57,621 nt of DNA, taken from Croceivirga sp. Its GTDB lineage: Bacteria; Bacteroidota; Bacteroidia; Flavobacteriales; Flavobacteriaceae. The notes beneath the pieces were generated by a model. The model was given only the letters and a program-made list of their open reading frames with translations. It had not been told where the DNA came from and did no database searches. How positions within the stretch are numbered: position 1 is the first letter of the stretch; every line of letters begins with the position of its first letter. The translations under genes and the position numbers were made by a program. The DNA lies in contig JANQSA010000011.1 of the NCBI GenBank assembly GCA_028284285.1, positions 1-57,621 of the forward strand. Direction: 5' to 3'. Positions 1-57,621 of the stretch are shown piece by piece.

Positions 1-1
1 T

Positions 2-649
2 ATTGGCGTAGAGAATCCTCAATTTCTAACCGTAGTGGGTGTCATTAAAGATTTTCATTATGAATCCCTTAGACGGGATATTGGGGCATTAAGTTTGACC
101 ATAGGAAATTCAACGGGGGCTATGGCGGTAAAGCTAAATACCGGCAACTTTTCTTCAGCAATTACCGCAATTGAGAGTATATGGAATACTGTTGCACCAG
201 GGCAGCCTTTTAATTACCGCTTCATGGATGATGCCTTTAACAGCACCTATGAAGCCGACCAAAACCTGGGAAGAATCTTTGTCGCTTTCACGATATTATC
301 CATTTTTATTGCTTGTCTGGGGCTTTTTGGGTTGGCTGCCTTCAATGCCGAAAAAAGGATAAAGGAAATTGGCGTACGCAAGGTACTGGGGGCAACTGTG
401 GGTCAAATTACGTTTAGGCTAACCAAAGACTTTTTGAAGTTGGTGGGTATTGCTATTCTGATTTCCGTACCGGTGGGTTGGTTTGTTATGAACAAATGGC
501 TGGAAGACTTTTCGTACCGCATAGAGATCAATGGGTGGATCTTTCTGTTGGCTGCGGTTATGGCCATTGCCGTTGCCATACTCACAGTAAGCTATCAAAG
601 TATTAAAGCGGCTATTGCAGATCCGGTAAAAAGTTTACGCACGGAGTAA
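2..649 (+). CDS. P1: MacB/FtsX-type ABC permease, C-terminal part only (cut by window edge)
   Basis: The reading frame is open from base 2, so the gene begins before the window; 215 residues are visible. They cover the end of the second periplasmic domain (GVIKDFHYES), three helices of the last FtsX unit and the tail DPVKSLRTE. The cytoplasmic coupling segment reads KEIGVRKVLGAT after the helix ending CLGLFGLAAF, the typical FtsX-family signature. It is the nearest visible relative of P2: both have the stretch IWNTVAPGQPF and very similar last 126 residues. It shows that the permease array extends upstream of this window. The 28-nt gap to P2 ends in GTCATG. The substrate cannot be told from sequence. 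Confidence 0.93.
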   Translation: MGVENPQFLTVVGVIKDFHYESLRRDIGALSLTIGNSTGAMAVKLNTGNFSSAITAIESIWNTVAPGQPFNYRFMDDAFNSTYEADQNLGRIFVAFTILSIFIACLGLFGLAAFNAEKRIKEIGVRKVLGATVGQITFRLTKDFLKLVGIAILISVPVGWFVMNKWLEDFSYRIEINGWIFLLAAVMAIAVAILTVSYQSIKAAIADPVKSLRTE

Positions 650-677
650 ATCATCAAATCAATCAAGAATCAATGTC

Positions 678-3113
678 ATGTTCAAAAACCATCTAAAAAC
701 TGCCTGGAGAAGCCTAAAAAAGCAATCCTTTTTTACCTTGCTCAATACCTTCGGACTTGCCATCGGCATGGTCGGAGGTTTACTGATTTCACTGTATATC
801 CATGATGAGCTGAGCTATGACACCATGTTTGCCGATGCCGACCGTATACACCGCATCAATGCAGATATCAAGTTTGGCGGAGAAGATCGCAAATTTGCAG
901 TTTCGCCGGCTCCTATGGCTGAGACTGTTGACCGCGATTTTTCCGAAGTTGAGCTAACCACACGATTTCGTACAAGGGGTAGCATGCTTGTCAGAAAAGC
1001 AGATACCGAAGCTAACGTAAAAGAAATACAATCCACTTTTGTTGACTCCACCTTCTTTGAAATGTTTGACGTGGCGCTTTTGGTTGGCGATGTTAAGACC
1101 GCTCTAAAATCTCCGAACACCCTGGTTTTGACCAAATCAGCGGCTGAAAAACATTTTGGTATTCTAGAAGCTTTAGGCCAGGAACTACTTCTCAACAATA
1201 CGGAAACCTATACGGTTACCGGGGTAATAGAAGATTTCCCTAAAAATTCATTCCTAAGGGATTACTCTGTTTTCATGGCTATGGCAAGTTATGATGATTC
1301 CAGAGTGGTGAACTGGGCCAGTAACAATTACAATACGTTTATCAAACTCATCCCGTCCGCACGCGTAGAAGACTTACAAGCTCCGCTACGCGCTTTTTTG
1401 GGGAGATACGTAATTCCCGGGGTACAGGAATTTATGCCAGGCATTACCGAAGAACAGTTCAAAGCAGCCGGAAACCATTTAATCTATAGTACCATTCCGT
1501 TAACCGATATACACCTGAAATCTGACCGGGTGGCCGAAATGAGTGCTAATAATACAATTCAAAGTATCTACATACTTTCTTTTATCGCCTTATTTCTAAT
1601 TGTATTGGCCTGCGTGAACTTTATGAATTTGAGTACCGCCTATTCTCTAAAAAGAGCTAAAGAAGTAGGCATACGAAAAACATTGGGTTCCAACAAGGCG
1701 TCACTCATCCGACAGTTTTTGATTGAGTCCGGTTTGGTTTCTTTTGGTTCACTTTTAGTAGCGCTGATCCTGGCCATATTGGTTTTGCCCTATTTCAATG
1801 ATTTGGCAGATAAGGAGATTGCCATGCCTTATGCAAATCCTCTTTTTTGGTTGATTTTAATGGCTGCAGGAGTCGTTTTGGCACTTTTTTCAGGAAGTTA
1901 TCCGGCGTTTTTTATGTCAAAATTCATTCCGATAAAAGTATTAAAGGGAGCCAACGGGAACAGTTTGGAAGGTGAAAAAATTCGAAACGGTCTGGTCATA
2001 TTTCAATTTGCGATTTCCGTTTTCTTGATTATCGGCACATTGGTCGTTTACAGGCAATTGCAATACATCCAGAATAAAGACCTTGGTTTTTCCAAAGATC
2101 AGGTATTGGTTGTCGATGATGTTTTTACCATCGGAGATCGCATGACTTCTTTCAAAGAAGAAGTAAAAAAACTAGGGTTTGTCCACAATGCCACCCTTAG
2201 CAGTTATTTTCCAACACCTTCAAACAGGTCCGACAGTGTTTTTGCTCCTGAGGAAGGTGCCACAAATCAAGAGAACGCCTTGAGTATGCAGACCTGGGGC
2301 GTTGACCATGATTATGTATCCACCATGGATCTGGAGATTATTGCCGGGAGGAATTTTGACCGTGCCTATAAAAATGATTCCACAAGTATCATCATCAACG
2401 AATCCGCCGTTGCCACCATAGGGGTTTCTCCTGAAGATGTAGTGGGCAAGCGCTATACACCGGATTTGGGTGAGGAAGAGCCCGAATATTTTACGATCAT
2501 AGGAGTGGTAAAGAACTTTCACTTTTCCCCTTTCAAGGAAGAGATAGAAGCCTTGAGCCTCCGTTTAAGCGCTTTTGCGGGTTCCATGGCGATAAGGCTA
2601 GAGACAGACGATTATTCAAATGCCATAACAAGTATTGAAGGAATTTGGAACACCGTTGCTCCCGGTCAACCCTTTGATTATTATTTTATGGAAGATTCCT
2701 TTAATACTACATACAAATCCGAGCAACGTTTGGGTCGCATCTTTATCATATTTACTACCCTTTCTATTCTAATCGCCTGCCTTGGATTATTCGGATTAGC
2801 CGCCTTTAATGCTGAAAAGCGCACCAAGGAAATAGGTGTACGAAAGGTATTGGGGGCAAGTGTTAGTCAAATTTCATATCGCCTTACCATGGACTTTATC
2901 AAGTTGGTTGGTATAGGTATACTCATTTCTTTGCCCATAGGCTGGTACGCCATGAACAAGTGGCTTGAAGATTTTTCGTATCGCATTGAGGTCAGTTGGT
3001 GGATGCTGGTAATTGCAGCCTCACTGGCCGTAGGCATTGCCATACTAACGGTAAGCTATCAAAGTATCAGGGCGGCAATAACAAATCCGGTCAAAAGTTT
3101 ACGCACAGAATAA
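678..3113 (+). CDS. P2: MacB/FtsX-type ABC permease, two fused halves (811 aa)
   Basis: Inner-membrane permease of the MacB/LolCE/FtsX superfamily, expected to need a partner ATPase. Predicted layout, typical for the whole array: helix 1 at about 21-43; periplasmic MacB-like domain 45-290; helices at 297-320, 352-372 and 389-410 with a cytoplasmic coupling loop (KEVGIRKTLGS, from 328); helix 437-458 starting the second half; second periplasmic domain 465-685; then helices near 687-708, 741-757 and 775-795 with the second coupling loop KEIGVRKVLGA from 717. The first half closes with PIKVLKG and the second with NPVKSLRTE, matching tails that support an internal duplication. MacB and FtsX proteins elsewhere usually carry only one such half. 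The start aligns with all paralogues (MFKNHLKTAWRSL). Closest neighbour is P1. Confidence 0.95.
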   Translation: MFKNHLKTAWRSLKKQSFFTLLNTFGLAIGMVGGLLISLYIHDELSYDTMFADADRIHRINADIKFGGEDRKFAVSPAPMAETVDRDFSEVELTTRFRTRGSMLVRKADTEANVKEIQSTFVDSTFFEMFDVALLVGDVKTALKSPNTLVLTKSAAEKHFGILEALGQELLLNNTETYTVTGVIEDFPKNSFLRDYSVFMAMASYDDSRVVNWASNNYNTFIKLIPSARVEDLQAPLRAFLGRYVIPGVQEFMPGITEEQFKAAGNHLIYSTIPLTDIHLKSDRVAEMSANNTIQSIYILSFIALFLIVLACVNFMNLSTAYSLKRAKEVGIRKTLGSNKASLIRQFLIESGLVSFGSLLVALILAILVLPYFNDLADKEIAMPYANPLFWLILMAAGVVLALFSGSYPAFFMSKFIPIKVLKGANGNSLEGEKIRNGLVIFQFAISVFLIIGTLVVYRQLQYIQNKDLGFSKDQVLVVDDVFTIGDRMTSFKEEVKKLGFVHNATLSSYFPTPSNRSDSVFAPEEGATNQENALSMQTWGVDHDYVSTMDLEIIAGRNFDRAYKNDSTSIIINESAVATIGVSPEDVVGKRYTPDLGEEEPEYFTIIGVVKNFHFSPFKEEIEALSLRLSAFAGSMAIRLETDDYSNAITSIEGIWNTVAPGQPFDYYFMEDSFNTTYKSEQRLGRIFIIFTTLSILIACLGLFGLAAFNAEKRTKEIGVRKVLGASVSQISYRLTMDFIKLVGIGILISLPIGWYAMNKWLEDFSYRIEVSWWMLVIAASLAVGIAILTVSYQSIRAAITNPVKSLRTE

Positions 3114-3130
3114 TCAAAAAACGAACGACA

Positions 3131-5566
3131 ATGTTTACTAATCAATTAAAGATCGCCTGGAGAAACCTGCTAAAAAACAAGGGGTTTACTGTTATCAATG
3201 TTTTGGGCTTGAGTACAGGAGTTGCCGCCTGTATGCTTATTGCTATCTACATTTTACACGAAAGCAGTTACGATAAAGCGGTAACTGATTCTTCTCAGAT
3301 CTATAGAATGCTCAATAGAGATATTCGTGAGGGAAAAATTGACGATGGTATTCATTTTTCGGCAAACACAGCCTCAACTGTGATGCACGATTTTCCGGAG
3401 GTGATCAACGCGGGCAGATTGAATGACAACGATTTATTCTATGGGGCGGGAAGTAACGAAATACGGATAGAAGGCCAGGAAATGCAACACCATGAAAAAG
3501 GGTTTACCTATGCAGACCAGGCCATTATTGACATCATGGATATTGACATGATCCACGGTGAAAAAAAATCCGCCTTATCAGAACCGTTTACCCTTGTAAT
3601 ATCCGAAACCATTTCAAAAAAGTACTTTGGCGATAGTAATCCCGTGGGCCGTTCTATCTATTTGAACGGCAATGATAATCAGCCTTTTCGCATTAATGGG
3701 GTAATGGAGGATTTTGCGAGTAACTCTCACATGAACTATGATTTTCTACTGACCCTGTCCGGTGTTGAGTTTGGGGAGGGCGAACAGACAAGATGGATAC
3801 AAAGTAATTACCCCACCTACATTCAGCTACAACCGGGTACGGATGTGGCGGCATTTCAAAAAAAACTATCCCATACCCTGATCTATGATTATCTAAAGCC
3901 TGCTTATGAAGCCGGTGGTTTTGTAATGCCCGATAACGCAGAAGAAAGCTTTAGTATTCAATTACAACCCCTTACGGATATTAATTTGTATTCTAAAAAC
4001 ATTGCCTTCGAGGCCGGTAAAAGGAATGATATTAAAGTGATTTCAATTTTTGGCATTGTCGCTGTTTTTATTTTGGTCATTGCCAGCATTAATTTTGTTA
4101 ACCTATCCACCGCCAAATCTGCCAATAGAGCGAAAGAAGTGGGCATCAAAAAGGTAGTAGGCTCATCAAAAAACCACCTCATAGGCCAGTTCCTTACCGA
4201 ATCCATCTTGGTAACGTTTATCGCATTCATGATAGGGACCCTCCTGTCTTTTCTCCTTATGCCATTGTTCCGTGAGATCTCCGGAAAAGCACTGCAAATT
4301 CCCTGGGCAAATCCCTGGTTCGCTGTGAGTATTCTAATAGGCACATTAGGGGTTGGCTTCATAGCCGGGTTGTATCCTTCTTTTTACCTATCAAGGTTTA
4401 AGCCCAGCGCTGTGCTCAAAGGCAAATTAGCCATAGGAAGTAAGTCAAGCAGTCTTCGAAGCGGTTTGGTCATTTTTCAATTTGCCATCTCCATTATCCT
4501 CATCATAGGAACATTGATCGTTAACCAACAATTGAATTTCATCCTTAATTCAAAAATCGGATTTGAGAAAGAACAGGTTGTTCAGCTATACGGCACCCAT
4601 ATGCTTGGGGATCGGATAGCTACTTTTAAAGAAGAACTAAAAGGGCTTAACGGGGTCAAAAGTGTTAGTGTTAGCGACTACCTCCCGCTGGAGAGCACTA
4701 AAAGAAATGGTAATGGTTTTGTGAATGAAGGACGCGACAACATCGATGAAACCGTTTTTGGTCAGGCATGGGTCATTGATGATGACTATCTGGAAACTTT
4801 GGGAATGAAGCTAGTAGAGGGAAGGAATTTTTCCGAAGAAAGGAGTACCGATGAACAGGCCACAATTATCAACCAGACCATGGCACAAAAATTAAACCTG
4901 GAAGATCCCCTTGGCAAAAGGATCTCCAGATACGGTGAAGTGTACGAAGTTATTGGTGTGGTTGAAGACTTCAACTTCAGCTCCTTTAAACAGAAAGTGG
5001 AGCCGCTCTCTTTTTTCCTGGGAACAAGCGCAACCATAACCTCAGTCAAAATAGAAACAGGGGATATTGGATCATTACTGTCTTCCATGGAAACCAAATG
5101 GAAAGCATTCATGCCCAACATGCAGATGCGCTATGCTTTTATGGATGATTCTTTCGCGGAGATGTACAACAATGTCAATCGGATCAAACAAATATTCATA
5201 TCGTTTGCTATCCTGGCCATTTTTGTGGCTTGTTTAGGGCTTTTTGCCTTATCCGCCTTTATGGTTGAGCAACGTAAAAAGGAAATCAGTATCCGAATGG
5301 TTTTGGGTGCTACATTACAGGGAATATACAAACTACTGACCTTCAATTTTATCAAGCTTATTCTGGTGGCAGCTGCCATAGCTACTCCTATCTCTTGGTA
5401 TATCATGAGCCGGTGGCTGGAGGATTATGCTTACAAAATAGATATCAGCTGGGAAGTGCTGACGGTGGGTTCCGCAATAGCAATAATCATTGCCGTTTTT
5501 ACTATAAGCTATCAGTCCGTATCCGCAGCATTGGCACAGCCTTACAGAAATTTAAACACTGAATAA
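3131..5566 (+). CDS. P3: MacB/FtsX-type ABC permease (811 aa)
   Basis: The frame is open further upstream, but the start at 3131 is chosen because it gives the array-wide N-terminus (MFTNQLKIAWRNLLKNKG) and avoids overlapping P2; the gap is 17 nt. Coupling loop 1 is KEVGIKKVVGS (about 335). Coupling loop 2 is KEISIRMVLGA (about 717), with Met where nearly all paralogues have Lys. The tail AQPYRNLNTE departs from the NPVKSLRTE consensus. The region before helix 2 (KNIAFEAGKRND) belongs to none of the recognisable subgroups. The junction sequence TAATCAAAAAAC after P2 recurs after this gene. Role is as for P2: a membrane permease half-pair with unknown substrate. Confidence 0.94.
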   Translation: MFTNQLKIAWRNLLKNKGFTVINVLGLSTGVAACMLIAIYILHESSYDKAVTDSSQIYRMLNRDIREGKIDDGIHFSANTASTVMHDFPEVINAGRLNDNDLFYGAGSNEIRIEGQEMQHHEKGFTYADQAIIDIMDIDMIHGEKKSALSEPFTLVISETISKKYFGDSNPVGRSIYLNGNDNQPFRINGVMEDFASNSHMNYDFLLTLSGVEFGEGEQTRWIQSNYPTYIQLQPGTDVAAFQKKLSHTLIYDYLKPAYEAGGFVMPDNAEESFSIQLQPLTDINLYSKNIAFEAGKRNDIKVISIFGIVAVFILVIASINFVNLSTAKSANRAKEVGIKKVVGSSKNHLIGQFLTESILVTFIAFMIGTLLSFLLMPLFREISGKALQIPWANPWFAVSILIGTLGVGFIAGLYPSFYLSRFKPSAVLKGKLAIGSKSSSLRSGLVIFQFAISIILIIGTLIVNQQLNFILNSKIGFEKEQVVQLYGTHMLGDRIATFKEELKGLNGVKSVSVSDYLPLESTKRNGNGFVNEGRDNIDETVFGQAWVIDDDYLETLGMKLVEGRNFSEERSTDEQATIINQTMAQKLNLEDPLGKRISRYGEVYEVIGVVEDFNFSSFKQKVEPLSFFLGTSATITSVKIETGDIGSLLSSMETKWKAFMPNMQMRYAFMDDSFAEMYNNVNRIKQIFISFAILAIFVACLGLFALSAFMVEQRKKEISIRMVLGATLQGIYKLLTFNFIKLILVAAAIATPISWYIMSRWLEDYAYKIDISWEVLTVGSAIAIIIAVFTISYQSVSAALAQPYRNLNTE

Positions 5567-5583
5567 TCAAAAAACAAACCGTC

Positions 5584-7983
5584 ATGTTTAAAAATTATTT
5601 AAAAATCGGTTGGAGGAACTTGCTAAAAAACAAGGCGTACTCTGCTATTAATATTGGAGGCCTTGCCTTAGGCATAGCCGTTACATTGATCATTGGGCTT
5701 TGGGTCCATGACGAGCTTACCTACAATAACTACTTTAAAAACAGGGATAAAATTGCGCAGGTATTTCAATCCCAAACTTTTAATGGGCAAACCGGTACCG
5801 GGCCTGCCATACCCTTGCCTCTGGAACCTGCCTTACGTGATGGGTACAATGATAACTTTAAGCACATCATGATGGCCTCATGGACACAATCCAGCTACAT
5901 CACCTACCAGGAAACGGACTTGTCCAGAACGGGAAACTATATGCAGCCCATGGCTCCAGAAGTATTGAATCTGGAAGTTATCAAAGGTGAAAAAGATGGA
6001 CTTAGGGATATTAATTCCATTATGCTCTCGGAATCCCTGGCAAATGCACTATTCAGCAATGAAGATCCTATAGGTAAAACCGTAGAAATTGGCAATCAAT
6101 ATGATCTGATGGTTACCGGTGTTTATAAGGATATTCCCTATAACAATGCTTTTCACGATACAGATTACATAATTCCATGGGATCATTACGTAACGAACAG
6201 GGAGTGGATACAGAACTCATTAGACAACTGGGGCAACAACTCATTTCAGCTTTTTGTTCAGATTGCAGATAACGCGAATATGCAGGCCGTTTCAGAAGCT
6301 ATTAGAAATGTGAAGAAAGATCTTAATGAGGACACCGTGGAATTTAACCCGCAGCTGTTCCTGTTACCTATGGAGGATTGGCATTTAAGGAACAATTTTG
6401 AAAATGGAAAACAGGTAGGTGGGCGCATTAGATATGTTTGGCTTTTTGGTATCATTGGTGCATTTGTATTGTTGTTGGCCTGTATCAACTTCATGAACTT
6501 AAGTACGGCGAGATCTGAGAAACGCGCCAAAGAAGTAGGTATACGAAAATCTATCGGCTCTCAGAGAGGTCAACTAATAAACCAGTTCTTGAGTGAGTCC
6601 TTTCTGATTGTTCTCTTCGCCTATTTTGTTGCCCTGTTCATTGTTTTGATATCACTGAACGGGTTTAATGAGCTGGCCCGAAAGGAAATTGAATTTCCCT
6701 GGTCCAGTCCGGTTTTTTGGGTGATCTCGCTATTCCTTATTTTATTTACAGCACTCCTGGCAGGTAGTTACCCGGCACTCTATTTATCTTCTTTCAAGCC
6801 CGTGGCAGTCTTAAAAGGAACCTTTCAATCCGGAAAATATTCGGGTTTGCCCAGAAAAATTCTGGTAGTGCTTCAATTCACGGTTTCTGTAGCCTTTATC
6901 ATAGGTACGGTAATTGTGATGCAACAAATCAACTATGCAAAAAACAGACCTGTAGGGTATGACAAAGAAGGATTGATCCAGGTCCCCACTTTTAGCCAGG
7001 ATTTTAATGGAAAAACGGATCTTATGCGAAGCGAGTTTTTGAACTCGGGGGCCGTGGTTTCTATGGCAACTTCAAGCAGCCCAACCACCCGGATATGGTC
7101 CAACAGGAGCGGTTTTACCTGGGAGGGAAAACCGGATGGCTTTCAAGAAGATCTGGCCTGGACGGAGGTGTCGCCGGAATATGCCAAAACCCTTAACTTA
7201 AAGATTGTGGAAGGTAGGGACTTCTCCCGTGATTTTGCTTCCGATTCTTTAGGGGTTTTGATCAATGAAACCGCCAAAAGTTACCTGGGTCTGGAAAATC
7301 CGGTAGGGATGTTACTCAAAGATTCCGACGAGGAAGATCCGGACCCCCCAATGAAGATCATTGGTGTAGTCCAGGACATGATTGCACAGTCTCCTTACGA
7401 GCCGGTTAAACAAGGCGTGTACGTATATGATCGTTTTGAAAACTTTAGCTATTACAATTTAAGATTAAATCCCAACCAAAGTGCCAGTCAAAACCTTGCT
7501 ACAGTTGAGCGGGTGTTCAAGGAGCATTTTCCTGATGTTCCTTTTGAATATCAATTTGTGGATGAGGAATACGGTGAAAAATTTGCTGCCGAAGAGCGCA
7601 TTGGAAGCCTGTCCGGCATCTTCACTGCCCTTGCCATTTTAATCAGTTGTCTTGGATTATTTGGTTTGACTTCCTTTGTGGCTGAGCAGCGTACCAAAGA
7701 AATTGGGGTGCGAAAGGTGTTGGGTGCCACAGTGTTCAACGTCTGGAACATGCTTTCCAAAGACTTCCTTAGGCTGGTAACCATCTCGTGTTTTATCGCT
7801 ATTCCTATTTCCTATTATATCATGAATGGATGGCTACAGGACTATCCGTACAGGGTGATTCTGGAATGGTGGATTTTTGTATTGGCTGTAGTAGGGGCAA
7901 TGGGAATTACAGTCCTTACCGTAAGTTTTCAGGCTATTCGGGCTGCCCGGCAAAATCCGGTGAAGAGTTTGCGTACGGAATAA
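5584..7983 (+). CDS. P4: MacB/FtsX-type ABC permease (799 aa), sister of P9
   Basis: It starts 17 nt after P3 with MFKNYLKIGWRNLLKNKAYS. Coupling loop 1 is KEVGIRKSIGS (about 315), loop 2 KEIGVRKVLGA (705), tail NPVKSLRTE. Before helix 2 it carries NNFENGKQVGGRIRYVWLFG, the signature of a subgroup also containing P8, P9, P14 and P15. By eye it is much closer to P9, five genes downstream, than to its neighbours: both share GLALGIAV/GLAVGMAV, the FKHI-MASW segment, the PWDHYVT/PWERYIT region, and SSPTTRIWSN versus SAPTTEIWSN in the second periplasmic domain. Its last 26 coding bases begin a 34-bp stretch repeated exactly at the end of P5. Confidence 0.95.
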   Translation: MFKNYLKIGWRNLLKNKAYSAINIGGLALGIAVTLIIGLWVHDELTYNNYFKNRDKIAQVFQSQTFNGQTGTGPAIPLPLEPALRDGYNDNFKHIMMASWTQSSYITYQETDLSRTGNYMQPMAPEVLNLEVIKGEKDGLRDINSIMLSESLANALFSNEDPIGKTVEIGNQYDLMVTGVYKDIPYNNAFHDTDYIIPWDHYVTNREWIQNSLDNWGNNSFQLFVQIADNANMQAVSEAIRNVKKDLNEDTVEFNPQLFLLPMEDWHLRNNFENGKQVGGRIRYVWLFGIIGAFVLLLACINFMNLSTARSEKRAKEVGIRKSIGSQRGQLINQFLSESFLIVLFAYFVALFIVLISLNGFNELARKEIEFPWSSPVFWVISLFLILFTALLAGSYPALYLSSFKPVAVLKGTFQSGKYSGLPRKILVVLQFTVSVAFIIGTVIVMQQINYAKNRPVGYDKEGLIQVPTFSQDFNGKTDLMRSEFLNSGAVVSMATSSSPTTRIWSNRSGFTWEGKPDGFQEDLAWTEVSPEYAKTLNLKIVEGRDFSRDFASDSLGVLINETAKSYLGLENPVGMLLKDSDEEDPDPPMKIIGVVQDMIAQSPYEPVKQGVYVYDRFENFSYYNLRLNPNQSASQNLATVERVFKEHFPDVPFEYQFVDEEYGEKFAAEERIGSLSGIFTALAILISCLGLFGLTSFVAEQRTKEIGVRKVLGATVFNVWNMLSKDFLRLVTISCFIAIPISYYIMNGWLQDYPYRVILEWWIFVLAVVGAMGITVLTVSFQAIRAARQNPVKSLRTE

Positions 7984-7987
7984 AACA
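7954..7987 (+). repeat. 34-bp perfect direct repeat, copy 1 (end of P4)
   Basis: The last codons of P4 (NPVKSLRTE and stop) plus the next bases are identical over 34 bp to 10374-10407 at the end of P5. Synonymous positions and bases past the stop also match, so protein-level conservation alone does not explain it. Confidence 0.9.
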
Positions 7988-8012
7988 TCATTTTAATCAA
8001 AAAGCGTCAGTT

Positions 8013-10403
8013 ATGATAAAAAGCTATTTAAAAATCGCTTGGCGGAATCTAAAGAAAAATCGGATGTTTTCGCTGATTAATATTGTTGGACTTTCCATAG
8101 GATTGGCCATTACTATCGTATTGTTCCTGTTTATTTCAAACGAACTGAGTTTTAATACCATGTATCCCAAAAAGGACCGGATTTACAGGGTTCTGACAGA
8201 AATGGGTAGCCAGTATGACAATGAGACCTGGGCAACCTCACCGCCCATTATGGCCGCCGCCTTAAAAGAGGAAATCACCAATGTTGAAACAGCGGCCAGG
8301 GTATATAAACACAATTTTGGCAATACCGCCGCTATTAGGGCAAACGACCAGAATTACACGGAAGATATGTTCTTTTGGGTGGACCAGGAATTGCTGACCA
8401 TTTTTGATATTCAATTGGCCAAGGGAAAAGCTGCAGACGTACTCAGCAGACCCAACACTGTCATTATTTCTGAATCGGCGGCGCAGAAGTACTTTAATCA
8501 GCTTGATCCTATAGGTAAAACCCTTCTTGTTGACAATAACAAACAACTTGAGATTACAGGTGTTTACAAGGACTTCCCTGAAAACAGCACTTTAGATGCC
8601 CAGATCATGGCCTCCAGCAATGGCTCTTGGTTTTTTGAAAGAAGATCCTGGGGCAATTTAAGCTTCGAGACCTATTGCCTGTTACAGGAAAAGGCTACCA
8701 TGGATGCCACCATTGCACAGATGAATAAGATGTTGGATGCCAAGGTTCCCGAGAACAACCAATGGTACAGTTTATCCCTACAGCCTTTGAAAAGCGTACA
8801 CTTATATTCGGCTTCGTATCAAAATTCGTATGCTTCATATATTGGGGATATCGCCGAAGTGCGTAACCTGGGGTATTTGGCTGTACTCATACTCTTAATT
8901 GCCTGTATGAACTATATGAACCTTACTACAGCCAGGTTACAAAAAAGTTCAAAAGAGGTTGGTATCAGCAAAACTTTGGGTGCCTTAACCAAATCGTTGG
9001 CCCTTCGGTTTTATGTGGAAACTGCATTGATAACGGCAATATCAATAGTTCTGGGAATACTCCTGGCCATACTTATATTGCCCGGTTTCAATGCCCTGAC
9101 CAATCAGAAGCTAACGATACATCTTTTAGCAAACGGTACCCTTATATGGGTCGTATTGGGCATTTGGCTGGTGACCACTTTGGTTTCGGGCATGTATCCT
9201 TCATTGTACCTGTCAAAATTTTTGCCCAGGGAGGTCTTATCCCCATCGTCAAAGCAAGAAAAAGGCAATGTGGTGTTTCGAAAAGGATTGGTCGTACTAC
9301 AGTTTGCCGCTTCTGCCGCCTTGATCGTTGGTGTGCTTATTATCTACCAGCAAACCAAATACATACAAAATAAAAAACTGGGGTTTTCTCCCGAAAATAT
9401 AGTGGCAATTTCAACAAGGGGCTTAAGGGGCGATGACAATAAGAATGCTTTGATTCAGGAGTTTACAAAAAATGCCGATGTAAAATCAGTGGCTTTTGCC
9501 CAGGGATATCCCGGAATGGATGTTAGTGGCTATGTTTTGCAAAAAAATGAATCGGATGGAGAACAAGGCCTGGCGATTCAAGCCAATACCGCGGACGCCA
9601 ATATTGTTGATGTACTGAAATTGAACCTTTTGGCCGGAAAGACCCTCCCCATTAACAAAAATGAGAACGATACGATAGTGGATGTGATCTTGAATAAAAA
9701 GGCCGTTGATTATTTGGGCTATTCCCCGGAAGAGGCGATTGGTAAAGACATAAACATTTTTTATCGTAAAACAACAAGAATTGCCGGGGTGGTCAAAGAT
9801 TTCAATTTTACCTCTTTACACCAACCTATAGGAGCTTACGCCTTCCACAATCACACAAATGAAGCAAAATCCTATGTGCTGGTCAGAATTAATTCAGGCA
9901 ATTTGTCAAATACCTTGTCACAATTAAAAACTGTTTTTTCAAGAATAGCCCCAAATCTCGATTTCAATTATTCGTTCCTGGATCAGAATTTGGAACGCTT
10001 GTATGAACGGGAGAAAAGGACAGCAAGAGTAACCGTTGTGTTTAGCCTGTTGGCCATTATTATAGCCTGCCTGGGCCTATTTGGGCTGGCAGCCTTTACC
10101 GCGGAACAACGCAAAAAAGAAATAGGGGTACGCAAGGTATTGGGTGCAAGTGTTGTGGGTATCACCCAAATGCTATCCAAAGACTTTTTAAAACTGGTTG
10201 TCGCGGCCCTTGTCATTGCCTTTCCCCTGGCTTTTTGGGTTATGTCAAAATGGTTGGAAGGCTTTGCTTACAGAATTAACATTGGATGGGCGGTTTTTGC
10301 CGTATCTGGAGCCATTACTGTTTTTATCGCTCTGTTTACGGTTAGTTTTCAGACGGTCAGTGCGGCAATCGCCAATCCGGTGAAGAGTTTGCGTACGGAA
10401 TAA
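8013..10403 (+). CDS. P5: MacB/FtsX-type ABC permease (796 aa)
   Basis: The frame continues upstream into P4, but 8013 is chosen because it matches the paralogue N-terminus (MIKSYLKIAWRNLKKNRMFS) and leaves a 29-nt gap. Coupling loop 1 is KEVGISKTLGA (about 313), with Ser at a position that is Arg or Lys in most copies; loop 2 is canonical KEIGVRKVLGA (702). The tail is NPVKSLRTE. The region before helix 2 (ASYQNSYASYIGDIAEVR) is unlike the other copies. The second periplasmic domain ends with the family motif GVVKDFNFTS. The 86-nt gap after it, before P6, contains a GC-rich palindrome. Confidence 0.94.
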   Translation: MIKSYLKIAWRNLKKNRMFSLINIVGLSIGLAITIVLFLFISNELSFNTMYPKKDRIYRVLTEMGSQYDNETWATSPPIMAAALKEEITNVETAARVYKHNFGNTAAIRANDQNYTEDMFFWVDQELLTIFDIQLAKGKAADVLSRPNTVIISESAAQKYFNQLDPIGKTLLVDNNKQLEITGVYKDFPENSTLDAQIMASSNGSWFFERRSWGNLSFETYCLLQEKATMDATIAQMNKMLDAKVPENNQWYSLSLQPLKSVHLYSASYQNSYASYIGDIAEVRNLGYLAVLILLIACMNYMNLTTARLQKSSKEVGISKTLGALTKSLALRFYVETALITAISIVLGILLAILILPGFNALTNQKLTIHLLANGTLIWVVLGIWLVTTLVSGMYPSLYLSKFLPREVLSPSSKQEKGNVVFRKGLVVLQFAASAALIVGVLIIYQQTKYIQNKKLGFSPENIVAISTRGLRGDDNKNALIQEFTKNADVKSVAFAQGYPGMDVSGYVLQKNESDGEQGLAIQANTADANIVDVLKLNLLAGKTLPINKNENDTIVDVILNKKAVDYLGYSPEEAIGKDINIFYRKTTRIAGVVKDFNFTSLHQPIGAYAFHNHTNEAKSYVLVRINSGNLSNTLSQLKTVFSRIAPNLDFNYSFLDQNLERLYEREKRTARVTVVFSLLAIIIACLGLFGLAAFTAEQRKKEIGVRKVLGASVVGITQMLSKDFLKLVVAALVIAFPLAFWVMSKWLEGFAYRINIGWAVFAVSGAITVFIALFTVSFQTVSAAIANPVKSLRTE

Positions 10404-10407
10404 AACA
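10374..10407 (+). repeat. 34-bp perfect direct repeat, copy 2 (end of P5)
   Basis: Identical to 7954-7987. The two copies lie 2,420 bp apart, exactly one gene unit, so they would serve as crossover points for deletion or duplication of one whole permease gene. Confidence 0.9.
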
Positions 10408-10426
10408 ACAACCTGTATTGAGCACA

Positions 10427-10463
10427 CCTGCCTGTCGGTTTACATGCCTCTGGCGCAGGCAGG
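10427..10463. repeat. GC-rich palindrome between P5 and P6
   Basis: CCTGCCTG (10427-10434) and CAGGCAGG (10456-10463) form perfect 8-bp arms around a 21-nt loop. It lies in one of the few long gaps of the array. The CCTGCC/GGCAGG core recurs at 39720-39738 and 48481-48502, which suggests a dispersed REP-like family. No T-run follows, so a classic terminator is unlikely. Confidence 0.75.
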
Positions 10464-10489
10464 ATCAAAACATCAAAACACAAGCAATC

Positions 10490-12871
10490 ATGTTAAAAAA
10501 CCATTTAAAAATTGCCTGGCGCAACCTGTTAAAGCGAAAAGTATTTACCGCCATCAACATTTTAGGTCTTGCTATAGGTTTTGGCAGTGCCATATTGATC
10601 TATCTTTTTTTAAGCTACCATCTTTCTTTTGATGATTTTCATGCCCACCGGGATCGCATTTACAGGATGGCCACTGAAGAACATATGGATAATATTGGAT
10701 ATTCTGCAAGTGTTCCTCCGGCTTTTGCCAAAGTATTCCGTGAAGACTATGCCTATGCCGATAAAGTGGCCAAAATAGCGGACAGGGAAGGTTTGGTTAT
10801 CGATGTTGAACGAAATGGAAATATCAACAAATACAAAAAGAATATACTGTTTGCGGAAGAGGATTTTTTCAAAATCTTCAATTTTCCACTACTGGATGGT
10901 AGCAATGCCATTTCCCTTTCCGCACCCAACACAGCAATAATCACGGCAAGTGAAGCGCTTGAGCTTTATGGAAGTACCGACATCGTAGGCAAAACTTTTG
11001 TGCTGGAAAATCAGGAAACCATAGAAATCACCGGGGTGTTGAAAGACATTCCCAATGCTTCCTTCCTTGAGGGTGATATCTTTATTGCTTTTGATAATCT
11101 CGAGCCCTATTCTCAGTTTGCCCATGGCGAAAGTTGGGGGGGTATCACCACCAACTTGCAATGTTATGTGCTGTTAAAGCCCGATCAAGATATTGCCCAT
11201 ATTGAGACTACCCTACTAGAGCTTCCCAAAAAGCACAGGCCAACTAGTAAAAATACACATGTATACAAACTGCAGCCTTTAACTGACATTCACCTTAATT
11301 CACAGTATGGGGGCCTGGATCCGGTCTTCTTGATCATCTTTGGTATTATTGGCCTGTTTTTAATCGTTATTGCCTGTATTAATTTCATCAACATCTCCAC
11401 GGCACAAGCTTTTTATCGTTCCAAGGAAATCGGTATTCGCAAGGTGCTGGGGAGTTTTAAGAAGCAGCTTTTCTGGCAATTTTTAAGCGAAACCTTTCTC
11501 ATCAGTGTATGTGCCATTGTATTAGGCATGGTCATGGCCATTCTCTTTCTGCCGGCTTTCAATGCACTCTTTGAAATACAATTGACCCTGGAAAACCTTA
11601 TAAGTTTCCGGTTTTTTGGCTTTTTATTGCTGCTGTTGGTATTGGTTTCCTTCCTGTCAGGAAGCTATCCAGGCCTATTGCTATCGCGAATAGTGCCCAT
11701 TTTGGCGCTAAAAGGAAAACTCAATCATAATGATACCGGAGGCACCAGTACACGAAAGGTTTTGGTGGTAACGCAGTTTGTCATTTCCATCTCCCTGATT
11801 GTGGCCACCCTGGTGATTTCAAAACAGATCGAATACGCCACCAAGACCGATTTAGGTTTTGACAAGGAGTCCATTGTCATGCTCGAGGTCCCCGAAACCA
11901 TGGACTCAGAGCAGTATTATGGCCTGAAAGAACGATTGAAAAACGTGGTAGGTGTACAAAAGGTGTCGGGTTGTTTAACCAGCCCCGGAGGGTCGAACAG
12001 CTTTTGGGATACCACGGTGAAATATAATAACCGGCCCGAACGGGAAGATTTCAGTATTTCGATAAAGGCGGGGGATGAAGATTATTTAAATGCGTTCAAC
12101 ATTCCCCTTGTGGCAGGGCGTAATTTCTTTAAAAACGATTCCATCCGGGAAATGCTGGTCAACGAAAAGTTTTTAGAAAAAGTAGGGGTTTCTACCGAAG
12201 AAGTATTGGGTAGAACACTTGCCGTGAACGGAGAGCGAATTGAAGCCACTATTGTGGGGGTTGTTAAAGATTTTCATGACAGTAGTTTTACGTATGAAAT
12301 AATGCCCGTTTTCATTGCACCCAATGTACCATGGTATAATGAGTTGGGCATTAAGATAAACCACCTGAACACCAAGGTTACCTTAGCGCAACTGGAAAAA
12401 GAATGGTCACAAACCTTTTCTAATCACATCTTTGATTACCGGTTTTTAGATGAGCGGGTGGCCCAACAGTACGAGACCGAACAACGGTATTTGTCCTTAT
12501 CCAAAGTGTTTTCCGGCCTGGCCATTTTTATAGGTTGTATGGGGTTATACGGACTCGTTTTGTTCTTTGTGAGCCACCGTACCAAGGAAATAGGCATCCG
12601 CAAGGTGCTGGGAAGCAGAATGGCTGATATCCTCGCCCTGTTCTCGGTTGATTTTTTTAAACTTATTTTGGTGGCAGGGGGTATTGCCACACCCCTTACC
12701 TGGTATGTTATGGACCAATGGCTACAAAGCTACACCTACAAAACCGAGATACATTGGTGGCATTTTGCTGTTGCCATTGCCGCAATTATGTTGATCACCC
12801 TCTTAACTATTGGATATCAAACCATAAAGGCGGCTTTGGCTAATCCTGTACAAAGTTTAAGAACGGAATAG
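10490..12871 (+). CDS. P6: MacB/FtsX-type ABC permease (793 aa)
   Basis: The start at 10490 follows GCAATC and gives MLKNHLKIAWRNLLKRKVFT; an upstream in-frame start at 10418 would place the palindrome inside the protein and is rejected. Coupling loop 1 is KEIGIRKVLGS (about 311), loop 2 KEIGIRKVLGS (699), so here both loops are nearly identical, a clear trace of the internal duplication. Tail NPVQSLRTE. The helix before loop 2 reads CMGLYGLVLFFV rather than CLGLFGLAAF. The 86-nt upstream gap could hold a promoter, but no consensus was found. Confidence 0.94.
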   Translation: MLKNHLKIAWRNLLKRKVFTAINILGLAIGFGSAILIYLFLSYHLSFDDFHAHRDRIYRMATEEHMDNIGYSASVPPAFAKVFREDYAYADKVAKIADREGLVIDVERNGNINKYKKNILFAEEDFFKIFNFPLLDGSNAISLSAPNTAIITASEALELYGSTDIVGKTFVLENQETIEITGVLKDIPNASFLEGDIFIAFDNLEPYSQFAHGESWGGITTNLQCYVLLKPDQDIAHIETTLLELPKKHRPTSKNTHVYKLQPLTDIHLNSQYGGLDPVFLIIFGIIGLFLIVIACINFINISTAQAFYRSKEIGIRKVLGSFKKQLFWQFLSETFLISVCAIVLGMVMAILFLPAFNALFEIQLTLENLISFRFFGFLLLLLVLVSFLSGSYPGLLLSRIVPILALKGKLNHNDTGGTSTRKVLVVTQFVISISLIVATLVISKQIEYATKTDLGFDKESIVMLEVPETMDSEQYYGLKERLKNVVGVQKVSGCLTSPGGSNSFWDTTVKYNNRPEREDFSISIKAGDEDYLNAFNIPLVAGRNFFKNDSIREMLVNEKFLEKVGVSTEEVLGRTLAVNGERIEATIVGVVKDFHDSSFTYEIMPVFIAPNVPWYNELGIKINHLNTKVTLAQLEKEWSQTFSNHIFDYRFLDERVAQQYETEQRYLSLSKVFSGLAIFIGCMGLYGLVLFFVSHRTKEIGIRKVLGSRMADILALFSVDFFKLILVAGGIATPLTWYVMDQWLQSYTYKTEIHWWHFAVAIAAIMLITLLTIGYQTIKAALANPVQSLRTE

Positions 12872-12903
12872 GTAGGTAATGTAGCAATCAAAAACAAACC
12901 ATT

Positions 12904-15318
12904 ATGTTGAAGAACTATTTAAAAATTACTTTACGAACCCTTTGGAAAAATCGTCTGTTCACGCTACTGGGCATTGTCGGATTAACCGTAGCCTTCGGGA
13001 TCGCTACCCTATTGACTATGGACTCGCTTCACGAACTTTCTTTTGATAGATTCCATACCAATGGCGATACCATTTATAAAGTCTACATAACATGGCAGAC
13101 CCCAAAGGGCACTGAAGTAGGAACCAGTCAGCCGGCGCCATTTGCCGAAGCGCTAAAATCAGAAGTTCCCGGGATAGACAAAATTACGCGTCACCTTGAA
13201 GAAGAGGCCTTGACCTTTTATGAAGAAAAAGAAGTCAACTTCGATGCCCTTTATGTGGATGATGATTTCTTTTCCATGTTTAGTTTTCCCATAACACAAG
13301 GCAACAAAAAAAACCCATTGGAAGACCTTTCTTCTGCGGTAATTACAGAAACAACGGCACATAAATTATTTGGTGAAGAAAATCCAATTGGCAAGACCAT
13401 AAACGTTCAAATCAATGGAAAAAAAGAACCCTTTATCATAAGTGCTGTCTCCATTGATCAACCCAAGGAAAGTTCTATAACCTATGAAATAGCGCTGCGA
13501 TTTGAAAAGAATCCTGAATATGCGGAAACCAAAGATCGCTGGAACGCGCAATATCATGAGGTATTTGTGCAGCTGGCACAAGAAGTTGCACCAACTACCT
13601 TCGAAAAAAACAGTCAGGCCTTTACCAATTCTCGTTATGAAGGAGCAATTACAAATCTAAAACGGGATGGTGCCTTGCCCAACGCAGACGGCAACTTTCT
13701 TCAACTGGGGTTACTACCCCTTGCCGATATAACCTTTACAAGTTATCAAAAGGGATTTACCGAAACGAGTCGTGGTTCAGTGTACCTTGTCCTGGCCATT
13801 GCTTTTCTTATTTTGTTCATAGCCTGTGTCAACTTTGTCAACATGAGTATTGCAAAGAGTTCGCAGCGACTTCGGGAAATTGGTATGCGCAAGACCCTTG
13901 GGGCTGAAAAAAGACAACTCTTCTTACAGTTTTGGGTCGAAAGTCTCATTATTTTCATCGTTTCAATAGTTCTGGGCATTCTGCTCAGTCTATTACTGGA
14001 AGACAGCTTTCAGTCCGTATTTAACTCCGAGGCCTCTGTTACCGTTTTACTCTCTTCCAAAGTACTGCTTGGTGCCACCTTACTGGTAATGGTCATCACC
14101 CTTATCGCCGGGGGATACCCGGCTTTGCTACTGAGCCGCCTGGGCACCATTCAATCCCTAAAGGGAAAATTGGAAAGCACGGGTAAAAACCGGCTGAGAG
14201 ACGCATTGATCGTTGTTCAGTTCGCGATTGCCATAGTATTGATCAGTGGCACTTTTGTGCTAAAAGGACAAATCAATTATATGCGAAATAAAGACCTGGG
14301 GTATAATAAAGAACAGGTACTCTCTTTTCCCTTAAATGGAAAGAGGAACAGTTATAACACTGTCAGATTATTGCGAAACGAGTTGGCAGTGCACCCCGGT
14401 ATTTTGGGCATAACAGCTGCGGATAACAATCTGGGGAGAGGAAAGGATGGTAGCCAGCATTCCAGTGTCTGGGGATTTGATTACAAAGGAAAAGGTGTTC
14501 GTACAAATAGCCTTATCGTTGACTATGATTACATCAAAACCCTTGGTTTGGAGCTTTTGGCCGGTAGACCTTTTGATATTTCCAGGGAAAGTGATAAACA
14601 ATCGGTTATCATAAATGAAAGTATGGCCAAAGCGCTTGGAGAGGACAACGTGCTGGGTGTTCAACTTCCTGTAAGTGATAGTTTAGGATATCCGGTAATA
14701 GGAGTGGTCAGGGACTATAACTTCCAAGACATTTCAAAAGCCATTGAACCGCTCACCTTTTTCTTGGATCGGGAAGAAGGACTAACGTATGCCTATGTAA
14801 AAGTGGCCAAGGCAAACATGGCGAATTCTGTTGACGCTATAGAGAAGGCCTATAAAAAAATAGAACCCAATGCAGAATTCTTAGGTTCCTTTTTAGATGA
14901 AAACGTGGACCGGACTTTTAAAAGGGAAAAAACCCTGGCTACCCTTGTCACCAGCGGATCAGTTATTGCCATCCTTTTAAGTTGTATTGGCCTGTTTGCC
15001 ATGTCCATGTTAATAATAGCGCAGCGTACCAAGGAAATTGGTATTCGTAAGGTCATTGGTGCCAGTATTGCCTCAATTACCTATCTATTGACCAAAGACT
15101 TCCTAAAGCTTGTTGTTATAGCGTTTCTTCTCGGCACACCTATAGCGTGGTGGTTTTCCAACGAATGGCTGCAGAATTATGCAAATCGAGTTGATCTGAG
15201 CTGGCATTTTTTCGGTATTTCAGGAGTACTAGCCCTCATTATTGCTGTGCTAACGATTAGTACCAAAACAATAAAATCAGCCCTGGCCAACCCGGTGAAA
15301 AGTCTCAGGACAGAATAA
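12904..15318 (+). CDS. P7: MacB/FtsX-type ABC permease (804 aa)
   Basis: It begins 32 nt after P6, behind AATCAAAAACAAACC, a junction sequence close to those before P3 and P4. Coupling loop 1 starts with Arg instead of Lys (REIGMRKTLGA, about 324); loop 2 is KEIGIRKVIGA (710). Tail NPVKSLRTE. The N-terminal unit reads MLKNYLKITLRTLWKNRLF, with Thr/Leu replacing the usual AWRN. The helix before loop 2 (CIGLFAMSMLII) departs from the GLFGLAAF pattern. The first periplasmic domain is rich in charged residues. Function is as for the family; substrate unknown. Confidence 0.94.
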   Translation: MLKNYLKITLRTLWKNRLFTLLGIVGLTVAFGIATLLTMDSLHELSFDRFHTNGDTIYKVYITWQTPKGTEVGTSQPAPFAEALKSEVPGIDKITRHLEEEALTFYEEKEVNFDALYVDDDFFSMFSFPITQGNKKNPLEDLSSAVITETTAHKLFGEENPIGKTINVQINGKKEPFIISAVSIDQPKESSITYEIALRFEKNPEYAETKDRWNAQYHEVFVQLAQEVAPTTFEKNSQAFTNSRYEGAITNLKRDGALPNADGNFLQLGLLPLADITFTSYQKGFTETSRGSVYLVLAIAFLILFIACVNFVNMSIAKSSQRLREIGMRKTLGAEKRQLFLQFWVESLIIFIVSIVLGILLSLLLEDSFQSVFNSEASVTVLLSSKVLLGATLLVMVITLIAGGYPALLLSRLGTIQSLKGKLESTGKNRLRDALIVVQFAIAIVLISGTFVLKGQINYMRNKDLGYNKEQVLSFPLNGKRNSYNTVRLLRNELAVHPGILGITAADNNLGRGKDGSQHSSVWGFDYKGKGVRTNSLIVDYDYIKTLGLELLAGRPFDISRESDKQSVIINESMAKALGEDNVLGVQLPVSDSLGYPVIGVVRDYNFQDISKAIEPLTFFLDREEGLTYAYVKVAKANMANSVDAIEKAYKKIEPNAEFLGSFLDENVDRTFKREKTLATLVTSGSVIAILLSCIGLFAMSMLIIAQRTKEIGIRKVIGASIASITYLLTKDFLKLVVIAFLLGTPIAWWFSNEWLQNYANRVDLSWHFFGISGVLALIIAVLTISTKTIKSALANPVKSLRTE

Positions 15319-15338
15319 TCTTATGAAAATAGAAAATC

Positions 15339-17699
15339 ATGTTTAAAAACTATTTGAAAATTGCATGGCGAAATCTGCTGAGAAACAAGGCCTTTTCCCT
15401 GCTTAACATTCTGGGGCTTTCCGTAGGTCTGGCGGTTACCATACTTATCGTACTATGGATCAATTTTGAAATGGGCTATGACCAATTTCATGTGAATAAG
15501 GACAGACTCTATCAGGTATATAACAAATATCCTGTTGACGGTGAAATCTGGACCTGGAACTCTACCCCCAAGGTGATGGCAAAAGTCATTAAAAAAGACT
15601 ATCCCGAAGTAGAAAGGGTATCCCGCTTTCTTTATGATATCCCCTTTTTAATGACCTACGGGGAAAAGCGGATCAAAACCACGGGTACTACAGTAGATCC
15701 TGATTTTTTACATATGTTCAGTTTTCCCTTGATCCAGGGGAATATCGATCAGGTGTTGGACGGCGTGAACTCTTTGGTTATTACAGAGGCCCTGGCTAAA
15801 AAACTTTTCGGGAATCAGGATCCTATGGGACAAGTAGTGAAAGTGGATAATAGTGACCCGTTCACAGTTACAGGGGTACTAAAGGATCTTCCTGAAAATT
15901 CCGAGTTCACGTTTGAATATTTGATCCCATGGAAGTATGCTATTCAAAAGGGCTGGGATGACGAAAACTGGGGCAATAACTCCGTAGCGACATTTGTCAT
16001 GCTGAAAAAAAATACGGAGTACGATACCTTTTCTTCCAAAATAAAAACGTTGCGGGAAAACTATGATAAAGAGTCCCCGAACATGGTGACCTACCTTTAC
16101 CCTTTTTCCCGAAGTCATCTTTATGGTGAATTTGAAAACGGGGTTGAAAAAGGCGGACGAATTGATATAATCCGAATGTTCGGATGGATCGCTTGCATTG
16201 TGCTGATCATCGCTTGCATCAATTTCATGAACCTGAGTACTGCGCGAAGTGAAAAAAGAGCCAAGGAAGTAGGTATCCGTAAGGTAGTAGGGGCCAATAA
16301 AAGTGGTCTTGTCAGCCAATTCATGGGAGAATCCCTTCTCTTCTCCCTTATTAGCGCTGCAATAGCTTTGATTTTAGTGGTATTAGTGCTTCCGGCATTC
16401 AAAGGGCTGGTGGACCGACCGCTGTCTTTATCACTGGACCAGCCGGTATTTTGGATTTCAGGATTGATCCTTATCCTTTTTACCGGTTTATTGGCAGGAA
16501 GTTATCCGGCTTTGTATCTATCAGCCTTTAGGCCATCCGCAGTGCTTAAAGGCACTTTCAAAAAGGTAAACACTTTGGTCACCCCACGAAAAGTGTTGGT
16601 GATCCTCCAGTTTACCGTGGCCATCATATTGATCACCGCTACTTTGATCGTTAAACAGCAATTGAACAAAGCCCAGAATCGCGAGCTGGGATACGCCAAA
16701 AACAATTTGATATATACTGAAATGGAAGGCGATATGAACAAAAACTATCCCCTAATCAAAGAGGCACTATTGTCCTCCAATGCCGTTAACTCAGTGACCC
16801 GAACGATGTCACCCATCACGGAAAATTGGAGTAACTCGTGGGGCATAGAATGGAAAGGCAAAGATCCGGACGACAAAACCCTGGTACTTCGTTTCTCTGC
16901 TGATGACGCTGTTGTAAAAACATTGGAACTGCAATTAGCCCTTGGAAGAGATTTCGATCTCAAAAAGTACCCCACAGATTCCACAGCTACTATTTTAAAC
17001 GAAGCGGCCGTGATACACATGGGCTTTGATGATCCCATAGGACAGATTGTTAAGGATGACGATGTGGACTGGCATGTTATTGGGGTGGTCAAGAATTTTG
17101 TAGTCCGATCCCCCTTTCAAAAAATAGAACCCTTAATGATCCAGGGGGCTAAGTCCTGGAGTGAGGTCATCCATATAAAACTAAACCAGCTCCGGGGAAC
17201 AGCTGAAAATTTGGCCGCAGTAGAGGGTATTTTTAAAAAATTCAACCCGGAATACCCTTTTAACTATGAATTTATAGACCAACAGTACGCTAAAAAATTT
17301 AAGTATCATCAAAGAACAGAGACCCTGGCCAGTGTATTTTGTCTGTTGACGATCATCATATCTTGCCTGGGCCTTTTTGGCTTAGCCAGTTATATGGCAG
17401 AGAATCGTATCAAAGAGATCGGGGTGCGTAAGGTCTTAGGTGCTTCCATTTCCAACATTACCGTATTGCTTTCCAAGTCCTTTTTAAAGCTGGTACTTAT
17501 TGCTTTTGCCATAGCTGTACCCATTTCCTGGTATTCGATGAACAGGTGGTTAGAGGATTTTGAATTTAGAATTACTATTTCCACATGGACCTTAGTGGCA
17601 GCCGGTGTATTGGCGGTTGCCATATCATTGCTAACCGTTGGCTATCAAGCCATAAAAGCGGCTATCGCCAACCCGGTGAAAAGTCTTAGAACAGAATAA
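15339..17699 (+). CDS. P8: MacB/FtsX-type ABC permease (786 aa)
   Basis: A 20-nt gap ending AAATCATG precedes it. Loop 1 is KEVGIRKVVGA (about 309), loop 2 KEIGVRKVLGA (692), tail NPVKSLRTE. The segment before helix 2, GEFENGVEKGGRIDIIRMFG, places it in the FENG-GGRI subgroup with P4, P9, P14 and P15. The end of the second periplasmic domain reads GVVKNFVVRSPFQKIEPLM, and the RSPF element is shared with P9. N-terminus MFKNYLKIAWRNLLRNKAFS matches the array consensus closely. Confidence 0.95.
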   Translation: MFKNYLKIAWRNLLRNKAFSLLNILGLSVGLAVTILIVLWINFEMGYDQFHVNKDRLYQVYNKYPVDGEIWTWNSTPKVMAKVIKKDYPEVERVSRFLYDIPFLMTYGEKRIKTTGTTVDPDFLHMFSFPLIQGNIDQVLDGVNSLVITEALAKKLFGNQDPMGQVVKVDNSDPFTVTGVLKDLPENSEFTFEYLIPWKYAIQKGWDDENWGNNSVATFVMLKKNTEYDTFSSKIKTLRENYDKESPNMVTYLYPFSRSHLYGEFENGVEKGGRIDIIRMFGWIACIVLIIACINFMNLSTARSEKRAKEVGIRKVVGANKSGLVSQFMGESLLFSLISAAIALILVVLVLPAFKGLVDRPLSLSLDQPVFWISGLILILFTGLLAGSYPALYLSAFRPSAVLKGTFKKVNTLVTPRKVLVILQFTVAIILITATLIVKQQLNKAQNRELGYAKNNLIYTEMEGDMNKNYPLIKEALLSSNAVNSVTRTMSPITENWSNSWGIEWKGKDPDDKTLVLRFSADDAVVKTLELQLALGRDFDLKKYPTDSTATILNEAAVIHMGFDDPIGQIVKDDDVDWHVIGVVKNFVVRSPFQKIEPLMIQGAKSWSEVIHIKLNQLRGTAENLAAVEGIFKKFNPEYPFNYEFIDQQYAKKFKYHQRTETLASVFCLLTIIISCLGLFGLASYMAENRIKEIGVRKVLGASISNITVLLSKSFLKLVLIAFAIAVPISWYSMNRWLEDFEFRITISTWTLVAAGVLAVAISLLTVGYQAIKAAIANPVKSLRTE

Positions 17700-17721
17700 T
17701 TATCCATCAAAAATCGAGATC

Positions 17722-20118
17722 ATGATAAAGAACTATTTAAAAATCGCCTGGCGTAATCTTACGAAGAATACGCTGTATTCCGTAGTAAATGTCGGAGGAT
17801 TGGCCGTAGGAATGGCCGTAGCAGTACTGATTGGACTTTGGATACACGATGAGGTAGTACATGATCAGTATTTTGAGAATCGGGACCAAATTGCCCAGGT
17901 TTTTCAAAATAGGACAAGAAATGGGAATATAGAAACCGGGAATGCGGTTCCCCGGCCTTTGGAGTTTGTGCTCAGGGAACAATATGGGGACCATTTCAAA
18001 CATATTGTAATGGCGTCATGGGAGTGGAAGCAAAGCCTGGCCTATGAGGACAAAATTATTTCCCGCGTAGGGAATTCCATGCAGGCCGGTATCACAGAGA
18101 TGTTGGATCTCAAAATAGTGCAGGGCCAAAAAAATGGCCTTGAAGACGTGAATGCCATTATGTTGGATCAATCCACCGCTAAGGCATTGTTTGGATCAGA
18201 AGACCCTATTGGAAAAGTGGTCAAGGTTAATAACGACTTTGATGCTACGGTAAAAGGGGTTTATGCAGACATTCCTTTTAACAACTCCTTTCACGGGCTT
18301 GGGTTTTTGGTGCCATGGGAAAGATACATCACCTTGCGTGATTGGGTTTCGGAAGCGAGGGACGACTGGAATAATAACTCGTTTCAAATGTTGGTGCAAC
18401 TTGCCAATAACATGACTATGGATGAAGTTACCGCCAGCGTCAAGAACGCCAAGAAAGACCAACTTCCCGAAGCACAAAACAATCCGGAAATCTTTCTTTT
18501 CCCAATGAAGGATTGGTACCTACGAGACAATTTTGAGGAAGGGCGCCAAGTAGGGGGCCGAATAACCTATGTTAGATTGTTCGGTTGTATCGGTATTCTG
18601 GTATTGATCCTGGCCTGTATTAATTTCATGAACCTTAGCACGGCGCGTTCAGAAAAAAGAGGTAAAGAAGTGGGGTTACGAAAGACTATCGGCTCCAATA
18701 GAGGTCAATTGATCAATCAATTCCTTGGAGAAGCCTTTTTAGTAACCCTGTTTGCCTTCCTGCTAGCTGTAGTCCTCGTACTATTCTTTCTGGGAGACTT
18801 TAACGAACTGGCCCGAAAGGAGGTGCAATTTCCATGGAAAAGCCCCGTATTTTGGTTGGTCTCTATGGTATTTGTTTCCATTACAGCGGTACTGGCCGGA
18901 AGCTACCCGGCGCTATACCTTTCTTCATTCAAACCTGTAGAAGCCTTAAAAGGGACACTTAAGCTCGGGCGGCTCTCCATGCTTCCCAGAAAAGTGTTGG
19001 TCGTAGTGCAGTTTACCGCCTCGGTAGCCTTCATAATTGGCACTCTTGTGGTATTGCAACAAATCCGTTTTGCAAAGGACAGACCCATTGGTTATGACAA
19101 GGAAGGGCTTATCCAGCTTCCTGCGATGGGTCCTGATTTTGCAGAGAAACGAGATATCATGCGACATGAATTAATTGCTTCAGGGGCTGTGACCGAAATG
19201 TCCACCTCCAGTGCGCCAACAACAGAAATATGGTCCAACACAGGTGGTTTTACCTGGGATGGAAAACCGGAAGATTTTCAAGTGGATTTGGCCTTTACTC
19301 TTGTATCTCCGGAATACGCGAGATCTTTGGATTTGGAAATTATTATGGGACGGGATTTTTCCAGGGAATTCGCTACGGATTCCAACACTGTGCTTATCAA
19401 CAAAGCAGCAATGAAATATATGGGCTTCACCAATCCCATTGGCAAATACCTTAAGGACCCGGATGTAGAAAACCCGGATCCCCCTTTGAAAATTATTGGG
19501 GTAATTGAAGATGTAGTTGTGCGGTCTCCATTTGAGCCGGTAAAGCAAGGGGTATACGCATTTGATAAATACGGTGTTACCAACTTTTATAACCTTCGTT
19601 TAAATCCACAAAAAAGCACTGAGGAAAGCCTTGCCACCATTGAGAGGATATTCAAAGGGCACTTTCCTCAATTACCCTTTGACTATCAGTTTGTGGACGA
19701 TCAATATGCAGTCAAGTTCCAATCTGAGGAGCGTGTAGCCGACCTGGCAGGTGTTTTTACCGCCCTGGCCATTTTTATTAGTTGTCTGGGGCTTTTTGGG
19801 CTCACAGCCTATGTGGCAGAACGACGAACCAAAGAAATAGGTGTGCGAAAAGTGCTGGGCGCCACAGCAATAAGCCTGTGGAAAATGCTGTCTGCAGACT
19901 TTTTGGCACTCGTCCTTATTGCTTGTTTGGTGGCTGTACCTATTGCCCTATATGTAATGGAAGGTTGGTTACAAAACTACGCCTACAGGATTAACCTGTC
20001 GTGGTCAATTTTTGCAGCAGCTATCTCCGGGGCATTATTGATCACAGCAGTGACCGTTAGCTTCCAGGCACTTAAGGCTGCCAATACAAATCCGGTGAAA
20101 AGTCTAAGAACAGAATAG
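17722..20118 (+). CDS. P9: MacB/FtsX-type ABC permease (798 aa), sister of P4
   Basis: It follows P8 by 22 nt (GAGATCATG). Loop 1 is KEVGLRKTIGS (about 315), loop 2 KEIGVRKVLGA (704), tail NPVKSLRTE. Pre-helix-2 signature DNFEEGRQVGGRITYVRLFG. It is the nearest relative of P4 although four genes lie between them, so the array did not grow only by copying neighbours. The second periplasmic domain carries PDPPLKIIGVIEDVVVRSPF, against PDPPMKIIGVVQDMIAQSPY in P4. It ends TAG rather than TAA, and the longest gap of the array (182 nt) follows. Confidence 0.95.
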   Translation: MIKNYLKIAWRNLTKNTLYSVVNVGGLAVGMAVAVLIGLWIHDEVVHDQYFENRDQIAQVFQNRTRNGNIETGNAVPRPLEFVLREQYGDHFKHIVMASWEWKQSLAYEDKIISRVGNSMQAGITEMLDLKIVQGQKNGLEDVNAIMLDQSTAKALFGSEDPIGKVVKVNNDFDATVKGVYADIPFNNSFHGLGFLVPWERYITLRDWVSEARDDWNNNSFQMLVQLANNMTMDEVTASVKNAKKDQLPEAQNNPEIFLFPMKDWYLRDNFEEGRQVGGRITYVRLFGCIGILVLILACINFMNLSTARSEKRGKEVGLRKTIGSNRGQLINQFLGEAFLVTLFAFLLAVVLVLFFLGDFNELARKEVQFPWKSPVFWLVSMVFVSITAVLAGSYPALYLSSFKPVEALKGTLKLGRLSMLPRKVLVVVQFTASVAFIIGTLVVLQQIRFAKDRPIGYDKEGLIQLPAMGPDFAEKRDIMRHELIASGAVTEMSTSSAPTTEIWSNTGGFTWDGKPEDFQVDLAFTLVSPEYARSLDLEIIMGRDFSREFATDSNTVLINKAAMKYMGFTNPIGKYLKDPDVENPDPPLKIIGVIEDVVVRSPFEPVKQGVYAFDKYGVTNFYNLRLNPQKSTEESLATIERIFKGHFPQLPFDYQFVDDQYAVKFQSEERVADLAGVFTALAIFISCLGLFGLTAYVAERRTKEIGVRKVLGATAISLWKMLSADFLALVLIACLVAVPIALYVMEGWLQNYAYRINLSWSIFAAAISGALLITAVTVSFQALKAANTNPVKSLRTE

Positions 20119-20135
20119 TAATTCCTAAGGATATG

Positions 20136-20180
20136 AAGTGTAAATATATTTTACATGTTTCGTAAAAATGTTTTACACTT
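20136..20180. promoter_or_regulatory. 45-bp imperfect palindrome in the P9-P10 gap
   Basis: AAGTGTAAA (20136-20144) and TTTACACTT (20172-20180) are perfect 9-bp outer arms; the inner part is also partly symmetric (TTTTACATG facing CGTAAAAATG). The gap 20119-20300 is the longest of the array. It may be an operator, a processing hairpin or an AT-rich attenuator; there is no clean T-run. Related AGTGT/ACACT inverted repeats occur at 44628-44641 and 48547-48583. No TTG/TAnnTTTG promoter was found nearby. Confidence 0.6.
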
Positions 20181-20300
20181 AAAGTAGAACAAAAACTATA
20201 ACTATATGTAAAACAATATGTTGTGTTTTGGCATGATAATCGAACTCATTTTTTGGTGTTTGCCCAATGCGTTAAAGCGGATATCAAAACGATAGCTATC

Positions 20301-22742
20301 ATGATCCAAAACTATATAACAATAGCGTTTCGCAATATTTGGAAGAACAAGTTATTCTCTGCTATTACTATAGTTGGCCTCTCCATAGGAATAAGCGCCT
20401 CATTTGCCATTGGCATCCTCATTTTTCATGACCTGTCATTTGATAATTTTCATAAAGAAGGGGATCTCATCTACAGGGTAACCACCGATTTCTCCACTCC
20501 GGATGGCGGTTTTCACAATAGGGGGGTGGCCGTTCCTTTGGGAAAAGCATTACAGGAAGACGTCCCGGGCATTACAGTCGCTACTTTTTTTTCTGCGAAC
20601 TTCCAAAGTGTGGAAAACAGAACCTCAGGCTATAAACACAGCGAAATAAGCGATGCCCTATACACGGATGGGAGCTACTTTGGACTTTTCCACTACAACT
20701 GGTTATCAGGATCCTCAAGTAATGTATTTTCAAATCCCAATGAGGTAGTCCTGGCAAAATCGAGGGCAAGCTTGTATTTCCCTGAATTGTCGCCCCAGCA
20801 AATGGTGGGTAAGACCTTAATCTATAATGACTCCATCCCCGTCAAAGTTGTGGGTGTTGTGGAAGATTTAAAACAACGCACAGATTTTACATTTAAAGAG
20901 TTTTTATCTGTAGGTACAGCCGCCAGAACCCGGATGAGTGATATGGTCTTAAGCGACCAATGGAACAACACTAACTCCGGTTCTCAACTTTTTATCAAGC
21001 TAACACAACACGCTCAATTGCCCGGCATTCAAAATCATTTGGATGCACTGGCCAAGGAACACTCAAGTCCTGAACTGATAGCATTTGGCCAACAAAGAAG
21101 TTTTTCCCTTCAACCGCTTGACGATCTGCATTTTAATACCAATTATGGTATTTTTAATCACAATGGACCTCCGGTCAACAAAAATGTTCTACTGAGCCTG
21201 GTGGTAACGGCCTTGTTCCTATTGCTTTTGGGGTGTATTAATTTCATTAACCTTAGTACAGCAAATGCTGTAAAACGATCTCGCGAAATTGGTGTTCGAA
21301 AAACCATCGGCGGATCCAAAAAGCAATTGATATTTCAGTTTTTAGGAGAAACTTTTGTGTTAACCCTCCTGGCAGGAGGACTTTCCCTGGTGCTCACCTA
21401 CGGAGCATTAAATGTCTTTCGCGATTTTATTCCGAAAACCCTGGATTTTCAACTCCTGGGCACTCCCGAATTCCTGATGTTTATGGCGGTATTACTACTA
21501 TTGGTTTCCTTGCTGTCCGGATTTTATCCGGCGGTGGTACTTTCACGTTTTAAACCGGTTACCGTTTTAAAAAATCAATATGCCACTGGCCTTGATCGGT
21601 CTTTACTCCGTAAGTACCTAACGATTTTCCAATTTGTAATTGCCCAGGTATTTATTATTGCTACTTTCTTGGTGGCCAGGCAAATAAACTATATGATGTC
21701 CAGGGACATGGGCATTAAAATAGAGGCAAATGCTTTTTTAAACGCCTGGCAAGACGACAATTTTGATAAGCGACTCCGGATCGTAGAGCAACTAAAAATC
21801 TTGCCTCAGGTTTCGGAAGTGAGTTTAGGTGGAAACCCCCCGGCCTCCTCTAGTGTGAACTCTTCCATTCTCATCTTTCGTGAGAACGACAAGGAAGTAC
21901 AGACCAATGTAGAATTGTTGTTTGGTGACCTGAGCTATCGAAAACTGTATGATATTAAACTACTCGCCGGCCGTAGCAGACGAAACGATACTATAAAAGA
22001 ATATGTGATCAATGAAACATATTCCCGCATATTAGGATTCGCTACCCCTGAAGCGGCATTAGGCAAAAATCTGGTGGTCGGAGAGGATACTTACCCTATT
22101 GTTGGTGTCATGGAAGACTTTAACCAACGCTCGCTGCACAGTACTATAAAACCACTGGCGCTTACAGGTGATATTAATAGAAATGGCTTCTCCCAGTTCA
22201 ATATTATTCATTTTTCGCTTCAGGCTACTCCAACGGAACAATGGCCTCAAACCATAGGGGAGATTGAAAAGTTATGGGGATCAACTTATCCGGAACTGCG
22301 GTTCGATATTTCCTTTATGGACGAATTGGTAGCACAATTCTATGAACAGGAACGAAGAACCTCTTTTTTATTGAAATGGGCTACCGGATTTGCCATAATA
22401 ATAAGCTGCCTGGGACTTTTGGGGTTAGTTATTCATACTACTGAACGCAGAACCAAAGAAATCGGAATCCGAAAAGTGCTGGGTGCCAGTTTAAGCCAAT
22501 TACAGTTGTTATTGTGTAGGGAGTTCCTGCTCCTGGTAGGTATTGCTTTTATCCTGGCGAGCCCGATAGCCTATTGGGGGCTTCAACGCTGGCTGGAGGG
22601 TTTTGCCTACAGGGTCAATTTAAGTTGGTGGGTTTTTGGCGCAAGTGGATTTTTAATGTGCAGTATAGCGCTACTTACCATGGGTATTAGAACCCTGGCG
22701 GTTGCCAGGATAAATCCCGTAAAAAGTCTGCGAACAGAATAA
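20301..22742 (+). CDS. P10: MacB/FtsX-type ABC permease (813 aa)
   Basis: The start at 20301 (GCTATCATG) yields MIQNYITIAFRNIWKNKLFS, matching the paralogues; an in-frame start at 20223 lies in the AT-rich gap and is rejected. Loop 1 is REIGVRKTIGG (about 328), loop 2 KEIGIRKVLGA (719), tail NPVKSLRTE. The second periplasmic domain ends GVMEDFNQRSLHSTIKPL, a variant of the GVVKDFHF motif. The region before helix 2 (NYGIFNHNGPPVNKN) is unique. If the upstream palindrome is regulatory, P10 may head a separately controlled second part of the array; this is inference. Confidence 0.94.
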   Translation: MIQNYITIAFRNIWKNKLFSAITIVGLSIGISASFAIGILIFHDLSFDNFHKEGDLIYRVTTDFSTPDGGFHNRGVAVPLGKALQEDVPGITVATFFSANFQSVENRTSGYKHSEISDALYTDGSYFGLFHYNWLSGSSSNVFSNPNEVVLAKSRASLYFPELSPQQMVGKTLIYNDSIPVKVVGVVEDLKQRTDFTFKEFLSVGTAARTRMSDMVLSDQWNNTNSGSQLFIKLTQHAQLPGIQNHLDALAKEHSSPELIAFGQQRSFSLQPLDDLHFNTNYGIFNHNGPPVNKNVLLSLVVTALFLLLLGCINFINLSTANAVKRSREIGVRKTIGGSKKQLIFQFLGETFVLTLLAGGLSLVLTYGALNVFRDFIPKTLDFQLLGTPEFLMFMAVLLLLVSLLSGFYPAVVLSRFKPVTVLKNQYATGLDRSLLRKYLTIFQFVIAQVFIIATFLVARQINYMMSRDMGIKIEANAFLNAWQDDNFDKRLRIVEQLKILPQVSEVSLGGNPPASSSVNSSILIFRENDKEVQTNVELLFGDLSYRKLYDIKLLAGRSRRNDTIKEYVINETYSRILGFATPEAALGKNLVVGEDTYPIVGVMEDFNQRSLHSTIKPLALTGDINRNGFSQFNIIHFSLQATPTEQWPQTIGEIEKLWGSTYPELRFDISFMDELVAQFYEQERRTSFLLKWATGFAIIISCLGLLGLVIHTTERRTKEIGIRKVLGASLSQLQLLLCREFLLLVGIAFILASPIAYWGLQRWLEGFAYRVNLSWWVFGASGFLMCSIALLTMGIRTLAVARINPVKSLRTE

Positions 22743-22754
22743 ACAGCAATACCA

Positions 22755-25064
22755 ATGAAAGGAATAAAGACGTTTCTTAGACATTTAGCCAAAAATAAAC
22801 TTTACACCACCGTCACTATATTGGGGTTTGCCATTTCGCTGACGTTTATCATCCTCTTGAGTGTGTACATTGGCAATGAGCTTGCAGTTGACAATTTTCA
22901 TGTACATAAAGAACGTATTTACCGCCTGGAGAATGAATCCGTTGATTTTTCACCACCCATCGCCACTGACCTAAAAACCAGCATCCCGGAAATAGAGGAT
23001 TTTACAAGAACATTGGAAGGTGACGGACGAATTATGGCGTCTAACGGACAACAACTAAAAGTTAACTATTTAGGCGTAGATACTGGTTTCTTTGACATTT
23101 TTTCATTTCCCTTACTTAAGGGGAGGCCCAAAGAAGTGCTTCAAGCGGCTAATAGCATTGTGCTCTCAAAGACAATGGCCATAAAATTGTTCGGTACTAT
23201 TGATATTGTTGGCAAAACAGTCTTCATCAATAAAGATCACCAATTTATGGTTACGGGGGTTATGGATGATTTCCCTGAAAGCACCCACCTTGTATATCAG
23301 GACGCAATCGTAAATTTAAGGGCATTCCAACGGATATGGGGATTTGAGAATATTTTGGAGGAATATGGTTTTGCCTCCATTAGCATTTATTTTTTAGCAA
23401 AGCCAAATACAGACTTACCTTCAAAGGCCTCGCAACTGCTTCAAAAGTTCAAAAAAGAGTATTGGTTATACCAGGAGGGGTGGGCGAATACGGTCGTATT
23501 CACCCCTCTTAAAGAGCTTTATTTCAGCACAAAAATCGGTACAGGAACCAAGAGCAACAGTAAAGTTTTCATAACGGTACTTTCAGTGATTGTATTTCTG
23601 ATCTTAGTTCTCGCTGTTGGAAACTACATCAACCTGACCATTGCCCAGGCAACCGCCAGAGGAAAGGAAGTGGCCATGAAAAAACTGTTGGGCGCTTCAA
23701 AAAAACGATTGTTTATACAATTTATAAAAGAGTCCATTTCTTTATGTCTGGTCGCTGTGCTCCTGGCTTTGGTCTTTGCCAAATTGGTGGAGCCCACTTT
23801 CAACAATTTGTTGGATACCCGGTTGAATTTGAACGACAAATTTACAATGGTCAATACGGCCGTTCTAATCGGTGCTATCCTATTCATAGGTATAGTATCC
23901 GGTATGGTACCTGCCATCAATATTACCGCTTTTAAACCTATTGAAGTGGTTAAAGGCGCTTACGGAAAGACTTCTAAAAGTATGTACGGCAAAGTCTTTA
24001 CCACCTTTCAATATACTGTTGCCATTGGGTTATTAGCCTGCAGTTGGATTATCCTAAAACAGACTGACTTTTTGCGAAATAAAGATTTGGGCTTTCAGAA
24101 AGACAATATTGTCCATTTGGAATATGTGGCCGGTATGAATCAAAAAGAAGTAGTAAAAAATGCCCTGCTGGAGATTCCTGGGGTACAAGATGTTTCCCTT
24201 ACATGGCAAAGCCCGTTATCAGGGGGAAGCAACCAAACCTTTGATTACAATGAGCGTTCTGTAAGCTTTCAGGAATTTGCCGTGGACTCCTCTTTTTTCA
24301 ATGTATTTGATCTTAAGGTGAATTTTACAGCGGCAGCCTATAGCAAAGACGGTGTGTATTTAAACGAGACGGCTATCAAAGAGCTGGAACTTAATGAAGA
24401 TGCCGTTGCTTTTAACATGGGAGAAGATAAAAAGCCCATTTTAGGTGTTGTTAAAGATTTCAATTTTAAAGAGCTGCGTGATAAGATAGGGCCCTTGATG
24501 ATAAGGCAGCAACAACCTGATTCGTATGCTGAAAGTGTTTTTCTGAAAATCAATGGAAAGAACATAGCCGAAACCGCCGATAAAATCAAAGCAACTTATA
24601 CGAATTTAATTGGCGATGTTGAATTTGACCTTTCTTTTGTGGATGAGACCATTGACCAATGGTATAAAAGGGATGAACGCGCAGGTATGATCATAGGCTA
24701 TTTTACGCTGTTATCCGTGATTATTTCGGTTATGGGGATCCTGGCTATGTCCACGTTTTACATGCGGCAGCGTGTTAAAGAAATTGGTATTAGAAAGGTA
24801 AATGGTGCAACCGTTGTTGAAATATTGAAATTATTAAACCAAAGGTTTGTAAAATGGGTTGGTCTGGCCTTTTTGATTTCCACCCCCCTTTCCTGGTTTT
24901 TCATGAACAAATGGCTTGAGGGTTTTGCCTACAAAACCACCATGGATTGGTGGGTGTTTGTACTGGCAGGCGTAACCGCTTTGCTCATTGCCCTTGCTAC
25001 CGTAAGCTGGCAAAGTATAAAAGCGGCCACAATAAATCCGGTAGATAGTCTGCGAACCGAATAA
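22755..25064 (+). CDS. P11: MacB/FtsX-type ABC permease (769 aa, shortest)
   Basis: The shortest complete copy; the loss is in the periplasmic domains. Loop 1 is strongly divergent (KEVAMKKLLGA, about 304, Ala replacing Gly). Loop 2 is KEIGIRKVNGAT (675), with Asn where most copies have Leu; P12 shares this. Tail NPVDSLRTE. The N-terminus MKGIKTFLRHLAKNKLYT lacks the usual AWRN. It begins 12 nt after P10. The second periplasmic domain ends GVVKDFNFKELRDKIGPLM, as expected for the family. Confidence 0.93.
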   Translation: MKGIKTFLRHLAKNKLYTTVTILGFAISLTFIILLSVYIGNELAVDNFHVHKERIYRLENESVDFSPPIATDLKTSIPEIEDFTRTLEGDGRIMASNGQQLKVNYLGVDTGFFDIFSFPLLKGRPKEVLQAANSIVLSKTMAIKLFGTIDIVGKTVFINKDHQFMVTGVMDDFPESTHLVYQDAIVNLRAFQRIWGFENILEEYGFASISIYFLAKPNTDLPSKASQLLQKFKKEYWLYQEGWANTVVFTPLKELYFSTKIGTGTKSNSKVFITVLSVIVFLILVLAVGNYINLTIAQATARGKEVAMKKLLGASKKRLFIQFIKESISLCLVAVLLALVFAKLVEPTFNNLLDTRLNLNDKFTMVNTAVLIGAILFIGIVSGMVPAINITAFKPIEVVKGAYGKTSKSMYGKVFTTFQYTVAIGLLACSWIILKQTDFLRNKDLGFQKDNIVHLEYVAGMNQKEVVKNALLEIPGVQDVSLTWQSPLSGGSNQTFDYNERSVSFQEFAVDSSFFNVFDLKVNFTAAAYSKDGVYLNETAIKELELNEDAVAFNMGEDKKPILGVVKDFNFKELRDKIGPLMIRQQQPDSYAESVFLKINGKNIAETADKIKATYTNLIGDVEFDLSFVDETIDQWYKRDERAGMIIGYFTLLSVIISVMGILAMSTFYMRQRVKEIGIRKVNGATVVEILKLLNQRFVKWVGLAFLISTPLSWFFMNKWLEGFAYKTTMDWWVFVLAGVTALLIALATVSWQSIKAATINPVDSLRTE

Positions 25065-25075
25065 AAGATCCTTCT

Positions 25076-27499
25076 ATGTACAAACTATTTTTAAAAATCG
25101 CCACAAGATACCTGATAAAGAATAAGTTATATTCATTCATTAATATATTCGGACTGGCAGTAGGTATCGCTTCCTTTATTTTGATCATGCTCTATGTTAA
25201 CCATGAAAAGAGCTATGATACCTTTGACGGTTCTGATAATGTCTATCGTGCGTATATGGACTACCTGGAAGGCGGTGAATGGGTTCCTGGTGATGCAAAT
25301 TCGTACATAGTAACCGGTCCAACCCTAAAAGAGGAGTTCCCGGAAGTAAAGGACTTTTTAAGGCTGCGATATTTAAATGGCGTTGTACTGCTAAACGAGC
25401 ATCAGGTTTTTGAGCACAATAAGGGTTCCCTTGCAGATCCCTCTTACTTCCAAATCTTTGACAGCAAACTAAAGCAAGGTGATATTCAGACTGCCCTTCA
25501 GGCACCCTACTCCATTGTACTTACAGCAGCATTAGCGCAAAAATTATTTGGCACTGAAGCACCCATAGGAAAAACAATACAGCTATTTGATAGCTACAGC
25601 CCTAATTTTACCGTCACCGGCATCCTTGAAGAAACGAACAGGAACAGCCACATTAAGAACGATTTCTTGATTTCTTTCAGCACTTTTCGCGCCTGGAAAG
25701 CCTTTGAAGGGGATTGGGAATACACCTGGAACCAAAACGTATACTATACCTACCTGAGTATAGATCCAGGTACGGATACCAAGCTGCTAAAGCAAAAGAT
25801 AAAGGACTTCAAAATTGAAGCCTTACCTTATGAAAGGCATAATATTGAGCCTTTAGAGGATATTCATCTGTATTCCAACAAACCCTATGAGGCTGAGGCA
25901 AACGGTAGTATTCAACGGGTCAGGTTCCTGTGGGTGATAGGATTAATAATTATAGTGCTTTCCTGGCTGAACTATATCAATCTTTCTACCGCCAAATCAC
26001 TCGAGCGGGCAAAAGAGACCGGAATCCGAAAAGTTGCCGGAGCACAGAAGCCACAGATCATGCTCCAATCGCTTTTGGAGTCATTGCTGCTAAACGGAGT
26101 TGCTGTTGTTATTGCTTTCGGTATTGTATTGCTGGTTTTACCGGCCTATAGCACATTTATTAATCAAGACCTGGTTTTTGACGTTCCTCACCTGATGAAT
26201 ATGCTTCCTCTTTTCGGTTTTATAGCATTGGGGGCCGTGATTTCCGGAATATACCCGGCTTTTGTTTTGAGCCATTACACTCCCGCTAAAACCTTGAAAG
26301 GAAAAGTACAAACGTCTCCCCTTAGCCTTAACATTAGAAAAGGACTGATCATAGGGCAATTTTTTGCCACTATTATCCTGCTTGTGGGCACGATCATGGT
26401 CAATAAACAGATCAGGTTTTTAAAAGAGCAACCCATTGGTGCCGATTTGCAACAAGTTGTCGCCCTTAATTGGCAGGTTCTTGATGTAGCTTCAGATTCG
26501 GATTCTTCACTGGTAAGGGGTATGAAGACGTTCAAAGATAAACTCCGGAGCATCCCCTTTATAGAAAAAACGGCAACGGCAAACGCTTTTCCCGGGAGTA
26601 GGTATGAGGACCTGGGATCTAGTGCTGGTATCACTTTTCCCAATGGAGTCCGGGATGAGAAAAGAATAACCTACAATTATGCGGTTAGCCCTGATTTTTT
26701 TGAATTGATGGATTTTGAGTTTGCTGCCGGTGGGCCTTTTCAAGCGAATTCCCGTGGTTACAGTAATGAAATTGTCATGAATGAAAAATTCATCCGGTTT
26801 ATGGGGATATCCGATATGGAGGCGGCCGTGGGCAAGACAGTAAAATTCTGGGAACAGGAGTGGATTATTTCCGGGGTGTTGAAAGACTACCATCATTTTG
26901 GGTTGAAAACCGGCATAGAACCCATGATTTTACGGTACGGCCCCAGTGCTAATAATATTCTGGTAAAACTAGGTAAAAAGGCTACGGTTTCAGGTGGTTT
27001 AGAGACAGCCATGGCTCAAATTGAGGCGACCTGGAAGGAAATATTTCCTCAAAGTACTTTCAACTATACCTTTCTCGATGAAAATTTTGAAGCACAGTAT
27101 AAAGAAGATAGGGCCTTTGGCATGGCGTTTCAGATATTCACGATTCTGTCCATTTTGATAGCATCATTGGGCTTGTTTGGCCTTACTTCTTATACCGTTA
27201 TCAGGCGAAAAAAGGAAATCGGTGTCAGGAAAGTGAATGGTGCCACAATAGCACAGATACTTTCACTCCTCAATAAGGATTTTGTAAAGTGGGTCGGGCT
27301 GGCCTTTGTGTTGGCTGTTCCTTTTTCTTGGTATGCTATGAGCAAATGGTTGACGTCTTTTGCCTACCAAACGGAATTGAGTTGGTGGGTGTTTGCCTTG
27401 TCCGGGTTTTTAGCGCTTGTAATCGCCTTAATCACGGTGAGCTGGCAGAGTTTTCGGGCAGCCATGGTCAACCCCGTTGAATCTTTACGGGATGAATAA
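25076..27499 (+). CDS. P12: MacB/FtsX-type ABC permease (807 aa)
   Basis: An 11-nt gap, the tightest in the array, separates it from P11, which suggests translational coupling. Loop 1 is KETGIRKVAGA (about 313), loop 2 KEIGVRKVNGAT (713) with the Asn shared with P11. Tail NPVESLRDE. Before helix 2 it has EAEANGSIQRVRFLWV, similar to FEANGSITLVYVFIS of P13. Helix 6 reads IASLGLFGLTSYTVI. P11 and P12 look like a recent pair by loop 2, but P12 resembles P13 in the first half, which hints at mosaic origin. Confidence 0.94.
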   Translation: MYKLFLKIATRYLIKNKLYSFINIFGLAVGIASFILIMLYVNHEKSYDTFDGSDNVYRAYMDYLEGGEWVPGDANSYIVTGPTLKEEFPEVKDFLRLRYLNGVVLLNEHQVFEHNKGSLADPSYFQIFDSKLKQGDIQTALQAPYSIVLTAALAQKLFGTEAPIGKTIQLFDSYSPNFTVTGILEETNRNSHIKNDFLISFSTFRAWKAFEGDWEYTWNQNVYYTYLSIDPGTDTKLLKQKIKDFKIEALPYERHNIEPLEDIHLYSNKPYEAEANGSIQRVRFLWVIGLIIIVLSWLNYINLSTAKSLERAKETGIRKVAGAQKPQIMLQSLLESLLLNGVAVVIAFGIVLLVLPAYSTFINQDLVFDVPHLMNMLPLFGFIALGAVISGIYPAFVLSHYTPAKTLKGKVQTSPLSLNIRKGLIIGQFFATIILLVGTIMVNKQIRFLKEQPIGADLQQVVALNWQVLDVASDSDSSLVRGMKTFKDKLRSIPFIEKTATANAFPGSRYEDLGSSAGITFPNGVRDEKRITYNYAVSPDFFELMDFEFAAGGPFQANSRGYSNEIVMNEKFIRFMGISDMEAAVGKTVKFWEQEWIISGVLKDYHHFGLKTGIEPMILRYGPSANNILVKLGKKATVSGGLETAMAQIEATWKEIFPQSTFNYTFLDENFEAQYKEDRAFGMAFQIFTILSILIASLGLFGLTSYTVIRRKKEIGVRKVNGATIAQILSLLNKDFVKWVGLAFVLAVPFSWYAMSKWLTSFAYQTELSWWVFALSGFLALVIALITVSWQSFRAAMVNPVESLRDE

Positions 27500-27595
27500 T
27501 TTGAAGTGGGAAAGCCTAAATATGATGTGTGACGCACTTGACGAAATGCGCAAAGTGATAATACAAAAAATAACGTCCTATAGCCCAATAAGATC

Positions 27596-29983
27596 ATGTT
27601 CAAGAATCATTTAACAACAGCGCTCCGAAATTTTGCCAAATATAAAGTAGGGTCAGGCATAAATATCATAGGCCTCGCCATTGCTTTATTGACGTTATTT
27701 GCGATTTACGATTGGGTCAGGCACGAGTTGAGTTATGACCAAATGCACGAGCACTCAGAACGAATTTATCGTTTGGAACTGAGTCAAAAAGAAGAACGGA
27801 CCATTAGTCTTAGTCCCGCCATAAAAACCACCTTACTTGACCCTATTCCAGAAATTGAAAACAGTATACGTCTGTTTAAGTCCAGTGTTTTGGGGGGTAA
27901 GACCCAAGTGGCCCATGACGAGACCGTTTTTACGGACAATGAAATGGTCTATACCGATGAAAACTTTTTTACGGTTTTTTCATTTCCCTTGAAATACGGT
28001 GCCAGGAATGGAATTTTTGAGAAACCGAATTCTGTGGTATTGACCCAGGAAACCGCAGAAAAATATTTTGGGCAGGAAAATCCCATAGGAAAAACCCTGT
28101 TGGTCTCAAATGACAAGTCATTGGAAGTAACGGGAGTATTACATCCCCTTCCTTCTAACAGCCACATTCATTTTGATATGTTGGTTTCCATGAAAAGCCA
28201 TCCTTGGGGAGATATCAGTAACATAGGGCTCGGAAGTGGCTATATTTATTATCATTATTTAAAACTCGCCAAAGGCACGTCACCGAATAAATTAGTCGAA
28301 AAAATTGACCAGCAATTGGCGGGTATCGATCTGGACTTTGAGTGGCATCCCAACTTTGCGTTACAGCCCTTGGAGAGAATTCATTTGCATTCCAACGGAT
28401 GGAACGAATTTGAAGCCAATGGTAGTATAACCCTGGTGTATGTTTTTATTTCGATTGGATTCCTGATCTTATTGATAGCCAGTATCAATTACATCAACAT
28501 GGTTTCGGTATACGCTTTAAAACGTTCAAAGGAAATAGGGGTCAAAAAAGTGATGGGCGCCGAGCGAAGACAGTTGGTTTTCGGTTTTTTGGTCGAAGCG
28601 GTGCTTACCGTTTTAATCGCCTTCATATTGGCCTTGTTTCTATACGAATTGGCAAAACCCATGGTAGCCTACCTAACGGGCACAAGAAGTAGTCTTTTTA
28701 GCGGATATTGGTTTGTAAAGGCACTTTTTGGAGTCTTTTTGTTCGGATTGCTCATTGGTGTTGTTCCCGCGCTTTTATTGACACGGATTTCATCAGCCGA
28801 CCTGATTTCATCAAAATTCTCAAAAGCGAAAACCCGTTTCGATTTTAAAAACCTGTTACTCACTTTTCAGTTTTGTATTTCAATTTTTCTGATTATCGGT
28901 ACCATCGTCATTTACAATCAATTGCAGTTTATGCAGAATCAAAAATTGGGGTACGACAAAGAGCAAGTACTTGTATTGCATACGGGTTTTGAAAATTTGG
29001 CAAACAAGGTCGATGTGTTGAAGCAATCCCTTCTCACCAATCCAAAAGTACTAGGGGTGACTTCGCTCTCTCAGGTACCCAATACCATTGATACCAGCGA
29101 GGGGGTCAATCTTCCCAATGGCGAGCGAATCGAGGTTTCCTATATGTCGGTGGACAAAGATTTCTTTAACACCCTTTCCGTGGGTATAGTGGAGGGCAAG
29201 GAACGAATTGAAAGTGTTGAAATTGCCCCAAATGTTACCGAGGAGAACCTGGAAAACCGATTCGTGGTCAACCAGGCCTTTCTTTCCAAAATGGGTAAAA
29301 ATCCGAAGGATGCACTGGGACAAAACATTATAATCCGTCACGGTAATATGGAGCCCGGGCCCATTATAGGGGTCATTGAGGATTTTCACTTTCAATCATT
29401 GCACAATCCCATAAGCCCTTTGGTGCTGGAGTTTAATCCCCATCATTTTCAGCACCTGCTGGTAAAGCTCAATACCGATAACATAACGGAAACCGTAGCT
29501 TCAATCGAAAACATTTGGAAAACAGTTGCCGAAAACCTTCCTTTTGAATATGAATTTCTGGACGCATCCTATGATGCCCTCTATCAAAAAGAAGCCAAAG
29601 TGGGCTCACTCATCCTGGTGCTTTCCATCATATCCATCTTAATCAGCGCCATGGGATTGTTTGGGTTGTCGTTGTTTTTTGTGGAGCGCAAAACAAAGGA
29701 AATTGGAATACGTAAGGTTATGGGAGCCTCCGCATCGAAAATATTTTTAATCCTTACCACAAACTTTACAAAATGGATATTGATTGCGAACTTAATAACC
29801 TGGCCCATTGGGTACTATATGATGGACAGATGGTTGGAAAATTTCGCCTATAAAACAACGCTAGGTTGGTGGATTTTTGCCATAGCGGGCATTGTTGCCT
29901 TTTTGTTGGCCATCATAACTATAAGCTATCAAAGTATAAAGGCCGCATTGCAGAACCCTGTAAAGAGTTTACGAACGGAGTAA
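27596..29983 (+). CDS. P13: MacB/FtsX-type ABC permease (795 aa)
   Basis: A 96-nt gap precedes the start (AAGATCATG). Loop 1 is KEIGVKKVMGA (about 312), loop 2 KEIGIRKVMGA (701), tail NPVKSLRTE. It is the one copy whose first half lacks the closing P-x-x-VLKG motif: the equivalent region reads RISSADLISSKFSK. The second periplasmic domain has a longer variable part before GVIEDFHFQS. The preceding gap contains small CACTT/AAGTG inverted repeats near 27535-27557, but nothing I can call a promoter. Confidence 0.93.
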   Translation: MFKNHLTTALRNFAKYKVGSGINIIGLAIALLTLFAIYDWVRHELSYDQMHEHSERIYRLELSQKEERTISLSPAIKTTLLDPIPEIENSIRLFKSSVLGGKTQVAHDETVFTDNEMVYTDENFFTVFSFPLKYGARNGIFEKPNSVVLTQETAEKYFGQENPIGKTLLVSNDKSLEVTGVLHPLPSNSHIHFDMLVSMKSHPWGDISNIGLGSGYIYYHYLKLAKGTSPNKLVEKIDQQLAGIDLDFEWHPNFALQPLERIHLHSNGWNEFEANGSITLVYVFISIGFLILLIASINYINMVSVYALKRSKEIGVKKVMGAERRQLVFGFLVEAVLTVLIAFILALFLYELAKPMVAYLTGTRSSLFSGYWFVKALFGVFLFGLLIGVVPALLLTRISSADLISSKFSKAKTRFDFKNLLLTFQFCISIFLIIGTIVIYNQLQFMQNQKLGYDKEQVLVLHTGFENLANKVDVLKQSLLTNPKVLGVTSLSQVPNTIDTSEGVNLPNGERIEVSYMSVDKDFFNTLSVGIVEGKERIESVEIAPNVTEENLENRFVVNQAFLSKMGKNPKDALGQNIIIRHGNMEPGPIIGVIEDFHFQSLHNPISPLVLEFNPHHFQHLLVKLNTDNITETVASIENIWKTVAENLPFEYEFLDASYDALYQKEAKVGSLILVLSIISILISAMGLFGLSLFFVERKTKEIGIRKVMGASASKIFLILTTNFTKWILIANLITWPIGYYMMDRWLENFAYKTTLGWWIFAIAGIVAFLLAIITISYQSIKAALQNPVKSLRTE

Positions 29984-30064
29984 GCATCATTGATACACAT
30001 TTAAAACATAACATTCACACTAAAAAAACAGACACTTTTTGAGCCATCACTATAAAACTGAAAC

Positions 30065-32440
30065 ATGATCAAACACAATGTATTGCTATATCTAAGAGGT
30101 ATAAAAAAAAATACAAGCAGTTTCTTAATTAATTTAATTGGTTTATCCACTGGGTTAGTATGTGTCTTGCTGGTGTATTTGTGGGTTTCCGATGAACTCG
30201 CCATGGACAGGTTCCACGAGAACGAGGAGCGTATCTACCAGGTTTTTAGAAATATCCCCGATGGTCAGGGTGAAATAAGTACGTACCGCTCCAACTCCAG
30301 TTTACTGCTGACTGCTCTCCAGGAAGAGGTTCCGGAAGTGGAAAAGGCCGTTGCGGTGTATCGTTTAGAAGCAGGTTCCATAGTAGAAACGGAACAAAAA
30401 AAAACAAGTGCGGCAGGGTACTTTGCAAGTGAAGATTATTTTGAAGTATTTTCCATACCCCTTGTGGCCGGCGATAAAAGCCGGATTCTAAACGATATGA
30501 ATTCGGTTGCCATTTCCAGAAAAATGGCCAATTCCCTTTTCGGGTCAGCCGTAAACCCCATAGGGAAATCCGTTACCATTAAAAATGGGGAAGAAGTTTT
30601 GGAAGCTGTCTTCACCGTCAATGGTGTTTATGAAATTCCCAGAAACTCCTCAGAAAGTTTTGATTTTGTCATTCCCTATAAAAAGTTTCTCCAGGACCGG
30701 AACCCGGATTATATCCACTGGGAAAGCAACAGTTCCATGATGTTCGCCTTACTTAGACCTGATGTTCACATCGATAGGTTAAACGCAAAAATGGACAGGT
30801 TTATCAAAAACAAAGATGATGACAACAGGGCTAGCGTATTCCTTGCCCGTTACTCGGATAATTACTTAAATGGGCGTTTTGAGAACGGAGAACGAGCAGG
30901 CGGAAGAATCAGCTATGTTTATCTTTTTTCACTGGTCGCTGTGTTCATATTGCTTATTGCCTGCATTAATTTTATGAATTTGTCAACGGCAAAAGCGTCC
31001 AAACGTCTAAAGGAAATAGGGATAAAGAAGGTGATAGGTGCCAACAGAAAGACCCTAATCTTTCAGTTTTTGGTCGAATCGGTATTACTTTCCTCCTTTT
31101 CGTTGTTAATGGCTTATCTATTGGCATGGTTACTACTGCCCTGGTTCAATAATTTAACCGGAAAACAGCTCTTTTTAGAATTATCCCCAAAGCTTGTTTT
31201 TGCCTTAATTGCAGCAACCCTGTTCACAGGTTTGTTGTCCGGCAGCTACCCTGCATTGTATCTCACCCAATTCAACCCTATTAAAGTATTGAAAGGAAAA
31301 ATTTCAAGTTCCTTTGGAGAACTGATGCTTCGCAAGGGTTTGGTTGTCTTTCAATTCTGTATTTCCATTTTACTGATTGTGGCCGTAAGTGTCATCTATA
31401 TGCAGTTGGACTTTATTCAGTCTAAAAACCTGGGATATAACAAAGACAATATTATTGCATTTGACCGCCAGGATGGATTAATGAACAATATGGAAACCTT
31501 TCTGGAAGAGGCGAAGAAGCTGCCAGGGGTGGTGAATGCTTCATATATGCAGGGAAGCATGACCAATTTCAACAATTCTTCAGGAGGCCATAGCTGGCCA
31601 GGACAAACCGAAGCATCCAAAAACCTAACGTTCAGGCATGCCCATGTAGGCCCCAACTTTATCGAAACCATGGGTATTGAGATGAAAGAAGGTCGTTCCT
31701 ATGTCAATGAAAAATCCAATAACGGTTCGAAAATCATCTTGAACGAGACCGCCGTAAAACTTATGGGCCTTGAGAATCCTATTGGTACTGTTATTGACAT
31801 GCGCGGTCCCAACAGGGAAATTATCGGAGTGGTTAAAGACTTCCATATCCAATCGCTTTATGATGAAATAGCCCCTATGGCCTTACTCTGCAGAACACAG
31901 TGGGTGGGTACCCTATTGGTAAAAATAAAAGCAGGGAGAGAAAAGGAAACCATTGCTTCGCTTTCTTCTTTGCATGAGGAATTCAATCCGGGGTTGGGGT
32001 TTGATTTTCGCTTTTTGGATACCCAATATCAACAAGTCTATCAGGCTGAGCAACGCGTGGCTACCTTATCAAAGTACTTTGCCGGAATGGCGATCTTAAT
32101 TTCTTGCCTGGGCCTTTTTGGTTTGGCCGCTTTTTCCGCAGAACGCAGAAGAAAGGAAATCAGCATTCGTAAAGTTTTGGGGCAAACGGTTTCACAAGTC
32201 ACCGTAATGCTTTCCGGCGAATTCATGAAATTGGTTTTCATTTCGATGTTGATCGCTTTACCCGTTGCCTACCTTTTAGCCACAAATTGGCTTTCACAGT
32301 TTGCGTATAGAATTTCACTGCATGCCGGCTATTTTATTGGCGCTGGGGTGGTGGCCATCCTGGTGGCGTTATTAACTGTGGGAAGTCAAGCTATGAATGC
32401 AGCGAATAAAAATCCTGTTTACGCCCTTAAAGACGAATGA
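30065..32440 (+). CDS. P14: MacB/FtsX-type ABC permease (791 aa)
   Basis: It follows an 81-nt AT-rich gap. The N-terminus MIKHNVLLYLRGIKKNTSSF has drifted from the MxKNYLKIAWRN pattern. Loop 1 is KEIGIKKVIGA (about 315), loop 2 KEISIRKVLGQT (697): Gln replaces Ala, as in P15. Tail NPVYALKDE. Signature before helix 2: GRFENGERAGGRISYVYLFS, so it belongs to the FENG-GGRI subgroup. The second periplasmic domain ends GVVKDFHIQSLYDEIAPM. It starts the ATPase-proximal group (P14-P17), in which the tail consensus decays. Confidence 0.94.
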   Translation: MIKHNVLLYLRGIKKNTSSFLINLIGLSTGLVCVLLVYLWVSDELAMDRFHENEERIYQVFRNIPDGQGEISTYRSNSSLLLTALQEEVPEVEKAVAVYRLEAGSIVETEQKKTSAAGYFASEDYFEVFSIPLVAGDKSRILNDMNSVAISRKMANSLFGSAVNPIGKSVTIKNGEEVLEAVFTVNGVYEIPRNSSESFDFVIPYKKFLQDRNPDYIHWESNSSMMFALLRPDVHIDRLNAKMDRFIKNKDDDNRASVFLARYSDNYLNGRFENGERAGGRISYVYLFSLVAVFILLIACINFMNLSTAKASKRLKEIGIKKVIGANRKTLIFQFLVESVLLSSFSLLMAYLLAWLLLPWFNNLTGKQLFLELSPKLVFALIAATLFTGLLSGSYPALYLTQFNPIKVLKGKISSSFGELMLRKGLVVFQFCISILLIVAVSVIYMQLDFIQSKNLGYNKDNIIAFDRQDGLMNNMETFLEEAKKLPGVVNASYMQGSMTNFNNSSGGHSWPGQTEASKNLTFRHAHVGPNFIETMGIEMKEGRSYVNEKSNNGSKIILNETAVKLMGLENPIGTVIDMRGPNREIIGVVKDFHIQSLYDEIAPMALLCRTQWVGTLLVKIKAGREKETIASLSSLHEEFNPGLGFDFRFLDTQYQQVYQAEQRVATLSKYFAGMAILISCLGLFGLAAFSAERRRKEISIRKVLGQTVSQVTVMLSGEFMKLVFISMLIALPVAYLLATNWLSQFAYRISLHAGYFIGAGVVAILVALLTVGSQAMNAANKNPVYALKDE

Positions 32441-32459
32441 ACCTCTTGTAACTCAAATC

Positions 32460-34826
32460 ATGTTCAAACAGCACATCAAATTATTCTTCAGAAATATTAA
32501 ACGGTCCAAAACGGTCTTCTTCGTTAACATCATTGGCCTTGTTGGCGGATTAACCTCAGCCATATTGCTATTCCTCTGGGCAACCCATCAGTATCAGATG
32601 AACCGGTTTGATGAAAAGGATAGTGAAAGGCATGTTCAGGTGATGGTAAATTATATTGCTCCACAGACCATTGAAACGGAAGATATCACTCCCGGGCCGT
32701 TGACGGCAGCTATGGCGGCTGAAATTCCTGAAATTGATTATGCCATTCCTGTGGTTGCCCCACGCTCTTTTTACAACGGTGTGCTGCTCGCGGGCAATAA
32801 CAGTATTAAGGTAAAACCCCAATTTGTGGGCGAGGGTTATTTTAATGTTTTCGGATGTGACTTTCTTGCGGGCGACAAGCAAACCGCACTTGATGAAAAA
32901 CAGTCCATTGTCATTTCAAAGGAAATGGCTTTGGGTCTTTTTAACAGTGTGGAAACTGCCATAGGGGAGGACATTGTTTTTAAGAACGAATATTTTGACG
33001 GCGCATATGTGGTTTCAGGTGTTTTTGTTCACCCGGGCAACGCTTCCTTCAACTATACTGCCCTATTGAATTTTGAACGTTTTCTGGAAGGGAGGCCCAA
33101 CTTAAAAAAATGGAACAATGGGGGCGTTCAGGCCCATTTGGTGCTTAAACCGGAAGTATCCCTGGAACAATTCAATTCAAAAATTGAACATTATCTGAAT
33201 ACCAAATTAGAGGGTTTAAATACTTCGTTGTTCGCACAAAAATATGCTGACCGTTACCTAAATAATACTTTTGAAAATGGCCAACCTGTTGCCGGTCGAA
33301 TAAAGTATGTGCGTCTCTTTTCAATTATTGGATTCCTTATACTGGCCCTGGCCTGTATCAATTTTTCTAATTTATCCACTGCCAACGCCTCCGGACGAAT
33401 AAAGGAGATTGGTATTAAAAAGACCGCAGGGGTACAACGTAGGACCCTGGTGGTCCAATTCATGACCGAAGCAATTTTAATGTCGTTATTGGCTTTGTTG
33501 GTGGCAATTCCAATGGTAAAACTTTTGCTGCCGGTGTACAACCAAATCATCGGTCTTCAGTTAAAATTTGACTTCAGTTATGAAATCATCTTCGGAAGTA
33601 TCGCCATTACCCTGATAACAGGATGTATTTCGGGCATTTATCCTGCTTTATTCCTTTCAAAACAAACCCCTTCCCAGTCTTTAAAAGGAAAAATCAATGT
33701 CGGGCCGGGTCAACATCTGTTCAGAAAGGGTCTGGTCGTTTTCCAATTTTCCATATCCATCTTTTTATTGATAGCGGTTTTAACCATTTCAAAGCAAATT
33801 GCCTACATGCAAGACAAAGAACTGGGCTATAATCGAGAACAAGTTTTGTCTTTTCCTATAGAAGGGAACTTGGATGAAAGCTATGAGACCTTTTTGAATG
33901 AAGCTCAACAACTTGCTGGGGTAACCCATGCCTCTCATATGTGGGGAGACCTTCCGGGAAGGCTAGGTTCAAGTAATGGATATCAATGGGCTAACCAGGA
34001 AAAAGAAGAGCTCAAAATTCGCTTTTTTGACATTGTTGGAGGAACTAACGTCATAGAACTTCTCGGGCTGGAAATTATTAAAGGTCGTTCATTTATGGAA
34101 AACACTGAAGCAGATGGTAATGGTATCATATTTAATGAAACGGCCATCAAAACCATGGGATATGAAAATGACCCTATTGGTGCTCAGGTATATTTTGAAG
34201 GGAACAAGACTATTGTTGGTGTTGTAAAAGACTTTCATTTTGAATCTATGTACGAGCCCATTAAACCCTTATTTTTTGAATTGGGCAAAGGAGATAATAT
34301 TGTATTGAAATTGAACGCTAAAGACCACCTTACAACCCTTGATCAAATAGAAACCCTTTATCATACGTTTAATCCGGAATTTCCTTTTGAATACCGCTTT
34401 ATAGACGAGAACTTCCAGGAGCTTTACCGTTCTGAACAAATCATATCATTATTATCGAAGTACTTTGCGGCCCTGGCCATTATTATTTCATGTTTAGGAC
34501 TATTCGGCCTGGCCATGTTCACGGCGTTTCAAAAACGCAAAGAAATAGGTATACGAAAAGTGCTGGGCCAAACCTCCGGACAGGTGGTGTTAATGCTCAC
34601 CAAGGACTTTGCCATACTTGTGATAATAGCAATTGTTATAGCAGTTCCATTGGGCTATTTATTGACGAACGATTGGCTTTCCAATTTTGCCTATCATATT
34701 CCTTTAAAAGGATCTTATTTTCTCTGGTCCGGATTAATAGCACTTGCTATAGCTGTATTGACGGTAGGGAGCCAAGCGCTGATGGCGGCCAATACAAGTC
34801 CCGTAAAAAGTTTACAGACAGAATAA
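32460..34826 (+). CDS. P15: MacB/FtsX-type ABC permease (788 aa)
   Basis: The start at 32460 (CAAATCATG) is chosen over an in-frame start at 32397 that overlaps P14; the gap is 19 nt. Loop 1 is KEIGIKKTAGV (about 315), loop 2 KEIGIRKVLGQT (694), tail SPVKSLQTE. Signature NTFENGQPVAGRIKYVRLFS before helix 2. P14 and P15 share RYLNNTFENG/NYLNGRFENG, the GQT loop and YFA-LAI-ISCLGLFGLA in helix 6, so they are a sister pair. Confidence 0.94.
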   Translation: MFKQHIKLFFRNIKRSKTVFFVNIIGLVGGLTSAILLFLWATHQYQMNRFDEKDSERHVQVMVNYIAPQTIETEDITPGPLTAAMAAEIPEIDYAIPVVAPRSFYNGVLLAGNNSIKVKPQFVGEGYFNVFGCDFLAGDKQTALDEKQSIVISKEMALGLFNSVETAIGEDIVFKNEYFDGAYVVSGVFVHPGNASFNYTALLNFERFLEGRPNLKKWNNGGVQAHLVLKPEVSLEQFNSKIEHYLNTKLEGLNTSLFAQKYADRYLNNTFENGQPVAGRIKYVRLFSIIGFLILALACINFSNLSTANASGRIKEIGIKKTAGVQRRTLVVQFMTEAILMSLLALLVAIPMVKLLLPVYNQIIGLQLKFDFSYEIIFGSIAITLITGCISGIYPALFLSKQTPSQSLKGKINVGPGQHLFRKGLVVFQFSISIFLLIAVLTISKQIAYMQDKELGYNREQVLSFPIEGNLDESYETFLNEAQQLAGVTHASHMWGDLPGRLGSSNGYQWANQEKEELKIRFFDIVGGTNVIELLGLEIIKGRSFMENTEADGNGIIFNETAIKTMGYENDPIGAQVYFEGNKTIVGVVKDFHFESMYEPIKPLFFELGKGDNIVLKLNAKDHLTTLDQIETLYHTFNPEFPFEYRFIDENFQELYRSEQIISLLSKYFAALAIIISCLGLFGLAMFTAFQKRKEIGIRKVLGQTSGQVVLMLTKDFAILVIIAIVIAVPLGYLLTNDWLSNFAYHIPLKGSYFLWSGLIALAIAVLTVGSQALMAANTSPVKSLQTE

Positions 34827-34846
34827 CAGGTATTAAAAGGGTTACT

Positions 34847-37222
34847 ATGCTTTATACATACATCAAAATAGGGTTCCGAAACTTAACGAAAAACCGCTTT
34901 TTTTCGTTTATCAATTTGATTGGTATGACCTTAGGTCTTAGTTGTTTTATACTCATTGCATTTTATATCCAAAACGAGCTCAGCTATGATATGCAACACG
35001 AAAATGCGGATCGTATTTATAGGGTATCTCAAATACAAAGCGGTAATGAATTTCAGGGAACCGACCGATTTGCAGTAGCTCCCAGACCATTAGCCCCTAC
35101 CCTCAAAGCACAATTCCCAGAGGTTGAGGCTGCAACCACCCTTACTCTTGACGAAACCCTTTTAAAGATCAAAGATCAACCGTTTTACGCCCAAGGATTG
35201 TTTTCCGATCCGTATTTATTTGATGTCTTTACCTATCCCTTAATAGTAGGTATGGCAAAAGAAGCGCTAAAAGATCCCAAAAGCGTTATTATCACTACAT
35301 CATTGGCAAAAAAATATTTTGGAGAAGCATCTCCCTTGGGAAAAACGATACTGCTTGAACAAGATCGTCTTTTAACGGTAAAAGGTGTTGTAGAGGATCT
35401 CCCCAAGAATCAACACTTCTCATTTGACTATATTACTTCTTATGAGAATTACAGATACTATGACGAAAGTAGTTCCTGGAGCAGTAATAACTATCATGCC
35501 TATATTGTATTACCAGAAGGATATGATTATCATTTGCTTAATGAAAAAATGGACGCTCTTGATGTTTACACCACCCCTGCTTATGCCCAGTTTCCTTTTA
35601 CCGCAGAATATTTTTTACAACCTCTTAAGGAAATACGTCTGTATTCTAATATTAACTTTGAACTTGGACCCGTTAGTGATATCAAGTATATCTATTTGGC
35701 TGCCTCCATCGCAATTATTATTCTTTTATTGGCTTTTATTAATTATACCAATCTTGCTATTGCGAGAACATCGTACCGTTCAAAAGAAGTCGGATTACAA
35801 AAGGTACTTGGTGCCAAAAAAAGACAGGTAATAAATCAATTTATGGCAGAGTCCTTTCTTTTAACGTCATGCAGTTTTATATTGGCGTTAGCTCTGGCTT
35901 TTCTATTTTTACCAGGTTTCAATGCCCTAATAGGTAGCGAAATCCCACTTTCCTTTGATGACAAAGCTCCAGTGGTTTTTATCATTATTGTAATCGGTAT
36001 AGTTCTTGGCGTGCTTTCAGGAATTTATCCTGCCCTCTTGTCATCTGCCATTAACCCTGCTAAAGCCCTAAAAGGAAAATGGTTAAATAGTAAAACCGGT
36101 ATTTCATTGCGTAACACTCTCGTGGTTGGCCAATTTGCGGCATCGGTGGTGCTTGCTATTTCCAGCATAGTTGTCTATCAGCAACTGAATTATGTAAACA
36201 AAAAAAAGCTCGGATATAACAAAGACCAAATAGTATATGTCCATTATAAACAGACTGATTTCTATGCCAAAAATAACGTGATCAAAGAGGCATTATTACA
36301 ACACCCTCAAATCAAAAAAGTAACACTCACTAATAATATCCCCACTAACACCGAAGACCAAACCATAATAGACCAATGGGAAGGGAATACAGGAGACCAA
36401 AATATTCAGATATATAGAAATTATGTAGATCCGGATTATCTGGACGTTTTCGAAATGGAACTAGAGGCAGGTAGAAATTTTTCATCGCAATTTCCAACGG
36501 ATTCAACAGAGAGCATTTTACTGAATGAAGCCGCGGTAAAAAAACTAGGGTGGAGCACAGCGGTAGGTAAAACCTTTGGCGGTAGAAAAGTAATAGGTAT
36601 GGTGAAGGACTTTCATTTTCAACCCTTTAAACTTAAGATTGAACCAGTAGTTATTGGGTTTAGATCAAAACTTCGCAGTTATTATAGCAACTACATTGCC
36701 ATCAAATTGGAATTGAATGATTTGGAAAATACTTTAAATCATGTCAAAGGCGTATTAAATACTCATATCCCGGGGATTCCTTTCGATCAAAGATTTATGA
36801 ACGAATCCTATGATCAACTTTATAGAACAGAAAAGCAATTTGGGCAAGTTTTCAACACCTTTACCCTTGTAGCCCTTTTTATTGCATGTATAGGCCTGTT
36901 AGGTCTTGTTACCCAGAAAGTGAGCGAGCGCTCCAAGGAAATAGGGGTTAGAAAAGTATTAGGTGCATCTATTGCTAATATCGTCCTACTATTTACAAAG
37001 GATTTTATGCGATTGGTATTACTTGCAGTAATCATTGCTATTCCAATAGGTTGGTGGGGAATGGAAAAATGGCTGCAGGACTTTGCCTATAGAATTGAAA
37101 TGAATTGGACTGTTTTTGTCCTTGCAGCCTTACTTGGGTTTGGGGTTGCATTTATTACCGTAGGCGCTCAGACATTAACTACAGCCAATAAAAACCCAAT
37201 ACAAACTTTAAGAGAGGAGTAA
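34847..37222 (+). CDS. P16: MacB/FtsX-type ABC permease (791 aa)
   Basis: A 20-nt gap follows P15. The frame is open far back into P15, but only 34847 gives the family N-terminus (MLYTYIKIGFRNLTKNRFFS). Loop 1 is KEVGLQKVLGA (about 313), with Gln at the usual Arg/Lys. Loop 2 is KEIGVRKVLGA (697), preceded by CIGLLGLVTQKVSERS instead of GLFGLAAF. Tail NPIQTLREE. By eye it is more AT-rich than P4-P9. Second periplasmic domain ends GMVKDFHFQPFKLKIEPVV. Confidence 0.94.
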   Translation: MLYTYIKIGFRNLTKNRFFSFINLIGMTLGLSCFILIAFYIQNELSYDMQHENADRIYRVSQIQSGNEFQGTDRFAVAPRPLAPTLKAQFPEVEAATTLTLDETLLKIKDQPFYAQGLFSDPYLFDVFTYPLIVGMAKEALKDPKSVIITTSLAKKYFGEASPLGKTILLEQDRLLTVKGVVEDLPKNQHFSFDYITSYENYRYYDESSSWSSNNYHAYIVLPEGYDYHLLNEKMDALDVYTTPAYAQFPFTAEYFLQPLKEIRLYSNINFELGPVSDIKYIYLAASIAIIILLLAFINYTNLAIARTSYRSKEVGLQKVLGAKKRQVINQFMAESFLLTSCSFILALALAFLFLPGFNALIGSEIPLSFDDKAPVVFIIIVIGIVLGVLSGIYPALLSSAINPAKALKGKWLNSKTGISLRNTLVVGQFAASVVLAISSIVVYQQLNYVNKKKLGYNKDQIVYVHYKQTDFYAKNNVIKEALLQHPQIKKVTLTNNIPTNTEDQTIIDQWEGNTGDQNIQIYRNYVDPDYLDVFEMELEAGRNFSSQFPTDSTESILLNEAAVKKLGWSTAVGKTFGGRKVIGMVKDFHFQPFKLKIEPVVIGFRSKLRSYYSNYIAIKLELNDLENTLNHVKGVLNTHIPGIPFDQRFMNESYDQLYRTEKQFGQVFNTFTLVALFIACIGLLGLVTQKVSERSKEIGVRKVLGASIANIVLLFTKDFMRLVLLAVIIAIPIGWWGMEKWLQDFAYRIEMNWTVFVLAALLGFGVAFITVGAQTLTTANKNPIQTLREE

Positions 37223-37234
37223 ATTAAGAAGAGC

Positions 37235-39706
37235 ATGCTAAAAAACTATCTAAAAGTAGCCTTAAGAAATATCCTGAAACATAGACTGTTTTCAGTGATT
37301 AATATTCTGGGATTATCGGTAAGCATGGCAACTTGTTTGTTGATTATTCTTTTGGTCTATAGCCAAAAAACGATGGATGGCTTTCATGAAAAGCGGGATA
37401 GGATAGTGCGTGTTTTAAGCCTTGAGGATAGTCGTTCTTTTGCATCTACACCATTGCCTTTAGGCGAAATGCTTTCAGAAAACTACCCCCATTTAGTTGA
37501 AGATGCAGTACAGATAAAGTCCAGTTTTGTAGGTGGTGATATTATTTATGGTGAAAACAGAATTCCATTAGCCGGGCGCTATGCAGATGACCGCTTCTTT
37601 GCTGTTTTTGACTTTAACTTGATTGCCGGAGATATTGAAACCGTTTTGAAAGCACCCTTCTCTATTGTACTTACCAAGAAATCGGCAGAAAAACTGTTTG
37701 GGGAAACCAATCCCATTGGTAAGTCCGTAAAACTGAATGATATCGGTTTGAATACCATGGGTATTGATCTCATTCCTACCCAAAACAAAGAAACCTTGTT
37801 GGGCGATTTTGTGGTTACCGGTGTCACAGATAATACCTCGCCTTCACATATTCAATTTGATTTTTTGGTGTCCATGTCCACCCTTCCTTCCTTGGTAAAA
37901 CAAGGAAAAAGTGATATAACTTTTGATGATTGGGAAAACTATTTTGATGCCTATCTCTATCTCCTGCTAAAAGAGAGGGTTTCCGAAAAGGATTTACAAC
38001 CTATCCTAAACGACGTATCCTCAACAAAATATAGCGGTCTTGAGGAAGTTAATATTGCGTTTGCCGTTGAAAAACTATCCCAAATCAACTTAAGCAGGTT
38101 TCATAATAATGACATAAGTTTAAGAATGCCGGTAGAGGTTATCTATGTGCTTTCCTTTTTAGGTTTCATTGTTCTTTTTTCAGCCTGTTTTAACTATGTG
38201 AACCTATCTTTTGCCCGATCCCTTACCCGGTCTAAGGAAATTGGGGTTAGAAAAACGATGGGCGCCGCCCGTTATCAGGTCTTTGTACAGTTTATATTGG
38301 AATCCATCCTTGTCGGGCTGTTGTCCCTGGCCGTCGCCGTTGGATTACTCCAGGTGTTAAGCCGAATGTTCCTGGGCTTATGGATGAATCAATTCTTGCT
38401 ATTGGATTTTAGATTTGATATGGTCCTATTCCTCGTGTTCATTTTGTTTAGTATTATTGTTGGATTGCTGGCAGGTGTACTTCCCGCCTCTTTTTTATCT
38501 TCCTTTTCACCAATAAAGACCCTACGTAATGCTAAGGGAATACTTCTGGAAAAAGGTAAGGGCATACATCTTAGAAAAGGATTGGTGGTACTGCAATTCT
38601 GTGCCTCCCTCCTTTTTATCACCACTACACTGTTGATTTTTTCACAACTGAACTACTTAATGGAAAAAGAATATGGTTTTGACCAAAACCATATCATCAA
38701 CCTTAAGTTGCAGGGTGTAGATTATGGAACTTTAGCTGGTGAGCTTTCTAAAAACCCGTCCATTCAGAGCATTTCCGCAAGTTCTTTTGTTCCTGGTACT
38801 GGTGGATATAGCGGTGATGTGCTGATCAAAAACAGGTTCTCCGAAGGTGAAACTGATTTAACATCAAGTTATATTGCCGTAGATCAGAGCTTTATTCCCA
38901 ATTTAAAAATTGAGCTTAAAGCCGGAACCAATTTTCCGTCACAGATGCCAGGGTATAATGAAGAATATGTCATCCTAAATGAAGCGGCGGCAAAGTTGTT
39001 GGGTCATAATATGACACCAGAAGAAGTGGTGGGTGAAACGATCCTGATAGGAGAAGATCACACCCCGGTAAAGGTAATTGGAATAACCGCCAATTTTATA
39101 TATGACCTCTTAACGGAAGCAGAGCCTACCGATCCCCTGGTCATACGCTACCTACCACATGAATTTGCCTATTTGAATATCCGCTATGCTCCGACAGCTA
39201 GCACAAAATCTATCATTTCATATGCAGAACAGAAATGGAAGGGGATGGATAAGGTGCATTCCCTTAAGTACCATCTTTATGAAGATGAGTTAAAAGGGAC
39301 CAATGCCATCTTTTCGGATATCATTTACATCTTGGGGTTTATTTCCTTTCTAACCATTACCATATCAACACTTGGCCTTTTGGGGATAGCGGCCTTTACC
39401 GCTGAATCAAAAAGGAAAGAAATAAGTATTCGAAAGGTACACGGGGCACAGACAAAAAACATTACCTATCTATTATCCAAGGGCTTTTTGCCGCTGTTTA
39501 TAATTGCTGTTCTGGTAACCGTACCCCTGAGTTATTTCGTAAATGCACTTTGGCTTGAAGAGTTCGCTTATAAAGTCAACTTTGGCCCATGGATTTTTAT
39601 TGTAGGGGTTGGAATAATGTTTATAACCGGTTTCGGGACCATTGTGTCACAGACCCTCTCTGTTGCTAACGATAATAATTTGTTGAAAAGACTAAAAGAA
39701 GAATAA
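37235..39706 (+). CDS. P17: MacB/FtsX-type ABC permease (823 aa, longest, divergent tail)
   Basis: The last permease before the ATPase, 12 nt after P16. Loop 1 is KEIGVRKTMGA (about 334), loop 2 KEISIRKVHGA (728). The C-terminus ends NNLLKRLKEE, so NPVKSLRTE is essentially lost while the basic/acidic ending remains. The N-terminus MLKNYLKVALRNILKHRLFS is typical. Extra residues lie in the first periplasmic domain. The end of the second periplasmic domain (GITANFIYDLLTEAEP) has lost the GVVKDFHF motif. It may be the founding partner of the adjacent ATPase or simply the oldest diverged copy. Confidence 0.93.
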   Translation: MLKNYLKVALRNILKHRLFSVINILGLSVSMATCLLIILLVYSQKTMDGFHEKRDRIVRVLSLEDSRSFASTPLPLGEMLSENYPHLVEDAVQIKSSFVGGDIIYGENRIPLAGRYADDRFFAVFDFNLIAGDIETVLKAPFSIVLTKKSAEKLFGETNPIGKSVKLNDIGLNTMGIDLIPTQNKETLLGDFVVTGVTDNTSPSHIQFDFLVSMSTLPSLVKQGKSDITFDDWENYFDAYLYLLLKERVSEKDLQPILNDVSSTKYSGLEEVNIAFAVEKLSQINLSRFHNNDISLRMPVEVIYVLSFLGFIVLFSACFNYVNLSFARSLTRSKEIGVRKTMGAARYQVFVQFILESILVGLLSLAVAVGLLQVLSRMFLGLWMNQFLLLDFRFDMVLFLVFILFSIIVGLLAGVLPASFLSSFSPIKTLRNAKGILLEKGKGIHLRKGLVVLQFCASLLFITTTLLIFSQLNYLMEKEYGFDQNHIINLKLQGVDYGTLAGELSKNPSIQSISASSFVPGTGGYSGDVLIKNRFSEGETDLTSSYIAVDQSFIPNLKIELKAGTNFPSQMPGYNEEYVILNEAAAKLLGHNMTPEEVVGETILIGEDHTPVKVIGITANFIYDLLTEAEPTDPLVIRYLPHEFAYLNIRYAPTASTKSIISYAEQKWKGMDKVHSLKYHLYEDELKGTNAIFSDIIYILGFISFLTITISTLGLLGIAAFTAESKRKEISIRKVHGAQTKNITYLLSKGFLPLFIIAVLVTVPLSYFVNALWLEEFAYKVNFGPWIFIVGVGIMFITGFGTIVSQTLSVANDNNLLKRLKEE

Positions 39707-39719
39707 AATAAACGATTTT

Positions 39720-39738
39720 CTGCCTGAAAGTCAGGCAG
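39720..39738. repeat. Short hairpin between P17 and the ATPase gene
   Basis: CTGCCTGA and TCAGGCAG form perfect 8-bp arms around a 3-nt loop, in the 60-nt gap before the ATPase start. It has the CCTG/CAGG core of the other palindromes. No T-run follows, so it may shield or process the transcript upstream of the ATPase rather than end it. Confidence 0.75.
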
Positions 39739-39766
39739 ATGCTCTTATACTAATTAAATTAAAACT

Positions 39767-40432
39767 ATGTTATTGGAATTAAAAAACATCTTTAAATGGG
39801 TCAACTCGGGTGGCCAACGTATCTTTTTATTAAAAGACATTAACCTATCTGTGGAGGAAGGCGAATTTATTTCCGTAATGGGTCCCTCAGGTTCCGGAAA
39901 ATCCACCCTGCTAAACGTTATTGGGATGTTGGACACCTTTGATGAAGGAGAATATCATTTTTTGGACGAATCCGTCCATACCTTAAAGGAAAAATACCGC
40001 TCCAATCTCTATAAGGAATACATTGGTTTTGTCTTTCAGTCCTATCATTTGCTGGATGATCTTACCGTTTATGAAAATTTGGAAATGCCACTTCTTTATA
40101 AGAAATACAAGGGTACGGAACGCAAGGCTATGGTGGGCGATATGCTGGACCGATTTAGTATCGTAGGGAAAAAAGACCTGTTTCCGGCCCAACTAAGCGG
40201 CGGCCAGCAACAATTGGTTGGTGTAGCCAGGGCCTTGATTGGAAAACCAAAATTGATCCTGGCAGACGAGCCTACCGGTAATCTAAATTCGCAGCAAAGT
40301 GAGGAAATAATGGGCTTGTTTAAAAGATTGAATGAAGAAGACAATGTAACCATTATCCAGGTGACACACTCTGAAAAAAACGCGGCTTATGGGTCGCGAA
40401 TCATCAACTTGTTGGATGGCCGTATGATTTAA
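39767..40432 (+). CDS. ABC transporter ATP-binding protein, LolD/MacB type (221 aa)
   Basis: Cytoplasmic ATPase expected to power the upstream permeases. Walker A GPSGSGKST is at 39-47, Q-loop Gln at 91 (FVFQSYHLL), signature LSGGQ at 143-147, Walker B LILADE at 163-168, and the H-loop His at 201 (VTHSE). Length and the Q-loop context fit the LolD/FtsE/MacB subfamily. After the signature the sequence is QQLVGVARAL where the family usually has QQRVAIARAL; Leu150 replaces the normally conserved Arg. It is the only ATPase gene in the visible cluster and lies last. It converges on the FAD oxidoreductase gene with only 3 nt between the stops and no terminator hairpin in the gap. Confidence 0.96.
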   Translation: MLLELKNIFKWVNSGGQRIFLLKDINLSVEEGEFISVMGPSGSGKSTLLNVIGMLDTFDEGEYHFLDESVHTLKEKYRSNLYKEYIGFVFQSYHLLDDLTVYENLEMPLLYKKYKGTERKAMVGDMLDRFSIVGKKDLFPAQLSGGQQQLVGVARALIGKPKLILADEPTGNLNSQQSEEIMGLFKRLNEEDNVTIIQVTHSEKNAAYGSRIINLLDGRMI

Positions 40433-40435
40433 GGA

Positions 40436-41548
40436 TTACAATAAAGCTGCCAATTCCCTGCCTACTATGCTACCGATGGCAACGCCCATGCCCCCAAGGC
40501 GTATGCCGCAAAAGGTGGTATTAGAAAGTTGTTTGACGATAGGTTTTTTTTGACGGCCCACTCCCATAATCCCGCTCCACCAGCGATCCACTTCAAAAGC
40601 TGTACCGGGTAAAATTATGGTCCTGAGTAGCTGCTCAAGTTCCTTTTGAACCTTTTGGGTTTGTCCAAATTGTAGGGTGGCCTCGGTTTTAAAATCCAGG
40701 TTTCTTCCCCCTCCAAACAGAATCCGATCCTCTATGTTGCGGAAGTAATAATAGCCCTCATCAAAGTGAAAAGTCCCTTGAATAGCCAGGTCTTTTATCG
40801 GTTGGGTCACCAAAACCTGAGCCCTGGCAGGATGAACATCTTCTTCCAAAAGCTGCCCTGCAAAACCATTTGTGGTGATCAACAGTGAGCCGGTATTCAA
40901 TTCAAATCTGTCTGTAAAAACATTAACCTTGTTCAATTCTTCAGAAAAACCCGTTACTTCCACCCCGTTCAATACCACGATATCCTCCTTCCGGGCAAGT
41001 TTTAAAAGGGACCGCATCATTTTACCGGTGTCCAGTTGCCCTTCAAAGCGGTGCGTGACGTACTGCTCCTGGACACCTTGAAATTTAAAGCGGTTCGGTG
41101 TTATCACAAATGGATCTCGTCCAAAAATGGGTCGTATTAGCTGATTTAGCTGTTGCACCTGACCAAGACATTTTTCGTAAAGTGCAGCATCCTTTTTCAA
41201 GAAGACTTCATGCCCTCCGAGACCTTGATAATCTATAGTAGTATCCCCCAGCGAGTTCCTCAACAATTGTATTCCTTCCCAACGCATGGTGATAAGGTCC
41301 AGTACTTCTTCTTCTGAGTGGTTCTCCAGGTCCCACAGCAGTTCAGAAATACTTCCAAAACAGGCAAAGCCGGCATTTTTAGTGCTGGCACCCTGGGGTA
41401 ACACTCCCTTTTCCAGGATCAGGATGTTGGATTTAGGAAATCGTTTTCTCAGTGCTATCGCAGTACTCAATCCTACTATTCCACTGCCCACAATGGTAAA
41501 ATCTATGTGGTTTAACCATGTTTTATATTCCCAATAACTGAGGTTCAT
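40436..41548 (-). CDS. FAD-dependent oxidoreductase, DAO family (370 aa)
   Basis: Flavoenzyme of the D-amino-acid oxidase / glycine oxidase fold, likely acting on an amine or 2-hydroxy acid. The dinucleotide-binding motif GSGIVG is at 21-26 on strand 1, the ribose-binding Glu at 46 (ILILEKG), the substrate-domain start STKNAGFACFGS at 55-66, and the C-terminal FAD-contact segment GIRLGGMGVAIG near the end. No signal peptide. The start follows directly after a terminator T-run, which leaves almost no leader. Exact substrate cannot be told; ThiO-like glycine oxidase is possible, but no thi genes are nearby. Confidence 0.88.
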   Translation of the reverse strand: MNLSYWEYKTWLNHIDFTIVGSGIVGLSTAIALRKRFPKSNILILEKGVLPQGASTKNAGFACFGSISELLWDLENHSEEEVLDLITMRWEGIQLLRNSLGDTTIDYQGLGGHEVFLKKDAALYEKCLGQVQQLNQLIRPIFGRDPFVITPNRFKFQGVQEQYVTHRFEGQLDTGKMMRSLLKLARKEDIVVLNGVEVTGFSEELNKVNVFTDRFELNTGSLLITTNGFAGQLLEEDVHPARAQVLVTQPIKDLAIQGTFHFDEGYYYFRNIEDRILFGGGRNLDFKTEATLQFGQTQKVQKELEQLLRTIILPGTAFEVDRWWSGIMGVGRQKKPIVKQLSNTTFCGIRLGGMGVAIGSIVGRELAALL

Positions 41549-41551
41549 TGC

Positions 41552-41575
41552 AAAAAAAAGCCCCGTTTAAGGGGC
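41552..41575 (-). terminator. Rho-independent terminator after accC
   Basis: On the minus strand GCCCC-TTAAAC-GGGGC is followed by eight T. It lies 5 nt past the accC stop, and its T-run ends 4 nt before the ATG of the FAD oxidoreductase gene. Confidence 0.9.
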
Positions 41576-41579
41576 AATT

Positions 41580-42932
41580 CTAATCTTGATATTTTGGATC
41601 TATAACAAAGTCTTCCATGAACTTAGTGGTGTAGTTTCCCGCCAAATAATCCCGATGTTCCATGAGTTGTCTGTGAAACGGAATCGTGGTTTTAATACCT
41701 TCAATGACAAACTCATCCAATGCTCTCCGCATTTTGTTGATAGCTTCTTCGCGGGTTTGTGCCGTGGTAATTAACTTGGCGATCATGGAGTCATAGTTAG
41801 GCGGAATGATATACCCGCTATAAACATGTGTATCTAACCGTACCCCATGTCCTCCTGGAGTGTGTAAGGTGGTAATTCTTCCGGGTGAGGGCCTAAAATC
41901 ATTATAAGGATCTTCTGCATTGATCCTGCATTCAATAGAGTGCAATTTTGGGGTATAATTTTTTCCTGAAATAGGTACCCCGCCCGCTACTAAAATTTGC
42001 TCACGGATTAAATCGTAATCGATTACCTGCTCTGTAATAGGGTGCTCCACCTGTATCCGGGTATTCATTTCCATAAAATAAAAATTCCGGTGTTTGTCTA
42101 CCAGGAATTCCACTGTCCCTGCCCCTTCATATTTGATGTATTCTGCAGCTTTTACGGCCGCCTTCCCCATTTCATCCCTGAGCTTATCCGTCATAAAAGG
42201 CGAAGGGGTCTCTTCGGTTAATTTTTGGTGCCTTCGCTGGACCGAGCAGTCTCTTTCGGACAAGTGGCACGCTTTCCCATATTGATCACCCACCACCTGG
42301 ATTTCTATATGCCTGGGCTCTTCTATGAGCTTTTCCATGTACATCCCTCCATTGCCAAAGGCCGCTGTGGCTTCTTTTACGGCTCCTTCAAAACTACTTT
42401 GCAGTTCCTCCTCACTCCAGATAGCACGCATCCCTTTACCTCCACCACCGGCAGTGGCTTTGATCATAACGGGATATCCCATTTTTTTGGCCTCTTTCTT
42501 CGCATGGTCGACATCCTTTAAGAGCCCTTCGGATCCTGGAATCGTTGGGACTCCGGCCTTCTTCATCGTTTCCTTTGCTGTGGCCTTGTCTCCCATTTTT
42601 TCAATTTGCTCCGATGTGGCTCCAATAAACTTTATATCTGATTCTGAGCAAATCTTGGAAAATTTTGCATTTTCCGAAAGGAAGCCATAGCCCGGGTGGA
42701 TAGCATCGGCATTGGTGATTTCGGCAGCCGCTATAATATTTGGAATTTTAAGATAGGATTCACTGCTGGGTGCAGGACCTATACAAACGGCCTCATCCGC
42801 AAAACGTACGTGTAAACTCTCCTCATCTGCCTTAGAATAAACCGCAACTGTTTTTATGCCCATTTCCTTACAGGTTCGTATAACCCGAAGTGCTATTTCC
42901 CCCCTATTGGCAATAAGTATTTTCTTGAACAT
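41580..42932 (-). CDS. accC: Biotin carboxylase subunit of acetyl-CoA carboxylase
   Basis: Catalyses ATP-dependent carboxylation of biotin on AccB, the first half-reaction of malonyl-CoA synthesis, in the cytoplasm. The N-terminus [16 protein letters not shown] is typical; the ATP-grasp glycine loop [11 protein letters not shown] is at 158-168; the metal and catalytic region [12 protein letters not shown] is at 287-298. At 450 residues it is full length and lacks the extra domains of pyruvate or propionyl-CoA carboxylases. It lies downstream of accB in the same operon, separated by 96 nt of repeat-rich sequence, and is followed by a strong terminator. Confidence 0.97.
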
Positions 42933-42951
42933 AATTTCTTGTTTAAAAATT

Positions 42952-43028
42952 CAAATTCCAAGCACCAAATTCCAAGCTTTGTTTTGGGATTTAGTCCCGA
43001 TAGTTATCGGGGTTGAACATTGGAATTT
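42952..43028. repeat. Repeat-rich accB-accC spacer
   Basis: Two 12-bp direct repeats CAAATTCCAAGC (42952-42963 and 42966-42977), an inverted partial copy TTGGAATTT (43020-43028), and the palindrome CCCGATAGTTATCGGG (42996-43011). CCCGATA-type palindromes are familiar in Flavobacteriia intergenic DNA. It may form a hairpin in the accB-accC message. Confidence 0.75.
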
Positions 43029-43517
43029 CTAACTAGGGTCTACTAAAAACAACGGTTGGTCGAACTCCACAGGAGAGGAATCCTCCACCAAAATTTTCAC
43101 AATCTTGCCTGCAACATCGGATTCAATATCGTTGAAAAGTTTCATGGCCTCAATTACACAAAGAACATCCCCTTTCTTTATGTCTTGTCCCACCTCAACA
43201 AAAGGTGGTTTATCCGGTGAGGGTTTTCTATAAAACGTTCCTATTATGGGCGATTTGACCGTAATGTACTTGGAATCATCACTTTCCTCCTGGGGCTCCT
43301 GGGAAGGGGCTTCTTTTGTAGGTTCCTGGGCAGCGGCTACCGCAGGGACCATTGGAGACTGGGGCACTGGAATTTGCTGAACGAAAGTGGTTTCAGGAGC
43401 GGATGGTGCAGCACCTGTTCTAATGGTAATTTTGAAATCTTCCATTTCCAACTTAACCTCACTCGCTCCGGATTTGGCTACAAACCTTATCAGGCTTTGA
43501 ATTTCTTTGATATCCAT
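43029..43517 (-). CDS. accB: Biotin carboxyl carrier protein of acetyl-CoA carboxylase
   Basis: Carries biotin between the biotin carboxylase and carboxyltransferase sites. The N-terminal segment (IKEIQSLIRFVAKS) and a Pro/Ala/Glu-rich linker (about 35-82) precede the biotinyl domain at about 85-161, with EAMKL at 123-127; Lys126 is the biotinylation site. At 162 residues it has normal length. It lies between fabH (26-nt gap) and accC on the same strand, so co-transcription is expected. Confidence 0.97.
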   Translation of the reverse strand: MDIKEIQSLIRFVAKSGASEVKLEMEDFKITIRTGAAPSAPETTFVQQIPVPQSPMVPAVAAAQEPTKEAPSQEPQEESDDSKYITVKSPIIGTFYRKPSPDKPPFVEVGQDIKKGDVLCVIEAMKLFNDIESDVAGKIVKILVEDSSPVEFDQPLFLVDPS

Positions 43518-43543
43518 TGATGTTGATTTAGTAGATTCTAAAT

Positions 43544-44539
43544 TTATGAATTATATGCCCATTTTAAATAAATGGATCCCCAGGTGAACCCTCCTCCAAA
43601 CGCTGCAAAAATAATATTATCCCCTTTTTTTAATTGCTTCTCATAGTCATGAAGCAATAATGGCAAAGTGGCAGAAGTAGTATTCCCATAACGGTGAATA
43701 TTCATCATCACTTTTGATTCATCAAGTCCCATTCTGTTTGCCGTAGCATCTATTATCCGTTTGTTGGCCTGATGAGGTACCAGCCAATTTACATCTTCAT
43801 GGGTAAGTTGATTCCTTTCCATGATTTTGGCTGAAACATCAGCCATGTTAGAAACAGCAAATTTGAACACGGACTTTCCGTCCTGGAATACAAAATGCTG
43901 CTTTTTTCTAATGGTTTCTTCCGAAGGGGGCAGGATGGAACCTCCGGCATCAATCTTTAAAAACTGCCTTCCCCCGCCATCTGTTCTCAAGTACTCATCT
44001 TGTAATCCCAGGCCTTCATCATTTGCTTCAAAAAGGACAGCCCCTCCGCCATCTCCGAAAATAATACAGGTAGTCCGATCCGTGTAGTCAATAATAGAGG
44101 ACATCTTATCTGCACCGATCAAAAGAATTTTCTGATAGCGTCCGGATGCTATATAGCTGGCAGCCGTGGACATTCCATATAAAAAACTGGAGCATGCCGC
44201 CTGCAAATCATAAGAAAACGCATTAATTGCCCCTATCTCCGAAGCTACGTATGCAGCGGTGGCCGCAACTGGCATATCCGGTGTTGCAGTGGCCATAAGT
44301 ACCATATCAATCTCCTCAACATTCAATCCCCTTTTTTCAATCAAATCCTCTGCCGCTTTAATGGCAAGAAAGGAGGTGCCTTTACCTTCTTCCTTCAGAA
44401 TTCTACGTTCTTTGATTCCTGTTCTGGTAGTAATCCACTCATCAGTGGTATCCACCATAGTCTCCAGTAATTGGTTGGTTAACACAAAGTCTGGAAGGTA
44501 AGCTCCTACAGCCGTAATGGCTGCCGTAGTTTTAGCCAT
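43544..44539 (-). CDS. fabH: Beta-ketoacyl-ACP synthase III
   Basis: Condenses acetyl-CoA (or a branched acyl-CoA) with malonyl-ACP to start fatty-acid synthesis. The thiolase-fold triad is complete: Cys116 (LQAACSSF), His256 (VPHQANKR) and Asn286 (RYGNTTSA). At 331 residues it is full length. It belongs with accB and accC in one pathway and probably one transcript. Upstream lie the rpmF terminator and a 116-nt AT-rich stretch that may hold an extra promoter. Confidence 0.97.
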   Translation of the reverse strand: MAKTTAAITAVGAYLPDFVLTNQLLETMVDTTDEWITTRTGIKERRILKEEGKGTSFLAIKAAEDLIEKRGLNVEEIDMVLMATATPDMPVAATAAYVASEIGAINAFSYDLQAACSSFLYGMSTAASYIASGRYQKILLIGADKMSSIIDYTDRTTCIIFGDGGGAVLFEANDEGLGLQDEYLRTDGGGRQFLKIDAGGSILPPSEETIRKKQHFVFQDGKSVFKFAVSNMADVSAKIMERNQLTHEDVNWLVPHQANKRIIDATANRMGLDESKVMMNIHRYGNTTSATLPLLLHDYEKQLKKGDNIIFAAFGGGFTWGSIYLKWAYNS

Positions 44540-44627
44540 TTAAATGTCTGTTTTTGTCAAGAAAATTAAAGAATTGACGCAAAATCGATGAAAAGTAGTG
44601 AATTTCTTGGACTTTGGTCGCAAAACA

Positions 44628-44641
44628 AGTGTTTTTACACT
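44628..44641. promoter_or_regulatory. Short inverted repeat upstream of fabH
   Basis: AGTGT-TTTT-ACACT is a perfect 5-bp hairpin between rpmF and fabH. It resembles the arms of the palindrome at 20136-20180. Its role is unknown; it may be chance in AT-rich DNA. Confidence 0.4.
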
Positions 44642-44655
44642 ACAGTTTATTTCAT

Positions 44656-44692
44656 AAAAAAACCCCCGCTGGAGCATCCCATAACGAGGGTT
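44656..44692 (-). terminator. Rho-independent terminator after rpmF
   Basis: On the minus strand AACCCTCG and CGGGGGTT form an 8-bp stem (one G-T pair) around a 16-nt loop, followed by a T-run (44656-44662). It would end or attenuate transcription between rpmF and fabH. Confidence 0.85.
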
Positions 44693-44717
44693 GAAAACAC
44701 TTTTAAAAGGTACGGGT

Positions 44718-44918
44718 TTAGGCCGTAGCTTCTTCGTCTGTTCTGTCAATTAGCACCTGACCCCTGTAATACAATTTGCCTTCATGCCAGTGCGCACGGT
44801 GGTAAAGGTGCAATTCGCCTGTAGAAGGATCTTTGGCAATAGTAGGCATGGTGCCTTTGTAATGGGTTCTTCGCTTATCCCTTCTGGTTTTTGAAACTTT
44901 TCTTTTAGGATGTGCCAT
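44718..44918 (-). CDS. rpmF: 50S ribosomal protein L32
   Basis: Small basic protein of the large ribosomal subunit, 66 residues. It begins [19 protein letters not shown], the hallmark start of L32, and lacks the zinc-binding cysteines, as is common in this group. It starts 6 nt after the DUF177 gene, the conserved yceD-rpmF pairing that leads into fab/acc genes. A terminator follows. Confidence 0.97.
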
Positions 44919-44924
44919 CTTTTC

Positions 44925-45467
44925 CTATTTATCCGTTAATAATTTCTTTAATCCATCCCATCTGGGATCGTTTGTTTTTTGCTCAACATTCTTTTCTTTT
45001 GGCTCCAGTTCGTGAAGCTTTTCCAATACTGCAGACTTTAATGTGCCGTCTTCCACTCCGGGATGTACACGTTTTTGCGGTACTCCAAGTACCAACATTT
45101 CATAAATGTACTGTGCAATGTTTACCTGGTGCTCCCCGTGAGGAAGGATCAGCAATTCATCGTCTTCATCATTATACACCTCACCAAACTTTATAACCAA
45201 CGCTAAGGTTGAATTTAGTGTTTGATCAAACGGTTCATTAGTCAGATCACAATTAACATTAACTGTTCCGTTAGCGACGAGCTCCAACTCCATCATATTC
45301 GCCGTTTTGTTTAAAACGGCTCTGACCTCTACATTAGCGTCATTAAATTCCTGGTAACCAAAAGACTCAAAGAACGCACTAGTGATTTTGTACCTAAACT
45401 CATGTTTTCCCAGTTTCAACCCATGGAAAGGGATAGAAAACTCCTTGCTCTTTATCATTTTGCACAC
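44925..45467 (-). CDS. DUF177 (YceD-like) protein
   Basis: The YceD family is linked to 23S rRNA maturation and is encoded beside rpmF in most bacteria; the exact activity is not established for this copy. The protein has 180 residues, an acidic middle (FGEVYNDEDDEL) and the closing motif DPRWDGLKKLLTDK, close to the family consensus DPRWAALKKL. The start could be Met1 or Met4 (MIKSKEF). It is the first gene behind the promoter at 45501-45530. Confidence 0.9.
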   Translation of the reverse strand: MCKMIKSKEFSIPFHGLKLGKHEFRYKITSAFFESFGYQEFNDANVEVRAVLNKTANMMELELVANGTVNVNCDLTNEPFDQTLNSTLALVIKFGEVYNDEDDELLILPHGEHQVNIAQYIYEMLVLGVPQKRVHPGVEDGTLKSAVLEKLHELEPKEKNVEQKTNDPRWDGLKKLLTDK

Positions 45468-45484
45468 TTGAGGTTGGTATCCTA

Positions 45485-45498
45485 CCCGCTAAGGCGGG
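45485..45498. repeat. Palindrome at the predicted transcript start of DUF177-rpmF
   Basis: CCCGC-TAAG-GCGGG forms a perfect 5-bp GC stem. It lies just downstream of the predicted -7 box, so it would sit at the very 5' end of the mRNA. Confidence 0.7.
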
Positions 45499-45500
45499 GG

Positions 45501-45530
45501 CAAAGATACTACTTATTTGCTGAATCGCAA
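45501..45530 (-). promoter_or_regulatory. Bacteroidota-type promoter for DUF177-rpmF (-fabH-accBC)
   Basis: On the minus strand TTG (45530-45528) is followed by 19 nt and TATCTTTG (45508-45501), an exact match to the TTG-N19-TAnnTTTG promoter known for Bacteroidota primary sigma factor. It lies 34 nt upstream of the DUF177 start. Confidence 0.8.
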
Positions 45531-45556
45531 TCAAAATTACGAAATCCATGTTTGCT

Positions 45557-46618
45557 TTAAGCTGTTCGTTTGATATGTTGCTTTTTTAGTGGGTTTTTGG
45601 TCATCTCTGTATAATCCAAACGATTTCTGAACACTCTGATAGCGGTAAAAACAGCTTCCTTGAATGAACTTTCATCTGCGATGCCTTTTCCGGCAATTTC
45701 ATAAGCAGTTCCATGGTCAGGAGAAGTCCTGACTTTGGACAATCCGGCCGTGAAATTTACTCCCTTGCCAAAACTCAGGGTTTTAAAAGGAACGAGACCC
45801 TGATCATGATAGGCCGCTAAAATGGCATCGAAGTTAGTATGCTTCTGGGAGCCGAAGAAACTATCTGCGGAATAGGGCCCAAATACCAAATGCCCCTCCT
45901 TGTATAATTCGGCAATCGCCGGTTTTACAATCTTTTCATCTTCCTCTCCAATAGTTCCGTTGTCCCCGCTATGGGGATTTATACCTAATAACGCAATTTT
46001 GGGCCGGCGTATCCCAAAATCCTTTATCAAAGATTCCATTAAAACAAAAAACTTGTCTCGGATTAATTTGGTAGTAATGGTCTCCGCTACATCTTTCACC
46101 GCAATATGATCTGTTAACAATCCCACCTTAATAGTATCTGTCACCATAAACATTACACTTTCACCTCCCAACTCCCGTGCAAGGTAATCCGTGTGTCCTG
46201 GAAAACTAAAGGTGTCCGATTGAATATTGTTTTTATTGATAGGGGCCGTTACCAATACATCAATCTCGTCTTTCTTCAGGGCATCCACAGCGGCAGTTAA
46301 GGAGGTAATCGCAAAAGTGCCCCCTTCTTGCGTAGCCTTTCCAAATTCAAGTTTTGGGGATTCCTTCCATACATTAACCACGTTCACCTTTCCCTTTATG
46401 GCTTTGGAAGGATGGTTAATACCGGTAAAACCAATGTCCAATCCAAGGGCTTTTTTTTGTTCGGAAATGGTTTTATTAGAAGCGAAAAAAATGGGAGTGC
46501 AAAAATCAAGCATTCTATGGTCTAAAAATGATTTTAGAGCCACCTCACATCCTATGCCGTTAAGGTCGCCCACAGAGATCCCAAGCTTTATTTTATAACT
46601 TTCTTTCTGCTTCTCCAT
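45557..46618 (-). CDS. pdxA: 4-hydroxythreonine-4-phosphate dehydrogenase
   Basis: NAD-dependent oxidation and decarboxylation of 4-phosphohydroxy-L-threonine in the DXP-dependent pyridoxal phosphate pathway; cytoplasmic. Visible motifs are GDLNGIG (17-23, equivalent to GDPAGIG), the metal-binding FPGHTDYLA with His142, and AYHDQGLVPFK in the last third. The ATG at 46618 (353 aa) is preferred; a TTG nine codons earlier would only add a non-conserved extension. It diverges from ribE across 49 nt. Confidence 0.96.
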   Translation of the reverse strand: MEKQKESYKIKLGISVGDLNGIGCEVALKSFLDHRMLDFCTPIFFASNKTISEQKKALGLDIGFTGINHPSKAIKGKVNVVNVWKESPKLEFGKATQEGGTFAITSLTAAVDALKKDEIDVLVTAPINKNNIQSDTFSFPGHTDYLARELGGESVMFMVTDTIKVGLLTDHIAVKDVAETITTKLIRDKFFVLMESLIKDFGIRRPKIALLGINPHSGDNGTIGEEDEKIVKPAIAELYKEGHLVFGPYSADSFFGSQKHTNFDAILAAYHDQGLVPFKTLSFGKGVNFTAGLSKVRTSPDHGTAYEIAGKGIADESSFKEAVFTAIRVFRNRLDYTEMTKNPLKKQHIKRTA

Positions 46619-46667
46619 AAATGAATTCCTACTTTTACACTGCAAAGCTAGCTAATTTCCAAAAGAG

Positions 46668-47258
46668 ATGTTTACAGGAATCATTGAGACTTTAGGCAAG
46701 GTAACTGCTTTAGAACCGGAAGGCGAAAACCTCCATATCACTATTACCTCTGACATTGCGCCAGCGCTAAAAATAGACCAAAGTATCTCCCATAATGGCG
46801 TTTGTCTAACGGTAGTGGCCCTGAACGGGGATACCCATACAGTAACCGCAATTAAAGAAACGCTGGATAAAACTGCTTTAGGTACTTTGGAGTTAGGTGA
46901 TACCGTAAATCTTGAACGAGCGATGATACTAGGGGCCCGCTTAGACGGGCACCTGGTACAGGGTCATGTAGATCAAACCGCTATCTGTTCTCAAATTGAA
47001 GAGAATGACGGGAGTTGGGTATTCACCTTTCAATATGACACCTCCAAAAGCAATGTAACCATAGAAAAGGGGTCAATTACAGTAGATGGCGTTAGCTTAA
47101 CCGTTGTAAACTCCCAGGAAGGAGCGTTTTCAGTGGCCATTATTCCCTACACTTACGAAAACACGGTATTTAATGCCTATACAACGGGTTCAAAGGTAAA
47201 TCTGGAGTTTGACGTTATAGGGAAATATGTAGCGCGGCTTATGGAAGCCGGACACTAG
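46668..47258 (+). CDS. ribE: Riboflavin synthase, alpha chain
   Basis: Dismutates two 6,7-dimethyl-8-ribityllumazine molecules to riboflavin. The start MFTGIIETLGKV is the family hallmark. Two tandem lumazine-binding barrels are visible, with SHNGVCLTVV (41-50) in the first and VDGVSLTVV in the second, and ARLDGHLVQGHVDQ (90-103) opening the second barrel. Length is 196 residues, as usual. It is a single gene that converges on the acyltransferase gene at 47320; only a weak ACAGG/CCTGT hairpin (47278-47294) lies between. Confidence 0.97.
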   Translation: MFTGIIETLGKVTALEPEGENLHITITSDIAPALKIDQSISHNGVCLTVVALNGDTHTVTAIKETLDKTALGTLELGDTVNLERAMILGARLDGHLVQGHVDQTAICSQIEENDGSWVFTFQYDTSKSNVTIEKGSITVDGVSLTVVNSQEGAFSVAIIPYTYENTVFNAYTTGSKVNLEFDVIGKYVARLMEAGH

Positions 47259-47319
47259 GCTATTGTAGCCCTTACAAACAGGCCCTATTCCTGTAATTCC
47301 GTAGTCTATTTTCCTCAAA

Positions 47320-48408
47320 TCACACCTTTATAAATATCTTGCGTTGGTATAAGATATATGCCAAAAGGCAGTAGAAGCCCGTCACTGTTAATGCATACAG
47401 CAAAGAAGACATCTGCATCGACCAAAAATCATGCACATAGATAGTTTGGAACAACCAATTATGAAGGGAAGTATCCGCGTCTACACGGATCAGATAAAAG
47501 AGTTTGGTAATAAAGCTGGAGAGAAAATACACAATTATTGCATTAGCCCCGGCATATCTGAAAATACTTCCGAATTGAATTTTTCTTACATCTGTCAGAT
47601 AATAAATAAGGGCAAGGAACACATTGCCCCAACCTGCTGTCACCAAAACAAAACTGCTGGTCCACAATGCCTTATTAATAGGAAAGACAAAGTCCCACAA
47701 ATGCCCCAGTAACAAAAAACATCCTCCCAGACCGAATAATATGGTAGCTTTTTTTTCCTGTTTGGAAACCAGAATTAACCCGGTAAAAATGCCAAGAATT
47801 GAACTTACTACCGCAGGTAGGGTACTTAAAATGCCTTCCGGGTCATAATCAGGCTTCCACATATGCGTCCCCAATATGTGTAAATCCACATAATTCGCCA
47901 GGTTATTTGGAGCACGTTCAAAAGTAGAGGCTTCTCCGGCAACAGGAACAAAAGCCATTAATAGCCAATACCCCAATAACAGGACAATTGCGACGCCTAA
48001 CAGCTTTTTCCAATTTAGATTTAAAAAGAGTACTGCCGCACAGAAAAATACCACCCCTATTCGTTGTAACACGCCAGGAAACCGAATGGATTCGAATTCC
48101 TTAATAAACGGAAAAGTAATGGTAAACGCTCCCAGGAACAGCCCTAATCCAATAAGTTTCAAGCTTCGGATGGTAATTTTTTTGTACGCCGCCTTATTGG
48201 CTTTCTTATTTCGATACGCAAAGACAACAGAAGTTCCCACAATGAACAGGAAAAAAGGGAAAACAAGGTCTGTTGGTGTGTAGCCGTGCCACTCCGCATG
48301 TAGCAGCGGTGGATACACATCCGACCAGGTACCGGGGGTGTTCACTAAAATCATTAAAACGATGGTCATCCCCCTGAAAATATCTACAGCAACTATTCTA
48401 TCTTTCAT
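47320..48408 (-). CDS. HGSNAT/DUF5009-like membrane acyltransferase
   Basis: Multi-pass inner-membrane protein (362 aa, about ten helices). It starts MKDRIVAVDIFRGMTIVLMILVN, with the DxxRG motif shared by acyltransferase_3 and heparan-alpha-glucosaminide N-acetyltransferase relatives, then HAEWHGYTPTDLVFPFFLFIVG; in the human enzyme an equivalent His is thought to accept the acetyl group. An ATG eight codons earlier exists but the extension is not conserved in kind. It follows the symporter gene on the same strand, which suggests amino-sugar or glycan use; this is inference. Confidence 0.85.
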   Translation of the reverse strand: MKDRIVAVDIFRGMTIVLMILVNTPGTWSDVYPPLLHAEWHGYTPTDLVFPFFLFIVGTSVVFAYRNKKANKAAYKKITIRSLKLIGLGLFLGAFTITFPFIKEFESIRFPGVLQRIGVVFFCAAVLFLNLNWKKLLGVAIVLLLGYWLLMAFVPVAGEASTFERAPNNLANYVDLHILGTHMWKPDYDPEGILSTLPAVVSSILGIFTGLILVSKQEKKATILFGLGGCFLLLGHLWDFVFPINKALWTSSFVLVTAGWGNVFLALIYYLTDVRKIQFGSIFRYAGANAIIVYFLSSFITKLFYLIRVDADTSLHNWLFQTIYVHDFWSMQMSSLLYALTVTGFYCLLAYILYQRKIFIKV

Positions 48409-48480
48409 GTGTTCAAAAATTTTGTAATGCACTGAAATTAAAGCTATTCCAAAATTTATTGCAGATGGAACCGCTTCGCT

Positions 48481-48502
48481 CCTGCCTGTCCGGAAAGGCA
48501 GG
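48481..48502. repeat. GC-rich palindrome upstream of the acyltransferase gene
   Basis: CCTGCC (48481-48486) and GGCAGG (48497-48502) are perfect arms around a 10-nt loop. It shares the core of the palindromes at 10427 and 39720. Confidence 0.75.
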
Positions 48503-48544
48503 TTCGCATAAACTTGTTTTAATCATGTTCGGTAGGGTATACTT

Positions 48545-48583
48545 AAAAAAGTGTATCCTCATTTCATATCAAAGTACACTTTT
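48545..48583 (-). terminator. Terminator overlapping the end of the symporter gene
   Basis: On the minus strand AAAAGTGTA and TACACTTTT form a perfect 9-bp stem around a 19-nt loop, followed by extra T. The TGA stop of the symporter lies inside the loop, so the last codons are part of the terminator stem. Confidence 0.7.
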
Positions 48584-50371
48584 CATTTTAGACCATACCC
48601 TTTTCAATACTACTGAGGCTATGGCTACTACCGCTGTTAACACCAGGGCCAATCCGTAATTCCCGTAGATCCAGTTCCCCGTCGCAAAAAGGCAGGCATA
48701 CACCAAAATACATCCTACCACCATGGCTAAAATACCAGAGGGAACACTCCATTTTTCATTGGTTCTCCCCAAATTCGTTTTTGCTTTTTTAGCCTCAGAT
48801 CGAACGTGCTCCCACCCTGGTCCACCGGGTTGGGTAATCTTATAAAAATTAAATAATACTTCTTTTTGTTCCGGACGGGTTAAGAAGGTAGCGCTTAACC
48901 ATAGCACAGTAGTTAATAGCACCACCATTAAAAAACGGCTCCACTCTGGCAACCAGGCCTGGTTGCCCAAGAATAAGGTTTCTTCAAACTGCCAGAATAC
49001 AATGGAAATAACACCTGACGAAAACAAGGCTACTATTTCACTCCAGGCATTAATACGCCACCAAAACCAGCGAAGAATGAAAATTAGCCCTGTACCTGCT
49101 CCAAACATAATAATGATATCAAAAAGCTGGGTGGCATTGGTAAGGGCCAAAGCGAACACTGCGCTTAGTACCATAAGGAGTACGGTGGTAATTCGTCCTA
49201 CGGCTACCAGTTCTTTTTCAGAGGCCTTTTTGTTTACCTGCTGTTTGTAAAAATCGTTTACCACATAAGAAGAACCCCAGTTTAAGTGGGTAGATATGGT
49301 AGACATATAAGCCGCCCCCAGGGAAGCCAGGACAATCCCAAGTAAACCAGAAGGAAGCTTGGTAAGCATTGCGGAATATGCCAGATCCTCACCCAGTTTA
49401 CTCTCCTCAATATTTGGAAAGGCTTCTTTAATGCTGGCTACATCCGGGAAAACCACCAGGGAGGCCAGCGCCACCAGGATCCAGGGCCAGGGACGTAAAG
49501 CATAGTGTAGGATGTTAAAAAAGAAAGTAGCGCCTATAGCATGATTTTCGTTTTTTGCAGCCAGCATGCGTTGGGCAATGTATCCTCCACCTCCAGGTTC
49601 TCCACCAGGATACCAGGCGCTCCACCATTGCACGGCGAGCGGAATAATCAGTAAAGTGAGCATGGCATCAGTATCCGTGAACTCCGGTAAAATGGACATC
49701 TTATCCTGAACCAAAGGCGTATCCAAAACATTTTGCAGTCCTCCAACTTCCGGAATGTTCACCAAATATATGGCTGCACCTATAGCGCCCACCATGGCGA
49801 GAAAGAACAAGATGAAATCCGTATAGACCACACCCCGAAATCCTCCGATAGCGCTAAAGATCACAGTAACTGTCCCTCCTATCAACACGGTTTGCAAGGG
49901 CGTGAGTCCTAACATCACCTGCCCGATCTTAATCGCAGCAAGTGTAACGGCTGACATGGCCATCACGTTAAAGACGATACCCAAATACAATGACCGGAAC
50001 GCCCTTAAAAAGTGTGCCGGTTTTCCCCCATACCGCAAATCATAGAATTCCATATCCGTGGCAACATTAGAACGTCGCCATAATTTGGCATACACAAAAA
50101 CGGTTAGCAATCCCGTTAATAAAAAAACCCACCATCCCCAATTACCGGAGACACCGTCTGTACGCACAAAATCGGTAACCAGGTTAGGAGTGTCTGTGGA
50201 AAATGTTGTCGCTACCATGGAAAACCCAAGCAACCACCAAGGCATATTCCGGCCGGAGAGGAAGTACTCTGAAGTGTTTTTTCCTGATTTTTTGGAAACA
50301 TAAATCCCGATAAAAAGAACAAGGGCAAAAAATCCAAATATGATGAAGTAGTCAAGGATTTGGATATCCAT
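48569..50371 (-). CDS. Sodium:solute symporter (SSS family), 600 aa
   Basis: Inner-membrane sodium-coupled uptake carrier. The N-terminus (LDYFIIFGFFALVLFIGIYVSKKSGKNTSEYFLSGRNMPWWLLG) has the family pattern in which the first helix is followed by a loop with SEYFLSGR. About thirteen to fourteen helices can be traced, and GGFRGVVYTDFILFF near 175-190 is the SSS sodium-symporter signature region. The C-terminus has extra helices after a hydrophilic loop (PEQKEVLFNFYKITQPGGPGW). Substrate is not determinable; a sugar, sialic acid or related compound fits the linked acyltransferase. Confidence 0.92.
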   Translation of the reverse strand: MDIQILDYFIIFGFFALVLFIGIYVSKKSGKNTSEYFLSGRNMPWWLLGFSMVATTFSTDTPNLVTDFVRTDGVSGNWGWWVFLLTGLLTVFVYAKLWRRSNVATDMEFYDLRYGGKPAHFLRAFRSLYLGIVFNVMAMSAVTLAAIKIGQVMLGLTPLQTVLIGGTVTVIFSAIGGFRGVVYTDFILFFLAMVGAIGAAIYLVNIPEVGGLQNVLDTPLVQDKMSILPEFTDTDAMLTLLIIPLAVQWWSAWYPGGEPGGGGYIAQRMLAAKNENHAIGATFFFNILHYALRPWPWILVALASLVVFPDVASIKEAFPNIEESKLGEDLAYSAMLTKLPSGLLGIVLASLGAAYMSTISTHLNWGSSYVVNDFYKQQVNKKASEKELVAVGRITTVLLMVLSAVFALALTNATQLFDIIIMFGAGTGLIFILRWFWWRINAWSEIVALFSSGVISIVFWQFEETLFLGNQAWLPEWSRFLMVVLLTTVLWLSATFLTRPEQKEVLFNFYKITQPGGPGWEHVRSEAKKAKTNLGRTNEKWSVPSGILAMVVGCILVYACLFATGNWIYGNYGLALVLTAVVAIASVVLKRVWSKMKSVL

Positions 50372-50425
50372 GAATTCGGTTTTGGTTGAATTCTAAAGAT
50401 AGCATTTTGTGACTATTTTTGGTTT

Positions 50426-51172
50426 ATGCCTGGTAATGAAATTACGGCTGCCGCCTGGGTTATGGCCTACACTGCTATCTTTTTTCTTGGGATTTCTAAA
50501 TCCGGACTCAAGGGATTATCCATATTTAACGTGACTTTGCTGGCTCTGGCCTTTGGTGCAAAAAATTCTACCGGTATCCTGATGCCCTTACTTTTGGTAG
50601 GCGACATTTTTGCAGTACGCTATTATAACAGGCATGCCCGCTGGAAGTATATATGGCGTTTTTTGCCCTGGATGCTTTGTGGCATTTTTTTGGGGCTTTT
50701 GATTGGAAATGATCTTCCGGAACAGCAGTTTAAATACGGTATGGTAGGGGTAATTTTTCTAAGTCTTTCGGTACTGGTCTTTTGGGATATCAGAAAATCA
50801 AAGTCGGTCCCAAATCATTGGAGTTTTACAGCCGGAGTGGGGTTGCTGGCCGGAATTTGTACAATGATCGGAAATTTAGCAGGGGTCTTTACCAATATTT
50901 TCTTTCTGGCCCTGCGCCTACCCAAAAATGAATTTGTGGGAACGGCTGCCTGGCTTTTCTTAATTACCAACGCCATCAAATTACCGCTCCACATCTTTAT
51001 TTGGAAAACAATAAGCCCGCAAACCTTATGGATAGACCTTAAGTTATTACCCGCTATAGCACTGGGGCTGATCATTGGAATTCGATTGGTACGTCTCATC
51101 AATGAAAAGCAGTACCGTAGATTTATTTTGGTGGTTACCACCATTGGGGCAGTGGCCATTCTATTCAGATAA
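50426..51172 (+). CDS. TSUP family (TauE/SafE-like) membrane transporter, 248 aa
   Basis: Small membrane transporter with about eight helices in two homologous halves, N half around FFLGISKSGLKGLSIFNVTLLALAFG and C half around GLLAGICTMIGNLAGVFTNIFFLALRLPK. Such proteins move sulfite, sulfoacetate or related organosulfur anions, but the substrate here is unknown. It diverges from the symporter across 54 nt. TATTTTTG at 50414-50421, only 4 nt before the ATG, matches the -7 box and would make the message nearly leaderless, but no TTG at the proper distance supports it. Confidence 0.88.
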   Translation: MPGNEITAAAWVMAYTAIFFLGISKSGLKGLSIFNVTLLALAFGAKNSTGILMPLLLVGDIFAVRYYNRHARWKYIWRFLPWMLCGIFLGLLIGNDLPEQQFKYGMVGVIFLSLSVLVFWDIRKSKSVPNHWSFTAGVGLLAGICTMIGNLAGVFTNIFFLALRLPKNEFVGTAAWLFLITNAIKLPLHIFIWKTISPQTLWIDLKLLPAIALGLIIGIRLVRLINEKQYRRFILVVTTIGAVAILFR

Positions 51173-51248
51173 TGCATTTTGGCTCCTCCGGCCATTGCGC
51201 AAAAAACAGGACATTTCTTTTTTTTTTATCTTGAAGGGATAACCGGCC

Positions 51249-54155
51249 ATGAAACTTCGTAACATTATATTGCTTCTTTGCGCGGTACTGGTGGGTACTG
51301 TGTTACGTAGCCAAAATTTCAGGTATACCCTATTTGATGGTGGCGTAACTCCTTTTGGCAAAGTAAACCGGACAATGGAAGACCACAAGGGTTTTGTTTG
51401 GATTGCTTCCGATAATGGCCTTTTCCGTTTTGACGGACAGCGTTTTGAAGACTTCAGCCTTTCGCTAGAAAGTCGGCATATCCAAAGCATGTTTTCTAAG
51501 GACTCTGACACCATTTTCTTTTCGAATGATTCCGACATCTTTAAGCTCTACTATGAAGAAGATCAGGTAGCGGTTGTCTCTCACCTGCCTATCGGTGAGG
51601 GTACTGAAATTGGATATATCAACGAAGTATTCATTGATTCAAAAAAACAACTTTGGGCAAGCTCCCCTAACGGAACTATTGTGAAGATTGCTGCTGCTGA
51701 CGGCAAATTGAATACGTACAACTTACCAAAAGAAGAGGTCACAGGGCATATTTTTTTGGGAGAAGATGGCCAACAGAATCTTTGGGCCCTCTATTCCGGC
51801 AAAGGCCTTTTCCGATTTGATCATGACAGGGATGCCTTTGTGTCTATTCCCGGGTTTGAGGATACAAGACATTTTTATGTGGGTGAAAACTATCTTTATC
51901 TGGTAGGGCCCCGCATTCTAAAAGTGGCTATTACGTCTAACAACGTCCTGGAAAAACACAGCGATATCTCCACTACAGGTCTTGTATTTGATCATATTAC
52001 ACGGGATTTGAACGGTACCTACTTCCTGGCTTCAGGAGAATACTTGTTTACGCTGTTTGACCATGAAGGAAAGCTTCACAAAGTATTTGGTGCCAATGAT
52101 CCCCACAGGGTGGAAGAACTTCCTTTCAAATCGATCAAGAGCATTAGTTTTTCTTCAGATCAGTTGCGAAAGGGGGGTAAAATATGGGTCAGTACACAGA
52201 ACGGATTGGGATTATTGCACACCCCCTATTTTAAGAATGTTGATGGCATGCCGCATGATAATGTATTCAGCATCACTGCCGGAGTACATCAAAAAGTAGC
52301 TATTTCCCAGGGGAATGTATTTGAAGTAACTCCCCGCAGCAAAAACAAGGTGTTCCATACCCTTTCCAATATAGGCAGGGTTACGGCGATTGGCCTCTAT
52401 GGCAACAAGAGTTATTATGGCACAGCGGATGCGGAAATTGTAGTTTTTCAAGAATTAAAAAAGCAACGTTCCTATGACTTAAGCGAAAGAGGTGGGGGTA
52501 TCTTTTTTATGTCTGCCGATACTGAAGGGGATATTTGGTTTTGCCAGGCACCGGCTGGTAAACCCTTGCAAGGGGTAGGAAAGCTAAGTGCTAATGGAGA
52601 ATTTCAATTTTATGATACCGAAGAAGGATTAGACACCCGTATTTTGGTGATTCGGGAAGGAGGGCGTTCAGAGGTGTATGCCGCCGGGATAGGAATAGAA
52701 AGCTATCTTTTTAAATATAACAGGGAGACCGATGTTTTTGAACCCAAAAGCCTACCATTGCCCCCTGAAGTAAGTACCAATTTTGAGGTGCACGATCTTT
52801 CCGTTGACTCTTTAGGAGTAGTATGGATGGGAACCACAGACGGCTTATTCAAATACGATACCGAAACGGTAAAAAGAGTTGATCTTGGACCATTCACAAC
52901 AAATGAGATCCGGGCTGTTCAAACCCTGGAAAACGGTGGGGTTTGGGTAGCTACAGATACGGATGGTCTTATCTATCGGTATCCTTCGGGAGATTATGTG
53001 CAGTTTGATGAGGAAAGCGGAACTCCTTCCAAAATAGCTTCCTACCGCTGCCTTTCGCTGGAGAAGGACGGCACGCTTTGGGTAGGTACTGCGGAGGGTG
53101 CTGTACATTCTTCATTGGCCACACCGGAACCCCTTGCTACTCATACGCCGAGAATCACAGGCATCGCTATCAATAATCGCCCGGTACAATTACCAAAACC
53201 ATCACTATCCACCAATGCCAAAATACAACTTGACCTAGCTACTATTTCTTATCCGGCCAAAGGTGTTCGGTATCAGTATAAACTGGTAGATCATGCTTTT
53301 TCCGAAGAAGCTTCCGAACATGTACACTGGTCAGATTCCTTCAGCGAACCTATAGTGCGTCTGCAAAATTTATCTCCCGGGGAATATGTTTTCTTAGTTC
53401 GTGCCAAAAGGCCCGGAGGCTATGGTTGGAGCGTTCCTGTTTCCATTCCGATAACCATTAAAAAACCATGGTATACCACCTGGTGGGGAGTGGGCGTCCT
53501 TTTGATTACAAGCCTGTTCGTGCTTTGGTATGGTATCTATCAGTGGGGTCACTCAAAAGCAAAAACCCTTTCAGCTGAACTTTCTCAAAAACAACAGCAT
53601 CTGGAGGACAAGCAGGCTCAGTTGACCGCCAAATCTAATGCGCTTTTGCTCAAAGAGGAAGAACTAAAAAGTTCAAGAACCAATCTTTATATGTTAAACC
53701 GCCTCCTTGATCAATTGCCCAGAAACCAGTCCTGGGAACACGTATTTCCAGTTCTGAAAAAACTGATCCAACTCCCTAACAGTCTGGATAGGTTTGAAAT
53801 AGGTATTATAAAAGCCAATGAAATTCACTACAGGGGGTATACCCGAAAAAACCAGGAGCTTTTTGAACGTAAAGAGGAATTCAATGAAAAGGAGAATCTT
53901 CAAAGCTACGCGCTATGTGGTAATATCCCTTTGCTTATCGGTGATTTTGAAACCGAAGTTACCCAATACCTGGAAAAAAAAGCTTTCAAAGGTCATTCCT
54001 CGATGCTATTGGTCCCATTTAAACCCTCCGCCAATGTTGATGCCATTTTTTGTGCCTACGCCAAAGAAAAGAAACGGTTTTCACGCAGGGATTTGGACCT
54101 GATTCAGGTCCTGACAAAATTTTTATCAATAACTGTAAAGGATAAACCGATTTGA
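51249..54155 (+). CDS. Reg_prop/Y_Y_Y sensor ending in a GAF-like domain, no output domain (968 aa)
   Basis: Periplasmic ligand sensor anchored in the inner membrane. Signal peptide about 1-21; beta-propeller made of two-component regulator repeats, for example GFVWIASDNGLFRFDG (about 49), VWMGTTDGLFKYD and LWVGTAEGAVHS, over 30-630; Y_Y_Y domain about 660-738 (YQYKLVDHAF to GYGWSVPVSI); one transmembrane helix 745-765; coiled coil 770-815; then a GAF-like cytoplasmic domain to the end (SMLLVPFKPSANVDAIFCAY, RFSRRDLDLIQVL). No HisKA, HATPase, receiver or DNA-binding domain follows, unlike the usual kinases of this class. The next gene begins 2 nt after its stop. Confidence 0.9.
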   Translation: MKLRNIILLLCAVLVGTVLRSQNFRYTLFDGGVTPFGKVNRTMEDHKGFVWIASDNGLFRFDGQRFEDFSLSLESRHIQSMFSKDSDTIFFSNDSDIFKLYYEEDQVAVVSHLPIGEGTEIGYINEVFIDSKKQLWASSPNGTIVKIAAADGKLNTYNLPKEEVTGHIFLGEDGQQNLWALYSGKGLFRFDHDRDAFVSIPGFEDTRHFYVGENYLYLVGPRILKVAITSNNVLEKHSDISTTGLVFDHITRDLNGTYFLASGEYLFTLFDHEGKLHKVFGANDPHRVEELPFKSIKSISFSSDQLRKGGKIWVSTQNGLGLLHTPYFKNVDGMPHDNVFSITAGVHQKVAISQGNVFEVTPRSKNKVFHTLSNIGRVTAIGLYGNKSYYGTADAEIVVFQELKKQRSYDLSERGGGIFFMSADTEGDIWFCQAPAGKPLQGVGKLSANGEFQFYDTEEGLDTRILVIREGGRSEVYAAGIGIESYLFKYNRETDVFEPKSLPLPPEVSTNFEVHDLSVDSLGVVWMGTTDGLFKYDTETVKRVDLGPFTTNEIRAVQTLENGGVWVATDTDGLIYRYPSGDYVQFDEESGTPSKIASYRCLSLEKDGTLWVGTAEGAVHSSLATPEPLATHTPRITGIAINNRPVQLPKPSLSTNAKIQLDLATISYPAKGVRYQYKLVDHAFSEEASEHVHWSDSFSEPIVRLQNLSPGEYVFLVRAKRPGGYGWSVPVSIPITIKKPWYTTWWGVGVLLITSLFVLWYGIYQWGHSKAKTLSAELSQKQQHLEDKQAQLTAKSNALLLKEEELKSSRTNLYMLNRLLDQLPRNQSWEHVFPVLKKLIQLPNSLDRFEIGIIKANEIHYRGYTRKNQELFERKEEFNEKENLQSYALCGNIPLLIGDFETEVTQYLEKKAFKGHSSMLLVPFKPSANVDAIFCAYAKEKKRFSRRDLDLIQVLTKFLSITVKDKPI

Positions 54156-54157
54156 AA

Positions 54158-55234
54158 ATGTGCAAAACACCCTTTTTAGCAATAGTACTGGTAATGGGCA
54201 TGGTCCGGGCACAACCTATGCTAAAGGATACATTGAAGGTAGGGGTATTTGTAAACCCTCCGTTTGTAATTGCAGAGGAGGGTGAAAACTATGCCGGACT
54301 TTCCGTAGACTTGTGGAAACGCCTGGCTACTGAAATAAATATCCCTTACCAATACGTTACCTTCAGCGACCCTGTTGGCGTGATCCGGTCGTTGGATTAT
54401 GGCGATTTGGACATTGGCATTAACCCCTATGGTAATTCGCCCTTACGTATGAAAAAGTTTAGTGTATCACAACCTTTTCATGTTTCCAGCATTGGGGTGG
54501 CCATTACTTCTTCCAACCAAAGTCAATTCACCGTTTTTGTCAATAACTTTTTTTCCAGAGACTTTTTAAACGTGGTGCTACTACTGCTATTGATCTTACT
54601 TTCCTTTGGTACTATTCTTTGGTTTGTGGAGCGCAAGGCCAACAAATACCAATTCCGTCCCGGAATTTTAGGGCTGTTTGACGGTCTCTGGTGGGCCGCC
54701 GTGACCATGACCACAGTAGGATATGGCGACAAAGCCCCTAAGACCCACGCTGGTAAAACCATTGCGATCATCTGGATGTTCACTGCGGTGATCATTATTT
54801 CCAGCTTTACCGCTACTATTGCCTCTACCCTCACGGTCAATAGTTTAGAAGGCGAAGTGAACAGCCTGGAAGATATTAGGAGAGTGGCTAGAATAGGTGC
54901 GGTAGGGGGTAGTCAGGGGGCTGCTTTTTTAAAGGCTCAGGACTTATCTCCCTCCGAAGTATACCGGACTACTGAGATGGCGCTCTTGGCCCTGTCACAA
55001 AAAGAGATTGACGTGCTGGTGGACGACCGAACCGCTATGCAGTATCTGATACGAAATCGGCAGATGGAAGTCAATGTGAAGTTGTTGCCAATTGCCTTTA
55101 ACGAACAATATCGCAGTCTTATCATGCCCCGGGCACATCCTTTGTTTGATCGCGTAAACCGCCAACTGGTAATAGAAATTCAGGATAAAGATTGGAAAAA
55201 ACTAAGAACCAGTTATAATCTTGCCGAGGAATAA
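54158..55234 (+). CDS. GluR0-like ligand-gated potassium channel (358 aa)
   Basis: Prokaryotic ionotropic glutamate-receptor-type channel. Signal peptide about 1-18 (cut near RAQ); first half of a periplasmic solute-binding fold (27-120), with Arg97 in PLRMKKFSVSQPF at the usual carboxylate-binding position; helix M1 137-156; pore with TVGYGD at 186-191, the potassium selectivity filter; helix M2 201-222 running into SFTATIASTLTV (216-227), which resembles the SYTANLAAFLTV gate of animal receptors; second half of the binding fold (about 235-355), with VDDR at 288-291 at the likely amine-binding Asp. The ATG at 54158 is preferred over TTG at 54152. Translational coupling to the sensor gene is likely. 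Confidence 0.92.
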   Translation: MCKTPFLAIVLVMGMVRAQPMLKDTLKVGVFVNPPFVIAEEGENYAGLSVDLWKRLATEINIPYQYVTFSDPVGVIRSLDYGDLDIGINPYGNSPLRMKKFSVSQPFHVSSIGVAITSSNQSQFTVFVNNFFSRDFLNVVLLLLLILLSFGTILWFVERKANKYQFRPGILGLFDGLWWAAVTMTTVGYGDKAPKTHAGKTIAIIWMFTAVIIISSFTATIASTLTVNSLEGEVNSLEDIRRVARIGAVGGSQGAAFLKAQDLSPSEVYRTTEMALLALSQKEIDVLVDDRTAMQYLIRNRQMEVNVKLLPIAFNEQYRSLIMPRAHPLFDRVNRQLVIEIQDKDWKKLRTSYNLAEE

Positions 55235-55350
55235 CCCGGTGATTTTTTGCTGGTTTGCTGGAAAATCTGATAGAGATGAAAAAAAATTGGAAAAGGTTAC
55301 TGAGTACTTTCCGGATTGAAACAGCAGTTTGGCCCGGTTTTAAAAATGGA

Positions 55351-56022
55351 TCACTTTTCCAGGCGTATTAACTCGAGGTCTTCGTCAATAAATTTTCGGT
55401 TCTTCAGATCATAGATAAGGGGGTCCTGATTTTTTTTGGACGGAAAATACAATCCCCAAAAATCAAAATACCCGCCTATCGCCTTAGCTTGTTGGTCACT
55501 TTTACTACCGGATATCCCATTGCTTTGCTTTTTTTCAAAAACCGGGATAAAGATTTCCAGGGGCATTTCCAACAACCCTTTGGTAAAGTGCACAAAATTC
55601 TGGCTTAACGCCAGCAAAACCGCTTCCAGTTGATAAGAAATGCTTTGGTCATGTATTTTTGAAATGATCAATGAAGTATCCAGTAAGTTGATGTAAACTT
55701 CCGCGATATCTACTGCCCCGTCGTTAAGGTCTTGCAGTTTCATCAATGCACGTTCAAAAGGGGGCTGTTTCAGTGTGTTTCTTTTCCGATGAAATCCTCC
55801 CCAATTGCCCATATCGGGGTGAAAAAGGGCATTGACAAGCTTAAAATTGCACTGTAGGTCAATGATCAAGTTGAAAACCTGATCCGTATTGCTTTCGTAT
55901 GTTATTGTAGAGCTGGAAAAGAAGACTTTATCCAGACTTTTTTGGAAAACATCCAGGCCCAACATTTCTTGGGATCTTTTCTCATTGTCAGAACCCCTAT
56001 TGAACTTTGGTTGATGCCCCAT
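55351..56022 (-). CDS. Unrecognised protein (223 aa)
   Basis: I do not recognise this family. The protein is soluble by composition, has no signal peptide or clear helix through the membrane, and is mostly predicted helical, with basic and acidic patches; the end is rich in Lys and Glu. The start MGHQPKFNRGSDN is uncertain: in another frame, from ATG at 56093, a protein-like stretch (MTTVEEGIPFDLASVQTHNKN) runs up to about the same point, so a frameshift or a short upstream ORF is possible. It diverges from the XRE gene and converges with the channel gene. Confidence 0.65.
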   Translation of the reverse strand: MGHQPKFNRGSDNEKRSQEMLGLDVFQKSLDKVFFSSSTITYESNTDQVFNLIIDLQCNFKLVNALFHPDMGNWGGFHRKRNTLKQPPFERALMKLQDLNDGAVDIAEVYINLLDTSLIISKIHDQSISYQLEAVLLALSQNFVHFTKGLLEMPLEIFIPVFEKKQSNGISGSKSDQQAKAIGGYFDFWGLYFPSKKNQDPLIYDLKNRKFIDEDLELIRLEK

Positions 56023-56114
56023 TTCGGTTTGTTTTTATTATGCGTTTGAACACTGGCTAAATCAAATGGTATGCCTTCTTCAACAGTTGTCATTGTATTG
56101 GTGGTAGGTTAGTA

Positions 56115-56217
56115 GCGCAATCTTTTTCTTTTCTGTTGTGGCTGGCAATAAAGATTGGCGCAATACAATAATTTAACTTAATTATTTTTAAATATATAGC
56201 AAAATTGAATAATTTGC
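56115..56217. promoter_or_regulatory. Cluster of three inverted repeats in the divergent control region
   Basis: Imperfect repeat GCGCAATCTTT (56115-56125) with AAAGATTGGCGC (56150-56161); AATAATT (56167-56173) with AATTATT (56180-56186); and GCAAAATTGAATAATTTGC (56199-56217). They lie between the unrecognised gene and the XRE gene and are candidate operator sites for that regulator. The third contains a TTG that could be a -33 element, but no clean -7 box follows. Confidence 0.45.
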
Positions 56218-56247
56218 AAAACAACATATATCATTTTGGGATATTCT

Positions 56248-56796
56248 ATGAATGCTTATAAAAAAATAAAGAAAGCCAGACAGGAGTTAGGTCTCACTCA
56301 AACTGATATGGCAAAAGCCCTGGGGCTTTCCCAAAACGCTGTGTCTAAATTGGAATCTGGGCAAAAAAAATTTATTCCAAATAAGTATATCTTGTATTTA
56401 CAAGAAAAGGGATACGATATCAATTCGATTTTCAATGACAAGCTACCATTGCAAAAACTTCCCAAGACCAGCCCTTCTACCCATAAAGGAGGCTCCTACG
56501 GTTTGGTAGGTAATGATCTCTCGTTGAAAAAAAAGATCATGCGGTTTCTGGAGCTACCTAACGAAACTGCATTGAACGCGTTTTTAGATCAAATTGATAA
56601 AAGCGATGACCATTCGCAACATCCTTTGGAAAAATTGGTGCTAAAGGTTTGGGAAAAAAAGTATTTGAACAAATTCAACAGTTTGGTGCGTCAGATGGAA
56701 TTCTACGAAGAGGAAGTGTTTGAGCTTGCCTCTGAACGCATTGCAGCGGGGCGCAAGAAGATGGAGGAAGAAGACAAAACGGAAGGGACGCTTTGA
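56248..56796 (+). CDS. XRE-family helix-turn-helix regulator (182 aa)
   Basis: DNA-binding protein with an N-terminal Cro/CI-type domain at about 3-52; the helix-turn-helix reads GLTQTDMAKALGLSQNAVSKLESGQKK split over its two helices. The C-terminal part (60-182) is hydrophilic with coiled-coil tendency (EFYEEEVFELASERIAAGRKKMEEEDK) and matches no effector domain I know. ATG at 56248 is chosen over TTG at 56236, since the HTH begins shortly after. The inverted repeats upstream suggest autoregulation and control of the divergent gene. Confidence 0.87.
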   Translation: MNAYKKIKKARQELGLTQTDMAKALGLSQNAVSKLESGQKKFIPNKYILYLQEKGYDINSIFNDKLPLQKLPKTSPSTHKGGSYGLVGNDLSLKKKIMRFLELPNETALNAFLDQIDKSDDHSQHPLEKLVLKVWEKKYLNKFNSLVRQMEFYEEEVFELASERIAAGRKKMEEEDKTEGTL

Positions 56797-56888
56797 TATG
56801 GGGTTTGCCCACCCTTAACATAATCCAATGCCAATAACAACAAGCCACCGCAAATACCAATACTATCGGAATCCTTTCCTTCACTTCA

Positions 56889-56905
56889 GTGGTCCCACCT
56901 GGGCT
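56889..56905. repeat. 17-bp copy of the tRNA 3' end
   Basis: GTGGTCCCACCTGGGCT at 56889-56905 is identical to 56995-57011, which encodes the acceptor and T-stem end of the tRNA. It lies beyond the tRNA terminator and is joined on its other side to CTTCGACTAGACTCAGC (56910-56926 region), a flavobacterial-type repeat. It could be a remnant of a second tRNA copy or an old attachment site. Confidence 0.85.
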
Positions 56906-56953
56906 TACTTCGACTAGACTCAGCATAAACTTCTCGCCCAAGGTTTGCTGCAC

Positions 56954-56983
56954 AAAAAAAGTCCTAGCTATCGCTAAGACTTT
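56954..56983 (-). terminator. Rho-independent terminator of the tRNA gene
   Basis: On the minus strand AAAGTCTTAGC-GATA-GCTAGGACTTT forms an 11-bp stem with one G-T pair, followed by a T-run. It begins 13 nt past the tRNA 3' end. Confidence 0.9.
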
Positions 56984-56995
56984 TCCACCACTTTG

Positions 56996-57069
56996 TGGTC
57001 CCACCTGGGCTCGAACCAGGGACCAACTGATTATGAGTCAGCTACTCTAACCAACTGAGCTATAGGACC
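56996..57069 (-). tRNA. tRNA with CAU anticodon (elongator Met or Ile2)
   Basis: The 74-nt gene folds completely: acceptor GGTCCTA/TGGGACC, D-arm GCTC/GAGT with loop AGTTGGTTA, anticodon stem GCTGA/TCAGT with loop CTCATAA (anticodon CAT), variable loop TGGTC, T-arm CCTGG/CCAGG with loop TTCGAGC, discriminator A. CCA is not encoded. CAU may be elongator methionine or lysidine-modified isoleucine; the absence of a C1-A72-type mismatch and of three G-C pairs in the anticodon stem excludes the initiator. The variable region TTGGTC resembles that of E. coli tRNA-Ile2, but I cannot decide. Confidence 0.94.
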
Positions 57070-57114
57070 TAGTTGTATTTATTTTTCAACCACTGCCTGC
57101 CGTTATCGCATGGC

Positions 57115-57163
57115 AACCAACTGAGCCCCGCCTACCAGCCGCTAGGCGGGCAGGTATAGGACC
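57115..57163 (-). pseudogene. Partial tRNA copy split by a palindrome
   Basis: On the minus strand GGTCCTATA (57163-57155) and GCTCAGTTGGTT (57126-57115) equal the first 21 nt of the neighbouring tRNA gene, but a 28-bp GC-rich segment (57127-57154) separates positions 9 and 10. The insert holds the palindrome CCCGCCTA/TAGGCGGG. Nothing matching the rest of the tRNA follows. Confidence 0.85.
57127..57154. repeat. Palindromic insert inside the tRNA fragment
   Basis: CCCGCCTA (57127-57134) and TAGGCGGG (57143-57150) are perfect 8-bp arms around an 8-nt loop, followed by CAGG. The GC-rich core resembles the other palindromes of the window, and its exact position inside tRNA-derived sequence argues that the element can insert. 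Confidence 0.8.
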
Positions 57164-57474
57164 AAATCGTGAATTCTCAATTTTCAAATCCCAAATTACA
57201 ATAATTCGGATTTCCCTTTTAAAAGGGCAGCAAAATTAGGATTTATTTTTTGATGTGGCAATACTATGTATCCTATTCCTGGTTGTTTCCCGCACAGAAT
57301 ACCCAATGTCAAATTAGTGTTATATTCCTTATTAGAGTAGTATTGCTTGAAAAGCTATCTTACTTTCTATTATATTAGATTTTTTAAAAAAAAGACCACT
57401 TTGTATTGTATATCGAGTGGTACAATGACCCTTAAAATTTGACTCCCGTTTTGAGCGGTGAGTAAACAGACCAG
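57164..57474. other. AT-rich non-coding stretch before GH65
   Basis: No gene seen in these 311 bp. It contains a perfect 14-bp palindrome CCCTTTTAAAAGGG (57214-57227) and an ACCACT/AGTGGT inverted repeat (57395-57421). No clear TTG/TAnnTTTG promoter was found, although the region must carry the leader of the following gene. Confidence 0.6.
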
Positions 57475-57621
57475 ATGATTTCGAAAAACATTAAACTCCC
57501 GCCCAGGCATATTTATCCTATTGATGACTGGAGGATCATCCAAAAAAAATTTTCACCCCAATATCTGGCTCAGGATGAAACCGTTTTTGCTATCGCTAAC
57601 GGCTATCTTGGTTTTCGGGGC
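57475..57621 (+). CDS. Glycoside hydrolase family 65 protein, N-terminal 49 aa (cut by window edge)
   Basis: Only the start is present. The end of the visible part reads DETVFAIANGYLGFRG, the conserved N-terminal element of GH65 enzymes (maltose, trehalose or kojibiose phosphorylases and relatives), preceded by DDWRIIQKKFSPQYL. These enzymes release beta-glucose 1-phosphate from alpha-glucosides. The specificity cannot be read from this part. No signal peptide, so a cytoplasmic enzyme is likely. Confidence 0.85.
   Translation, partial: MISKNIKLPPRHIYPIDDWRIIQKKFSPQYLAQDETVFAIANGYLGFRG

What the first reader, a model, noticed from the sequence alone, without database searches (positions are those of the whole stretch)
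2..40432. At least seventeen intact fused FtsX/MacB permeases in a row with a single ATPase gene
Seen: seventeen consecutive same-strand permease genes (one partial), about 40 kb, with no broken copy and no other gene between them, followed by one LolD-type ATPase. Known: MacB/LolCDE/FtsX systems usually have one or two permeases per ATPase, and Bacteroidota often carry a few such permeases in tandem. Inference: either one ATPase can dock with many alternative permeases, forming a family of transport or mechanotransmission machines with different periplasmic domains, or the cluster is under selection for diversity. Retention of all frames argues that each copy is used.
Basis: partly seen in the sequence, partly recalled or inferred. 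Interest (0 to 1): 0.85.

Follow-up and report, generated by a model that had tools for sequence, protein, structure and literature searches.

The report
Many swappable permeases, one shared ATPase pair
A marine bacterium carries a long row of different membrane-pump bodies that appear to share one pair of ATP-burning motors, one exit channel and one genetic switch, so the cell may change what it pumps by swapping bodies.

Summary
The row is real: 16 complete and one partial 769-823-aa MacB/FtsX-type permeases, all intact, then an ATPase. The 'single ATPase' is a contig-edge effect: the contig overlapping the window start by 85 identical bases carries outer-membrane channel, adaptor, a second ATPase, a GIN-domain protein and two permease genes, so 18 permeases lie between two ATPases. 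The layout recurs across Bacteroidota with 2-27 permeases, single-contig genomes included. Permeases are old paralogs (median 31% identity), under purifying selection wherever measurable (dN/dS 0.03-0.13), and turn over as one-gene cassettes. Their predicted ATPase-contact segments are conserved most, periplasmic domains least. The terminal ATPase lacks the D-loop aspartate (31 of 31), the other has it (32 of 32), suggesting an asymmetric heterodimer. A 39-bp operator followed by a sigma54-like promoter occurs at six places in the 4.8-Mb genome (up to two mismatches), all before the array operon, inside the array, or before scattered permeases with no ATPase in the stretch read. Best reading: a sigma54-controlled modular exporter in which one motor/adaptor/channel set serves many exchangeable permeases. 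Complex formation, transport and substrates are untested.

The parts
2..649 (+). permease 2 of the array, C-terminal part; N-terminal part lies on contig C75 (85-bp exact overlap)
678..3113 (+). permease 3 (811 aa), MacB_PCD x2 + FtsX x2
3131..5566 (+). permease 4 (811 aa)
5584..7983 (+). permease 5 (799 aa); reciprocal best matches in all seven other array-bearing genomes of the genus; structure model made
8013..10403 (+). permease 6 (796 aa)
10490..12871 (+). permease 7 (793 aa)
12904..15318 (+). permease 8 (804 aa)
15339..17699 (+). permease 9 (786 aa)
17722..20118 (+). permease 10 (798 aa)
20139..20177 (.). internal 39-bp paired-dyad operator (2 mismatches) in the 182-bp spacer before permease 11
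20229..20243 (+). sigma54-like element (TGGCAT...), 51 bp after the internal operator
20301..22742 (+). permease 11 (813 aa)
22755..25064 (+). permease 12 (769 aa)
25076..27499 (+). permease 13 (807 aa)
27596..29983 (+). permease 14 (795 aa)
30065..32440 (+). permease 15 (791 aa)
32460..34826 (+). permease 16 (788 aa)
34847..37222 (+). permease 17 (791 aa)
37235..39706 (+). permease 18 (823 aa); its orthologs are also last in the arrays of G009, G008, G005, G004, G007 and G023
39767..40432 (+). terminal ATPase (ATPT), D-loop NLN instead of NLD, LSGGQQQL instead of LSGGQQQR; partner ATPase (ATP1), adaptor, OMF and two-component genes lie upstream on contig C75

Best explanation
This is a modular type VII ABC exporter regulon. 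One operon supplies a fixed chassis: a TolC-type outer-membrane channel, a DarC/MacA-type adaptor, and two dedicated ATPases (ATP1 upstream, ATPT at the 3' end). The permeases are interchangeable bodies: each single chain is two MacB-like 4-helix units fused, with two coupling segments, so it can take two ATPase subunits. I infer that ATP1 and ATPT bind as an asymmetric heterodimer whichever permease is present, and that the permease's two periplasmic domains decide which periplasmic or membrane substrate is pushed through adaptor and channel. An NtrC-type two-component system with sigma54 switches on the operon, internal array promoters and scattered permease genes together. The permease set is refreshed by gain, loss and exchange of single-gene cassettes. 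Shown by sequence: gene layout, conservation pattern, ATPase residues, operator sites, purifying selection, turnover. Inferred: shared docking, heterodimer, regulator-operator match, tripartite export, substrates.
For: Layout: 16 of 75 Flavobacteriaceae genomes have ATPT; besides the own, 15 of 15 have ATP1 upstream on the same strand and contig, 7-68 kb away (own joined by overlap); 3-27 permeases between them in 15 stretches read, 2-16 in six further Bacteroidota stretches. Docking: mean information over 203 permeases is 2.9 and 3.3 bits in the two coupling segments and 3.1 in the C-tail, against 1.6 in both periplasmic domains (segment borders set by me); MacB's coupling helix between TM2 and TM3 and its C-terminal minor coupling helix contact the ATPase (PMC5985334, passages); YbbP, one chain with two YbbA, contacts them through TM2-3 and TM8-9 (PMC12646458, passages) and is the best fold match (E 4e-21, TM 0.50). 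Two motors: D-loop Asp absent in 31 of 31 ATPT and present in 32 of 32 ATP1 not chosen by a motif; ATP1 and ATPT genes are adjacent in G134 and G122 and about 600 bp apart in G199. Regulon: operator at 6 places in the own genome, all before permease genes or the array operon, reversed-pattern control 0; in the genus 34 sites, in 8 of 8 array genomes and 0 of 3 without, 32 of 34 before the operon or a permease, each of these 32 with TGG[CTA]A 51-53 or 63-65 bp further on. Selection. Turnover.
Against: No biochemistry: shared docking and heterodimer are inferences. Three single-permease operons have ATP1 but no ATPT (G002, G029, G078), so ATP1 must be able to work without ATPT there. Walker A, Walker B Glu and LSGGQ are intact in ATPT, so its site may be active; a D-loop Asp change is tolerated in some transporters or sites (PMC4242082, PMC7756269, passages). 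The own genome has other LolD/MacB-type ATPases, 34-41% identical to ATPT, which scattered permeases could use. In G168 no permease of this type was recognised in the 7.5 kb between ATP1 and ATPT, in G132 none upstream of ATPT, in G134 none in the 20 kb read; G182 and G102 have other gene orders. Two of 34 operator sites are not before permeases. Of nine scattered permeases with no ATPase in the stretch, three show no operator-like site upstream and a fourth only a 13-of-20 match. The 51-53-bp spacing class was seen after the fact: only 9 of 19 array sites met the first slot of 58-66 bp. Recent exchange (dS far below flanks) rests mainly on metagenome bins, probably of one sample; among isolate records only one pair looked convincing.
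Confidence: 0.62

Rival explanations
1. Shared motor, but two separate homodimers: ATP1 serves some permeases and ATPT others (or acts under another condition), with no heterodimer.
For: Single-permease operons have ATP1 alone; ATPT keeps Walker A, Walker B Glu and LSGGQ.
Against: Every genome with ATPT in the three searches also has ATP1 (16 of 16, 8 of 8, 25 of 25, own genome counted in each); the two altered ATPT elements (D-loop, residue after LSGGQQQ) would lie in one composite site of a heterodimer but in both sites of an ATPT homodimer (inference from PMC7756269 and PMC4242082 passages).
Confidence: 0.22
2. The permeases are not partners of these ATPases but independent mechanotransmission or ligand-binding membrane proteins (ADOP-like orphans) that were only gathered in one regulon, or they use other ATPases of the cell.
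For: Nine further permeases of this kind lie in eight stretches of the same genome without an ATPase; the best NCBIfam model is ADOP; other LolD-type ATPases exist.
Against: Coupling segments and C-tail are the most constrained parts in 203 proteins, unexpected without an ATPase; two ATPases bracket or accompany the permeases in the genomes with ATPT.
Confidence: 0.1
3. An ordinary large paralog family kept by tandem duplication without functional diversification (dosage).
For: Tandem order; near-identical spacers flank some cassettes.
Against: Paralogs in the own array are 25-63% identical, median 31, over 153 pairs; in the 22 stretches compared no within-genome pair exceeds 72%, apart from two ends of one contig-split gene in G008; dN/dS 0.026-0.127; orthologs shared across genera.
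Confidence: 0.06

Closest known systems
MacAB-TolC (type VII ABC tripartite efflux)
   Same: MacB_PCD and FtsX domains, adaptor, TolC-type channel, MacB-like ATPase
   Different: ATPases are separate proteins, two of them and of two fixed types; permease is a fused double unit; many permeases per chassis; sigma54-type two-component regulator beside the operon
Darobactin exporter DarBCD
   Same: closest curated models for adaptor (DarC, 191 bits, cutoff 450), ATP1 (DarD, 302, cutoff 375), ATPT (DarD, 235) and second for permeases
   Different: all below cutoff; one permease and one ATPase in Dar (recalled)
YbbAP-TesA
   Same: best solved fold match; one fused permease chain taking two ATPase subunits
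   Different: YbbP has an extra linking pair of TM helices and two copies of one ATPase; model and hydropathy of permease 5 give 8 TM helices
ADOP family permeases (TIGR03434)
   Same: best NCBIfam match of all eight complete permeases scanned, about 800 aa
   Different: 210-315 bits with cutoff 622; here flanked by ATPases, whereas ADOP genes are described as lacking them (recalled)
Group II ECF importers (recalled, not tested)
   Same: one shared energising module with a heterodimeric ATPase pair serving many substrate-binding membrane subunits, some in other loci
   Different: importers with unrelated membrane proteins; here an export-type family with periplasmic domains
Predicted sigma54 control of FtsX-like permeases, PMC12316311 (passages)
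   Same: COG0577 permeases reported as enriched for sigma54 promoters, Bacteroidia among the classes
   Different: the passages seen do not mention arrays, the paired-dyad operator, paired ATPases or scattered members of one regulon

Membership tests
Type VII ABC systems | FtsX-like and MacB_PCD domains in the permease, separate or fused LolD/MacB-type ATPase | tested here: met
   fold of permease 5 matches YbbP, MacB, LolCDE, BceAB
MacAB-TolC | ATPase fused N-terminally to a 4-TM permease, acting as homodimer | tested here: not met
   ATPases are separate proteins; permeases have two units; homodimerisation itself not testable
MacAB-TolC | adaptor and TolC-type channel | tested here: met
   HlyD_3 and OEP domains on C75, conserved layout
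ADOP (TIGR03434) | score above curated cutoff 622 | tested here: not met
   eight complete permeases give 210-315 bits, the partial one 101; the other complete copies were not scanned
ADOP (TIGR03434) | no ATPase gene adjacent (recalled) | tested here: not met
   ATPases at both ends
DarB/DarC/DarD | curated cutoffs 700/450/375 | tested here: not met
   at most 157, 191 and 302 bits
YbbAP | 10 TM helices with a linking pair | tested here: not met
   8 merged hydrophobic segments and 8 long membrane helices in permease 5; only this copy was modelled
Heterodimeric ABC with one altered site | two different ATPase subunits with an altered composite site | tested here: inconclusive
   residue pattern 31 of 31 versus 32 of 32, gene adjacency; no interaction data
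Heterodimeric ABC with one altered site | the two subunits physically pair | not testable with these tools
   needs co-purification or structure

The most novel reading that the evidence does not exclude
A plug-in exporter: a heterodimeric ATPase with one altered site, one adaptor and one channel are shared by dozens of exchangeable permeases, in an array and scattered through the genome, all under one sigma54 response regulator; the permease repertoire behaves as an expandable cassette array that species trade, setting which envelope compounds each can export.
Probability: 0.45. Interest if true: 0.87.

Novelty: new variant of a known kind. Interest (0 to 1): 0.76.

Why it matters
Shared-motor logic with many exchangeable membrane subunits is familiar from some importers (recalled), but I found no description of it for type VII exporters (listings; open-access library only, subscription papers and preprints not covered). 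If right, it gives a direct genetic handle (two ATPases, one regulator, a 39-bp operator) on large groups of 'orphan' permeases in Bacteroidota whose energy source and function are unknown, and a testable case of asymmetric ATPase pairing in the MacB family.

Tried and rejected
Recent tandem amplification: rejected (within-array median identity 31%). Relaxed or pseudogenised copies: rejected (all frames intact; dN/dS 0.026-0.127 in the 49 measurable of 60 ortholog pairs; 11 pairs had saturated dS, reciprocal pairs under 60% identity or under 500 aa were dropped before the count; pairs share genes and are not independent; own permeases 1, 4, 5, 9, 11, 12 and 17 got no value). Assembly artefact: rejected for the arrangement (G005 single contig), though the own left join is ambiguous between two sister bins. 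Exact conservation of array order: not found; order is only partly kept between G000 and G008. An isolate-based test of recent exchange (49 of 80 loci, taken as isolates by their titles; 189 pairs passed, the first 70 were computed, a larger version, timed out without output) gave one suggestive pair (L021/L022: flank dS 0.21-0.57 in 8 genes, one permease 0.03); the other pairs flagged low were near-identical or saturated, and many pairs show permeases as old as or older than flanks, so exchange is argued mainly from bins. A strict GG-N10-GC search found nothing in G023 although dyads and TGGCAC are there. Literature searches for tandem permease arrays in Flavobacteriaceae gave nothing on topic in their listings.
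Full report
What is in the window. The window is the first 57,621 bases of contig C38 of a 4.8-Mb, 82-contig genome; the nearest named records are Croceivirga, Flavobacteriaceae. It holds one partial and 16 complete permease genes of 769-823 aa, then an ATPase. All complete copies run ATG to stop without a break; spacers are 11-182 bp. PF12704 matches all 16 complete copies.

What lies upstream. The end of contig C75 equals the first 85 bases of the window. C75 carries, in array direction, an outer-membrane efflux protein, an HlyD-type adaptor, an ATPase (ATP1), a DUF2807/GIN protein, one complete permease and the start of the one cut by the window edge; a sigma54-activator response regulator and a histidine kinase point the other way. 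So the array is 18 permeases between two ATPases. The same 85-mer ends the corresponding contig of a sister genome (G008), so the contig pairing could be crossed, but both upstream contigs have the same gene content.

How general. In the genus, 8 of 11 genomes have the terminal ATPase (ATPT) and all 8 have ATP1; the two lie on one contig in five, on different contigs in three. In one genome from each of 75 Flavobacteriaceae genera (own included), 16 have ATPT at 72% or more identity; besides the own, 15 of 15 have ATP1 upstream on the same strand and contig, 7-68 kb away; six more genomes have ATP1-like hits only. Permeases between both ATPases in the 15 such stretches that I read: 3, 3, 4, 4, 4, 5, 5, 6, 10, 10, 13, 14, 16, 24 and 27. 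Three operons with one permease have ATP1 but no ATPT (G002, G029, G078). Across 118 genomes of the phylum, 25 including the own have ATPT-like hits at 59% or more; of the other 24, 17 have ATP1 upstream on the same contig and strand with space between, 3 have it next to ATPT, 2 in reverse order, 2 on another contig (my reading of the table). I read 14 of these 24: permeases lie between the two ATPases in six (2, 4, 8, 10, 11, 16); none was recognised between them in G168; the other seven have the adjacent or reverse orders or contig breaks.

What the permeases are. The nearest curated models are ADOP and DarB, both far below cutoff in the eight complete copies scanned. A model of permease 5 (pLDDT 83.7, pTM 0.76) matches YbbP best (E 4e-21, TM 0.50), then MacB, with LolE and BceB further down. 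It has eight membrane helices, two MacB-like units fused without the linking pair of YbbP. Over 203 permeases the two coupling segments (2.9 and 3.3 bits), the C-tail NPVKSLRTE (3.1) and the N-terminal helix (2.8) are conserved most, the two periplasmic domains least (1.6 each). In MacB the TM2-TM3 loop and a C-terminal helix contact the ATPase (PMC5985334, passages). Thus what varies is the part that would meet substrate and adaptor, what stays is the part that would meet the ATPase. That is inference from position, not a docking test.

Two ATPases of fixed type. ATP1 has GNLD in the D-loop, ATPT has GNLN, GNLH or GNLQ: in genomes not chosen by a motif, 20 + 12 of 32 ATP1 and 17 + 14 of 31 ATPT. 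ATP1 has LSGGQQQR, ATPT LSGGQQQ followed by L, V or I (12 of 12 and 14 of 14; 27 of 27 and 97 of 97, a set that includes loci found partly with a D-loop pattern). Walker A, the Walker B Glu and the LSGGQ core are intact in both. Both ATPT changes belong to the face that completes the partner's ATP site, so a heterodimer would have one altered and one standard site. D-loop Asp substitution uncouples TAP when it is in the active site and is tolerated in the degenerate site (PMC4242082, PMC7756269, passages). ATP1 and ATPT are adjacent genes in G134 and G122.

One regulon. Upstream of the operon, two 17-bp dyads TGT-N11-ACA 22 bp apart are followed by a TGGCA element with sigma54-like spacing; the regulator is of the sigma54-activator type and the genome has one sigma54. 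The 39-bp operator with up to two mismatches occurs at six places in the own genome, reversed control none: before the operon, in the 182-bp spacer before permease 11 (window 20139-20177), and before four scattered permeases on C14, C60 (cut by the contig end), C71 and C78. In the genus there are 34 sites, in 8 of 8 genomes with the array and 0 of 3 without: 8 main promoters, 11 in array spacers (11 of 11 between permeases), 15 elsewhere of which 13 have a permease start within 450 bp and 2 do not. In these 32, TGG[CTA]A follows at 63-65 bp (21 sites) or 51-53 bp (the 11 internal sites); the second spacing was noticed in the output, the first slot set beforehand was 58-66 bp; one nine-base slot contains it by chance in 5% of random places. 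Among 177 array spacers of up to 700 bp, single dyads occur in 10 of 28 of 75 bp or more and 0 of 149 shorter ones. Nine scattered permeases of 790-908 aa in eight stretches (L005-L012) have no ATP1/ATPT-like ATPase in the stretch read; five of the nine have operator-like sites with 16 or more of 20 positions, one a 13-of-20 match, three none. PMC12316311 (passages) had already predicted sigma54 control for FtsX-like permeases, Bacteroidia among the classes.

Evolution. Paralogs in the own array are 25-63% identical, median 31 (153 pairs); across the 22 stretches compared the closest within-genome pair is 72%, leaving aside one gene split over two contigs. Orthologs reach other genera. Depending on the cut, the eight array genomes of the genus hold 34-48 permease types of which one is in all eight. 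dN/dS is 0.026-0.127 in the 49 measurable of 60 pairs, which cover 11 of the 18 own permeases. Between G005 and G004 (flank dS 0.17) single permeases are present or absent as exact one-gene units, once between two near-identical 48-bp spacers. Between G000 and G008 or G006 flanking genes have median dS 1.6-1.7, yet permease 2 has 0.19 and 0.23 and permease 3 0.36; between G008 and G006 (flanks 0.42) some permeases are at 1.0-1.3 or saturated.

Conclusion. The most economical mechanism is a shared motor, adaptor and channel with many exchangeable permeases under one sigma54 switch. Transport direction is inferred from the adaptor and channel; substrates are unknown.

Noticed in passing
window 40436-44539 (-): Next to the array: an FAD-dependent oxidoreductase, biotin carboxylase, biotin carrier protein and a KAS III gene; in the seven other array genomes of the genus the biotin carboxylase (92-96% identical) also lies within a few kb of ATPT.
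   Followed up: partly
G005 15435-16781 versus G004 10432-11775 (oriented stretches): The outer-membrane channel is only 59% identical between two genomes whose neighbouring operon genes are 93-99% identical, so the channel may be swapped too.
   Followed up: no
L001 4328-5104 (-): A DUF2807/GIN-domain protein sits between ATP1 and the first permease, in some other genomes elsewhere in the array or before ATPT; role unknown.
   Followed up: partly
L129, L131, L132, L136, L158: In a subgroup the outer-membrane channel gene lies after the terminal ATPase instead of at the start of the operon.
   Followed up: partly
L159 (G168), L153 (G132), L140 (G134): ATP1 and/or ATPT present but no permease of this type recognised in the stretch.
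   Followed up: no
L179 site 3320, L180 site 3378: Two operator matches that are not before permeases; both overlap open frames and may be chance.
   Followed up: no
L001 12611-13597 (-): A further ABC ATPase (328 aa, 32% identical to ATPT) on C75 beyond the two-component genes; similar weak hits sit at the same side in several genus members.
   Followed up: no
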